Positions 1-64,000 of a stretch of 64,000 nucleotides of DNA are shown piece after piece (position 1 is the first letter of the stretch; every line of letters begins with the position of its first letter). The notes beneath the pieces are model-generated. The model was given only the letters and a program-made list of their open reading frames with translations, was not told the DNA's origin and searched no databases. Source of the DNA: Actinomucor elegans (taxonomy: Eukaryota > Mucoromycota > Mucoromycetes > Mucorales > Mucoraceae); contig JAMSLZ010000009.1 of assembly GCA_026027325.1 (NCBI GenBank), positions 868,001 to 932,000 on the forward strand, in the 5' to 3' direction. A program made the position numbers and the translations under genes.

Positions 1-47
1 TCACTTGTGAGTGTATTTTTCCTGTCTATCAGTAAGTCTACCATTAC

Positions 48-967
48 CGTTCGTTACCAACATCAATGATGTGATCGTCAGGAAGTCTAAAAGCCATTTC
101 AGTAGTAGGAGAATACTGAACATTTGCTTTCATTTCTTGTTCAAAATCATGAGCAACGTAACAAAGCTTTTCTTTGATTTCACGAATTGTTGCCTTTCCA
201 ATGTTGGAATCAATGGCATAACCGCGGTCAATCAAGAGGTGAGTCAAGTAGGTGGTCAAATCATTACCAGCCAAATTCATTTGCGCTATAGCATGCGTTA
301 TAGCATGCCCTTCGCGAATGGGTACAACACTGGTTACATCAAAACCAGAATTGACAAGAATACCTGAGATATAACCAGAACCATACAAGGAAAGAACAGC
401 TTGTGAATGAACGTAAAAAGCAGGCACATTGAATGTCTCAAACATGATCTGGGTCATTTTTTCTCGGTTGATCTTTGGATTCAAAGGAGCTTCTGTCATA
501 AGTACGGGATGCTCTGTAGGAGATACACAGAATTCATTGCAATAAATTTGATTCCAAATCTTTTCCATGTCATCCCAGTTATTGACAATGCCATGACGAA
601 TAGGATAGCAAAGGTCTAGTAGATCTTTCTTGAAGAAAGCATAATCGCCTACGTATGAATCATTTAGATTCATACTTTTTGGGTGACGAGGACGGCCAGT
701 AATAGTATAAAAGACCTGATAAGTGAGATCAATAATGCAATTCATATACTAGAAAAGAAAAATATCGTTGCATCTATTCATTCTAGCTATAGAATATACT
801 CTTTTCATATATGATATACTTACGGCTCCAGGACCATCTTCTCCAGCAAAACCAGCCTTTATTGTATCAGAGCCATTATCTATAACTAGCTATATAATAA
901 ATCAAATATCAGTTTTGATGTACCATGAATGCATGACAAAACATACTGCAGGACCGTAGTTATGCAT
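48..967 (-). CDS. Divergent actin paralogue, 3' end beyond the window
   Basis: Three exons are visible on the minus strand: 967-947, 889-824 and 715-48, joined by GT-AG introns in the same places and phases as the conventional actin at 3272-4693. The last donor (position 47) leads out of the window, so the C-terminal third is missing here. The fold is clearly actin: D11, S14, K18, Q137 and H73 are kept, as are MTEAPLNP and the IKEKLCYVA block. Several nucleotide-pocket residues are changed by alignment with actin: G15 to D, D154 to N, D157 to F, G158 to D, H161 to S. The DNase-I-binding loop (around residues 40-51) is three residues shorter than normal. The frame is open and the splice signals good, so it is probably expressed rather than dead. 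I infer altered or lost ATP hydrolysis and altered filament contacts. It could be an actin-related protein rather than a true actin. Confidence 0.82.
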
Positions 968-3271
968 TGCCTATCAAGTTTAAATGCGTGTAAAATATGA
1001 TACTTCCTGTTCGCGTTGTAGAATATAAATTTATAATATATATGGTGACACGGCAGGAATACAGTCCCTTGCGTGTTTTATAATAGCCACCTTCTAAGCC
1101 TAAAACCATCGTATAACTATTATTAGTCTCAACAATGGCTCGAGAACCATGTTACACTGAACAGCAAATGCTTCCGACAATTTTCTGCAAAGCCCTTTCA
1201 AAAATAAAAAATAGTAGAAAATGCCGCAGTCAGTTCTTGATTCGGTGAATGCAAAGTACACATTCATTTTTTTTTTTTTTTTGGATGTTCATAGCTCCTT
1301 TTTTATTCAGTCTGATATTATTTTTCCTTGACATTTCTACAATTTTTATTGATTGCGCAAAAGATAAGCTTGCTCTCATTACCGCCTACAACTATCATAG
1401 TATAAAACTTGGTCTTCAAATTACTGTCATCTTCTTTATTGGACAGCGGGAATTCTATGTATACTCTCAACAAAAAATGAATAAATTTTTTTGGTTGCAT
1501 ATAGTTCAGTAACTAATTATTATACAGTTTTGATTCTTATAGATTTTAATAATCTCCATTGGATTCATGTTTAGATTTAAGAGAGATAGTCAACTCCGAT
1601 CATTTTCATTTTTATCTATATACAATAATACTTTAATTCACAAAATGCTACAAAATATACATCATTCAAAAGAACATTTGAATACTTGAAAATACTGTTA
1701 AATAATTTTGTCTTTATCGCCAAATACAATTAAATTTGAATTTCTAGGAATAAAAAACGGCGCATTTTAAGCCATGGAGATTTTTAATAATAGTTCTTGG
1801 GCAGGAAATTAGGTTGGACACATTAAACCACGCCACGTCTTTTTTATCTCTGTCAAATTGTCGAGTTTGTTTAGTATTCCAAGTTCAGAATGAGCCGCTG
1901 CATCTAGAAAAACTACAGATTTATTGCAAATGTAGTTGTTGTATTCCATGTCTTGTACGCATTCGTCAATGTAAACTTACATTGGCCAAATGGCTGCATT
2001 GTTCTTTTGCCTAATTCAAAGTATTGGTTTTTCAGTGGCTTGGTGATATTTAATTAGAAATAAGGATTTACATAGAGAGTATAGTAACACCAAATCGAGA
2101 ATCGACTATATGTTTTTTTTTCCTATCCAAATCAGGCATCATCTTCCACAGCCAAGAAGTGTTTAATTAAGACTCTTCCAATCAAAACATTATTTCTCGG
2201 TCTGCATTTATCAACTTTATATAACACAAGGTATTTGGCCAAGGTATTGAAGTTGGTATGAAAACTCTACCGCAGTAAATTAGGAACGTGTGGATATAGA
2301 TACCACAGCCCAATGTGGTTAATCGAAGCGGTAACACAAGAGGCAGGCACTGTACGCCCATTACTACGCACTGGTTTTTTACTTTCTAGAACTATTCATG
2401 TGTACATTTCATCAGAAGGACTACCAATGTGTCATGTATGACTTGGCATTTTGTGATACAGTCCAATATATACTTGGAATAACGGTTTCACTCTAGTTAT
2501 ATCTTAATGCTATATGAACCGAAATCAATCCATACAGAAAAAAGATTGCCTTAAAAAGACGAGATTGCAGATCAACTCTATTTAACAGTCTTTAGTTGAT
2601 CGCATAGCACAGGGACTAATGCTAATACTATATATGCAGCTAGTGGATTAAAACATGCTTATAAAGTACTTCAATGGTGCGATTGAGGCTGTGTATATGG
2701 AAAAAATTCAATGTATTTCTAAAAGACATGAAACCTAAAAGCAGCAATGTGCCAAGAGGAAATAGGTCATTCATTCAGTATACTTTACCATCAGATATTG
2801 TACTCAATAATCCCTCCTAAACCCAACACTTATAGTAATTATATTATCGCTATCATATATTAATTCACAATTTACTTTTAAGCAAATTATTCAAGTTAAT
2901 AAAAAAAAATGGCATTGCGATGTTGACATGCTAATTAACTACCAACAATTGCAATGCTTTGCGTTTCACTAAATCAAGAAATACAAAATGACAGCTCATG
3001 ATTTGAGGATCACTGAAAGGCTTGGCTACATATTATGATTAATCCAATATGAGAGCGCGTGCTGACATATAGGTTATATGTGTAACTTTCACGATGAGTA
3101 ATAGGCCGACTACACCGAATAGGCGCCGGATATAGCAAACACTACATCATAGGCTCTTGGCTTATGCGAAGGTGCCCGGGGGTTCAGATTCAACTTTTTT
3201 CATATAAATAAGCTTTTCTTAATGCGCATATCTATTCTTCTTTCTTCATTAAACTTGTTTAAATATCCACA
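968..3271. other. Spacer between divergent actin genes
   Basis: This 2.3-kb A+T-rich stretch separates the two divergently transcribed actin genes and must hold both promoters. Only short open frames with T-rich, low-complexity translations occur, such as 1249-1512, and I do not call them genes. A T-run lies at about 1267-1282. No RNA gene could be supported. Confidence 0.6.
3201..3210 (+). promoter_or_regulatory. TATA-like element of the actin gene
   Basis: CATATAAATA lies 62 bp upstream of the actin start codon and is followed by a pyrimidine-rich stretch. The placement fits a core promoter of a highly expressed fungal gene. Inferred from position and sequence only. Confidence 0.5.
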
Positions 3272-4693
<1,422 letters not shown>

Positions 4694-7600
4694 GTTAGAT
4701 AGCCGCTCTTGTTCTATATTATTTCGTTTTCTATTACTTTAGTGAGCAATGATTTAGCCAGAAAATATACATTATAGCAATACAATAAATGCTACATTTT
4801 CTATTCAAATATTATACACAGTGGGTTAATGCTTTCAATTATATTTTTAATGTGGATAAGTTGCTTCTTGATAACGCTTCTAACTGAGGTCACTTGCTTT
4901 ATTGTTCAATGTTTGTTTGGAAGCATTTCATTGAACGGCTGCATGAACATGAGAGCAAAGGAAGCAGTATCCTAAACAATTGAAAGTAAATAGCAATATT
5001 ACTGATAGAATATTGGAAATAATTGATTGAACTAGAAAAATCTTATATGTAGCTGGTTATGGCTAGTTCTTTCTCAATATTGATACAATAATTCTCGCTT
5101 CAAGTCATAAAGTAAAATTTCCTGATCTGTATTATAATCCTCATCCACCAAAAACAAAAAAAAAGCTTAAGTCATGCAACGCAACATATCACTTATTATA
5201 TACTGACATGCGCCCCAAAACAAAAGATTTTTAGATCATTCTTCAATTACAGCAAGCGCTATAGATTTGAAAAGAGATGCATGAGAGTGTTGCTATGGTT
5301 CAGTAAATATTTGATAGTTGCATAGAAATTTAAGCCGGTGACTGGGCCTTCTGCTTAAACTGGAATGTCTTGGACCCTAGTAAATTTCAAAAGACAATCT
5401 ATGCACTATCACTTACAATTAGTTACGCCAACATAATTTAATTAAAAGCTATGTCTCCAAAATGTTTTTATGTCGTTACAGAGCGACTCAAAGGTTATTT
5501 CACCACCACAATGAGATGATCTCACTCTCTATTGGTTGCTAGGGACGAAATGAAATTTTCTTCTTTTCTTCAGATTCATCTGGAACTACCTGATAAGAAT
5601 TTTAATGTCACTTTTTAATGGCAAATAATTGCTGGTACTATAAATATTTATAAAATTTAATTGTACGTCTCTGTAAATGTCATTTGCTATTTCAATCCAA
5701 TGAAAGAGGTGTCTTTGATTTTTGAATTCTATACAGAAGCAATTATACCTCCGATGTTCTATTACAATAAAATCAATGACAAGTAGTTTTGTTTTCTATA
5801 AAATATGTAAAACCTTATTAATAAGCTATGCTTCTAAAATACTATATCTGCGCTTTATATTAAAAAAAAATCTTACGGAGATGTCTGCCAATTTTCAAAT
5901 TACGACATTACAGCTTAATGTTGCCTCTAACAACCACTTCATGCTCTAGATAAAGTGCTGCATCTACTGCAACCATTACCTGACATTTTAGATAATATAT
6001 TGTAAACTACAGGTATTTCAAATAAAATGGATTTAATGATTGATAGTGCAATGTCGCATCTAATGTTTAGAAGAATGAACTAAAGCATCATCTACTGGAA
6101 CCATCATTTAACTAGAATATAGCTACTATACTAGATTTTATCAATAGCCATCCATAAATTACATACGATTTTTCATAAATAAACTAGATAATAATTAGGT
6201 GTCGCATCTGAGTAATACTCTGTACCTATAATGAGCTGCTGTACCTTTTTTTTTTTTTGCATTATCCGTCTAATTATAGATCAAGCTACAACAGCGTGAA
6301 AACGCTGAATACATTTTTTTAGGCTCAGAAATTGGTGTTTAAACACTGTTTTGTAGAACTGTAAAAAAAAAGAGAGAGAAATTTCATACTTTGTCTAGTC
6401 AATAAAAGTGGTATAGGAATTAGGCGCGGCTTTTTATGTAAAGTTAATAAAAAGGGGAATAATCATTGGTTTAGAGGTAAAAATTGTATTTATCTAATGT
6501 TTACATTGATTTAGAATGATGGTTGAACAGACTTCCCAGGAGTCAAAGCTCTCTTTCCTCGGTCTATTGTCGATCTAGATTTTTGGTTTGACTTTTTGAA
6601 CCGCAAGAGTAGCTGTTATCCCGAGAATTCCCCCATGATCGAAACCTTCTTCCGGCTACACCACGTTTTTTAATGTATAAAAATTATTGTTTTAATGGGT
6701 TTTATGACATGACATGTTTTATGGCAACTCAGTTTAATTACGCGTGAAAAAAAGAATGAGCTCATAATAATTATTCTCTTCCGCGAGCACGGGTGTCGTA
6801 CGAAAATCACGAGCATGCACAATTCATTTGCGCTGAAAGAACTTTACATGCCAACGGGTTTTATGTGAAGAAAAAGGAGGGGTTCAATGATTACTGCCTA
6901 ACAAATGCCATAAAACTGACCATGTGAGTTATAATTCTTTGGTTTTATTGGATTATCTATCATTCGAGAGAAAAGAATGCTAACTTCATGATCGGAAATT
7001 GAATTCTTGCTTTCCAGCATTCCCAACGGTATCAGCTCATGGCGCCATAGCCAAGCTGATTGGATAAGACTGCGGTTAAATTAGGAGAGTCATCAAACAT
7101 CAAGATCTGAGTAACATCAAAACATCGATCCAGACACTACATGGTTTTTTTGGGCTTGAGCGTAAAAAATGAGATAGACAATCTTGATAGGTAATACACA
7201 GATAAAATAAAAAATAAAAAATAGTCTATCAATTTATAGAGATAAAATACCAATATCTGGAGCAAGGGACGGACCGTAGCAAAGTGGTGATTGGATGCGT
7301 ACCCTGGGCTTAATAAGAAAAAATAATCTGTTTTTTCCAATGTGAATATTCACATCATTTTCTTCCGGGATTTGAAATTGACTTCCGTAAAGCAATCATG
7401 AATGACTCTTTTCTGTAAAACTTGTCTAGGGTGTCATACCATCAAAAGTGTGAATTACCAAACGTTTTGTAATTGATCAACGTGCACGGTCCCTAAACAA
7501 TCAAAGGTTTGCCATTAGTTTCTGTATGAGAAGAACGTGCTGGCTTTCATTGGACGGTATTCCTGAGTAGTATCCGGCATTTTAGTTTAGTGCGAGGGTC

Positions 7601-7794
7601 AGGATTACTCATATTACAGCCATGATGGTGATCGGAATTAAACTGATAATTGATCTGGATCTTTTTTTTTTCTAGTATATATAGGAGCATTGGCGGGTTC
7701 CTTTTTTTTTTTCTGTTTTTCTACTTGTCACTATAATCATTTATTATAATCACTCTTCACCCACTCTAAAACAACTTATTGTTTACTATTAAAC
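4694..7794. other. Gene-poor spacer
   Basis: Three kilobases with no convincing coding frame. Short frames at 5722-5949 and 7137-7340 (minus) translate to T-rich or hydrophobic low-complexity sequence and lack codon bias. A degenerate copy of a dispersed repeat lies near 6050-6115. The right end (from about 7440) is the upstream region of the Ecl1-like gene and includes ATTGG (reverse CCAAT) boxes. Confidence 0.6.
7674..7684 (+). promoter_or_regulatory. TATA element of the Ecl1-like gene
   Basis: AGTATATATAG lies about 110 bp upstream of the Ecl1-like start codon, between two long T-runs. The position and sequence fit a core promoter TATA box. Confidence 0.5.
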
Positions 7795-8158
7795 ATGGAT
7801 CTTTCTTGGTGTATCATCTGCGATCGTCACTGTGTTGAGGAAAACGTAAGTACCTAGTTCATTGGGCAATAATTAAATACTAATTGAACATTTGTAGTTG
7901 TATTGCTCAGAATCATGTCGTGTTCAAGATGTTGATCATAAGCATACGATTGTTAGCCCCAACAAGAGTAAGCCGCTTCGTTCTCCACCAGCATCGCCAT
8001 TGTTAGACCCTTTCTTTTCATCTTTTCATCACGAAAGACGTACTTCTGTCACCATTAGCAAGTCTGCGCGTTCAACCACTGATCTTTTGGTTACTCGAGC
8101 CCTTCTAGTGTACCTCGCTACAGCCTATCTGATTAATATCAATGGAAATCAACCATGA
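7795..8158 (+). CDS. Ecl1-like small cysteine protein (lifespan/stress factor)
   Basis: Two exons (7795-7845 and 7898-8158, intron GTAAGT...TTGTAG) encode 103 residues starting MDLSWCIICDRHC and continuing LYCSESCRVQD. This CxxC...YCSxxC arrangement at the extreme N-terminus is the signature of the fungal Ecl1 family (extender of chronological lifespan in fission yeast), thought to bind zinc and act in the nucleus in nutrient and stress responses. The rest is serine- and proline-rich and unconserved, ending in a short hydrophobic stretch. The start is the first ATG, about 110 bp after a TATATATA element. The start codon and splice sites give one continuous family-like reading, but the match rests on a short motif. 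A different small zinc-ribbon protein remains possible. Confidence 0.72.
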
Positions 8159-8757
8159 CTATACCCTCACTTCAACACTACTATATTATATATACAAACC
8201 AAAAAAAAAACTATAATATCGCCACATACACCACCAAAAAAAATTGGATAATCAGCACACACCCAAAAAAAACTCACTATATACTCTAATCTCTTGCATC
8301 TTCAACTCAGCATTTTATATACTATACAAACCATCCTTTATGTACCTTTATGTTTACTATTTATTCTTTTTAACCTCATGGCTCAACCCATGAAGATAAA
8401 AACAAGTTTAAAAACCCTTGTCTCTTTCAAAAAATACTAGTCTATATAGGAGTGTTTGTTGGATAAAAGAGTGGTGTTTGGAGGGAGGGGAAAAAGAATG
8501 CAGGGGATAAGGTTATCCTGGCTTTTTTCTTTCTTCTTTGATTGTATGCGCTCTTTGCCTTGTCTTGTCTTTTGCCTACCTAATTGACATGAGGTCCTCC
8601 TACTCCTATTAGACTGTATTTTTGGAATCTGAGTTCCTGAAACCCACGCGCGTGGCAATTTGTGTTTTTTTTTTTAAAAAAAAAAGCAAGGTTTATTGTT
8701 TAAATGAGATCTATTATGAGAGAATGCATGGTGTAAATGTATGATTGCGTAAATCGT
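8159..8757. other. Spacer between convergent small genes
   Basis: Shared 3' region of the Ecl1-like and zinc-finger genes. The first part has many A-runs and ACACAC-like patches typical of 3' UTR and polyadenylation sequence. The minus-strand frame 8437-8658 is Lys/Arg/Gln-rich and has no recognisable domain; I do not call it a gene. Confidence 0.5.
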
Positions 8758-9003
8758 CTAAGAATCATAAGAATGTGTGCTATGGACGGAAGCGGTGCTA
8801 TGGTTGCACAGTTCTGTGTGCCAGTGATGTCGACTTTGAGAAGCAAAACCTACTTTGCAGAGATCGCAATAATACCATTGATTGATTCTATTACTGCTTT
8901 TATCACCATCTTCTGGAAGAATGGAAGTTCGACTACTGGAGCGAGACATGGTTTTCTTAGAGAACAAAGAGAACAAGCGAGAAGAGTTTGATTGAGGAAG
9001 CAT
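8758..9003 (-). CDS. Small single C2H2 zinc-finger protein
   Basis: An uninterrupted 81-residue frame starts at an ATG (9003-9001) about 60 bp downstream of a TATATA element on the same strand (near 9070). Residues about 45-67 read YYCDLCKVGFASQSRHHWH and then TELCNH. This fits C-x2-C-x12-H-x5-H with the conserved aromatic and Phe positions of a classical zinc finger; a Cys three residues after the first His could substitute as ligand. The N-terminal 40 residues are Ser/Arg-rich. A single finger plus basic Ser-rich flank suggests a small nucleic-acid-binding protein, but no family can be named. It is convergent with the Ecl1-like gene. Being short, it could also be one exon of a longer gene, though no adjoining exon was found. 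Confidence 0.5.
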   Translation of the reverse strand: MLPQSNSSRLFSLFSKKTMSRSSSRTSILPEDGDKSSNRINQWYYCDLCKVGFASQSRHHWHTELCNHSTASVHSTHSYDS

Positions 9004-10676
9004 GAGTGAAATGAATGTATATGTTGTAAGGAAAGGACTGGGTAAAAATAAAAATAAAAAGTGGGACTATATAGTCATAAAGATACATACAAATGGATTG
9101 AAACTCTGACTTTTATATGTCTTTTTTTTTCGAAATCTAATTCTGGACTCTTTGAATAATACACGACTTTCATGGCGATCATTATTAATGATTGTTATTT
9201 ATAACATATCATTCTTTATACTGATCCTCCTAAGCGGTTTTCTATTTTTTGATATTGCACGTCTTTGTTCAATATAAATATCATAACGAGATTGGTCAAA
9301 GGGGCCCATCAATTTATATGGGATGCGTTTATACAATCATCCCAACGGAACTGGGAGAGTCTATTTGTAGCTGGTTAAACAGGTTATTGTCTAAAATGCC
9401 TGGACTATTTGGTATAACAATGGCTTTTCATTCCAGTTTGATTTGTATTATACTGCACACAAAGAGCCTGTCAAAGCTGATCGAAATTCTGTACAATTAA
9501 AAATATCTTTAAGATCATCCTCACTACAAACTAGATTTTTCTTTATCTGATGGTTGCGCCGAGAATTCGAGTGTAACAATAGGAGCGCACGGTCATCACG
9601 ATAGTAATTCGTAATGGTGTAGATTCATATCATTATCTTTGATATATACTAAAGAGTATGCTAGTAACTAAACCAGCTAAAATGATGAGTGATAATCAAC
9701 AGTAGTAATTAAACCCCTTGGTTTCATTATATACGTCTTGTAACAAAACTTGAAAGGATTTCGTTTTTGATTTTTGGCTAGTTTGATTGGACAGCGGTCC
9801 CTAAACATGAATTATTATAGCGCTTTCATTGGATGTCGAATGATACAGTGTCCATTTTTGTACTAATGCTTTCTCCTTTTTTTATTACTTTAATCAAACA
9901 GTGCTAATACGTGAAACATAAATTAACAAAATTTGTGTAGAACTTAATAGAGAATCTAATAATATAAAAATTTTTAATTTTATTTGTCGAGAAATTTTTG
10001 ATACAAGGCAATTTTATTTTATTTTGAATCTTTTTGTTGATTTTAAATTAAAATACATGTCAAAGTTTGAGATGTATGTGTAGGTAAATCTAATAAGAGG
10101 ATTGATGACATATGGCTTAAAAGAATAAAAATTAAAATGTAATATTAACTAATAGTATAACCCAGTTAAAAAAGGCAAAAAAGAAAAAAGAAATGAAATT
10201 GCATACTTTCATATTTGATCTACATGTTACTTGTTAACGATGCATACACTCCACACTCCACCAAAAAAAAAAAAAAAAAAAAAAATGCGGCTTGACTGAA
10301 GAAAGAGTCCCTGCTTGAAGTATATTCATCGCTGCATGTAATCGCTTATAGAATAAAGCTTTCATATATAACTTTATACCATCTTACTGTTTAGCTCTAT
10401 GCATTTCAATAAAAATCTATTCTATTTCAATAAAGGAAGAGCCACTAACGGAAAAGGATGGATATCCGAAATTTAATTACTCTGTATTTGATAATTTGCT
10501 TTTATAGTAAATGACAATAACTATGAATGAGTGATGCTCATGCTTATGGATAATCGTTTTACTTTTGTTTGTAAAGGTGAATCTGCATATCGTGAGGCTG
10601 GAAATTAACAGATGGAAACGTATACAACGCAATAAAAGAAATATACGAAAGCACTTTTTGCACAAAAAATAGTAAT

Positions 10677-11340
10677 TTATTCAGAATTTTGGCATTCTTG
10701 TTGGAAAAAAGTACTATTATCGGAAGTTATCGAAGTGTTGTCATCATCAGCAGTACCTTCATCGGAAGCCATAGAAATGTTGTCACCATCAGTAGTAGAG
10801 AAAGGACCATTTGACAGTACCACGCCACAGCATGTTTGACCATAGGTACATTGTAGAAAATAACTGAGTAAGTTAGCTATCAAAGAGCAATTAGTTGCTT
10901 GGATTGCAAGCCTAGTAGATGACTTTACCTTCAAACTTCTTGCGATTTATATCATTCTTATCGGTTATCATGTTCACAAAGATTTTTTGAGAAGCAAGAT
11001 AACCAGATATATCGAAAACACCATCGCTACATCTCATACTACCAAATATAATGCAAAAAATGAATATTAATTACAATGGGATGAATAGAGCATCACGACC
11101 CTACCTCCTTCTTCAAAGAACTTGTGACAAGCAACCTTCATAGTGAAAGCAAACATGACTTGTTGCACAAGTAGGCCGGAACAATCATAGAAAACGGAAT
11201 CGTGAATAGGTACAAGCGCAGTAATTCAAAGTGACCAGAAAGGTCCTTGAGTCAATCAACAGTCTTCTTAACAAATATCTTGTATTGTCCATCACCTTCG
11301 ATATTCATGTTTTTCTTCAATTTTTCATCAGTTCTTTGCT
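10677..11340 (-). pseudogene. Decayed coding relic, family unknown
   Basis: The minus strand keeps partly readable segments, for example MNIEGDGQYKIFVKKTVD, then VMFAFTMKVACHKFFEEGG, then a Ser/Thr/Asp-rich 85-residue tail ending at 10677. These are broken by stops and frame changes. Codon content looks protein-like but no domain is recognised. It may be a remnant of a lineage-specific repeated gene or transposon. Evidence is weak. Confidence 0.25.
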
Positions 11341-11728
11341 CATCCAAGATAGAAAACAGAAAATAGGCAATGTTGGTAAACATTGTCATATTAATCTGTA
11401 GTATATCGAGAAAAAGGGATTCATCCACAAATAAGGGATAGTCTTGATTTAAATGATAAAAGTATGGATATTCATACAGTTGAGCATAAGGATAATAGTA
11501 TGCAATATAGGAAACATTACAGGTTACTATGTTATATAAAACGAAAGATGAAGGGGGAAAAGAGAAAAATGCAAAGTATCTTTTTTATAGTTTTTATAGT
11601 TTTTAAAGCTTTACTTTCTCATTGGAATATACAAGACAAGATACTTCCATTAACGCCACTGAATGAACATATTATGCAAGCTTTTTTTCCTATGGAAAAT
11701 CTTACTCATCAAATAGTTATCCTTTTAG

Positions 11729-11772
11729 CGTGTCTTAACGTGTTTTACCGTGCCTTAACGTGTCTTAACACG
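11729..11772 (+). repeat. 10-bp tandem repeat, about four units
   Basis: Four successive 10-mers TGTCTTAACG, TGTTTTACCG, TGCCTTAACG and TGTCTTAACA follow a partial unit. It is a short minisatellite with no obvious function. Confidence 0.75.
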
Positions 11773-14239
11773 ACTTTATTAAACTGAATAACCATCCTTT
11801 TAAGGTGTCTTTAAACCAATTGAGAGTTATATGGAATATAAGTTGATTTCTACTACAAAAGGGACTAAAACAATTCGATCACGCTGAACGTGCGGTTTGT
11901 TTATTAATGTAAAAGAAAGACCAAGATTTCTATATTGCACAGCTTGAGCTCTATTAAATATTGTATTATTATTGAATGTCAAATTGGATGAGCTGAGATC
12001 TTTAATATGTGTAGTGCTTTGTATCCGTAATACCGCATAGTATCATCCAGATACATGCTCACTCTAAAGATTGTATGCTAATTACCTCCCAAAACCGTCA
12101 CCAATAATGGTTTTTTTTTCCACGTACCATCCATCGTTTTTTTTCTAGAGGTATACATGGTATCTCTGAAAATAATTGTTTGCAAATGCTCCTACGTTTA
12201 ATACAGCAATCATTTTGCAAGAGGGATTTAAACTAATGATTAGACATGTTTCACATCATATCAAATGATTACTTCTGTATCTATAGGGAATACAGATGGA
12301 GCTTTGAATTTTGGCACATTTATAGAGAATAACATCTAATTATATGTTAAGGTAAGAAAAAAGAAGAGAGATAGAGAGATTTACAAACAATATAGCTTTT
12401 TTTTAAATCCTGTAATCACTTTCTTTTTTACATCTATAAAAGGACTATGCTACTCGCAAGATTATGTGATTCTCTCCATCTTTTTACTAAAAGCACAAGA
12501 ATCAAGTAACTCACTACTCTATTTTTACAGAAATCAATAACTGGTATGGTTTTCTGCCACCGGTAGGTATATTAACTTGTACATCGGGGGGAAATGTAGA
12601 TTACATGGCAGTTATTCAGATCTATAGACTCACATGACTATATATTCTAATAAAAGTGAGTTATTCGATTCAAACTAAATACTTTTTTTATTATCTAAAA
12701 AAACACTTTTTTTCTTAAAGCCTCACCGCATATAAAAGATAGTACCATCTCACATGAATTTCTTAAATTAAAAGCGAGCAAACACCTCTATCAGTATGTG
12801 CAATATAAATTCAGTTTTCTGGGTATTAAACGCTACCATTTCAACCACAAATAATTGCAAGATGCACTAATCTTGATCATATGCCCCATTTAGTCGATGA
12901 TTTGTATAAGGAGATACATAAATCAACTGTCTTTGAAGGCCCTAAAAACATTTTAGAGACGATGTTCATGATTTATCTTGTGGTAAAGCATATATAGATA
13001 GATAGATAAAGTCGATTAGAACTTTGTAGTGCTTTCATTTATACTCATTGGAATGTGACTGATGTTTATTTACTTGTAACCATGTAGGATATGTATTATA
13101 AGGAACGTATATGTATAAGGTAATCAGTGCTGATTTGATATGTATGTACTACAGCGAAGACGCACAGGCCATTATTTTTTCTTTGTACCACAATTACACG
13201 GCTATTTTCACTACATATTTTTGTCTCTCATAGTTCATAGGATACACTAGTGTTTTGCAGATGACATACAAGCTAGAAACGAGTTAAGCAAGCTTAAGTG
13301 AATTCGTGAATGAGGCGCGTAAGCGCGCTCACTCGTAACTTTCTCTCCTCACCTTTTCCTCCTTCCCCTTTAGTTTTAACGTAAAAGAACACGCCAACGT
13401 ATACGTTGAGACGTAAGAAACAAAATTTTCTTGCGTATACGCAAATGATATTTGAATAAAGGCTAGATAAAATACGCTTGAAGTGCCTATGGGTATAGAA
13501 TTTCACCTACTTAACTTCCTTGGTTCATAGACTTGTCCAATATTTGGATATTTTGTTAGAAATTTGATCATTACTGGAGCATTTCATCATACGAACAATA
13601 CCAAACAACACTAGAGATAATTGAACATAGTAAGTATATATTAGATGCATCCCCAGATCTTGACTTTAACCTACCATTAAATATACCATCCATATTGGAT
13701 TTTAAGCTCGTAAATATAAGCGAATCATATTATTAGTTATATTCCATGTCCTACATACATGAATATCCATGACATTTTCATATATAAGATAGCATAAATT
13801 ACCTATCAGATACGATTTGAATGGGAAGAAAGATTCATTAACCATTTCATTTCATTATAAGAAGTGATTGTATTTTATAACCGATCAATATATATATATA
13901 TATTCTTCATAATTCAGTCATTTGACAACTTTAATAGATATAGTACTTGATTTTAAGTTTGGAATGATCATTAAATACCACATTAATCAAATCTAATACT
14001 ATTAGTTATTATAAAAACAAGGCGGTGATCTACAACTTACCTAAAACTTGAAGTAAGCAAATTTTGTAATGACTCGTATCATTTCCTTCAAACTCTTCCG
14101 TGTCGCTTAACTGATTCTTTCCATTCATGATTAGTTTCATCTTTGTATAATATTTGTTATTTGTAGTTCAACGTCCGAATCCTACCTTTTCGATATTACT
14201 ATAATTTTTTTTAAAAAAAATTGTTTATTTACTACTTCG

Positions 14240-15065
14240 TGTAGAGAGTGAACAGCGTACAAGGAAATCTAAACTAAACTAAGCTGACTGCAAATATTAA
14301 AGGAGAAGATGGAGTTAACTTTCCTGAATAGACCGACTGATACCTTGGCGGTTGAGAGCTTCAACAGAGGAATATAGAAGGAGTGTATCATTGACAGTAC
14401 TATGGAAGTGCGGTTTCTATACACTTACCAGCATAATAATGATAACCATGACGGTAGAGACTCCTGACTTCGATTGTCGTTTTCAATATTTTCGTGTCCA
14501 TTCGACTTCTGATACAATTGTTATTACAATTGGAGACAGTATTTTCTCTAAAATAAATGGAATCATACTGTGTACCACACAACTTCTATAATTTCACTAG
14601 TGAGTGACAAGTTCAGAGCCTCTAAATAACAATTCAGTAGCACAGCAATATAATCCGCTTTAGATAAAAAAAGATTTTCAATAAGATTCAGACAGCAAAT
14701 ACGACTGATAACAATGTAATTCAACACTATCAAATAAAGCAGAACATGAGTGATGTTGGCATTATTCAATGCGTTACTTACAAGTGCCAAAATTTAGTTG
14801 TAATTTTATTAATATGAGGACATAGTCCGCATCAGATAGCATTTATCAACCATTTTCATCATATTTACTTTAGTTTTTTCCAAGTAATTAAAAAAAAAAA
14901 CTTTTTGTCTTCTGCATCCATCCAATCATCATAATCAGAAATGTAGAAAATTATTCTTTTTAGGCCTTCTTTTTGTACATCATTCAAGCTATCCATCTGG
15001 CTTCTATCAGACCCATCAGTAGTACTGAGAATATTATGCAATTTCACGCTGTTATCAAGCATATA
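14240..15065 (-). pseudogene. Decayed repeat related to that at 63.1-63.4 kb
   Basis: The segment from about 14255 to 14480 aligns with 63110-63345 along its whole length (shared blocks include AACTAAAC, GCAAA, TTAAAGGA, GAGAGC and AATAATGATR). Translated on the minus strand, both copies give similar peptides across stops: here STVMVIIIM and then LYSSVEALNR; there STDMTIII and then LWSFVVALIR. Minus-strand frames 14563-14790 and 14865-15062 may be further pieces. This is evidently the 3' end of a once protein-coding repeated element. The family is not recognised. Confidence 0.4.
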
Positions 15066-15955
15066 ACGTTAGTATAACCTCATATTATTTTGCAATAAAG
15101 TGAATAGACTTACCCAGATAAAATATTTTTCTTTATCACTTTTTTTTCTTTGCTTTTTTTTGCTGTAGACTTTATATGAGAGCCAACTGACACTAATAAT
15201 CCGAGAATTACCATATTATCTTTTTTATGTACCTGGCGTAAGTGTGGTGAAATAAGTAATATAATTTTTTAAATCAGTTTATCATCGTCTTTTATCTAAC
15301 AATTATTGTTTTTGTATCAGCATTTGTTTTTCTCTTATTCTTAAAGTTGGAAGGTCCAAGCATACTTCTTTTTTTTTTTCTTTTTTTTCCAACAGCTGGT
15401 TCGTAATATTACAAATCATAAATCCACTGTACCAGAAGAGCATTATAACTGTCAACTTCGAGCCTAAGTCTTCGCCCCATTATTGCTTGACTTGTCTGTC
15501 CCTTGGGTGGTCTGTATAAAATTTTATTCAGCAATATCACTTTATATTGCCTCCTATTTCCCAGCAATGAAAAAAAGATGGTAGATCATTATTATAAAAA
15601 TATTTCCATGTTTGCTATACTATATATTATGTATATAAATGTGAATGCAGATCACCAACTTGGGGCCATCAAAAATCTATGTATACTGAAATTTGAGGTT
15701 AATTCGTGATTATTAACATTATCAAATGTTGGAATGTAGCCGTGTTTCCTATTACCAGGATTAAACGCACTCGGAGTATAAGTGCGTACCTTGGCGCATA
15801 GTAGAAGCATGGAAGAAACATATAATATATTCTATAGGATTAATTTACGATCACCAACCTCATTGAAAATTGAAATGCAACTCTTTTTATTCCGGATCCA
15901 TGTTTTTGTTTACTAAAGCGAAAGTTCAAACAAAAATTTGGAGGGAATGCAACCT

Positions 15956-15983
15956 CCCCCCCCCCCTCCTCCTCCTCCTCCTC
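15956..15983 (+). repeat. C-run and (CTC)n microsatellite
   Basis: A run of about 12 C followed by several CTC triplets. Simple sequence with no assigned function. Confidence 0.8.
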
Positions 15984-16561
15984 ATACTCTAACTGAATAC
16001 ATGTGGTCGCACCCGCAGAGGGCTCTCAGAGGCTGATGACGACCAATTGAGTATAACAAACATAGGACCGGCTAGTATATATAATCCAGTAGATTTAATC
16101 ATTAATAGATCTCTCGGCCGATCCCGATAAAATGGTGCATATGATTAATGAATCATGCTTAGAATGGATGAGCTGCATCTACTAGAGTGTCAGCTTTTTG
16201 TAGAAAAAATATTTAAGGAGGGAGAAAAAAATCGTGTTTTATTCATATTAGTAATAATATCATCCATTCATTTTTTTTTTTTTTTTTATTATAGCATGTA
16301 AAATCAATTTTTCGCATTCTTCGTTCGGAGAACATTACTTTATGGAGTGTAACAATTATGCACAGCTAGTATAAACAAATACTATTGCCAACTTGCTGCT
16401 CCCTTCTAATCAAACTGAAACAATTGATGTACCAGAAAAAAAACATTATGTTTCGTTGATAAATTGCGAGTGGCACGCATCCAATCACTACTGTGTCTCA
16501 TCAAGTATTTTCAAATAATCTTTTTTTACAAGTATTTTCGCGCTTCTTTATTTGCCTTATC

Positions 16562-17191
16562 ATGTTTTCTCTTCCTGCTGATATTATTTTGCATATTCTT
16601 GCGCTTCTACCACTTTCCGATATCTGTCTACTGCTCCAATCCCAACAGTCACAATACTTCCGCGACTTGACCAAGCAAGTGCTGCTTTCACGTGTAAAAC
16701 ATCAGCGCTGGACACTTGCTGTGCTTGCACCTCATGCCTACTTTGCTCTACTCTGTAATCGAGATATCATGACCAGCACTACAAACCAACTGGTATGTGT
16801 TGGCTATAATTCACGGTTAGAATACCTACGATTTGAATCAATAGCTGGCGCCGCTTTATTTGACCTTTCACCGGATGAGGAGCTTGAATTTCAATCGATG
16901 AGACTTTATTGCTCACAATGGATCAAGCCTTACAAGGAACATGATAGGCGTGGGCAAATAAAGTTGGTATGGCGACCTGGCGAACACTCTAAAACAGTCA
17001 ATGAAGATCTGTGTATCCGTTACCATTGCAGCCTATCCGCGGATTTGGACAAATGCGGATTCTGTAAGGAAAATAGCAGGTGTAACAAACATGCTTTCAC
17101 ATCCACATCTACCTGTTTGAAAACTAGACGGTTTGAAATCAAGAGTATTCGAGTTTCATTAGACTGGTTGAGGCAAGGATTAGTGGTTTAG
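16562..17191 (+). CDS. F-box-like protein
   Basis: A single-exon frame of 209 residues beginning at the first ATG (16562). The frame is open upstream but has no earlier ATG. The N-terminus MFSLPADIILHILALLPLSD followed by ICLLLQSQQSQYFRDL matches the F-box pattern (LPxDxxxxIxxxLPxxDxxxL), which binds Skp1 in SCF ubiquitin ligases. The rest (about residues 50-209) has no recognisable repeats (no WD40 or LRR); it contains a Cys-rich patch, YHCSLSADLDKCGFC then KENSRCNKH, near residues 160-185 that might bind metal. Target unknown. The stop is 179 bp before the malic enzyme start, same strand. The F-box call rests on about 40 residues, so function is tentative. Confidence 0.65.
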   Translation: MFSLPADIILHILALLPLSDICLLLQSQQSQYFRDLTKQVLLSRVKHQRWTLAVLAPHAYFALLCNRDIMTSTTNQLVCVGYNSRLEYLRFESIAGAALFDLSPDEELEFQSMRLYCSQWIKPYKEHDRRGQIKLVWRPGEHSKTVNEDLCIRYHCSLSADLDKCGFCKENSRCNKHAFTSTSTCLKTRRFEIKSIRVSLDWLRQGLVV

Positions 17192-17370
17192 GTTTGATGA
17201 GAGGAAATCAGGCTTTTTTTTTCTTATAATAAAACATCATTATGACATTGCCTCATTCCTATTTGCTAAAATCAAGATATAATAGTGCTCCTATTTAAAA
17301 ACAAAAAATAAGAGATTTTATCTACTGCTTTGTTCTTACTTTATTTTACTTTTTTTCCTTTCAATACAAT

Positions 17371-19414
17371 ATGCTTGCCAGATCGATTACACGTTCTCAG
17401 CAACTCTTCAAGACTAACTTGTTGCGTACTGCTTATAAACGCATTCATACTCAAGTACCTTCTTCATCCACTGCTGCAGCTCTATCTGCCATCAAGGAAG
17501 AATCCGGTCATGGTATTGACAGAGCTCAAGTCGTTGAAGTGATTCGTTCTCCATACTACAATACAGGTAAGAATCTAAATAATATAGGGATATATTACAA
17601 ACTAACATGTTTCAAAAAAAAAGGTACCGCTATGCCTACGCGTATGCGTCAAAACTTGAATTTAAGAGGTCAAGCACCGGCTACTGTGGAAACTTTTCAA
17701 AAGCAAGCGGATAGAGCTTTGAAACTGTTGAGATCAAGACAAACTCAATTGGAAAAATATACCTTTATGGCTCAATTGCGCAACAATAACACTCGATTAT
17801 TCTACAAGCTCATCAATGATCATATTGAAGTAATTTTTTTGTTTTTTTTTTTTTTGTTTAAGAGTTTAATAGCAGTACTAACCTTAAATATTACTAAATG
17901 AAGGAATGCGCACCTATTATTTACACCCCAACGGTTGGAGAAGCCTGTCAACGCTATTCGGATATCTATCCTTTCTTGTCACCGCCAGGTTAGTTGTGTG
18001 TTTTTATTATTTATTTATTTTTGAAAATCCGGAAGTAGATAACTCATAGGAATAATTAGGAACGGCTGATGGATTGTATCTTAAACTCAATGATCTTGAT
18101 CATTTGGATGAAATTATTGAAGACTATAAGCAAAGATCGGGAGAGATTCCGGATATTACCGTGATCACTGATGGATCTCGTATTTTGGGTCTTGGTGACC
18201 TTGGTATGAACGGTATGCCTATCAGCATGGGTAAGCTTCAACTCTATGTAGCTGGTGCAGGCATTGATCCTCGCAAAACATTGCCTATTGTTTTGGATTT
18301 TGGCACCAATAACGAAAAGAACTTGGCTGATGAATTCTATTTGGGTGTGCGTGAAAAGAGACCTGATGATACTAAGTTTTATGGTGCTGTGGATAAAGTA
18401 CTCAAGGCACTTACCCGTGCTTTCCCGGACTTGTTGGTGCAATTTGAAGATTTCTCTAGTGAACACGCCTTTGGTCTGTTAAAGGAATATCAGAACAAGA
18501 TCCTTTGTTTCAATGATGATATTCAAGGTACAGGTGCTGTTATCCTTTCTGGTTTGATTAATGCTTTCAGAAAAGTACAAACTGAATCTAATGTCAACTT
18601 GCGTGATCATCGTATTGTTTTCTATGGTGCTGGATCTGCAGCCATCGGCGTTGCACAGCAGATCCAGGAATATTTGGAGTTGGAGCATGGATTAACAGAA
18701 GAAGAAGCGAGAAAGGTGTTCTTTGTTTGTGATTCAAAGGGTTTGATCACGACTGATCGTGGGGATCGTCTTGCAGATCATAAGGTCTATTATGCTAGAA
18801 ATGATAACCAAGGTGCTCAGTTCAAGTCATTGGAAGATATTGTCGACTATGTTAAGCCTACTGCATTGATTGGCCTCTCTTCATCTACTGGTGCGTTCTC
18901 TACTAAAGTACTTGAGCGTATGAGTGAAATCAATGATCAACCTATCGTATTCCCTCTTTCCAATCCATCTACCAAGGCTGAATGTACTTTTGAAGATGCT
19001 ATGAAAGCCACTAAGAACAAGGTCGTATTTGCTTCTGGTACAGCCTTCCCAGCTTATGTTATTCCTGAAACAAAGGAAGTGCGTATGCCTGGTCAAGGCA
19101 ATAATATGTATATGTTCCCCGGCCTTGGTCTTGGTAGTGTGCTGGCTAAACCCCAATCTATCACCAACCGCATCATTCTTCGCGCTTCAATGGCTTTGGC
19201 AGACTCTCTTACCGAACAAGAACGTAGTAACGGATGGCTTTATCCTGAATTGAATCGCATTAGAGACGTATCTGCCACAGTTGCTGCTGCTGTTGTCGAT
19301 CAAGCGGTCAAGGATAACATTGCCACTGCTGACTCTGTCAAATCCATTAATCCAAATGAATACCAAGCTTTTGTTCGAGATCGTATGTGGACTCCACGTT
19401 ATGAAAGCGAGTAA
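17371..19414 (+). CDS. NAD(P)-dependent malic enzyme, probably mitochondrial
   Basis: Four exons (17371-17566, 17624-17829, 17904-17988, 18060-19414) give 613 residues. The reaction is oxidative decarboxylation of L-malate to pyruvate and CO2 with NAD(P)+ reduction. Visible: an N-terminal Arg/Ser-rich, acid-free leader (MLARSITRSQQLFKTNLLR) typical of mitochondrial import; YTPTVGEACQRYSDIY near residue 140; the metal-binding region FEDFSSEHAFGLL followed by FNDDIQGTGAV (about 313-323); dinucleotide-binding GAGSAAIG (about 352-359); LSNPSTKAECTFEDA; ASGTAFP; and FPGLGLG. Length and motif order match eukaryotic malic enzymes. In Mucorales malic enzyme is discussed as an NADPH source for lipid synthesis, but the leader here suggests a mitochondrial isoform. 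Cofactor preference (NAD or NADP) cannot be decided from these motifs. Confidence 0.95.
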
Positions 19415-19881
19415 AAAAAAAAGACGCTAGTTTTATATCAATTGCATTGTATTTCCTTTTTCCCTCATATCATATTCATTGTTATGCATTAAACAGGTGT
19501 TGAATAAACCTTCCCCCCCTATCATTGCTTACATTTCTGATAATGTTCTATCATAATACATTACCGTTGGATACTACTGAGTAACACGAGATGTATGGGT
19601 ATACATATTTGATTTGAAAATAGATAAAAAGCCCGCCTAATAACGTACAGCAGAAAAAAGAAGGTGCGTAACAATGAGCCCTATTGTTCTACTAGAATAC
19701 ACAAAAAATCAATTATAGCAGAGAACTATGACTATTGAGGTTTAGTTGAGATACTCAAGCGTGATAAGTCGTTTTTTCTCGTTCTTTTTTTTCTTGATAG
19801 TAACCAGTCGATAGTATATGTAGTAGATGCACGTGTTAAAAAAAAGCTAATAGATGATACAGTTTTATTATATGGTATGAT
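19415..19881. other. Convergent 3' spacer
   Basis: 3' flanks of the malic enzyme and the RGS-membrane gene, which converge here. A+T-rich, with no RNA or small gene seen. Confidence 0.6.
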
Positions 19882-21347
19882 TTACAATCGATGGGATGGA
19901 ATAAAGACAAATATGATAGTAGAAAGTAGTGATAATAGCAAGATGGAGACTAGCCAGAGCCACCCACGCTTACGATGAATTCTTTTCACTGTAATATCCT
20001 GTAGTTCAGAATAGACCATAAATTGAATTTCACTAATAATAAATGTAAGTTTAGTATATAAATACTGTATAGGGATATTAGGAGATCTTACCTTGTACTA
20101 AATATACCAAACCACCAAGCAAATTCTGTTACGCTTGTAATGAGCATCGACCAACCAACAAAAAAAGGAATCAATGGTATCCAGCGTGATGAATGATCCA
20201 GAAAGATAAACGATAATTCTAACGAAAATGCCAGAGTCAAGATAATCACTCCCAACACCAACAGTAGACGTGATGTACCCACACAGACGTTTTTATTCAG
20301 TACATCATCTACAAACAATGGATAATAAAATACGTTCAATATTTCAAATACATGCGATCTCGCTGAATCAAACACAATAGGCTCGGGTCTTTCATTATTT
20401 TCGATCAAATCTTCCAGTGCTCTTCGATGATCGTCTGGTAAATGAATCGTCTGAGCAGCGTCCATGATGGGTGAGCAATACGTGCGATAGATGCGGGTAG
20501 CGTTCTGTACTAGATCATGTCGATTCAGGGACTTGTTTCCTCGAGAAGCATACGCCTCATTAGTCAAAGATCTCGGCGTCAATGGTTGAGGTGGTAAAGG
20601 TGTTAATAGATCATCTGTATCTGGTGTTTCTACATAAGTGGCCATTGGACTTGTTGCAAATCCAGCTCCACCTCTTTGCTGCTGTTGTTGTTGCTCTTTC
20701 TCGGCTGCAGATTCCAAAAATCGACTTAGCCGTTGTCTATTCTGTCGATCAATGCTTTGGAGATAAGCTCGCCATAATTTATCGTGCGTTTCGAGTTCCA
20801 TCAAGAAATTCAAGTTTTGATGAACATTGCGTCTTCTCAAAAAGGCTGCAAAGTTGGACTGTGTCAGTGGACTATATGTATGTAACCTCATCATTTGGTC
20901 TAATGTAGGAAGGCCATTCACGCGCAAATTATAATCTTTTATCTCTTGCCATGCCTCCATGGGCGCAACTGCAAAAGGATCTTGGAAACCGTATGTCTTA
21001 TGCCTTAGGCTTCGATGAGCAGGGGACCGGCTGGGTTGTTGAATCATAGATACACCAGATAGATATGGATTCGTTGTTGTAGTTGGTGTAGTGTTTAAAT
21101 GCGAATCAGTTGAGGAATTATTCAGTTCTGTTAATGGTATAGCAACGCCATGATGAACATGTTTTTCTTCTTCATCTAAAACTTTCCGATTAAGATCGTT
21201 TTCTAATGCTGTTTGAAGTCCAAAGGCATGCAGTCGACTGTTAGCTTGACGAATACTCCACTGTCGTTGGAATGACGAGGTATCGTCTGCATAAGTTGAC
21301 TGCTGTTGGTGAAGTAAATGTGGTTGCGAAGGTTGTGTTTCGTTCAT
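19882..21347 (-). CDS. RGS-domain membrane protein, RAX1-like
   Basis: Two exons (21347-20092 and 20032-19882, intron GTAAGA...TTATTAG) give 468 residues. The N-terminal ~120 residues are Gln/Thr/Ser-rich. From about residue 125, LPTLDQMMRLHTYSPLT and then NFAAFLRRRNVHQNLNFLMEL begin an RGS-like helical domain. It is interrupted by a Gln-rich insert and resumes in LNRHDLVQNATRIYRTYC, ending FEILNVFYYPLFVDDV. Two hydrophobic segments follow (about 352-375, 383-405), and the second exon adds a third, WLWLVSILLLSLLSTIIFVF, near the C-terminus. RGS plus C-terminal membrane helices is the architecture of fungal RAX1 (bud-site and polarity marker). The second exon was deduced: the frame is phase-correct, open, and adds the expected helix. 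Polarity function is inferred from the family. Confidence 0.8.
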
Positions 21348-23567
21348 TAGGAATTAATTTAATTAGATGTTATAAGAATAAAGAAGAGCCATTTTCTCTC
21401 TGTCTCTATTTTAGCTACAATTATTAAAGGTACAATACAACTGTGTGTAACATTCATTCAATCAAGTTTTTTTTTTTTTTTTTTGCCAGCACTTTTAGGA
21501 GCCTGGAGGATTCCCCTTTTTTAATAAAGTGCCGCTGTAAAATTTCATCCCGTTACTATGGTCTCGATGCCCGTTGTTAAGCTCTCTGCGTCTGTTATTA
21601 GGGCGGTGAGATCAGTTGTTATACTAGCGATCTATCAAAATCTAGGCATTATGATGCAATGACCGAAAAAACATGCATTAGGAATGCGTGAATTATAGTT
21701 GTGGGAAATGTTTTAATGTCTTATAATTAAAAAGTAACTTTGTCTGTAATGAGCTTTTCAAATGACACTGGACAACAAATAACACCTGTCATGAATCCAC
21801 TAAAGACGCAGCATAGTTCTTGCTTTTCCAGGCTGCTCAGATTAAGATAAAAGATGATTCAATAGAGATTCCTGTAATACACCCAAAAAAGTAAACGTCT
21901 ACATAAACATTAAAATGCTCGTTAGTCATTATAGTCACCCAAGACCAAGCATTGATCAGCAAAAGTAGACAGAGTTACGGACTTTCTTGGAGGATTCAAA
22001 AGTGATATTCAACAAGTGCACCAATACCATGAATTGATTGAATGATAGTGATTGAGCTAGATATCTGTTAGATTCTCATTAAAATCTTTAAAATTGAACA
22101 ATCGAGCAACAGAGACCAAATCAATCAAGATAATAATTTTATTCTTGGGGTATATGTAGATTAATGTGCATTTTGTCAGATAAATTAATCTTTGTAACAA
22201 TAGCGGTAAGTATAAATGAGGTAAAGAGCACAAAAAGTGCTGCACTTTTTTGTATCTGAAACGATGTCTATTTCTTTAATATTATACATCATTTAACATG
22301 ATTGGAAAGAAACTAACTTGCCTATAATTTATCTTAGATATTTAGGGTTTGAATATAAGTATAATTACCTTTTATTAAGGTTTTAATTTTTCAAGAATAA
22401 GATTCTGGTACTTGATCAAAACTCAAACTTTAAACCAGTAAAGCGGTTATTAATCAACACAAGTGATCTCAACTACTCTCGAATCAAATGTTCCATTTTA
22501 TCATATAGACCACTCTCATAATTAGCTATAGTGTTAACGAAAGCTTTCTTTTGGCTCTAACGTGTAACTTGCTAGTATAAATCGGTGACATTGATGGGTA
22601 ATGATGTGCTTTTCATAATATAATTACATCATTCGTTCCTACAGCGTAAACGATTTCTTATCAATATTGTATATCTAAGAATAGTAACATCTGTATAGCT
22701 CTACTGAGCTTTTCCCTGTGAATTACATTGTTTGATATTCCGTGCTACTATACGCTTGTTTTATGTAGTAATGCCACTTTAAAGGATTTATTTTATAACA
22801 AGCAACTAATGCCCAGATCGAAACCTAAAAACTTCTATGCAATTCATCCTTTTCATATTGACTAATCATCAGATAGAACATGTTCTTAATCAATAACCAA
22901 ACAAGACTAGTTTGGCTTCAAACAGGAATAAGGTACGATGATGCTCATTTTTTTATTTAGATATAAACCAATCGACCTAATTATATACTTAAAGTTGTAG
23001 GCAGCGAAGCGTTACATAGACTTACACCCAATAATCCATTAATAATACTCAAAGCACGGCTAAGAAAATATTATCTAGATCAATGAAATAAAACAGAGTG
23101 CATTTTATTCCTTCAATGTTATATATATATCCTTCTTTTGTTTAATATGATTTTTTGTCTCCATTTATAAGAGCAGCTAAATACATTATTTGCTGTTGTT
23201 ATCGGTTGATCCATCTACTGGTTAGTATAAATTAACATTTTATACATAGTTGCTCATCAAATACCAACTGATACTGACCATTTGATAGTAAAACGTACCG
23301 CGTATATCACTTTATTATTTTGGAGGATCATTTCCTATATCAAACACAGTACTCATTATACTTGTGTTATCACCATTTGTCTCTAAAAACATTAAATATT
23401 ACTATTTTCATTCTATCCATACGTAACACTGTATATTTTATTGTAGATTTGTATAAAAGCTTAATTAAGAGAAAAAAGATGGTCTTTATTCATTTGACAT
23501 TTACTGGCAATCACTTAAAACCAAAAACGTACAACAAAATTATAAAATAATAAAAAATAGTAAAAAA
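21348..23567. other. Gene-poor spacer upstream of tRNA-Ala
   Basis: A 2.2-kb A+T-rich stretch. Upstream of the RAX1-like gene there is a T-run (21465-21484). Small frames (22057-22245 minus, 23320-23550 plus) have no family features. I see no RNA gene before the tRNA. Confidence 0.6.
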
Positions 23568-23640
23568 TGGAGAAGCTGGGCGTCGATCCCAGTGCCTCTC
23601 GCATGCTAAGCGAGCGCTCTACCATTTGAGCTACATCCCC
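23568..23640 (-). tRNA. tRNA-Ala (AGC)
   Basis: On the minus strand the 73-nt sequence folds as a tRNA: acceptor GGGGATG with CTTCTCC plus discriminator A; A box TAGCTCAAATGG; anticodon stem CTCGC/GCGAG with loop TTAGCAT (anticodon AGC); T stem CTGGG/CCCAG with loop ATCGACG. The G3:U70 pair that identifies alanine tRNAs is present. One acceptor position (6:67) is U:U instead of the usual U:A. No intron. A LINE abuts the tRNA 5' end one base upstream (23642), so the natural 5' flank has been replaced by retrotransposon sequence. The internal A and B boxes are intact, so it may still be transcribed. Confidence 0.93.
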
Positions 23641-23641
23641 A
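23627..23641 (+). repeat. Target repeat copy 1 (within tRNA-Ala)
   Basis: TGAGCTACATCCCCA is the complement of tRNA-Ala nucleotides 1-14 plus the base before it. The identical 15-mer recurs at 25605-25619, 37232-37246 and 42101-42115, exactly at the LINE junctions, as expected of a target-site duplication repeated with each insertion. Confidence 0.9.
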
Positions 23642-25171
23642 CTCTTCTTCCGCTAACCAAATTTTTCTACACTTGTTGTAGTGAAAAATTTTTTAAGCAG
23701 TTTAAACACGACTAACCTCAGCAAAACTAATAACCAATCTATCAAAACAGTACTGGCCAACATTTCTGTGTCTTCATCTCCTTCATCTGACAAAATCTCG
23801 TCAAATTCTGAACACATTTGTCCGATTTCGCCATCTCTCCATTGTGAAAACATTACGAAGCAAGATCGCAACATCATCTCTTCCGATCAAGTTCAAACTT
23901 TGTCAGAACCTTCCTCTCCGCCCCAAAAGCACGCTGAATTTTTTTCATTGGGTGTTAAAAGGCAGTTTTCATCGCTTTCACCACCTCTTTTTCAAGCCGA
24001 TTTATTTTCACTTAAAAAAACGTCGACCAGCTACTCACACCTCAAGCCAACCAAACTACAGACACCACCAGCCTTCAGTTTGGATTTTTCACCAGCTACT
24101 GCTCCCACTACCACCAAAATGACCGGTATTGTTGATCAATCAGCATTACAACCATTCATGCAAGAGGTCAATCAGCGTTTGAGTCGACTTGAAGACGCTT
24201 ATAGCGAAATCTTTCGACTGCAAAAGGCTCTTGCAGAATCTGAATCTGCTCGCCGAGCTCTCGAAGCTCAAGTTGCCTCTCTTTTGGCCCCTAAAAAGGC
24301 TAAAATCACCGCCAAGGCTGTTACTCTTCCTCTTCCTTCTTCTGGTGCTGCTGTTGTTGGTAAGTCAACAGCTAGCTATGCTTCTGTTGCTGCCACCAAT
24401 GTGTGCAGCAAGAAACCAAAAAAGAAGACTTTGCTTCCACCACCTCGCCGTGCTGCCGCCACAATTGCTCGCCTCTTTGGCCCTAACACTGGTATCCCTC
24501 CAGGATATCAGTTTGTGTACTACTCTACCTCTGTTCGCCGTCCGTTGAAAGAACTGCGTCAGTCCCTTCAGGCCATTGGCTTGAACAACTCTCGCATTCT
24601 GGATATACAATATCCTACAAGTCGTGTTGTTTCGTTCCTGTTGCATAACGACTATACACTTGAATTTACTACAGCTATGCATGCCAATGGCCGTGGTGGT
24701 TCCCCTTGCCTGGATTTTGATCCTTACGACCCTGCCAACCTCAAGGATCCCAAGTTTGCTTCTCTTTCTGGTGACTTGCGAGTCCAAAAGGCTCGCGAGG
24801 TTGAAAACCTTCGTTGTCTCCGTGCTGTCTCGTTTGTCCGTCGTCCGCTTCGTGTCTCTGTTGCTCGTTCGTTTCTTGAAAAAGAGCGAATAAACCAAAA
24901 GCAATTCGATTCCATTTTGGCTGAAGAACTCGCTGCCCGCTCTGCTTCTTCTCCTCCTGGTCCCACCAGCTCCTCCTCAAGTCCACCCTCTGATGAAAAG
25001 AGGTTAGCAAGGAAACAGCGCTTGTGCTATCTAAGCTATCTCCTTCATCATGACAAGGAAACTGCGTCTCTGTTGTCTCGCGTCCCCTCTCCGACTGTCT
25101 CTCAAGTGGAAGAAGCGGAGATGATGACCGAGTAATTCCCCCGTTTTTTCTCTCGCTCGCCGCTTTGGTCG

Positions 25172-25206
<35 letters not shown>

Positions 25207-25604
25207 TGATCTTTCTTTTCTTCTGGTCCTAGTACCCTTTCCAACGCTGTTTGCTTTTGCTTCTTGTTCTCTCCTTTTTTTCTTGCTTTTTTTGTGGATT
25301 CCCGGATGTTGGTGTATGTCTTTTGGTTTGGCTGCGGTGTGTCTGTCGAGGTGTTCCCCATGTGAACAGTTCCCACCCCCAATCTTCTGCTGCTTCTCAT
25401 CTTTCATCTTTTTTATGTTCTTCTTTTCTTTCCCGTAGTTTTTTGTTGTCTTTTTATAGTTTGGTCTAAACCTCCATTAGGAGCTTAGGATTTATTGTAC
25501 AACCTATAATATAGACTTTTTGCTGCTTTGCTCCTGGTATTGCAACTAAATGCTCCATAGAGCGAATGCATATAGAATACTATCAATAAACAAAATCTTT
25601 AAAC
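23642..25604 (+). mobile_element. LINE A: ORF1-only non-autonomous element
   Basis: This 1.96-kb unit lies between two copies of the 15-bp target repeat. It starts CTCTTCTTCCGC like LINEs B and C and ends with a related 3' tail (ATGCTCCATAGAG...AATCTTTAAAC; B and C have ATGCTCTATAGAG...AATCTTTAAAC). It encodes only an ORF1-type protein; the roughly 470 bp after the stop hold a (CT)n tract (about 25180-25206) and no endonuclease or RT remnant. I infer a HAL1-like parasite that borrows the ORF2 protein of its relatives through the shared 3' tail. Confidence 0.8.
24119..25135 (+). CDS. LINE A ORF1 protein
   Basis: From the first ATG (24119) 338 residues can be read. A predicted coiled coil (LQPFMQEVNQRLSRLEDAY through the Ala/Leu/Glu-rich stretch to about residue 60) is followed by a basic linker and a domain homologous to ORF1 of LINEs B and C (GYQFVYYSTSVRRPLKELR through SFVRRPLRVSVARSFLEKE). 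That domain has an RRM-like beta-alpha-beta look and probably binds the element RNA as a trimeric or multimeric chaperone. No zinc knuckle is seen. The C-terminus is Ser/Pro-rich. The same frame is open for 146 codons upstream (from 23681) without an ATG, ending at a TAG at 23678-23680, so initiation at a non-AUG codon cannot be excluded. Confidence 0.75.
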   Translation: MTGIVDQSALQPFMQEVNQRLSRLEDAYSEIFRLQKALAESESARRALEAQVASLLAPKKAKITAKAVTLPLPSSGAAVVGKSTASYASVAATNVCSKKPKKKTLLPPPRRAAATIARLFGPNTGIPPGYQFVYYSTSVRRPLKELRQSLQAIGLNNSRILDIQYPTSRVVSFLLHNDYTLEFTTAMHANGRGGSPCLDFDPYDPANLKDPKFASLSGDLRVQKAREVENLRCLRAVSFVRRPLRVSVARSFLEKERINQKQFDSILAEELAARSASSPPGPTSSSSSPPSDEKRLARKQRLCYLSYLLHHDKETASLLSRVPSPTVSQVEEAEMMTE

Positions 25605-25619
25605 TGAGCTACATCCCCA
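25605..25619 (+). repeat. Target repeat copy 2 (A/B junction)
   Basis: TGAGCTACATCCCCA directly between the 3' tail of LINE A and the 5' end of LINE B. Confidence 0.9.
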
Positions 25620-25806
25620 CTCTTCTTTCGCTTTTGAAAACTTTTTTCAAAAATCCACTTTTTCAAAGCCGAATATCTCAACAACTACTATACATCCATC
25701 TATAAAAATTGCACATCCATCTTCGCCTCGCCAAGTACTATCTGCAGTTTTTTTTTCAGAACATTCCATCAAGTTTTCGACATCTTGAAGTTTTCTCCAT
25801 TTCGAA

Positions 25807-26751
25807 ATGTCCAATGTTCAACATGCATCTGAGCCATCTGGCCTAATTGACCAAATGCAATTGCAGCAAATGGTCTTTTCTGTCGTTCAACAAGTGCAAC
25901 AACACCAAACTGTTTTTCAAGAGCTTCAAGCTTTGAAAGACACAATTCAAACCCTACAGTCAGAAAAACAAGCCCTTGCTGATGAAAACCAGCAATTACG
26001 TACCGAGATCTCAAAGCTAATGTCCAAAATCTCAAATCCCATTGCCAATGTCGATCAGCCATTGGTTAATTCTCAAGTCTCCCCTGAAGTAAAAGTGGCT
26101 AAACCCACATTTGCTTCTGTTGCCGCTGCTCCTACTCGCCAAAAGAGTAAGAATTCTGGTTCTGTTTCGCTTAAGAAACGCATTGCTGCAGCCCGTGTGT
26201 TCAAGACCGCAGAAGCCCAAGGCCCACAAGGTTTTACCTACGTGTATCTTGGCCGCTCTCGCAAGTTTGACCGTTTGGAAGTCCGGTCCCGTCTCCGTCG
26301 TGCTGGTGTTGACACTGGCCGTGTGATTGATGTCTGTTTCCCCGCCTCTGGTGTCATTGGTATCTTGTTACATACTCAGTATGTAGAAAAGTTCACTGAG
26401 CTTATGACTATTGCCGAAGCCGAATTTATCAAGGATTTTGATCCATTGGACCCTGCCCATTTAGCTGATCCACGCTATGACTCTCTTTCACTGGATGCTA
26501 GGGCTAATGAAATGGCCAAAATCGTTCACTCTCGATGCATCAATACATTGTCCTTTGTACGTCCCTTGCTCGTCTCCTCTGTTGGTCGCTCCTTTGTTGA
26601 GAAAGGATGGATGGATGATGAAACTCTTGACCATGTCATGGTGGATGCTCGTCGCCGGCTTGCTGAACAAGATCCTAAGAAGGCTGCTTTTGCCTTCCGT
26701 CGCTCTGGTAAAGACATCTCTGGTGATAGCGATACTGAAATGTCACAATAA
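25807..26751 (+). CDS. LINE B ORF1 protein
   Basis: 314 residues. Residues about 15-80 form a Gln/Leu-rich coiled coil (QMVFSVVQQVQQHQTVFQEL onward). Residues about 125-280 form the conserved RNA-binding-like domain (GFTYVYLGRSRKFDRLEVR; AGVDTGRVIDVCFP; LLHTQYVEKFTELM; FIKDFDPLDPAHL). The first 12 residues are identical to ORF1 of LINE C, after which the two diverge. Its TAA stop overlaps the ORF2 ATG in TAATG (26749-26753). Expected to coat element RNA in the ribonucleoprotein particle. Confidence 0.88.
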   Translation: MSNVQHASEPSGLIDQMQLQQMVFSVVQQVQQHQTVFQELQALKDTIQTLQSEKQALADENQQLRTEISKLMSKISNPIANVDQPLVNSQVSPEVKVAKPTFASVAAAPTRQKSKNSGSVSLKKRIAAARVFKTAEAQGPQGFTYVYLGRSRKFDRLEVRSRLRRAGVDTGRVIDVCFPASGVIGILLHTQYVEKFTELMTIAEAEFIKDFDPLDPAHLADPRYDSLSLDARANEMAKIVHSRCINTLSFVRPLLVSSVGRSFVEKGWMDDETLDHVMVDARRRLAEQDPKKAAFAFRRSGKDISGDSDTEMSQ

Positions 26752-27715
26752 TGACATCTTCAGTCCCTCCTTTCATTTCTGCTACTCCTGTCACTCCTTT
26801 GAACAATCCTGTCCGCTCCTTCTCTCTTGCATTGTGGAATGCCAATGGTCTTCGGGTCACTACCATCCACGATGTACTCTCTCATGCTCTCTCTTGTGAT
26901 ATCCTCCTGATTACTGAAACTTGGCTTACCTCTGGGTTGATCCCTACCGATTGGTCTCAATATCATCTGTACGGTCAAACTGTCACTAATGCCAATGGAC
27001 GCGGCTCAGGTGGTGTCACTGCTCTCATCTCTCCTCACTGTCCTTTTACTGTCTCTCAACTTCCGTCTTACAATGCATATACTCTGTCGATCAAGGTTGA
27101 CAAAGTCAATGTGCATTGTGTCTACTTTCCACCCAGTCTCTCGCGTGATCTGGTGCTCTCTTCTCTGAATTCACTGCCTCTTCATTCTGATACTATTATC
27201 TGCGGTGACTTCAATGCACGCCTTGGTGATGTTACTGGTGATTCTGCAACAAATCCTCGTGGTCTAGCTCTACTTCCTTGGATTGAAGAGCGCAGTCTCT
27301 CAGTGTTGAACTCTTCCTTGGCGTATGGTATTGATACATACTGTACCTTCAGAAATGGTGCTGTGGCGAGCAGTATCATTGACTTGTTCTTGACCAACAT
27401 TGGAGGTTCTGGTATGGTGTCTCCTTCTCTTTCTGTTGCTTCTGATCTCTCTTTGGGCTCTGATCATCGTTTGCTTCAGTTGGGGTTCGAGTACATTGCT
27501 GTTTCTGGTGGCTCTTCTGGTGTAGGTGACTCTTCGGTGCTGGCTCCTCGTAGGACATGGAACCTCAGTCGGCTGGCTGAGTCTGAGCCTTTGGCTCTGT
27601 TCCATACTCGGTTTCGGTGTCTGGTTGCTCCTTTGAAGGATATTCTTGCTGGTCTGGTTGGTTCTCCTCCGGATAGTCGTCCACCTATAGATTCACTCAA
27701 TGCATCTCTGAATGA

Positions 27716-27735
27716 CACTATGGCGAAAAAATTGG
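27716..27735 (+). repeat. Left terminal inverted repeat of the DNA transposon
   Basis: CACTATGGCGAAAAAATTGG, exact reverse complement of 34460-34479. Preceded by target duplication ATGA. Confidence 0.95.
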
Positions 27736-27823
27736 CTGCTAATATGCCAAAATGGGCAGGTAAACTGCCAATTTTTACTTATAATGCCTTGGCTGTTTTA
27801 ATGCAGTAAAAAATTTTCAAATA

Positions 27824-27945
27824 GCCAATAAAGGCATATTAATAGCCAAGGAAACTGGCAGAAAATATGCCAATAAGAGCATATTAGTAGCCAAGGAAAC
27901 TGGCAGAAAATATGCCATTATGGGCATATTAGTAGCCAATACTCT
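27824..27945 (+). repeat. 45-bp subterminal direct repeats, about 2.6 units
   Basis: Units beginning GCCAATAAAGGCATATTA (27824), GCCAATAAGAGCATATTA (27869) and GCCATTATGGGCATATTA (27914) repeat with a 45-bp period and contain inverted GCCAA/TTGGC cores. Similar cores occur near the right end (34258-34458). Subterminal repeats of this kind bind the transposase or accessory protein in CACTA elements; that role is inferred here. Confidence 0.8.
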
Positions 27946-29084
27946 CATTTTCAGTCTGCCAAATGGTACCATTAATGAATTGAAATATACGTATATACGT
28001 TTATGAAAATAATTATATTTTAATAATAATATTGATTTTATTACTTTTTCTTTCATTAGATCAAATAGTATAGTATAAAATATATAGTATAAAGCATATA
28101 TAAAGGTAAAATATACCTGCTATATAGTAATATATATCCAGGAAAAATATCAACATAGCAATCAACTTACCGTTACCAGTCCTTTAATAAACGCACAAGA
28201 GTAGTCATTCATACAGAAAAATAAAAGACAAAGTGACAAAAGCAACTAAACACCGGTTATATTAGTCATTATTATGAAGGATAACTTATAAATCTTTGAT
28301 AAAACTAACCTTAAACCAATCAAACGAACAAATTACTCAATCATCTACTGCTACAACTATTCAAAAAGGAAGATGGTTAGACTAATAAAGCCTAAAGTAT
28401 ATACTTTAACAATGTAGTAATACATACCTGTGGAGCTTGCGTCGCATAGCAACGCGTACGTAATATACTACGCGACAATAGTACATTTAGAAAATAACAA
28501 GGCAAAGTTGATCCTATATATGTAAAAGAAAGAAAGAAAGAAAATAACAATGAGTAATTCAGCGAGCAATGAATTGTAAAAAGAAACATACCAAAGTCAA
28601 ACAAATGCAGCCTCTAAAAAAGAAAACACGTTAGAAAACAATAATGTTCGTCATTCTAAAACATGAAAACAATACCTTAAGCAAATATATCAAGAAATGA
28701 AGTATGCTGAGCCTAGGTAGCCATAAATACAGAAAAAGAGACAGAGCTAAGAAGAACTACTACTAAAAAATAAAGCTAACCATTAGAAACAATACAATTC
28801 TATCAAAAATGAATAATATACACTTAAAAAAAAAAGAAAGCATACACACCAAAGCGTCGTAAAAGGGGGCCTTTACTGAAAGAAAAGACAAAAGACAAAT
28901 ATATGCTGCTGCTTTTTAGGTAGGCTATCGAGTTCATTAGTATACTTGTTTAAATAAAAGAAATGAAAAGAAATAAAAAAGTGAAAACATGACGAAAAAA
29001 CTACAACACTCAAAGGCTAAAATGGACGCGTCATTGGCATTCAGCCAATTAAAAAGGACTAAAGTAGACTTTTATTGTTTTCTT

Positions 29085-30231
29085 TTAACTAGATCTGGAA
29101 GCAGCTTTGCCTTTCTTTTGGCGTGAAATTTGAGGCGATTCAACTTCTTCGTCATCATCGCTAAAAACAGTGCGCTCTTCTTCACTATCAACAGCCATCA
29201 TACGTTTTCTTCCTTTAGCAGGGCGAGAAGAGTAATTGGATGCTGATGCAGCTAATTCTCGAATACGAGCAGCAGAATTACTGCAATCGCCAGCAAAAGG
29301 AGATTCTCGTACTTGAACCGCAGAAGCAAAGCAATGCTGATTTAACACACTGTTTATATATATAAAAAAAATATGTGAATAAAAAGGCTGTTGAGCAATA
29401 AATTGCAAATGTCCCATACCTGAACTCAGATTCATTTTCTAAATCAATAGAAACATCACTTCTTTCAGCTTCGTTGTGATAAAATACATTACCTGTTAAA
29501 CCAGAGGCAGACATAGAAGCGGTAGAGATGGAAGCTTTACTCTTTAAACCGTTGTTCTTGTTTTTCAATACTGCAGTAATCAAAAGCTTTGCACCCCACA
29601 TTTCTTTGCATAAATGCAAATCGATATGATTCTCATCCAAAGCCTTCTTTTCCAAGATAAGACAATAGCGTTCTTGAATGCTAGTATCAATTTTGGCGAT
29701 ATCTTTAAACGACATACCGTCAACGTATTCACTAGTCTTTTTCAATTCCTTAATCATTGTCTGCACGACATCTCTTGCTGTCATGCGCAACTGATTATAC
29801 AGATCATTGACCTCCACGTCAGTTACGGTTGTGTTCCGCTTTCGTTCTTCCAGTAGCCTGACAAGAGATTTGAGACGTTTGGCAGCGTGAGGAGTGGCAT
29901 TCTTCTTGGTAGGAATAAAGCCTTCCTTTGCTTCCTCAGGTACCTTTTCAATGCATCTTCTGCTTCTCAAATTGGGATTAGCGACATTGGCAATCGCTTC
30001 ATTTCTCGCTGTATAGAAGTGTTAATTACAGTATCAACCAAAAGCATCAAAAATGAATATACCTTGGACGAGAGCTTGTTCCATTTGTTCACTTGAAGAT
30101 TGTGCTACTCTTTCGCTTGGAAAGACAGGAGCCAAGATATGGATCAAATCTTGAAGCATTTGGCGGGTGCCCAGAATATCTTGTTGCATCTTAGCGAGCG
30201 CTTGCATAATAGCATCGTTGTTGTTAGGCAT
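29085..30231 (-). CDS. Transposon companion protein, unrecognised
   Basis: Three exons (30231-30063, 30008-29420, 29349-29085; introns GTATAT...ACAG and GTATGG...ACAG) give 340 residues. Residues 1-60 (MPNNNDAIMQALAKMQQ...) look helical/coiled-coil. The middle is rich in Lys/Arg and predicted helices (HAAKRLKSLVRLLEERKR; KELKKTSEYVDGMSFKDIAK). The C-terminal 60 residues mix basic (KGRKRMM, RQKKGKAA) and acidic (DSEEER, DDDEEVE) patches, as in nuclear DNA-binding proteins. No known domain recognised. It lies inside the CACTA-like element, divergent from the transposase, the position occupied by TnpA-type accessory proteins in plant CACTA elements; a subterminal-repeat-binding role is inference. 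Confidence 0.72.
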
Positions 30232-30613
30232 TGTTTAAATAAAATAAGACTTTTTAGAATAAAAAGAGAACATATAATAATACATATGTCAAGATATATA
30301 TATATATATAGAACTGTACTTCACCTTCATAAAACTAGTACGTCATAGTATTTTGATCGACCCTTTTGAGGAGATAACCTATTGTTATAAGTGTCTAAAA
30401 GAATAGAACCTACTAATTCAAGTTACAAAGACAATGTGCTATATGTTTTGATCGATACTTTTGAGGAAATAGTGTTGTTGGAAGCATCCCAAAGAATAAA
30501 ATATAGTCATAGAAGTTGTGAATTCAATGTCATAAGAAAAAATATAAAAGGTTATCCATATATCACATATAATACCTTTTAATTATTATCCATATAAACA
30601 TACATACTTCAAA
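30232..30613. promoter_or_regulatory. Bidirectional promoter region with a direct repeat
   Basis: The 382-bp gap between the divergent transposon genes. TTTTGATCGACCCTTTTGAG (30351-30370) is repeated as TTTTGATCGATACTTTTGAG (30446-30465), and similarity continues for about 60 bp. Also a (TA)n tract near 30295-30310. The paired 95-bp-spaced repeats could be binding sites that co-regulate both genes. Confidence 0.55.
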
Positions 30614-33600
30614 ATGCCAGCCGTTAGAAACCAAAACAAGTACAAATGCGATAGTTGTGTAAGAACATTTAGAACTATCAAGCAGAGATGCAACCATTAT
30701 CAATATTATCGTGACCACAAGAAAAGCGTTAACCGAGCCCAAGAAGCAACCATTGGTAAATTAATAACCTTGAACCATGTATGTTTCACTAATTCATCAT
30801 CTTTATAGAACCTACTTCAATGGACCTTGGACCCATTCCAATGGAACAAGTAGAGGATGGTGGTACTCCTATTATCCATAATGTCAGATCCACTGATGAA
30901 AACGCGTTTACCAGCACTGAATTAAATAGTATCCAGTTCAAAGATATCTGCGATACATTCAGCATTTCTCGTGAGGCTCAAAGAGAACTTGTATATTTGA
31001 TCCGTACTATAATCAAGAACAACGACCAAGACCGCATAACTCATCCAATGGGTAAGCATCTAGTTTGACATGATTAGAACGAAACATAGGCTGATCAAAA
31101 CTTTCTTTTTTACGTACAGGTCATATTCCATCTACTGTCATGTTTCCTGACACATTGGATCACGTACTCAAAAAGAAAACTAGCATCGAGACCAAACTTC
31201 GACAAGTTTGTGTTAATGGTTGCATGCTTTTTGCTGATGATGATATCGAGACAGCTTTCTGTAAAAATCCTATATGTAAAGAAAGTCGTTTTGATGATGA
31301 TGGTAAACCTCGCCGCCATATGAAGATGCTGTCAGTTGGTGAGCAGGTTGCCAAAATGCTTGGAAATACCAAGATCAGAAATATGATGAGATATCGTCAT
31401 AATTATGAATCAATTGATGGTGTTTACAAAGATTATTTTGATGGTGCTGCTTATAAGGTATTTTCACAAGGTCATGAAAGAATTTTCACTGGTGAAGATG
31501 ATGTAGCCATGGCTCTGTTTGTTGATGGTTTTCGGACAAGTAAGGGCAATACAGGTGACAAGTTGACTATTGTACATCTTCTTAACTTTAACATCCCTCC
31601 CGAGTACCGCTACCAAGACGAGTATATGCTTCAGTTAGCTATTCTTCCTGGACCAAACAATCCAAAATATATTGATACTTTCCTTCAACCTATTATTGAC
31701 GAGTTTAATAATCTGTCCACCAAAGGTTTGCTTGTTCAAAAAGATGGTATCGATATCTGTCACGCTCGTGTACATTTGGTGATGGCTACTGGTGATCTCC
31801 CTGCAGCTGCTGAATTGGCACACCATGATGGACACATGGCTACCTTTGGTTGTCGAATTTGTCGTATCAAAACCCAGCGTCATGATCATCACACTTGCTT
31901 TTTAACTATTGAAGACGAGATCCGAAACACTAACGACTTTAAGAATCCAAATGCCATCGCTGTAAGTATCACTGACAAAGAAAACAATGTTATTCCTTTT
32001 ATCAACAACAACTGAGTACTTCACTTTTACCTTTTCATAGCATTATAACATCAAGACTCCAACACCATTTGCAAAATTACCTTCCTTTACGGGATCGACG
32101 TATTTTGGTTTGGATGAAATGCATCTTATCGGTCAAGGTATTGCCAAACATGTGTTCGAGATGCTGACTGTCACCATGGGAAAAGATTATAATAAGGCCA
32201 TCAACACCAAATACAAGCCAACCGATGAAGAACTTGAGCGTGAAGGTTATACATCTGAAAAGCAGTGGCCGTACACCTTTAACATACCAAAGGAATCCTT
32301 GATGACCATTGGTAAACTTATTGAAGCTTCGAGGGTAACTGTTCCAACGACGTTTGCATCTAAATGGGAGAATCCCATTATCAAAAGCGGCGGAAAGCGA
32401 GCAGTTGACTGGGTTGATATCCTTTTGTACATGGTTCCAACTTTGTTTGTCCCGGCACTAAATCAAGAACGATCCAAAAAGCCACTTTTGGCGTTAACAA
32501 AAGCTGCTGCATTATCATTAAAGTGGGAGCTTGATCATGAGGACCTTGCAATGATAGAAAGGTGAGCAAACTAATATCTTGCATTGTATGAAAATAACCT
32601 CACTTACATGTTCTTTAAAGTAATATAAAACAATGGAACAGCTTTTTGTTGCGAGAAATCGACGCAAAGCGCATCCATCCTGGTATCCTAAAACCAGTGC
32701 AACATTATCTTTCACACATTGTCTATATGATTAAGCAACAGGGCGTATTGAGAGCCTACTCAGCGCGTTCAATGGAAAGAAGCATTGGCAAGTACAAAAA
32801 GCTTATAAAGTCAAAAGTCAACGCTGGTGCCAATGCTGGTAATATCTTGGAGAGGCTTACAACCCGTAATCATATCAACAGTCAGTCTTGGAGTGTCCAA
32901 ACCGAACTTGACTTGTTAACGCCTCGTTCATATGCCGAGAATTCTTACAAGAACAATCCTTCTGGTGAAGCTGGTGATCCCCAACTATGGGAACCCTTTC
33001 AAGATTGTCTGGTTACGTCGTTGCCTGCTGGCGTTGATTGTCGCTTTTTTTTAAAGGCTTTGCTGAAATACTATCGTCGAACCGAGGTGAATGGCGCAAG
33101 TATTGTAGGAATTGATTCGTTTGATTCCATTTACATCGCTGGCCGAGCTTGGGCATATAATAACGTGTACACTTCGACACTGTACAAGAATTACATAAGT
33201 GAGCGCCGCCGAGGAAATAACTACATTATGTTTACTGCTAGCTATCTGTAAGTAAAAGCAAACTGATTTTATCATTCATAAAGAAACTTTACTAACTTGC
33301 TTTATTTGTAGCCATAGAAACAATGTTCGCGACAACTGGTTTGTTGGTTCTATTGTTTTCTTTTTTGAACATGAATTCAACAACAAGATTCAATACTTGG
33401 TGTTAGTTGATGTTGCAAGAAGTAATTCCACTACTGACTACGATAAATCGATACCAATGGTGGAATTGAACCATGAAAATGCCCACGCATATGCTGTGTG
33501 TCGTTTTGAAGATATTGTTGCTAGCGTTGGCCTTGTACGTTGCAGTTCTAGCAATAGTAGAAAGTACAAGGTTATTTCTCATCATATCTTTAAGCATGAA

Positions 33601-33636
33601 CTTCATAGCAGTGCTGGTGCTTTAAATCGTTTGTAA
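30614..33636 (+). CDS. Tnp2-like transposase of the CACTA-like element
   Basis: Six exons (30614-30755, 30809-31051, 31120-31961, 32041-32561, 32621-33247, 33312-33636), all phase-consistent, give 899 residues. N-terminal C2H2 zinc finger: C12-x2-C15-x12-H28-x6-H35 (YKCDSCVRTF...). The catalytic core matches the Tnp2/CACTA family: ALFVDGF (D264), then LAILPGPNNPKYIDTFLQP, MATGDLPAAAEL (D354) with the following zinc-binding CRICRIKTQRHDHH, and GLDEMHLIGQGIAKHVFE (D434), a DDD-type triad by pattern. The C-terminal half has helical segments (RAYSARSMERSIGKYKKL) and a final beta-rich domain. It would cut at the CAC...GTG ends and paste the element. No frameshift or stop is seen, so it may be functional. 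Confidence 0.88.
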
Positions 33637-34459
33637 AAAAAATAAAAATAAAAAAATAAAAAGTATAAGAAAAAGACTTCGTAAATAAAAATACGAAATA
33701 AAACCTCTTTTACACCTCAGAAATTTTGACCTTTGCCAATACAATAAAATATTTCCGTATGATTCCTCGACAATTCTGAGGTTAATGTCGCATTTAATCT
33801 CTTGAACATGTTTAGAATAAGTTATTATGTCTACCAGATCTTGTTTAAATTAAAGCTTCAAGCAGAGATTTCATTAAATTGTAGTAATCCGTGCCATTTC
33901 ATTATAATTAGACCTTTAAATCTTAACTCTAGCCTGATTCCAGTCAAACATCACATCTGATTAACATTATATATTCAAAAAAAGCTTCTCAATCTACCAA
34001 AATTTTAACTTAGACTCAAAAAAGCCAATATACATTATATTTATGAATAATTATCTGTAAAGTTTAAACAACTCTTATATCACCAAGTTTACATTTTAAT
34101 AACAACGTTTTTTTTTATCTGCTTATTTTGCACAATATATAAGAGGGTATGGTGTTAGTAATTAATCTAACAGTACAAATACGCTTTAAAAGACTTTAAA
34201 TAAAAAAAATAGCCAGGTCTCCCTTATAAGTAACAGTACTAGCTGAAATTTCACTTTATTGGCATATTTTCAGCCATTATTGGCAGGTACCTGCCAATTC
34301 CAAGAAAAGTCTTTCAGTTTTTTGGCGTCAAAACTTAGAAAAAAAAAATTTTCCTCAATTTTCATTGGCTAATATAACAAATTGGCATAAAATCTGCCTC
34401 TATTGGCATAATTTTAGCCACTAATTGGCATAAAATATGCCTTTATTGGCAGCTAGTAA
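33637..34459. other. Right non-coding arm of the DNA transposon
   Basis: After the transposase stop, an A+T-rich arm with two copies of a dispersed degenerate repeat (about 33780-33835 and 33940-33970), then from 34258 clustered GCCAA/TTGGC motifs such as ATTGGCATAAAATMTGCC, inverted relative to those in the left arm. Confidence 0.65.
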
Positions 34460-34479
34460 CCAATTTTTTCGCCATAGTG
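34460..34479 (+). repeat. Right terminal inverted repeat of the DNA transposon
   Basis: CCAATTTTTTCGCCATAGTG, exact complement of the left terminus; followed by target duplication ATGA. Confidence 0.95.
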
Positions 34480-37231
34480 ATGAGTGTCTCTATCAGGCTA
34501 TGGATGCATCCATTGGGTCTAAGGCTCCCCGTCCTGGTCATTGGAAGAAGTACTGGACTGCTGATCTGGAAGCTGCTGCTCGAGAACGCGATCGTCTCTA
34601 TTGCCGTTGGCGTCATTCGTTTGGTGTTGACAAGGCTTATTACTGGCATCTCCATCTACAAGCCCACAAGTCGTTTCGTCGTGCTGTTGCTGCTGCCAAA
34701 AGGTTATCCTGGAAAAACTTTTGTGCTTCTCTGGAAAAGGATTTCACCAAAGCTACTGCAACCATGGCTCGTCTCAAGCGTCGCAAAGAATCTACTGCTA
34801 CATATAGCCACCCAGATGGTCCCCAAGCCTCTGTGGATACAATGGCTAGTCACTTGGCTTCCGTATATGATGGTTCTCTGTTGGTTACTGCTTCTCGACC
34901 TTCTTTTGATTCTGACTTTGCTCTTGAAACACCATACATGGTTGATGATGAGGTTGCCGATAGCTTGTTCTCCGTGGAGGAATTGGTCTTTCACATCAAG
35001 AAGCTTCCAAATCGCAAAGCTCCTGGTCCGGATCACATCAAGGCTGAAATGCTCAAAGCTGTTGCTGAACTTCTGGCTCCTGTACTCTCTCTGCTGTTTC
35101 TGGTATGCTTCCAATGGAGTTATACACCGTTGATCTGGCGTCAGGCTCAAGTGTTTCCGATCTTCAAGAAAGGTGATGCAGATGATCCAGCCAACTATAG
35201 ACCCATCTCCTTGACCTCTGTTATGCGAAAACTCTTTGAGATATCGTTATCTTCATGTCTGTATGAGCACTCTCCGGCTTTGGATCTTGCACAAGGTGGT
35301 TTCCGTCCTCAGCGTAGTCCTCTGGATCAAGCCCTCTGCTTGCATGACTTGATGCATGACTACTTCTTGGCCCACCATCACTACCCTGTGGTGGCTTTCT
35401 TGGATATCAAAGCTGCATATGATACTGTGGATCGACGCGTTATTTGGGATGCTCTTGCCAACTCTTCTCTGCCTCGTGCTGTTCTTGGTTTGCTAGTCAA
35501 CTTGTTTGACGATGTATCTATTTCAGTATTGATCAACAACCATTCTTCGGCTGCATTTGCACCTGCTACTGGGGTTCTCCAAGGCTCGGTGTTAAGTCCA
35601 CACCTGTACTCCTTGTACATTAACTCTCTGCCTGGTTTACTGCGCTCAACTGCCTCTGCTACTGCAAGTAAAGTGTCTCCGCCTGGTACCATGAGCTATG
35701 TTCCTGTCAACTGCCTCTTGTTTGCTGATGATGTGGCAATCTTTGGCTCGAAATATGAGGTGCAAGAAATGCTTGATTTGGCTGCTGACCATTCAAAATC
35801 TCTCGGTTACCGCTGGAATCCTACCAAGTGTGCTGTTCTGAACGCTCCTTCCGTGACATCTTCCACTTCAACAAATTTTAGATTGACTCTTTACGGGGTT
35901 GCTCTACCATCTGTTGACGAGTTCACTTATCTTGGCATGCCCTTTAGCAAGAAAGGTCTCTTTGGTCCCGGTATTCTGGCAAAACGATCTGGTGGTGCTA
36001 TCAAGACTATGGCTCTCTTGAACTCTGTCGGTGTGAACCGGAATGGCTTTTCTCTGTTGCTCTGTGCTCGGTTGTATACAGCCTTTATTCGACCCAAGTT
36101 CGAATATGGGCTTGCCATCTCTCGACTGTCCGCTACTGACTTTACTGCCCTGGATCAGCTCCAGAATCGTCTTGTTGGTATGTTCGTTGGCTCTCGCTGG
36201 TTCAATGTTGCAAAGCATCTGACTTGTATCCCTTCGATGAAGCACCGCTACAACGTTCTTGTGACCAAGTATGCTTTGCGTTCTCAGTGGCTTCCTGATG
36301 ACTGCCTGGTGTCCATGCTGAATTCAGGTGATTCTGGTATCCCGTATACTCGGCTGGAAAAGCTTCTAAAATGCAATCCCATGTATCTCGCACTCCCTAG
36401 TCCGGTTCCAACAGTCTCGCGTCTCCGCTCTTGGTTTTCACAATACTGGCAAAACTTGTTTGATGACCAAATGGCTGCTGCTGCTACATCTGGTAGATCT
36501 GTTCTCCTGCGTGCTTGTCGACCATGTACTTCTCGGCCTGATCCAATCTTGTATCTCCCAATGTCTCGCACTGCACGTAGTCGGTTGGTTCGATGGCGTC
36601 TTGGTAGGTTCACCAACCGTGATGAACTGTGTCCCTGTTTCTCTGGCTCCCGACTCTCTCGAGACCATTTTGTCTTTGATTGCCGCGGTATTGACCCAAG
36701 CCTGTTCTCTCAACTGCCTGATACCCCTCCGGATGTCAATGCCATCGATCATGCTCTCAATTGCTTGCCTACCAAAGCCTCTGCTGGTCCACCTCCTTTC
36801 TGGCCTGCTCTTCTTGAACTGCTCTATGTGATTGACACGCTGTGTCATCCTCTTGCCACACTTGTTCATGATCCAGATCCAGGTGATGCTTGGTTTGCTG
36901 CTACTCCTGCCATATAAACCTCTCCTTGGTTTATTGAGCCACTCTTTCTCTCTGTTCTATTGATGAACCAGCCTGTTTGTCTTTCAACTGCGCAGCCACG
37001 GTGGTAAGTGATTATCAAAGTTCCCAGCTGTTGGCCTGCCTTTTGGATCACTCAGAGCTGCAATAGTCTACTGGTTCTCTAACTTGTCTTCAACCTTTTT
37101 CTCCCTTGTGGGTCTCAGGGTTTTTTATACTTTTTTCTATGTTTACTTTAAACACTTTTCATATAGTTAGGCTAGATGCTCTATAGAGTTTGCCCATATA
37201 ACTACTTATAAATAAAATATAATCTTTAAAC

Positions 37232-37246
37232 TGAGCTACATCCCCA
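37232..37246 (+). repeat. Target repeat copy 3 (B/C junction)
   Basis: TGAGCTACATCCCCA directly between the 3' tail of LINE B and the 5' end of LINE C. Confidence 0.9.
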
Positions 37247-37433
37247 CTCTTCTTTCGCTTTTGAAAACTTTTTTCAAAAATCCACTTTTTCAAAGCCGAA
37301 TATCTCAACAACTACAATACATCCATCTATAAAAATTGCACATCCATCTTCGCCTCGCCAAGTACTATCTGCAGTTTTTTTTTCAGAACATTCCATCAAG
37401 TTTTCGACATCTTGAATTTTTCTCCATTTCGAA

Positions 37434-38393
37434 ATGTCCAATGTTCAACATGCATCTGAGCCATCTGGCTCAATGGACCAAATGCAACAGCCAATGCAGT
37501 TCCAGCAGCTACAGCAAATGGTGTTTTCACTTGTTCAGCAAGTGCAACAACATCAAACATTATTTGAAGAGCTCCAGACCTTGAAAAATGAGATTCTTGG
37601 ACTCAAAACCGAAAACCAGGCTCTGGTTAATGAAAATAACCAACTTCGAGCACAACTCTCTGCTGCCACCGCTCGTAGTCCACCGCAGGATGTCGCTTCT
37701 CCCGCCCAGGAAAAAAATGGTGCCCGGTCTTTCGCTGCCATTGCTGCAGCCGCTGTAAAAAAGGACAGCCGCCCCTCTCGCCCTGCTGCCGTTTCCCTAA
37801 AGAAACGTATAGCCGCTGCTCGCGCCTTCAAAACCCTTGAGGCCCAGGGTCCTCAGGGTTTTACCTATGTTTATCTTGGTCGATCTCGCAAACTTGATCG
37901 TACTGAAGTCCGCTCTCGGTTACGTCGCGCTGGTGTTGACACTGGTCGTGTGTTAGATGTCTGTTTCCCTGCTACTGGTGTCCTTGGTGTCCTGATACAT
38001 ACGCAGTATGTTGAAAAGTTTACCGAGCTTATGACTACGGCTGAAGCTGAGTTCATTAAGGATTTTGATCCTTTAAACCCAGCCCATCTTGCTGACCCCA
38101 AGTATGCTTCTCTCTCAGCCAATGCTCGTGAAAACGAGATGGCTAACCTCGTTCACTCTCGCTGTATCAGCACTCTGGCGTTCATTCGACCAGTGATGGT
38201 CCCTTCTGTTGGTCGCTCCTTTGTGGAACTTGGATGGATTGATGATGGTGATCTTGATCAAGCCATTAAGGAAGCTCGCTCTCGTCTTGCCGAAAAGGAT
38301 CCCAAGAAGGCTGCTTTTGCATTCCGTAGTTCTGGTGCTTTGCCATCTGGTGAAGACGTTACCGGTGATAGCGATACTGAAATGTCACAATAA
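37434..38393 (+). CDS. LINE C ORF1 protein
   Basis: 319 residues: Gln-rich coiled coil (about 15-85), Ala/Pro-rich linker, then the conserved RNA-binding-like domain (about 130-290) with GFTYVYLGRSRKLDRTEVR, AGVDTGRVLDVCFP, THTQYVEKF-like and FIKDFDPLNPAHL segments. C-terminus TGDSDTEMSQ matches that of LINE B (SGDSDTEMSQ). Stop TAA overlaps the ORF2 ATG. No zinc knuckle. Inferred role: RNA chaperone of the retrotransposition particle. Confidence 0.9.
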   Translation: MSNVQHASEPSGSMDQMQQPMQFQQLQQMVFSLVQQVQQHQTLFEELQTLKNEILGLKTENQALVNENNQLRAQLSAATARSPPQDVASPAQEKNGARSFAAIAAAAVKKDSRPSRPAAVSLKKRIAAARAFKTLEAQGPQGFTYVYLGRSRKLDRTEVRSRLRRAGVDTGRVLDVCFPATGVLGVLIHTQYVEKFTELMTTAEAEFIKDFDPLNPAHLADPKYASLSANARENEMANLVHSRCISTLAFIRPVMVPSVGRSFVELGWIDDGDLDQAIKEARSRLAEKDPKKAAFAFRSSGALPSGEDVTGDSDTEMSQ

Positions 38394-41300
38394 TGACATC
38401 TTCAGTCCCTCCTTTCACTCCTTCTGATACCCCCGTCCGCTCCTTTTCTCTTGCATTGTGGAATGCCAATGGCCTTCGGGTCACTACCATCCATGATGTA
38501 CTCTCTCATGCTCTCTCTTGTGATATCCTCCTGATTACTGAAACTTGGCTCACCTCTGGGTTGATCCCTACCGATTGGTCTCAATATCATCTGTACGGTC
38601 AAACTGTCACTAATGCCAATGGACGTGGCTCAGGTGGTGTCACTGCTCTCATCTCTCCTCACTGTCCTTTTACTGTCTCTCAACTTCCGTCTTACAATGC
38701 ATATACTCTGTCGATCAAGGTTGACAAAGTCAATGTACATTGTGTCTACTTTCCACCCAGTCTCTCTCGTGATCTGGTGCTCTCTTCTCTCAACTCACTG
38801 CCTCTTCACACTGATACTATTATCTGCGGTGACTTCAATGCACGCCTTGGTGATCTTACTGGTGATTCTGCAACAAATCCTCGTGGTCTAGCTCTGCTTC
38901 CTTGGATTGAAGAACGCAATCTGTCAGTGTTGAATGCTTCCTTGGCGTATGGTATTGATACATACTGTACCTTCAGAAATGGTGCTGTGGCGAGCAGTAT
39001 CATTGACTTGTTCTTGACCAACATTGGTGGTTCTGGTATGGTGTCTCCTTCTCTTTCTGTGGCATCCGATCTGTCTTTGGGCTCTGATCATCGGCTGCTT
39101 CAGTTGGGGTTCAAGTACATTGCTGTTTCTGGTGGCTCTTCTGGTGTAGGTGACTCTTCGGTGCTGGCTCCTCGTAGGACATGGAACCTCAGTCGGCTGG
39201 CTGAGTCTGAGCCTTTGGCTCTGTTCCATACTCGGTTTCGGTGTCTGGTTGCTCCTTTGAAGGATACTCTTGCTGGTCTGGTTGGTTCTCCTCCGGATAG
39301 TCGTCCACCTATAGATTCACTCAATACATCTCTGAATGAGTGTCTTTATCAGGCGATGGATGAATCCATTGGGTCTAAGGCTCCCCGTCCTGGTCATTGG
39401 AAGAAGTACTGGACAGCTGATCTGGAAGCTGCTGCTCGAGAACGTGATCGCCTCTATTGCCGTTGGCGTCATTCATTTGGTGTTGACAAGGCTTATTACT
39501 GGCATCTCCATCTGCAAGCTCACAAGTCGTTTCGTCGTGCTGTTGCTGCTGCAAAAAGACTCTCCTGGAAGAACTTTTGCATGTCACTCCAAAAGGACTT
39601 TGCCAAGGCCACTGCCACCATGTCTAGGCTGAAACGCCGGAAAGAAACTTCTGCTACGTATGCTCATCCTGATGGCCCTCAAGCATCAGTCGATTCTATG
39701 GCTACTCACCTGGCTACAGTGTATGATGGTTCTCTTTTGTCAACTGCTTCTCGTCCCCTGGCTGCTCCTGACTTTGGTTTAGAAGTGCCTTTCCTGGTGT
39801 CTGATGAAGAAGTGTCTTGGATTTTCTCGGTGGAAACCTTGGTTGAGCATATCAAACAGTTGCCGAATCGCAAAGCTCCTGGTCCTGATCATCTAAAAGC
39901 TGAAATGCTCAAGGCTGTTGCTGATTTACTTGCTCCTGTCCTCTCTTTGCTATTCCAGGTTTGTTACCAATGGTGCTATACACCGGTTCTATGGCGTCAA
40001 GCCCAGGTCTTTCCTATCTTCAAGAAAGGTGATGCTTCTGATCCTGCCAACTACAGGCCAATTTCTTTGACTTCGGTGATGCGTAAGTTGTTTGAGATTA
40101 CCATTGCACAAAGCGTCTATGACCATTCGCCTTCTCTAGATCTCGCACAAGGTGGCTTCCGTCCTATGCGTAGTCCTCTGGATCAAGCCCTCTGTCTGCA
40201 CGACCTGATGCACAACTACTTCTTGGTTCATCACCACTATCCTGTTGTTGCTTTTCTGGATATTAAGGCTGCCTATGACACTGTTGATCGATGTGTGATC
40301 TGGAATGCTCTTGAGAATTCATCTCTGCCTCGGCCTCTCCTTGGTCTGCTGGTCAATCTATTTGATGATGTATCCATCTCCGTGTTGATTGCCAACCACA
40401 TCTCTTCCTCTTTCTCTCCTGCCACTGGTGTACTCCAAGGTTCGGTGTTGAGTCCTCACTTGTATTCTTTGTACATCAACTCCTTGCCTGAGCTCCTTCG
40501 GTCTGAAGCTTCAGATACTACTGCTGTAGTGTCTCCTCCTGGATCTGCTGAGGCTGTGGCCATTAACTGTCTTCTGTTTGCCGACGATGTGGCAATCTTT
40601 GGCTCCAAACATGAGGTGCAAAATATGTTGAACTTAGCTGCTGATCATTCAAGAGTACTGGGCTATCGTTGGAACCCTACCAAGTGTGCTGTCCTGAACG
40701 CTCCTTCTGTGACCTCCTCTACGTCTACCAACTTTAGACTGAGTCTCTATGATGTTCCTCTGCCTGCAGTGAACGAGTTCACGTATCTTGGTATGCCATT
40801 CAACAAGAAAGGTCTTGATGGTCCGGGTATCCTGGCTAAACGGTCTGGTGGTGCAGTCAAAACCATGGCTCTACTGAATTCGGTTGGTGTCAACCGTAAT
40901 GGTTTCTCTCTCTTGCTCTGTTCTCGGTTATATACTACCTTCATTCGGCCCAAGTTTGAGTACGGTCTTGCTATATCTAGGCTCTCTGCTGCTGACTTTA
41001 CTGCTTTGGATAACCTTCAGAACCGGTTAGTTGGTATGTTTGTTGGCTCCCGATGGTTCAATGTCACGAAGCACATCACTTGTATCCCTTCCATGAAGCA
41101 TCGATACAATGTCCTGGTTACCAAGTATGCCCTACGGTCGCAATGGCTTCCGGATGATTGCTTGATATCATTGCTGAACTCTTCTCGAGACAATTCTCCT
41201 TCTGGTCTTGGCTACACTCGATTGAACAAGCTCCTATACCTCAATCCTATGCATATGGCATTGCCCAATCCTGTACCTACAGCCTCTCGTCTCAAGTCCT

Positions 41301-41785
41301 GGTTCTCTGGCTACTGGCAAGACCTCTTTGACAAGCAAATGGCTGCTGCTGCTCACACTGGTAAATCGGTTCTTTTGCGTGCTTGTCGGCCCTCTACTTC
41401 AAAGCCTGATCCAATACTGTACCTGCCTATGACTCGCGCTGCTCGCAGTCGTCTTGTTCGATGGCGCTTAGGCCGTTTCGCTAACCGTGATGAATTGTGT
41501 CCTTGTTTCACTGGTTGCCGGCTCTCTCGAGATCACTTTGTGTTCAATTGCCGTGGCATTGATCCTCGCCTTCTGTGCCAATTACCTGCTGCTCCGCCAG
41601 ATGTCAATCGCATTGATCATGCCCTGAACTTGTTGCCCTTGAAAGCATCCAATGGTCCACCGCCTTTCTGGTCTGCACTCCTTGAGATTCTCTATGTGAT
41701 TGACACGCTGTGTCATCCTCTTGCTGCTATCGTCCCAGATCCAGATCCTGGTGATGCCTGGTTTGCTGCTACTCGTACTATATAA
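38393..41785 (+). CDS. LINE C ORF2: APE endonuclease + reverse transcriptase
   Basis: 1130 residues, uninterrupted. Residues about 1-235: APE/EEP endonuclease with LALWNANGL, LLITETW, IICGDFNARLGD, SSIIDLFLT and GSDHRLLQL, all expected catalytic residues present. Residues about 470-760: RT with LPNRKAPGPDHLKAEM, ANYRPISLTS, LAQGGFRPMRSPLDQ, VVAFLDIKAAYDTVD, GVLQGSVLSPHLYSLYIN, LLFADDVAIFG (catalytic FADD) and LGYRWNPTKCAVL. C-terminus (about 1040-1065): Cys/His knuckle CPCFTGCRLSRDHFVFNC. No RNase H domain recognised. It would nick the tRNA-Ala target and prime cDNA synthesis on the 3' tail. ATG overlaps the ORF1 stop (TAATG at 38391-38395), suggesting reinitiation. Confidence 0.95.
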   Translation: MTSSVPPFTPSDTPVRSFSLALWNANGLRVTTIHDVLSHALSCDILLITETWLTSGLIPTDWSQYHLYGQTVTNANGRGSGGVTALISPHCPFTVSQLPSYNAYTLSIKVDKVNVHCVYFPPSLSRDLVLSSLNSLPLHTDTIICGDFNARLGDLTGDSATNPRGLALLPWIEERNLSVLNASLAYGIDTYCTFRNGAVASSIIDLFLTNIGGSGMVSPSLSVASDLSLGSDHRLLQLGFKYIAVSGGSSGVGDSSVLAPRRTWNLSRLAESEPLALFHTRFRCLVAPLKDTLAGLVGSPPDSRPPIDSLNTSLNECLYQAMDESIGSKAPRPGHWKKYWTADLEAAARERDRLYCRWRHSFGVDKAYYWHLHLQAHKSFRRAVAAAKRLSWKNFCMSLQKDFAKATATMSRLKRRKETSATYAHPDGPQASVDSMATHLATVYDGSLLSTASRPLAAPDFGLEVPFLVSDEEVSWIFSVETLVEHIKQLPNRKAPGPDHLKAEMLKAVADLLAPVLSLLFQVCYQWCYTPVLWRQAQVFPIFKKGDASDPANYRPISLTSVMRKLFEITIAQSVYDHSPSLDLAQGGFRPMRSPLDQALCLHDLMHNYFLVHHHYPVVAFLDIKAAYDTVDRCVIWNALENSSLPRPLLGLLVNLFDDVSISVLIANHISSSFSPATGVLQGSVLSPHLYSLYINSLPELLRSEASDTTAVVSPPGSAEAVAINCLLFADDVAIFGSKHEVQNMLNLAADHSRVLGYRWNPTKCAVLNAPSVTSSTSTNFRLSLYDVPLPAVNEFTYLGMPFNKKGLDGPGILAKRSGGAVKTMALLNSVGVNRNGFSLLLCSRLYTTFIRPKFEYGLAISRLSAADFTALDNLQNRLVGMFVGSRWFNVTKHITCIPSMKHRYNVLVTKYALRSQWLPDDCLISLLNSSRDNSPSGLGYTRLNKLLYLNPMHMALPNPVPTASRLKSWFSGYWQDLFDKQMAAAAHTGKSVLLRACRPSTSKPDPILYLPMTRAARSRLVRWRLGRFANRDELCPCFTGCRLSRDHFVFNCRGIDPRLLCQLPAAPPDVNRIDHALNLLPLKASNGPPPFWSALLEILYVIDTLCHPLAAIVPDPDPGDAWFAATRTI

Positions 41786-42100
41786 ACCTCTCCTTGGTTT
41801 ATTGAGCCTCTCTTTCTCTCTGTTCTATTGATGAACCAGCCTGTTTGTCTTTCAACTGCGCAGCCACGGTGGTAAGTGATTATCAAAGTTCCCAGCTGTT
41901 GGCTTGCCTTTTGGATCACTCAGAGCTGCAATAGTCTACTGGTTCTCGCTCTTGTCTTTAACCTTTTTCTCCCTTGTGGTTCTCAGGGTTTTTTATACTT
42001 TTTTCTATGTTTATATTAAACACTTTTTCATATAGTTAGGCTAGATGCTCTATAGAGTTTGCCCATATAACTACTTATTAATAAAATATAATCTTTAAAC

Positions 42101-42115
42101 TGAGCTACATCCCCA
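42101..42115 (+). repeat. Target repeat copy 4 (outer right boundary)
   Basis: TGAGCTACATCCCCA followed by TATAGTAGTAAGACC. This right flank is presumably the original 5' flank of the tRNA-Ala gene before the LINEs entered. Confidence 0.88.
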
Positions 42116-43250
42116 TATAGTAGTAAGACCAAGAATAAAAATATATTCCAAATCCATATTTTTGCCCTACACGCACACCATTTCCTTTTTAAGCGCTACA
42201 TTTACCATAAAAGGTTCATTTATTCAATCGCCGATTTATAATGAGCGATCTGTAGTGACATCGGTTGCTTTTCAACTCTAATCTATTTTTTTTTTTCATC
42301 TTGTTGCAAATATTGTACTGTTAATTACAGTTGGTATTAGCACCATTATTTCATTTCTGTACACTAAGTAATACCAAAAGTGATTGTATTGAAGCTAATC
42401 AAAAACTGGTTAATAAAACACTCCAAAATTCTATCTAGTGCCTATTATTATGTAAGTAAGTAGAAAGAGGAAGATTGTAAGTGAAATAGAAGAATATCAA
42501 ACCTGTGGCAAGTGTTTTTATTATACAAAATTGTATTGATCGAAATAAAATCATTTATAATCAACTCTGAATGAGACTTTTGTGTCTTTTCTGATCTGTT
42601 GCGGTTGACTGAAGATAATATAAATGCGGTGAAATCCGTATAGGATATTCAGCATGTAGTATATATATATATGAAAAAGGATTATTTAGCCTTCTGTCAA
42701 TTTTATCAAAAGTTTGAACCACTACTTAAACCTATTAATCAAGAACGTAAAAAGCATATATATATATTATATCCTTTAGAATGCTAGTATTAAGACCTTA
42801 TTTCTTTTGAAAGTATAGCTAAGAGGAACAAGCTAGTTATACCATAAATTACTTTTAAATCAATTAAAAGCTCCTAAAAGGCTCTAACTGATTTATTACA
42901 CTCGCTTTTACTGTTTTTACCGTAATGCTGAATACTGATATGACACTTGCACAAAAGCTCAGCGCTTTTATATTTAAAGAATATATCGAAAAGAGAGGCT
43001 AATGTATTATCTGATCTGAGCTGATGGTTGTTATGGTGATTTTAGTTATCTGACGTTTGCTCTGGTGGATTGAATCAACTGATCCTGATTGTTTTCTTAT
43101 CAACGCGGCGATAATACATAGTACTACTGTTATAGCAACTTGATATATATATATATATATATATATCCATATTACTGCTTTAATCATTCACATAACTAGA
43201 TAGAGACAGAGAATAAACATAAGTGTATCTTGTTTTATTAAAAAAATAAT
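42116..43250. other. Spacer, presumed former tRNA-Ala upstream region
   Basis: About 1.1 kb A+T-rich sequence with (TA)n tracts (near 42660 and 43143-43166). No gene supported. Its left end should once have been contiguous with the tRNA at 23568-23640. Confidence 0.6.
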
Positions 43251-44582
43251 CTACTTCTTCTTGCCAGCAGCAGGAGCTGTGACATTGAACTTGAAGTAAA
43301 TAATATCACCATCTTCAACAACGTACTCTTTACCCTTTTGCATATACTTGCCAGCGGCCTTAACAGCGTTTTCAGAACCTAATTCTTTCAAAGCATCGTA
43401 CTTCATCACTTCAGCCATAATGAAACCACGTTCGAAATCAGTGTGAATAACACCAGCAGCACCGGGAGCCTTTGTGTTTTTACGAATAGTCCAAGCTCTG
43501 ACTTCATCAGGACCACCAGTGAAATAGTAGATCAACTGAAGAGCGGCGTAACCCATAACGATGATCTTGGGCAAGACAGAAGGAGCATTGCATTCCTTTT
43601 GAATAGCAGCCTTTTCATCGGGAGTAGCAAGAGAAAGACGGTATTCGTAGGCACCAGAGTAAGGAATCATAGCATCACCAGCGGAGTTTTCATCAATCCA
43701 GGCCTTGATCTTGGGAAGCCACTTGTTCTTCTTGCGAAGATAATCCTTTTCACTCAAGTTAGCCAAGTAAATGACAGGCTTAGCAGTAATAAGATGAAGG
43801 CCGTTGATCACTTCGATTTCTTTGTTGGTCCAGACACCATGACGGACATCCTTACCTTCCTTGACCCAATCAAGGACCTTTTGAACAGTAGCAGCCTCTT
43901 CTTTTTTGGCCTTATCTTGAGCATTACCACCATTACCAACACGACGAACAGCGTTGTTTAATTCAGTAGCTTGCTTGGTAAGGAATTCCTCATCCTTCAA
44001 ACGTAATTCTTCACGAATAATCTCCATATCACGAAGAGGATCTAATTCACCTTCAACGTGAATAACATCAGCCTCATCGAAAGCACGAACGACGTGGAAA
44101 ATGGCATCGACAGCCTTAATGTGAGACAAGAAAGCGTTACCCAAACCAGCACCAGAGGCGGCACCTTTAACAAGACCGGCAATATCAATGACGGTCAACT
44201 GTAATCATTTCTGTCAGTTTCGGTTACTGTTAATACCAGTTTTTGATACTTACGAAAGCAGGGATTTCCTTGGCAGGTTTATAGTGTTGACACAACCAGT
44301 CGAAACGCTCGTCAGGGACAGCGACGCGAGACTCCTCAGGGTCTATTACATACACACACACACATCAGTCAAATGCTAACTTAGAGTAAACATAAAAAAA
44401 GGTTGAAATACGTTACCGATAGTACAGAAAGGATAGTTCTCAGCAGCAGCAGAAGCGTTAGTGAGAGCATTGAAGAAGGTGGACTTGCCAACGTTAGGAA
44501 GACCGACGACACCAATCTTCAAGTTGTTGGATGGACGACCAAGCATGGCCTTTTCTTCCTTGACAGCCTTCTTGGGGGGCAT
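43251..44582 (-). CDS. OLA1: OLA1 (Obg-like ATPase 1, YchF family)
   Basis: Three exons (44582-44417, 44342-44254, 44198-43251) give 400 residues, matching the family's usual length of about 395. P-loop GLPNVGKS (27-34); switch [19 protein letters not shown] (about 90); NLSE (232-235) in place of the NKxD of true GTPases, the hallmark of the ATP-preferring OLA1/YchF family; a coiled-coil insertion (about 120-190); and a C-terminal TGS domain ([17 protein letters not shown]... to [11 protein letters not shown]). Cytosolic, ribosome-associated ATPase implicated in translation and stress-response control. Start is the ATG giving [13 protein letters not shown]; the frame is open upstream but without another ATG. 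Ends with a Lys-rich tail. Confidence 0.96.
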
Positions 44583-46059
44583 AACTAATTTCAAGGACAA
44601 GTTAAGTAAAAAAGGTACAAAATAAATGTTTTTTTCGCTCTTTTTTTTTAAATGACAGCCAATTCTCGAATTCTACATGCCAGCGTCTACTTACTGTATA
44701 ATGGACAATATAGTGTAGAAAGGATTTACTATGGCTTCGATCGCTTTCAAAGATATAGAAAAATTTTGACCATGATGTCACGGAACGAGTCACAGTCAAG
44801 GCACGCTAAACTGAGCTTTCAATTTTGGTGTGTTTTGCCTTTGGAAACCAATCTTCAAAAATTTGGCCATGGCTTTTAGCTATAAAAGCTTCGCTTTTGA
44901 GGTATAGTTTATAAAGTAAAGTTATAACCTAAGTCATAAGGTATAAATTGATATTATTTTTGCATTTTATTCCTGGTAGAAATAGAAGTTACTGATCCGT
45001 AAATCAAAAGATCAAAAAATGTTGGTAATTTAAGTATTCTCGGAAAAAAACAAAAATTAAAGTAGCTATTTATTTACATTATTCAATGCACAATCTAACC
45101 TTCTATAATATTTGTTAATAAACTTTACTCATATATAAATGTTTTTATCTTAGAAAAGTGCGTTAGATTGGAAAGATGAAGCTTTTGCTGTGGAATGGGC
45201 GTGAAATTTTCAAAAATATTCAGCTATAGAAGACCAATCACAATTAGGAATTTGCTGTTTCAAGATTTTCGTTCAGCCTCCGTCAGGAGTAAGATGTTAA
45301 CTACAGGTGCAGTCTGGTTCCTGGCAAGGCCACTTGAAAAGTGCTTTACATAATATTACTGCTGTAGAGGGATATAATCTCTGTTTCATAGTAAACAAAA
45401 ACCCTTACTCGAAAACCCCAGCTTAACCTATATCCGCGTAACAAACCTAAAACTAAAAATCAATAGATCTCTCAATCCATCCCAGCTTAATATCGTATAT
45501 GATGTTGAGTACATGCTCAGTATAAGCCGCTAAATCTGTTAGAACCATTATTTCTCTGTATTTGATCTAGTGATCAATAAATCTTTCTACAGATCTCCAG
45601 TTAATGTTACATCTAATTAGTAGTAGAAACCTGTGGCAAATTACTACTATTAGAAGACCTTTATTAAAGAGTTGCTTTCTGCAAGAGCTTCGTTTGTGTT
45701 CCAAAACTTCAGTACAGACGAGTGAATAAATAAGTCATAGTTGTTCCTATTCAGTCATATTTATAGTTCTAAAATAACCAATTTCCCAATACTAAAGATC
45801 AAGTTCAAATTTACAGCGAGCTCAAGCAGTCAACAATAATCATCCCAGTCAAGCAATGTTGCAATGCATCTTGTATATCATGGCTGAATCAAGTATCTAT
45901 GAATCTATGCACACTAAATTTACAAACAAAAATAACCAGCATAGTTAATAAAGGCAGACAAGTAGATGAGAATTTAAGTAGATATTTTTGAGCGATACAA
46001 AGATCTGAAGGGATATAATAGCAAATGCTGCTCAACTATTTGGCTGTCTACCATCAGTG

Positions 46060-46830
46060 CTGGAAGATTTCTTGGACAAAAAATGCTAAAAAGAAACCAC
46101 ATCCTTTTGGGAGAATTTGTACACTAAAATTTTGATAAGATTGAAGAGCTAAAGCGATTGGTTTAAGAAGATCAGGTAGAGTGCAACAGATCGAAATAGA
46201 GTTTATCGAATAATGATATTTAGCCTATTTGTATTATTAAAAGTGCTTTGGAATACAGTTATACTGTATCAATCAAAAAGTATGATTAATCATCAGCGGA
46301 GAATCTACCAACTACAAAAGAAGTGTGTATTCTATGACAAACTCTTCTCAAAGGAAAAATGGTTCCCAGTCTCTCATAAAGTCAAAGGTGTGAATGCATA
46401 TATCAGCTTTTATTACCGTTTGTTTCCTCTACACTAGAGAAGTCTGTTACTAAAGTCAAATCGAAGTCTTTTTTATTCGTCAGTGATAGAGGAACTGGAG
46501 TAGGTTGTACTATTAAAGGTTTTCTCATGTACTGCGGTGCCAAGAACTCCCAAAAAAAAGGACGCAGTCGATATACACATGTGTATATAGCAAATGAAGA
46601 CTACCTTGCAGATATAAGCATACTTTTTTTTCAAGCTGGGCCACTCATACCCCAGAATTATCAAAGATAAATAGGCCATAAAAGTTTTACTGGCCTGTAT
46701 GTACCCAAGATATATCTTTGTATCAAACATAAGTCAATCCAGACAAAAAAACCCAATCTGCATCTGTCTTCAATATATCTGGGTTGAGTTGTAAGCTTTT
46801 TTTTTAGACGGATTTTTACTGGTTTTTTTA
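46060..46830 (+). pseudogene. Possible TnpB/Fanzor-like relic
   Basis: Broken plus-strand frames read in order: a Lys/Gln-rich helix (MINHQRRIYQLQKKCVFYDK), then KSFLFVSDRGTGVGCTIKG, then YTHVYIANEDYLADISIL, then in another frame VNPDKKTQSASVFNISGLS. This order resembles the C-terminal half of OrfB/TnpB-type proteins as found in Mucoromycota Fanzor-like genes: a beta strand with G-x-G, then TNExxTSxTC zinc ribbon, then an NxDxxSAxxI helix with the last catalytic Asp. Zinc-ribbon cysteines are mostly lost, and at least two frameshifts plus stops are present, so it is dead. The match is from pattern memory only. Confidence 0.3.
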
Positions 46831-48809
46831 GTCATCCTTCTCTTCTTAAGTGAAAGAGAATGACTAGACTAGTAGTTCAACTATCATGAGAGGTAAATAT
46901 ACCTATGTATAAAAGAACACTAACTTATCATATTTGTGTAATTCTGCAACTCCGAGTTCTCATACCAGAACTTGATTTAATAGAGCACGATTAAGAGTTC
47001 ACTATATAGGTTGCTAGTGTATCTACTGAATTAGGTATATTAATATTGCTATTTCAAACATATTTTCATATCAAAATTTATGACAAAAAAGAAAAGAGAA
47101 TGTTAGAATAGGATTTTATTACCAGTCCTTGTAATAAATGGTTGTATTTACTGGGGAAATAGTTTAGTAATGAAAAAACAAGGATATAACGGCGATTGTC
47201 AGCATCAGGAGCGTAGTTATATATATGTATGCATATAATAGTAGTGAAAAAGAAAGTCAACATTGTAAGTTGATCAGAGTGTGGAAGAAATAATCAAAGT
47301 CTAAGGGCTGTAATCCGTGCTATGTATCTTCAAGGACAGGTCCTTTAATAGCTTCTCTTCAAGGATGAACTTCCCTTCTTTGTACTTATTTTCGCTATTG
47401 TAAGCCTTCACCTAACGAGAATAACTAAATGGTTAACTATGATCACGATAAGAACTTTTCAAACATAAAAAAAAGAAATTATATTGAACCAACATAAGTC
47501 CAACCAAGCATCATTGAGCATTGAATGCATGATATATCTCGTACTCGATGTAATCCAGTCGTCATTTCTCTATCTTCGGCTTTACCTAGTTTGATATTCA
47601 CTCTGTCCAGAACTGCGTAAGTATACAGTATATCTCTAATAAATACAAGAAGTACCTACACTGTTTCGAATAGAAAAGCCTGACCGTGTTGACCTTGAAA
47701 ATGCTATAAAAAAACACGCAAGAGATAATGTGAGCATTATGAAGTCATACTAGACTTGAGTTGCTCCTATCAAACAAGAAGATGCATACTCTAGATATAA
47801 TAGAATCAGAAGTCGCCAAGTGACTACCACACTTGAAGCATCCATATACAGAAGAACTGTCGTCTAGATAAACACGATACGCTAACCCCATTCTTTTTTT
47901 CCCTTCTATTTTTGTAATACGACTTGTCTATACAACTCTTCGGCTATCTTCTATATTCACAAATACTAAAGAAGCAAACCAATAATGAAAGTTATAAAGA
48001 AAAAAATGAAAAATTGGTTGGCTGACTGTTTAAGAGTAAAAGGTATATAGTACTAATAAAACGGAATGTTATAATTGAATACGCAGTAGAAAAGAGGAGA
48101 AAAAAAGGAAGTCTGCTTCAAAAAATTAGGGTTTTATCGACAATGAGACTCGTCACATTAAATCTGTCAGATGATTAGACAATTTATTTTTGGGCTAATA
48201 ATACTTCAGAACAATGCTCACGATATGTCTCAATTTACAATTTTGATCCTGCTTAAATCTAATTTTTAGTCTTATTTAATTTGCTCAAGCTTTGATCCAA
48301 ATAACATTTTTAAATTCTCTATGCTTTGAACAGTAGCCATTAGGGAAGGGATAATTTCATTCGATTCAATATCAAAACAGTGCAGTGATTACTTTTCTAT
48401 GCAAACCGCTATTCTCAGCCAACATAGTCAATCTAAATTTGGTGATACCAAGAAAACCCTATCATTAAATCAGAGAAGCGGACAGTATGTATACATGATT
48501 AAATACACGGAAAGCAGTCAATAGAATAAAAGAATCAGGGTAAATCCTTGGTTATTCCTAAATGCAGAGACTCTTTTCAAACATGGATTGCAAATCAGAT
48601 GCGACATGTCAACTTTCTGAGCGTAAGTTAAAACGCAATTTTCATTAGTCAATCAGCAATTATATATTTTCTGCAATTTTGAATACTCCTAATACATTGA
48701 CTTATACCAAGATACCACTAAACTGAATCAGCTGTACTATCTATTTTAATTTCTAGAGTATTGTTCATCAACAAGACGAATACGACGTTATATGTGTTAG
48801 TCATTTTTG

Positions 48810-49070
48810 ACTTTGATTGTCCGTTAGCGAATTATACTATGGTAACATTAAAGATAGTGATGAGCTGTCAATCAGAAATGCCAGTGAATTTATGGATCCA
48901 CATTCCTTATTGATAGTGTATAACAAAGTACAATAATATTGGAGCAGCTACCCAACCAACTGGTTTCTGCAATTGGAAGCATTTGGTAATAGGACAAATC
49001 AGCGTTTATCACCGTACCAATCAGTGATGCACCATATATTCAGTGTTTGGCGCCTTGGGACTGGAAACTT
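48810..49070 (+). repeat. Degenerate repeat, copy 1 (pair with 50770-51040)
   Basis: Blocks such as TTGATTGTCCGTTAGC, GTCAATCAGAAA, TGGATCC and GCGTTTATCACC recur in the same order at 50770-51040 (TTGATAGTTCGTTAGC, GCCAATCAGAAA, TGGGTCC, GCATTTATCGCC). An old duplicated element of unknown type. Confidence 0.5.
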
Positions 49071-49267
49071 TTTTTATTTATTTAATATAGTACTTGTCTC
49101 TTATAATACGAAACTATTGATCTAGATACTTTTATTATCGATGTTAGTTTTCCAGCTACTCTAGTTACTCAAGAAATACAGAGACATTGGAAATGAAAGG
49201 ATTTAGAAAACATTGCAAGGAGGAGGGGAGAATATAGCTTTAAGTGCAACTTTTCAAATCTATATTA

Positions 49268-49743
49268 CTAATTAGAGTGATGCTATTTGGGCTACAAAAT
49301 CTGCTCGTGAAGAAATTTCAACTAAATCGAGCTTGAATAATGCCGTCTACTATATTAACGGAATGCGATACTTGTAGATGTAAAAAAAAAGCGCCTAAGA
49401 ATTCAACTTTTCTATACAAGAAGTATGCTTCAGGATCTTATCTATAATTCTAAATAATTGCCATGATGAGCTTCAGTGAAGTTCACCGGTTTCTTTACCT
49501 TTTTAATATTTGAACTCGATAGGATTCAACCAATTTTCTTAATAAACTATCTTTTGGCATCTTTTTATGTTAAATTACTGAGTTACACCTTTTTATGCCT
49601 CAGACCAAACGACTTGATCACAAAAAAATTTATTTTTACGTCTACAAGTATCGCATTCCATTAATATAGTAGACAGCATTATTCAAGCTCGATTTAGTTG
49701 GAATTCCTTCAGGATCAGATTTTGTAGTCCAAATAGTGCTACC
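49268..49743. mobile_element. MITE-like element with ~115-bp inverted repeats
   Basis: 49275-49387 and the reverse complement of 49627-49737 share an arm of about 115 bp at roughly 85-90% identity by eye, including ACTAAATCGAGCTTGAATAA and CTACTATATTAAYGGAATGC. The arms enclose about 240 bp without useful coding potential. The outer ends read TACTAATTA and (complement) TACCAATTA, consistent with a TA target duplication as in Tc1/mariner-like MITEs. Arm ends resemble those of the element at 62987-63850. Confidence 0.7.
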
Positions 49744-50135
49744 CTATTAATTGGTAGTTCAAGCTTAAAAGTGCTCTATAAAAAAATTTAATTTTTGGGA
49801 ATTTGGATCTGAGGGAATCCTTGAACTATTTCTAATAACTTCTTGTTCGTCAAATTATTATAATTTAACACCATATCCAATGGTCAGCGCTTATCCAGAA
49901 TAAAGTACTGTTATTGTTTGATAGAATACAAACCATAGTGACTGATATATCTCGGTTTAATGTCACATCTAATGACTAATACATGTCGTATTTCCTCTAT
50001 TATTATCGAAAATATCCACCTTTTGACAGCTGATGATACCTTGATATGTTATAATTCATACATTATTAGTCATTTTTTTTACTAGTAGTCTTATTGGTAC
50101 ATGGCCAATGATCATATATGTAAAAGTTTTTTAGG

Positions 50136-50414
50136 CTAATCACTCATTAATGGGAATCGGTGGTATGTTAGTGTGATACTCAAAAGTACCATCAAAATAC
50201 AGGACGCGTTCTTAATAATGAAATTGAATGTACGTTGATAAACTCCAATCCAGACTAATAGATATATAAAGACACCTATTTTTCTTCGCCATAATGACTC
50301 ACTCCTTGTATCTTTAATAAAGGGAATTCCAAGTCTCATTTCTTGTTTAAATTCTCTTAATCCATCAGAGTATAGTGGATGCTCAGATGGAACTACAGAA
50401 TTGAATGTAGTCAT
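50136..50414 (-). pseudogene. Possible coding relic, unknown family
   Basis: A 92-codon minus-strand frame with a protein-like start (MTTFNSVVPSEHPLYSDGLR, EFKQEMRLGIPFIKDT) that becomes hydrophobic and low-complexity. It sits between two copies of the dispersed ~90-bp repeat. Probably the remains of a repeated lineage-specific gene; no domain recognised. Confidence 0.2.
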
Positions 50415-50769
50415 CCATCTAATTGTAACTTATTCAGTATGCTATAATCAACAATAGTTGATTACATTTTTGGTGTATTTCGCATAAACTAGATGGCATG
50501 ATCTATAAATCTCTTGAACAATCTCGGCCAAACATCGCATCTGATTAATAATCCATGTTCAGATAGTTACTTCATCTGGGAGAGCCAAGGATCTATTCTC
50601 ATTTTCCACTTTTTATTTACATGAATTTTTAATTACACTCTTCATATAGTTAATCAGTTGTCTATACTATTCTCTGTCATCTTGGATATCCTTGATACGT
50701 TGAACAACATTAAAATATTACTAATAAAACAAAAATCGACTATACTGTTCAGTTTTCATCAAGCATAAT

Positions 50770-51040
50770 ATCCGCCTATGGGGCCTAATATGGCATGTAC
50801 ACGTCAGCCGTTGTTGGGCTTTGATAGTTCGTTAGCAAGCGTTGATACGACAGAAATGAACTGCCAATCAGAAACATCAGTCGTTAATGGGTCCGCATTT
50901 CCTTTGACAGTGTGTGACAAAATACAAGAATCTCGGAACAAGTACCGACCGACTGATTTTCACAAGTCGAGGCACTTGGGTAAAGGAGGTAAATAAACAA
51001 GGTAGCATTTATCGCCATGCTCCAAGAGCTATATAAGCTC
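50770..51040 (+). repeat. Degenerate repeat, copy 2 (pair with 48810-49070)
   Basis: Second member of the pair described at 48810-49070. A 72-codon open frame (50778-50996) is present but its counterpart in copy 1 is broken, so it is not called as a gene. Confidence 0.5.
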
Positions 51041-52014
51041 ATTTAATTTCGGGACAACCACCAAATTGATCCGATATGTGCTAATCAGTTACTTGGCGTT
51101 TAGAGACTAATATAAAGTACATAATGTTCCACTCAACTATGATGTAGTACGTGCTGTTCATATATTCATCTACTATAGATGGTCTTGTTATAATTGACGC
51201 TAATATTTTTCACTATTAATATACGTAAAGCTGTAAGTTTACGCTAAACTAAACAAATCTCATGCACATATGACAATCAAAAGTGATGCCGAGTGAAACC
51301 TATAGCTACGTTACGTTAATTTATGTCGCATATATTTTAGATATTTGATCGGATTATATCTTCAGGACACCTACTATATATCCAAATTTAGTGTTAGAGA
51401 GAGATAAACACGCGTCTATTTTTGTTGTCGCAACTAAAGCACGAACTGTATATGGACTCTATATGATCTTGATGCCTCTCTATATTTCAAACATTCAGGC
51501 ATAATCCTGTGGCAACTTCTACATGTCTCATGATATATCGAAACACGCATATTCTCGAGGTTTTTCTTGGCTCAGTCTATCTTCAAGTGTCAATATATGA
51601 GTGAAGCTTCACAGTATCTCTATAATAAACCACAGACCATACCCAGAAGAATGAATTCGCTTCCGATTAAGACTTCTTTTTCAAGTTCAGACTTGGGTGC
51701 AGTAAGGCTTACTTGTAATAATCAAAAAAAGGTTTTTCTTCTTCTTTCCCCTCTTCCCCTCTTCTCCTCTTCTTATTTCATTTATACCTTATATACATCT
51801 ATTATTACTTTCTTCTTTCTTCCCTTCTATTATTTGTACTGTTTCTTTCTTTTTTTTTGTTTGACAATAGTACATACAAATCATATATCGAAAGAAAAGA
51901 AACATACAGGAACACTTTATATAAAGTGAAAAAGATACCTTGATAGTTACCCGACCCAAAAAAATTTTCTCGGCTTTTTGGTTTTGGTTTTTTTAGATAC
52001 TCTCAAAGACTATT

Positions 52015-55000
52015 ATGACTGATTCAGAAACAAGATCGCCTTCATCAGTATACACGAAAAGAGTCGAGTTAAAGAACTCTTCTCAGCAAAGACACAGGTA
52101 AAACATATAAAATGCATAATTTATAGCAATTAATGCGTATATTAGTGATTTGACCGACTATCAAGAAGAAGAACTGGATCAAGTAGAGGAATTAGATAAT
52201 ATTACAGACAATAGAAGCAACCTGACTTTGATGTCCACTTTACGTCGACCTCGTGCTGAAACAATGCCGACCCAATCAACTTCATTTCCTTATAATACAG
52301 CAACAGATCATCTATCGATTGATCCTACACGTCCTCCACCTCAGCAGTCTTGTTCCTTTTTTGATAAGCATTGGCTAGGTGAATCGCTTCAAAGCCCTAC
52401 TACGCCTACCACTGACCAATTGCTGAAGGGAGATGATAATAACACAATTGCAAGCACATTTGCTTCTTTAGGATTAGATGAACACCACGCTTCTCCTACA
52501 ATCTCTGCACCCAGCATAATGCAACAACATCAACAGCAACATCAACAGCAGCAGCAAATTCATACCAGCCACTCTTATTCTTCTCTACAAAGTCTATCCA
52601 AGCATCAACAACAAGAGTGGGATGCTATGACCTATTATCGCGGTGAAGACCTTCGTTCTTCAGTTGCAAACCTTCGATATCAACAACAGCAGCAACAGAA
52701 CAGACCGCGTGCTATGAGTGCTGTTGATCAGGCAGTGGAAGATACCAATTCTCATTTACCTCAACGATCAATCTGGTATTCTGATCTTAATAACAATAAG
52801 CAATCATTTAATCAACGCCCATTTTTGAGAAGTTCAAATAGTAGTGCTGATTTATTGGAAATGATTGCTCGACAGAGAAAAGCAACTGCTACAGCTGCCA
52901 ATTCTCCTAGTGGCTCGCATGTAGCCATCCATAGTGAAGATATGCAATCCATCGACGGTCTTGGTACTGGCTGGACAGGGGTTAGTTACTATTTAACTAG
53001 TTTCCTTATTGTACTAATAATAGCTTATAGGATTCTTTTACAGCGGGAGGAAGTCTATCTTCATCTTATGAACACTCCAATAGTAGTATGATGATGATGG
53101 ATGACAACTCAGCCACAACAGAACAAGTTCCAACGCGATCTTTATGGCTTGGTCAACTTGAGCTGACAAATCAAACTTCCAATGAACTTAATATGATCTT
53201 TTCCAAGTTTGGTTTGATTGAAAGCATTCGAATCCTGCCTGATCGAGAGTGTGCTTTTGTCAATTTCTCGACTGTAGAAGAGGCCATTCGTGCTCGAGAT
53301 TTTTTGGTTCAAAAGATGGGCAGTCGACTATTTGCTCATTCTCTGGCTACTGTCAAGGTTGGATTTGGTAAATCGGATGCTGTACCACAGCAAACCCCAC
53401 CTCAATCTTCTCCAACAAACATCAATACCACTACTACTACTACTACTACTACTGCTACTACTACTACTGCCAACTTTGAAAATGCTCAAGGCCCAACAAG
53501 AGCTTTATGTAGGTTGATGAAATCATATTATCTGCTTTAATTAATCAATTATACTAGGGGTTGGTAATATCCCAATGAATACAACACAAGCTGCCTTAGG
53601 TTCTATCTTTAGCTCATTTGGTATGATTGAATCCATTCGCGTCTTGACTCATAAAAACTGTGGTTTTATCAATTTCTATACTCAAGAAGATGCCATTAAA
53701 GCAAAAAGAGCACTTCAAAACCGAGAAATCATGGGCCCAGGCACAGGTACGGTCAGAATAGGTTTTGCCAAAGTGCCTGCAGTCAAATCAACCCAACAAA
53801 CACAACAGCAGCAGCAACAACAACAAACAACTGGCGGTCTTGTTATGTCGGATGCTGGTTTTCAATATCCTTCAGAGGTCGTACCATCAGTGGAAGATTG
53901 GCCATCAAAGATATTTCAAAATGAAGATCTTCAACAGCAACAGCAGCAACAGCAAATGATGCTCTATATGATGGAGATGATGGGTAATAATAATGTAGTT
54001 TCTGCTATGGTAGCTGAACGTAAGTTGATCATGCAAGATTTTGGTGAAGAAGATTCGGATGGTCCGACGTTTGACGGTAATATATATATATATATATACA
54101 AATCTATATTTAAAAAAAAACGCGTCTCCTTATTATATATATACATAGGTCTTCATTTCCCTGAAAGTTATTATCATAGTATTCCAGCTGCTCCAGAGTT
54201 GGGTCAGTCAAGAAAGGTAGATATTTCGCGCCTAAGAGACATTCGAAAGAGACTGGATACTGGGCATATCTCGACTAAAGAATTGGAAGCCATTGCAGTT
54301 GAATGTGTTGATGAATTGGTTGAACTTTGCAGTGGTAAAATCCTTTCGGAAGGATATATATACTTTTATGTTAATCTATTTGTGCATATTATTATAGATT
54401 ACATTGGCAATACAGTGATTCAACGCTTATTCGAACGATGCTCAGAAATGACTAAATCAATCATGTTGGAAGCAGTAGCACCTTTCTTGGCTTCAATTGG
54501 TGTCCACAAGAATGGCACATGGGCAGCTCAAAAGATCATCGACACCGCGCGTTTACCTGCTCAAATCGCCTTGATTTGCAGCCACATTAAACACTATGTC
54601 CCAGCACTTTTACTAGATCAATTCGGCAACTACGTAGTTCAATGCTGTTTGGGTCTTGGCCCCACACGTAACCAATTTATTTTTGATGCTATTGTTGATT
54701 CTTGTTGGGAGATTGCACAGGGTCGATTTGGCGCACGAGCCGTACGAGCCACACTGGAATCACCTCATGTGACAAAAAGACAGCAGGTAACTTATCAATT
54801 GTCAACTCAATTTATACTAAACTCACTGTTCTGTTGCCTTATTTACCCTTAGAAATATGTAGCTGCTTCACTTGTGCAACATGCTTTGCTATTGGCCACT
54901 AATGCCAATGGAGCACTTTTGTTAATTTGGTTACTGGATACTTCAGGTATCCCTGGTCGCTATCGTGTTCTAGCTCCCCGACTTTTACCTCATCTTTCTC

Positions 55001-55545
55001 GTCTTTGTACTCATAAACTCGCCTCCCTTACTGTATTGAAGCTCATCAACCAACGTCAAGAACCTGAAGCGCGTACCTTGATCCTTGACGCGTTATTTTT
55101 CAATAATACGTCACAGGAAGTTATTGATGAAGTACTTCATGATCAAGTGCATGGTGTTAGTCTAGTACAAAAGATCCTATCAAGCTCTTACATTGAGCTT
55201 CGTGAACGACAGCGTATTGCTGAGCGCGTTAAACAGCTTCTAGGCAAGCTGAAGTTGCAGCATGTACAAGGTTACAAGCGACTCATGGAAGAAATCAATA
55301 TGGTGATGGTAGATTCTGCTCCCGGCGCTAGTTTGGGGGTTACTCTACCTGGTCAATTCTCAATCAGTCCTGGATTGGCTGCTGCGTTGCAGAGTAAGTA
55401 TCGCGTCACAACAACTGGTGATGGAGATGAATCTTCTGAGGATCAAACTGCTGCCATGGTGGCTAATTTCTATGCCGCTGCCGCCGCTGCCGCTGCCGCT
55501 GCAGCAGCTACTCCTCCTCCTCCCCCTCCAACCAAAGATCAATAG
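52015..55545 (+). CDS. RRM + PUF-repeat RNA-binding protein (JSN1/PUF2 type)
   Basis: Seven exons (52015-52097, 52146-52980, 53031-53508, 53558-54076, 54149-54334, 54398-54786, 54853-55545) give about 1060 residues; all phases agree. Residues 1-320 are Gln/Ser/Thr-rich and disordered. RRM1 starts RSLWLGQLELTNQ (about 342-420) with ECAFVNFSTVEEA; RRM2 starts RALWVGNIPMNTT (about 463-540) with KNCGFINFYTQEDA, its start formed across an intron. Poly-Q stretches follow, then Pumilio/PUF helical repeats (about 655-930) with DYIGNTVIQRLFERC, HKNGTWAAQKII, DQFGNYVVQCCLG and GRFGARAVRATLE. Tandem RRM plus PUF is the architecture of yeast Jsn1/Puf2, which bind mRNA 3' UTRs for decay, localisation or translational control. 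The tail is poly-Ala/poly-Pro. Confidence 0.93.
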
Positions 55546-56734
55546 TCAAGAGATATTCTTATGATACCCTAGCAATACCCCAGCACTTTCCCTTACCAAA
55601 AAAAAAAAAAAAACCTCCACTTTTTATTATTATATCCTTTCGTTATCCCGCACATCCTTTTATTTATTTTGCACAAACCAATTTTTCTTTTCTTTTTTTT
55701 TTTTTGCATCTTTATACACTTTCCTTACATAAAATACCATCACTTATTTGCAATACATAAAAACGCACACTCGCACACCTACACACCCACCCACCCACAC
55801 TCAAAAGCAATGTTTCTTCCACTCTATCCCCTTGTCTAATATTTATATGAGAGAAAGTATATACAAAACCCCAACACTCCAAAAAACACACACACACACA
55901 CACCCACCTAATATATTATTATATATAATTTCCATGCTACTTTTAAACAACTACAATAAAAAAAAATTGAAAAGCTGACAAAAACTTTATTGATTGTGCT
56001 TGAATGAAATTGAACACAGCTAGTTCTCGATATGTAACACATTACGCAAGAACCACTGAATGAATGAAATTATAAATGATTAATGTTCATCTAATAAGGG
56101 CATAGAAAATCAATTGCAATAATTATTGGTGATTTACTAGATGTAGCATCCCTTTCTAACCACAGAATACTAGTCAAATGTAACATCAAGCCAAGATCTG
56201 TCAAAGATCACAAGTTCGCAATGTCGAGTCATTAATTATTGGAGGGAGAGAAGGAGTTTAAATTTTGTATCTGTCAGGTACCAAAAAAATTATGCTGTAC
56301 AAAAAAAAAAGATCATAATATAAAAACGTCATCGGACCCTAATGAAGTTTTATACACTTAGTATGCTTTACCAAATGCCGAATCGCCTTTCAAACAGGAT
56401 ATATTTTACAAGAACTTGCGAATAAAACCCTTGCTCTAGAGAGCAAAGACATTGTGACTACAACTGACTTCTGAAGCCTGCTAATACACAATATAGTAAC
56501 CACATCATTAAATAAAGCGCTATATATATATTCCTTTCTATGAGAGCAAAAATATAACTCAATCTATATATACAAAGTTGAAAATGAGTTTATCAAAGAA
56601 CCATGAACTAAATACTTAACCATCACGACAGATCAATGAAAATGATGCAGCGCTCAATTACCTTTTTTTGGCTCAGAATTAAGTGTAAAATGAATATCGT
56701 CATTATGGAATATAAAAGGGATTTTAGCAATTAA
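55546..56734. other. 3' flank and spacer after the PUF gene
   Basis: A-, T- and CACACA-rich sequence (55590-55970) that is probably the PUF gene 3' UTR and its surroundings, followed by A+T-rich spacer. No gene seen. A degenerate piece of the dispersed repeat may lie near 56165-56190. Confidence 0.55.
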
Positions 56735-59040
56735 TGAAAATACACCAACAAATCCGTACCCAGCTTCGCCGACTCATCCACCAACGCCATTGCAAAAAAT
56801 GGCGGGAATTCTGTAACCTAATGGCCACAGAGGATTACTCTAAAGCCCTGAACAGAATAACCAAAATTCGAAAAGGTTGCATATAAATACTTTCTTCTTC
56901 AGTACCAGAAAGTCCAAAAGTAGCGGCTGACACCATGGTCCACCAACTAGAAGCCACTTTTAGTGGCATAGTACTACCCAGTAATGTATCATATTCACTG
57001 CTTAACCCCTCACATCCCTTTGAAGATGACCCACCTTTTACAATGGAAGTTATCACAGCAGTCATCTGTTTATTATCAAAGAAAAATCATCAAGAATAGA
57101 CCACCTCCGTATTGAAACATTACAATCTTCCCATACAATCATTACATCAATTCTTTTTAGATTGTTTAAACTTTGTTGGTGATGGTCATACACCCCCTCA
57201 AACTAAAGAATAGCACAATTTATATCTATCTATAAAAAAGGAACTTCATCCGATCCTGCAAAATATCGCTCTATAAGTCTACCATTTATCTTTAAAAGAA
57301 TCCTAGAATACCGTCTTAAGTATCCACTACAACATGAAACTCCTCAGCTGGATATCACCCAAGGAGGGTTTCGAGCATGTCACAGCTCATTAGATCAAGC
57401 CCTTTGCCTATCAGAAATCTGCAGCATCCTCAAGCACCACTACCATATTACACCAGTACTTGTATTCTTAGACATAAAATCAGCATATGATACAGCTGAC
57501 AGACGAATGATTTGGAAACTTTTTACAGTCACCATGACACCTGCCCTATTATCCCTACTACAAAACATTATCGATGATGTTTTCATTGAAGTTCTCTTAG
57601 CCAATAACTCCTCGTATCGTTTTCAACCTGTCACTGGTACCTTACAAGGTTCCATACTTTCTCCATTCCTTTATTCATACTATATGAATATCCTATCACT
57701 TACCATTTGCTCTTATTCCCTCAATAATAATACTTCATCCTTACAATTAGCTCTCTTCATCAATTGCCTACTCTATGCTGATAATGTTACTCTCATTTCC
57801 ACTGCTAACATTTTACAATCATTACTAACATTATGTAGATAACACAGTCAATCTCTTGGCTACTGCCGGGACCCGACCAAATGTGTATAGTCCGTCTGAT
57901 AAACCACGTCAATACACTTATGCAATCAACTCATCCCCAAACAAGCTATTCTCTTCTTGGAATCCCCTTCAAACCAAATGGTATTCTTTCTCCTTTAAAA
58001 CTCGTTCGCCACAACACAAACAAAGCTGACAGATCCCTCTAACTACTTTCATCCATAGGCTCAATTCCTCCGGCTTCTCAAAAGCCCTTGCCTGCCGAAT
58101 ATATCAACATATTATCTGTCGTCAACTCGAATACGGTTTGACAAGTCTCATATTTATAGGTTCCCAAACGTACTCTTGAAATTAGCCCGAAATACGGCCC
58201 TACGTCGAATATATGGTGTCTCCATTATTGCCTCTACTAAGATAATACGTCACCTCGCATGTATACAGACTACAAAAAAAAAACCTTCCCATATCCTCCC
58301 AGCCAAATTCATCCTACGTTCCCTTACTCTACCTGATTATGCTCTTCTTTACCATTACCTTCCACTTCTTCAATCCTCCAAATCATCACAGTAGCCCAAA
58401 CTTTCTACAATCTTTGCTGTATTTTTCTCTTGCCGCTAACCCCATACCTTCTGCAATATTTCGCCCTTCAAACATATTTATCTTAAGGAAAATCTCTCTT
58501 TTGCTATGATCAATCGATCCTCTAAACTCTTTTCTCTATGCCGCCAGTCCCTCTCTATTGACCCAATCCTTTGGTTACATATGGCACCAGTAGAAAGAAG
58601 CCGTTGCATCGGCTGGCAATTAGCATGACTCCCTGGAAGAAGCCCTCGACAATGCCAATGCCAGTTTCATCGTCTAACTAAACACCATATCACTCATTGC
58701 CTATGAATGCATCTAAAACTCCATATTCCTTTAACAATCCAAGATCTTATATCTCATATCCTTAACAAAATTCTCAAATCCCTACCCGGAGGTGACAGTC
58801 CCAAGCATTATTGGTCATTTATCTGGCCTATTTTCTCCCGTTTACTATCCGAAGTTGACGCCATGCAGCATTGTGAATCTTCCATCTCTCTGCCCAAAAT
58901 TGCACAGATCCTCCATTTATCCTTTATATTAACAATAATCTATAGTTACCACGCTTTCCTTTTTTCTACTACTTTTCCCTCCTTGATCCTAAAAAGCATT
59001 TTTAGTACTAAACATATTATGAATTGATCTGGTCGGGGCA
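56735..59040 (+). pseudogene. 5'-truncated, decayed LINE of another lineage
   Basis: Translation across stops follows LINE ORF2 in order: a basic segment like residues 380-420 of LINE C ORF2 (RTQLRRLIHQRHCKKW, then REFCNLM), KKGTSSDPAKYRSISLP, ITQGGFRACHSSLDQALC, PVLVFLDIKSAYDTADRRM, GTLQGSILSPFLYSYYMN, LLYADNVTLIS, and a C-terminal Cys/His remnant. The endonuclease half is absent, the usual result of incomplete reverse transcription. Multiple stops and frameshifts make it dead. Sequence divergence from LINEs A-C is large, so it belongs to another or much older LINE family; no tRNA-derived target repeat is seen beside it. Confidence 0.85.
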
Positions 59041-59432
59041 ATAAAGGTGTAAAGATACCGTATGCTCAATTAGAAGCTCATATTTCAAGTAGCAAAATAG
59101 AAAAAAAAATTATAGTTGTAACTCAATAGCTCTTTATACAATATATATTTATTGATAATACATATTCTTGTATAAATAACTCGCAATGTTCTATCAATAC
59201 CTCGAACTATGAGACAATAATTTTGTTCAATATGGTGATGCTTGGTGCGGTAGACTTTTGCTTAAGGGTACCATAAAGTCACAGATTAAATCACTAACGA
59301 ACAGTTCATTATAGTGCAGAAGAAAGCTGGTTTTGGGCGCATCACGCGTTAAACCAAGAAAAAGCTTCAGTTAATTCCAGTTGAATGTCACATTTGATTA
59401 GTGATCCATGCCCAGAATGAATTGCTCTATCG

Positions 59433-59477
<45 letters not shown>

Positions 59478-59857
59478 AAGCTAATTTCAACATCTTTGTT
59501 ATAGTAAATAATCCAATTGAATTTATTAATTCATAATATGAAACAGGCATTTGCTTGCCTTTATCATTTAAACGAAAAGCTCCTTAATTTGTGAAAACAT
59601 AATCTCGTAAGTTCGGCTAAACTAACAGCGGACTAGATGCTTCTATGCGCAGCAATAAGAACAAGAAGGCTCTATGCATAAAGATATGAAAATGATATGT
59701 ATGTAATTGAATTTATTCAGTAATAATGCAGATAATAATGAGAAAATGTGAGGTGGGCTTCCAATTTTTTTCCCCCTTGATAATAGCATGGTAGAAAAAA
59801 TGAAGAGTTATATAGTATGAAGGGGTTGTATGTATATGAGTAATAAAAAGTTATGTT
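59041..59857. other. Spacer with long A-run
   Basis: A+T-rich spacer between the LINE relic and the bZIP gene. It holds one of the clearest copies of the dispersed repeat (59380-59430), directly followed by a 39-bp A-run. The last 100 bp are the 3' flank of the bZIP gene. Confidence 0.6.
59380..59474 (+). repeat. Dispersed repeat copy followed by A39
   Basis: TTGAATGTCACATTTGATTA and then GTGATCCATGCCCAGAATGA match the dispersed repeat consensus; 59436-59474 are all A. The A-run could be a retrotransposed tail, which would make the repeat SINE-like, but the other copies lack it. Confidence 0.6.
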
Positions 59858-60920
59858 CTATTGCTGATTAGCATCTTCAGGATTTGTTTCATTATGTGAA
59901 GATAAATGAATACGTTTATGGTTAGACAAAGGTGAATCATGTTCATCAAAAGAACGACGATGCTTGCCGCTAGTGCGTTGATTATCATCGGGTAAAGTTG
60001 TAGAATTGCTGTCATTGCTGTCGCTACCATTACTACTCGTTGTCTTTGGCGCGGTTAGATTGACAGGTACCAACAAAGACCGTAAATACTTGTTCTACAA
60101 GAAACAATTTAATATACTAGCATTTAAGAAAATCTTATAGTATGCATACTTCTTTTTCAAGTTCATCTAGCTTTTGAACGTCTGTTTCTTTCTCTTGTCT
60201 AAAGCGAGTCATCATATGTTCCAATTGGCCTACGCGATCAAACAAGGTATGCTGATCGGACATACCTTGATAATCCGTAGTAGTAGCAGGCGAAGAAGAA
60301 CGAGAAACCGCTGTTGAAGCTTTAGCTAACAATGGATGATCTGGTTCAAGGCGTCTCAACGCTATTTCAAATTCCTTGGTTCTTTGTTCCAGCTCGTGAC
60401 ATTTATCTTGCAGTTCGCGTTCTCGCTGTTTACGGCGGTCACGGAACCTTGCACTGGCTCCTGCATTCCGTCTCCTTTTTTCAGCTAGTACTTCTTCCGA
60501 AGAAAGCATAGCGCGATCGGTAGGATCGCTTGCTCTACGGTTAGAAGCGGAATGATCGTCTGAACGATGATATGCATTAGTGGGTTGCTGCTGCTGCTGC
60601 TGCTGCTGCTGCTTTTGGAATTGATTAAATAAAGCCCAAAGGGTGCTTTGATCTGGTGTAGTAGCGGCTGTATTGGTATAAGGATGATGGTAATAAGAGG
60701 CGGGTGGCGAAGTTTCTGGCTGAGGCGCAGTGTGTTCTTTATATAATTCCCCGTGAGGCTTTGGTAATATAGGCAGTGATTTTTGATGCTTATCATAGCC
60801 TGTAGGCGGTGATGCTGGCATCAATGACGAAGCTGCATGATTTGTAGGCGGCGATCTAGAGGTGAACATAGATATTGGAGGTAACATGGTAGAGTTGTGG
60901 CGATGATTGACTGTAGACAT
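59858..60920 (-). CDS. bZIP transcription factor
   Basis: Two exons (60920-60150 and 60094-59858) give 335 residues. Residues 1-140 are Pro/Ser/His-rich with poly-Q. The basic region (about 147-168), EKRRRNAGASARFRDRRKQR, has the N-x-x-x-S-A-R-F-R signature seen in fungal Cys3/MetR/Zip1-type bZIPs. Heptad sequence HELEQRTKEFEIALRRLE follows directly. Then an insert of about 60 residues (Ser/Thr-rich, partly helical) precedes ENKYLRSLLVP, which in relatives lies about 40 residues after SARFR but here is about 100 away. The intron joins ELEKE to NKYLR in phase 0, restoring the zipper-end motif and confirming the splice. The acidic/Ser C-terminus is probably disordered. Nuclear; possible role in sulphur or stress regulation is inference from the basic region only. 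Confidence 0.9.
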
Positions 60921-63900
60921 TATATATAGAAAGGACTAAAGAAGAAACAAAAACAAAAAAAAACTAAAAATTTCATGCTTTTTGTGTGTGTCCCTGATTT
61001 TGACGATATGACTGGATTGCGCAATCTGATTGCGACATTTCGGTTTCTTATTGCGATAAAGGGCTGTAAAAGGCAATTTACCCTGTGATACAGTTGGTAA
61101 ATCGTGTGAAATAATCCACGCTTACACCACTCCAATTCTAACTGTCTTTTTTAACAACAATAAATAGAAATGATGCGATATTCTGTATTATTTCGTATTG
61201 GGCCATATTTGTCCTGTTTCTACTAATTTGGATGTCTATGAGCGTATTTCGTATGATTATTACATGCAATGTTTATATAACTTTGCTGATTGGCTAATAT
61301 CCAACAAAGCGCTCCTGATGATTGTTTCAGCATTTCATCGTAGGACAGTTTTCAGGTTCCTTTAAGGGGATTACCTCATAATGGCTTTTCATTCTACCAC
61401 CTTATTACAAACACAAACTGTCAAAACAAGTTAAAGTTCCAGTGTCGAAACTAGAGCCATGAATGGCATAATATGCAGCAAGAAAAAAAAAAAAAAGAAA
61501 TAGCCCTCATCCTATGCAACGTGACACAGCATGTCTCTTTCTATTACTTTCATATGTAGAAGATTATCCAATGAATATTAACCATTTTTTTTTATTTTCC
61601 TCATGATCTACCTTAGGACTCAAAAACTACGCATCATTCGAAACTTTTTGACTACAGAAGAAAATTTTCCAAGATGCAACCTACATATAAGATTGAAGAG
61701 GAGTTAATTATCTTGATGCACATAGCCCAATTGTGAAAAAACGCCGTTCTGGATGGTACTGCAGAGATCTACAACGAGTCTCCATCAAGACATGTTTCAT
61801 ATATAACAGCATGACAACTTGTTTATTATAGACCAATTGACGGAATCTATGAAGCTGTGCAGGATCATATATGTCCATCGTTAATAATGGACTTGCAGTC
61901 TGAACAAACTAGCATGCATGTTATCATTTTTCAGACAGAGACATTGTTAGTAGAGCCGGCTGTCTGTTCCGGGTCTCAGTCTCTTGATATTTACCGGTTC
62001 ATAAGACCGTATGATAGCTTTCAATTAAATTGCGAACATTAATTTCTAGTATATAAAGACTTGGACCATATCTAGTTTAGCATCTTGCGATAAATCAAAT
62101 TATATATATTTTCACAACGGACGAAAGCTATATTTACTGCTCCACGTTTCTATATTCACTAAGGAAAATATTAAATCTTGGGATGCATCCTATAACGAGC
62201 TATTTAGTGTAATAATTTAAGAGTCGATCAGATTAGATAGTATAGATATGCACATATTATCAGCATATTGCTACCTGTATACTTCTGAAATGAACAGGGA
62301 TAAATTAATTTCTGACACAATATTACGAACTTCATAGTTACTTGTCGAATAAGCATATATGTAGTTTATGCCTAATCTGTAATATGAACGCCAAGTTCTT
62401 GATTTCGTGCATACAAGATAAGCATGATTGCATTAATAAGAAAGTCAAATAATGACATATTCAATACTATTGAAACCTCCAGCTGCATATATGCAATACA
62501 TGTTGTATTGTTAGTAATCTATTGCTCTTTACAGTTCACTATAACATTAACACATCAAAATGATATGTACAAATATCATATAGATAATATGAAATGTATG
62601 GGCTATTTTAAGCATCAAATTAGCCTTCAATACCATCGTGTGATCAGATCAAGCCTTGAATTTATTCACTCTAGAACAGATTTAATCAAAAATGTATTCT
62701 ATTTGTTTGCATGCCAATAGAATACTTATACTTGACAAAACATTCTCTACTTGGGTGATGGGAGAAGTTTGTACTATTTCTTTTGCAGACATTCTTTCAA
62801 ATGGTTGAGATTATCACTGATATGAGCGAAATAATATGCTTCTAATTTGTTTCTTTGGTATGTCCTTTATAGACGTTATCATAGTTTTAATGGATCTAGT
62901 AGTCTTTTATGAGCACAAGACACTAATGAAATGTGACATTTGACTAAGGTCGTCCGAGAGATACATAGCCCTAGGTTATAAAAATCGATAGCACTATTTG
63001 GACCGCACAATCTCTATTTATTGCTCCGTGTGGAATGAGAAAAAGTTCAATCAAAAGACAAGCACAGATTAGAATTGTATAATGAGTTAAGTAATCAGAA
63101 AAAATGAATTGCGACGTATAAGAAAACATAAACTAAACGAGATTAACCGCAAACATTGCATTAAAGGATGCTACTGACTTTCTGGACATGCTACTTGGTA
63201 TTCTTACGGATGAGAGCCACAACAAAGGACCAGAGAAGGTATGTATTATTGATAATATTACGAAAATGCGCTTTCCAGACATTTTCTAGCGTAATAATGA
63301 TGGTCATGTCAGTAGAGGTTTCAGGCCACTGGCAATGTCGAACATTGTAAAAGTCAGATGAGTATGAAGCTACCTTGGTATCACGGATATTAACCATAGG
63401 TCACAGAATTTCAAAGATAATTTATTTCCAAACTATCGTCTTGAGATGGCAGTAGAATATCAGACGCTTAGAAGAATCCAGTATACCTTGTAAGCAGGTT
63501 TAGCATACGCGCAATGGGAATCTGTCAGAAAAAACCCAGAACAAAAGTGATCTGTGAGGAATAGACTCTGCCAGGAGACAGTAAATCACATTACCTTGGT
63601 CAGCCGCTAAAGCCAAAGACCAGAATGATAGCCGATTGGAAGACTGGGTGCATTGTATTAGTTCAGGGTATATAGAGGAGTACTGGTGAATGTAGACTTG
63701 ATGGAAAAGCTTTGAAAATATGTACTAGGCTTCGCTGATGGATGTGCCAGATAAACTCAAAATCCTGACTAGAGTGTAATGTTATACAAACTTAATTTGG
63801 TCGGAACCCCTCTATAAAGAGATTTCGTGGTCCAAATAGCACTACCTATTCAAAATTACAAACAAGTGAATCAAACAGTATATAATGTTCGTACAAATCA

Positions 63901-64000
63901 AATACAAGTTAATTGCTTTAAAGAGAACGCACGATGAATAAGTTTCAAGAACGCCAATAAATCATCTATTGCAGTATACCTTCATTTACGTTTAATTTAT
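60921..64000. other. Gene-poor right end
   Basis: No convincing host gene. Short frames (61857-62042, 62424-62720) are A+T-driven. The region includes a reverse copy of the dispersed repeat (about 62885-62960) and the inverted-repeat element 62987-63850 listed separately. The first 250 bp form the bZIP promoter region. Confidence 0.55.
62987..63850 (-). mobile_element. Decayed inverted-repeat element with coding relic
   Basis: The left end (62987-63030) and the reverse complement of the right end (63790-63850) share KGCAYTATTTGGACCRC-like sequence followed by AATCTCTWT, about 80% over 34 bp by eye. Between them, a minus-strand coding relic (63191-63397) is homologous to 14255-14480. The ends also resemble the arms of the MITE-like element at 49268-49743, so all three may belong to one transposon family with internally deleted copies. 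Boundaries are approximate. Confidence 0.45.

Follow-up and report, generated by a model that had tools for sequence, protein, structure and literature searches.

An array of LINEs on a tRNA-Ala gene

The window, a 64,000-nt stretch of the Actinomucor elegans genome, contains a head-to-tail array that starts at the 5' end of a tRNA-Ala(AGC) gene and consists of one short element with ORF1 only and two autonomous LINEs. Between neighbouring elements stands TGAGCTACATCCCC(A), complementary to tRNA-Ala nucleotides 1-14, and the exact 15-mer occurs at 23627, 25605, 37232 and 42101, always on the plus strand, the first copy being the complement of nucleotides 1-14 of the intact gene plus one base. 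Across 100 shuffles the 15-mer gave a mean of 0.06 matches with up to two mismatches; a fifth match in the window, at 3594 with two mismatches, is unlinked to any element.

23567-23641, minus strand: intact tRNA-Ala(AGC) gene (ARAGORN; Rfam 54.4 bits at 23568-23640)
23627..23641, plus strand: tRNA-internal 15-mer TGAGCTACATCCCCA, the proximal target-site copy (exact match)
23642..25604, plus strand: short element of 1.96 kb with an ORF1-like frame only
23681..25135, plus strand: ORF1-like frame of the short element, 484 aa from GTG
25605..25619, plus strand: second copy of the 15-mer (exact match)
25620..37231, plus strand: autonomous LINE of a second subfamily, interrupted by a nested insertion
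about 27716..34479: nested insertion in ORF2 of the second LINE, with ends CACTATGGCG...CGCCATAGTG (by eye)
37232..37246, plus strand: third copy of the 15-mer (exact match)
37247..42100, plus strand: autonomous LINE without interruption, 4854 bp
37434..38393, plus strand: ORF1 of the third element, 319 aa, overlapping the start of ORF2
38393..41785, plus strand: ORF2 of the third element, 1130 aa
42101..42115, plus strand: distal copy of the 15-mer, the old target boundary (exact match)
42115..42234, plus strand: displaced native tRNA-Ala 5' flank, resembling the flank of an empty gene at C27:1133231-1133304

An earlier note on this DNA had described three LINEs in the same direction on an intact tRNA-Ala(AGC) gene. 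Direction, docking and intactness all stand, but the first element has an ORF1-like frame only, so the window holds two autonomous LINEs plus one short partner. The LINE 5' start CTCTTCTT and 3' end ATCTTTAAAC are also present in the short element, whose ORF1-like frame shows 34% identity across 143 aa to the ORF1 of the autonomous LINE and has no Pfam match at E 0.001. Mammalian HAL1 is likewise a LINE derivative that retains ORF1 only, a likeness limited by the fact that what the short element has in common with the autonomous LINE is confined to its ends and a part of ORF1. The ORF2 piece of the second LINE matches the third element at 83%, and the nested insertion may be CACTA-like, judging by its ends, with ATGA on both flanks.

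ORF2 combines an AP-type endonuclease (Exo_endo_phos) and a reverse transcriptase (RVT_1) in a single ORF, with no Pfam match to RNase H and with a Cys/His motif, found by eye, at its C-terminus, while ORF1 of the third element gave only weak coiled-coil-type Pfam matches below their cut-offs. The best solved-structure matches of ORF2 were human L1 ORF2p (1.2e-19), 8gh6 (9e-15) and R2-named entries (2.6e-11 and weaker), and viral contigs searched with one ORF2 query gave no match to the element family. These domains, together with a constant 3' end, 5' truncations and a variable 5' junction, identify the family as an APE-type non-LTR retrotransposon.

Element ends coincide with the 14-mer across the genome

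Searches covered the 36.5-Mb genome, with LINE-end counts resting on sequence patterns. In random sequence as long as this genome the 14-mer should occur about 0.3 times; it is present in 84 exact copies: 11 in tRNA-Ala genes, 72 directly behind a LINE 3' end and one at a doubled junction. The LINE 3'-end pattern with up to two mismatches gave 100 matches, 72 with the exact 14-mer immediately behind (69 of 70 at zero mismatches, 1 of 5 at one and 2 of 25 at two). The one remaining exact 3' end is followed by a 13/14 variant, and the other 27 matches are to be set against 54 obtained with the reversed pattern. At the opposite end of the element, 57 of 58 exact 5' ends follow a 14-mer at a distance of 0-12 nt, 35 of these at 1 nt, and the sole exact 5' end without a preceding 14-mer is at C1:41409.

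The family is thus a target-specific non-LTR retrotransposon by its site distribution, most of its copies occupying a single exact position in a multicopy gene, as the earlier note had proposed for tRNA-Ala; a majority of copies at unrelated sites, which it had named as contrary evidence, was not found. It had also named a 15-mer belonging to the element 3' end away from tRNA genes, and base-by-base reading of 60 of the 84 14-mer sites found none with unrelated DNA on each of its two sides (0/60), a check of tRNA linkage limited by the fact that a tRNA-Ala gene was seen to head only 8 of 13 groups. Several 5'-truncated copies share the 3' junction (for example C8:388660, C8:389640 and C21:46259), which is the outcome given by target-primed reverse transcription. 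All 45 ORF2 pieces listed, with 41 of 270 first-look candidates scored, fall inside groups and on the group strand.

All 11 tRNA-Ala(AGC) genes in the genome are identical over 73 nt. Eight are occupied by elements, and the three empty genes have no element match within 1.4 kb on either side. Groups contain as many as 16 sites and extend over as much as 103 kb. In the other five groups, which show no tRNA-Ala gene at their start in the DNA inspected, this DNA either stopped short of the proximal end or had no element match there. With up to three mismatches, the native 5' flank matched only the window's array end and the three empty genes, and no other array end. Within the eight groups beginning at a tRNA gene, intervals of uninterrupted length numbered 4/8 at the first position from the tRNA, 0/6 at the second, 3/6 at the third, 1/5 at the fourth and 3/5 at the fifth; no clear age trend outward from the tRNA was seen, and numerous copies show no difference over 1 kb. 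No link to telomeres was apparent: five contig ends close to groups, examined over 1.5 kb, had 0-1 TTAGGG or CCCTAA words and lacked element matches.

A diverged short-element 5' end lies at the equivalent position on one of four tRNA-Met genes, indicating that specificity is not absolute; tRNA-Met and tRNA-Ala share GCTCA and GGTAGAGCG. The tRNA-Met 14-mer occurs exactly four times in the genome, all within the four tRNA-Met genes, so there is no far junction to show duplication there. No exact LINE ends were found at other tRNA kinds among the best 63 of 2052 RF00005 candidates.

Proposed insertion with restoration of the target

DNA past the last 14-mer of the window agrees at 17/17 nt with the sequence 5' of an empty tRNA-Ala gene, and in view of this native-like flank the 14-mer is most plausibly a target-site duplication. 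The intact gene at one end and the native-like flank at the other agree with the earlier proposal that duplication keeps the tRNA gene whole. A duplication of 15 bp at each junction had been proposed as well; the 15-mer is indeed present at all four window positions, but the length would be either 14 or 15 bp. The A that completes the 15-mer stands directly before CTCTTCTT and is at the same time what the native sequence has at the distal end; other element copies differ in the bases found there.

We consider it highly probable that an APE-type LINE family with a short ORF1-only partner homes on the tRNA-Ala A box, and that the duplication it generates rebuilds the gene. The insertion bond falls within what we take, from its motif, to be the A box. 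The first nick, as placed by the 3' junction, would cut the sense strand of the tRNA just behind A14 (TGGGGATGTAGCTCA / AATGG), where target-primed reverse transcription would begin, and the duplication suggests a second nick 14-15 bp from there, at the 5' end of the tRNA. The element would thereby come to lie antisense to the tRNA, its 5' end abutting that of the tRNA; nucleotides 1-14 would be returned to the gene by the duplication, with a second copy staying at the far side. Since the site would be rebuilt in this way, further copies could land, on the tRNA gene or on 14-mers within the array, and arrays could grow, with some stretches seemingly multiplied as tandem blocks. The position and orientation of the insertions, the repeated 14-mer, its near-exclusive genome-wide tie to element ends and the one native far flank are the observations behind this model, whereas the order of the nicks, the recognising protein, repeated landing and continued function of the tRNA gene are what we infer from them. 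Several points count against homing: five of 13 groups show no tRNA-Ala start in the DNA inspected, a recognisable native far flank (up to three mismatches) is present at the window's array alone, no age gradient was seen, the exact 5' end at C1:41409 lacks a preceding 14-mer, one short-element 5' end is at a tRNA-Met gene, some tRNA-Ala loci share 3'-side repeats, and a 14-mer carried by element RNA would leave the same structure.

Recognition might instead lie with the Pol III machinery, as it does for TRE5-A of Dictyostelium, while a local preference for sequence sets the exact bond. This possibility overlaps with the homing model and differs only in the site-recognising agent; an insertion site within the presumed A box and the related 5' end at the matching place in one of four tRNA-Met genes are both consistent with it. 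We regard it as doubtful, however, since 8 of 11 tRNA-Ala(AGC) genes are used against one of four tRNA-Met genes, other tRNA kinds carry no exact LINE end within the candidate set given above, and the 3' junctions are base-exact, unlike the ranges described for TRE5 in the available part of PMC5911963.

Alternatively, the 14-mer could belong to the element, so that an RNA end complementary to tRNA-Ala anneals to the nicked gene and the element enters without duplication. A 14-mer carried by element RNA would yield an identical final structure, and the 14-mer is present at 72 of 72 recognised 3' ends in every subfamily. Against this, no carrier copy that could separate the two readings was found outside groups, and the 14-mer is contiguous with native-like flank at the window's far end. 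The last 20 element bases also differ between autonomous and short elements around a constant 14-mer, although 14-mers were sought as such; the genome contains five one-mismatch variants, one at an element end. We therefore think an element-borne 14-mer improbable.

Segmental or tandem duplication of a few insertions, rather than repeated landing, could account for most of the arrays. Consistent with this, four successive C22 elements (701-718 kb) have the rare 5' junction CCCC, two neighbouring C22 intervals are both 4872 bp, C7:508634 and C8:20141 are mutually nearest copies, and several tRNA-Ala loci have 3'-side repeats in common. For instance, the loci at C14:120786, C22:739201 and C8:318999 share rearranged 3'-side pieces of 89-365 nt at 94-100%, and long repeats of this kind mean that the eight occupied loci are not certainly all independent. 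Yet autonomous and short elements are mixed in varying orders with differing 5' junctions, and near-identical elements occur at loci with much less similar 3' flanks. Over 1.4 kb, the elements at C14:120786 and C25:14743 are both 100% identical to the second LINE of the window, and the 3' flanks of these loci share only pieces up to 160 nt; those at C1:1225478 and C8:90015 match the third LINE at 100% (951 nt) and 99.9% (1399 nt), with 3' flanks 83.6% identical. Such an origin for most of the arrays is accordingly as unlikely, in our judgement, as a 14-mer carried by the element. For chance or an assembly artefact we found no supporting point, and the excess of exact 14-mers, the single match of the reversed 14-mer pattern (up to one mismatch) in the genome and the spread of sites over nine contigs with differing junctions make it negligible.

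Relation to known site-specific elements

Like the present family, Dictyostelium TRE5 and TRE3 and D. purpureum NLTR-A are L1-type LINEs beside tRNA genes. As far as PMC5006619 and PMC5911963 were available, TRE5 has an AP-type endonuclease, lies upstream and antisense of tRNA genes and has TFIIIB contacts; TREs are found at 61% of D. discoideum tRNA genes, at many tRNA genes and over a range of distances, and NLTR-A, which has RNase H, lies only 2-6 bp upstream. The family described here does not sit at distances of tens of bp from a variety of tRNA genes; it differs in using mainly one tRNA family and a single A-box bond, in its repeat of nucleotides 1-14 and in its long arrays.

Fixed RNA-gene sites like this one are also used by R1, Tx1, Keno, Mutsu and Dewa, although these are animal elements; Keno, Mutsu and Dewa belong to the Tx1 clade. 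Site specificity for one multicopy RNA-gene site is described for APE-type LINEs of the R1 and Tx1 clades and for zebrafish Keno (U2 snRNA), Mutsu (5S rRNA) and Dewa (tRNA-Leu spacer), in the accessible parts of PMC3706591 and PMC4640811. Specificity for one tRNA family is shared with the NeSL-related elements NeSL-1_TV (tRNA-Pro), LIN15_SM (tRNA-Arg) and LIN25_SM (tRNA-Glu) of other organisms (PMC4640811, in part), but these have a restriction-like endonuclease, in place of which we find the AP type. Dada transposons also target tRNA genes, including tRNA-Ala and in some cases the A box, but they are DDE DNA transposons rather than LINEs, located inside tRNA genes with 6-7 bp duplications (PMC3706591, in part).

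Among Mucorales, Grem-LINE1 of Mucor circinelloides/lusitanicus is an L1-like LINE with many pericentric copies, one of 5.9 kb with stated coordinates, and with zf-RVT and ORF1 zinc-finger domains; the word tRNA is absent from the main text of that paper (PMC7377519, in part). The present element is 4.85 kb long and has neither zf-RVT nor an ORF1 zinc finger in Pfam up to E 1. Related ORF2s occur in Mucor velutinosus (64%) and M. saturninus (61%), and also in Cokeromyces, Dichotomocladium, Rhizopus and Phycomyces. An RGS protein encoded in the window shows 79-80% identity to proteins of Mucor ambiguus, M. mucedo, Parasitella and Pilaira, and the source is by implication not M. lusitanicus. In our literature search the only Mucorales link to tRNA genes was through LTR elements, Rhizopus Ty3 (PMC2699053, in part). 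Precise LINE homing on RNA genes is thus known in outline elsewhere, and within the incomplete coverage of the search we found no fungal description, in line with the earlier note, whose author knew of none in Mucoromycota.

Implications

A LINE with an AP-type endonuclease that is restricted, with few exceptions, to one bond of one tRNA gene family is a clear case of target specificity. Because insertion would restore the lost part of its target, the host gene could outlast it and the site would be available anew. This simple principle would account for long head-to-tail LINE arrays. Empty and filled tRNA-Ala copies in one genome offer a compact system for studying whether specificity lies in the endonuclease or the Pol III complex, and the filled genes one for asking whether a tRNA works without its native 5' flank.

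A further-reaching and rather unlikely reading is takeover with mutual adaptation, in which the element end has become the start region of 8 of 11 tRNA-Ala(AGC) genes, the tRNA serves as promoter or boundary of arrays up to 100 kb, and the element reads the A box and shifts between tRNA species; the tRNA-Met copy hints that the lineage can make such shifts. Under takeover, the arrays, for instance the two that face each other on C8, would perhaps be pericentric blocks. Between these two arrays lie about 4.7 kb without element match, in which a transposase-like frame was recognised by eye.

An array of elements on a tRNA-Ala gene

Four exact copies of a 15-mer mark the junctions of the array in the window, and the first copy complements the 5' end of a tRNA-Ala(AGC) gene:

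23567-23641, minus strand: tRNA-Ala(AGC) gene (tRNA gene prediction)
23627, 25605, 37232 and 42101, plus strand: 15-mer TGAGCTACATCCCCA (exact sequence match)

These junctions are as the earlier note had described them. Its chain of three LINEs on the tRNA gene stands as a head-to-tail arrangement at 15-mers, but the first member, 1963 bp long, has only an ORF1-like frame. The second interval holds a LINE with ORF2 disrupted by a 6.8-kb insertion whose ends are CACTA-like, and the third an uninterrupted 4854-bp LINE encoding ORF1 (319 aa) and ORF2 (1130 aa), the latter matching AP-type endonuclease and reverse transcriptase in a protein family search. All three elements have the start CTCTTCTT and the end ATCTTTAAAC in common. 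The CACTA-like insertion (window 27716-34479) has ends CACTATGGCG...CGCCATAGTG, ATGA on both flanks and short subterminal repeats.

Genome-wide census of element ends

Across the 36.5-Mb, 27-contig assembly, where the window is C27:868001-932000, the 15-mer occurs 47 times. The 14-mer lacking its last A has 84 exact occurrences and 5 more with one mismatch (reversed control, 1). The LINE 3'-end pattern, allowing up to two mismatches, was found at 100 places (70 exact, 5 with one mismatch, 25 with two), and an exact 14-mer directly follows 69 of the 70, 1 of the 5 and 2 of the 25, respectively; the remaining exact 3' end (C1:35265) is directly followed by a 13/14 variant. The 27 other pattern matches compare with 54 for the reversed pattern. 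By hand count, 18 of the 70 exact 3' ends are of the short type. The 5'-end pattern was found at 66 places (58 exact, 8 with two mismatches; reversed pattern, 9). The earlier note had proposed counting the site beside LINE ends, and the association holds genome-wide: the 84 exact 14-mers comprise 72 after an element, 11 in tRNA-Ala genes (11 by BLAST, identical across 73 nt) and one doubled junction (C14:147411), while 57 of the 58 exact 5' ends lie 0-12 nt past a 14-mer, 35 of these at 1 nt. C1:41409 is, by coordinates, the sole exact 5' end with no 14-mer 0-12 nt before it. Context was read base by base at 60 of the 84 sites and the other 24 were placed by coordinates.

Grouped by contig and strand, 82 of 85 sites (the 84 14-mers and the 13/14 variant) fall into 13 groups, delimited by hand, one being a single site. 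The other three are empty tRNA-Ala genes, with no element match in the 1.4 kb on each side. As for tRNA-Ala genes, at which the earlier note had asked for a count of copies, eight groups start at one (2 to 16 sites each, spans of 4.9 to 103 kb). In these eight the first element begins 0-2 nt past the 14-mer, one copy (C8:389640) being 5'-truncated. For the groups on C7, C21 and C22 (2.13 Mb), the 1.8-2.4 kb read toward the proximal side, short of the true proximal ends, contained no element match; those on C1 and C15 run toward contig ends, with no element in the 1.5 kb read there and the true proximal ends outside.

Among the matches listed (best 41 of 270 candidates), 45 of 45 ORF2 pieces lie within groups on the same strand, and 26 of the 45 span 1090 or more of the 1130 residues with no stop (hand count). 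Because copies on separate contigs often share identical sequence across 1 kb, the family looks recently active. Near-identical element 5' parts occur at tRNA-Ala loci with differing 3' flanks (C14:120786 and C25:14743), and also at C1:1225478 and C8:90015, where the 3' flanks are 83.6% identical. Three loci (C14:120786, C22:739201 and C8:318999) have rearranged repeat pieces of 89-365 nt in common on the 3' side (94-100% identity), so the eight occupied loci may not all be independent.

Two further arrangements were observed. Along G000:C8:318940-389712, a pair of outward-facing tRNA-Ala genes ~70 kb apart encloses two arrays that point toward each other, perhaps a pericentric block. At C7:508634 and C8:20141, element sequences on both junction sides agree at 99.7-99.9% across 1 kb, and the 5' junction is identical; these mutually nearest copies are perhaps a dispersed duplication.

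The native flank and a proposed insertion mechanism

If elements entered the tRNA-Ala gene, its old 5' flank would be expected at the far end of the array. The sequence ATATAGTAGTAAGACCA after the last 14-mer in the window (42101) matches the flank of empty gene C27:1133232 at 17 of 17 positions, compared with 11/17 and 13/17 for the other two empty genes and at most 8/17 for the remaining 56 sites read. Over 120 nt, the window flank aligned locally to that of C27:1133232 with a score of 55 (300 plain letter shuffles reached at most 23), and weakly to the other two (score 12, equalled or exceeded by 198 of 300 shuffles; score 19, by 6 of 300). A pattern search with up to 3 mismatches found no native-like flank at other array ends, a minority of which were read. 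Since the far end of the window array carries the gene's old 5' flank, we read the 14-mer as a duplication of the tRNA-derived site, in agreement with the earlier note.

The 3' junction is identical to the base in 48 of 48 element-to-14-mer junctions read, which would place the priming nick on the tRNA sense strand after TGGGGATGTAGCTCA, inside the A box (TAGCTCAAATGG). From that position the second cut would fall 14-15 bp away, and the duplication would restore nt 1-14 to the tRNA gene. Variable 5' junctions among the sites read (A 26, CA 6, CCCC 4, CC 2, others) and 5' truncation of some copies are as target-primed reverse transcription gives. tRNA function is assumed to be kept after insertion, given that the gene body is intact and followed by T-runs.

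A small hairpin ~40 nt from the 3' end (GCTC-TATA-GAGT and GCTC-CATA-GAGC), predicted by folding sequences one at a time, is common to autonomous and short elements and is a candidate recognition feature for a shared reverse transcriptase. Later copies may have entered either the tRNA gene or 14-mers within an existing array. At the doubled junction C14:147411, AAAC of the element end is repeated together with the 14-mer, which could reflect landing inside the array or slippage. Four successive C22 elements have the rare CCCC 5' junction in common, so part of array growth looks like tandem duplication.

Target preference and other tRNA-linked repeats

The tRNA-Met gene C13:386382 has a diverged short-element 5' end (87% across 55 nt) at 1 nt from its own 5' end, the same insertion position as at tRNA-Ala; no such end was found in the 110 nt read at the three remaining tRNA-Met genes. 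Around the nick, tRNA-Met and tRNA-Ala have GCTCA and GGTAGAGCG in common. Together, these suggest that the lineage reads the A-box region, with a strong but not absolute tRNA-Ala preference.

A 154-bp LTR-like repeat (TGTCGTG...CCTGACA), solo-LTR-like (for example L013:1328-1481, a stretch of contig C8, at C8:318767-318920), has a looser tRNA association than the LINE. Among the matches listed (best 40 of 108 candidates), 18 of 52 lie 19-221 nt downstream of a tRNA 3' end, with the repeat in either orientation, covering at least 15 of 67 listed tRNA genes (the 11 tRNA-Ala genes and 56 of 63 tRNA-search rows, those on C19 being excluded), and none lies within 250 nt upstream of these genes. 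Direct reading beyond the matches listed also placed it at C1:1225478, C8:90015 and C8:389640. On C19 (G000:C19, the contig left out), three pairs of tRNA matches recur every 36,950 bp, as if the assembly had run more than once around a circular, perhaps mitochondrial, genome.

Repeat ends like TTGTTGCATGTTGCATTTGGTTATTACCGC were seen by eye ~10 nt upstream of a tRNA-Met gene (stretch L093, C22:2631221-2631530), beyond a LINE fragment at another tRNA-Met gene (stretch L090) and at an array junction (C1:53877), perhaps representing one more tRNA-linked element.

Relatives and known systems

Dictyostelium LINEs lie near many tRNA genes (PMC5911963; PMC5006619), whereas the LINE here strongly prefers tRNA-Ala. 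The LINEs in tRNA-Pro, tRNA-Arg and tRNA-Glu genes carry a restriction-like endonuclease (PMC4640811), in contrast to the AP-type enzyme here, and the target-specific APE clades given are R1 and Tx1 (PMC4640811). Dewa is located at a tRNA-Leu spacer (PMC3706591), Rhizopus has LTR elements near tRNA genes (PMC2699053), and Grem-LINE1 is described in PMC7377519, where the main text has no match to the word tRNA. The titles, abstract openings and passages covered by the literature search, a set with few subscription papers and without the Mucor centromere paper, showed no tRNA-gene-specific LINE from a fungus, so it is uncertain whether the arrangement is new in print.

Among the best 8000 candidates, a JGI protein shares 98% identity with ORF2, and proteins of Mucor velutinosus and M. 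saturninus share 64% and 61%, respectively; named relatives in Cokeromyces, Dichotomocladium, Rhizopus, Phycomyces and Umbelopsis match more weakly. ORF2 relatives thus occur widely in Mucorales. Near the C22 2.13-Mb group, stretch L082 (C22:2125501-2127500) contains, by eye, a frame resembling the AP-type endonuclease of another LINE and has no match to the window elements. The window also encodes an RGS protein with 79-80% identity to Mucor, Parasitella and Pilaira proteins.
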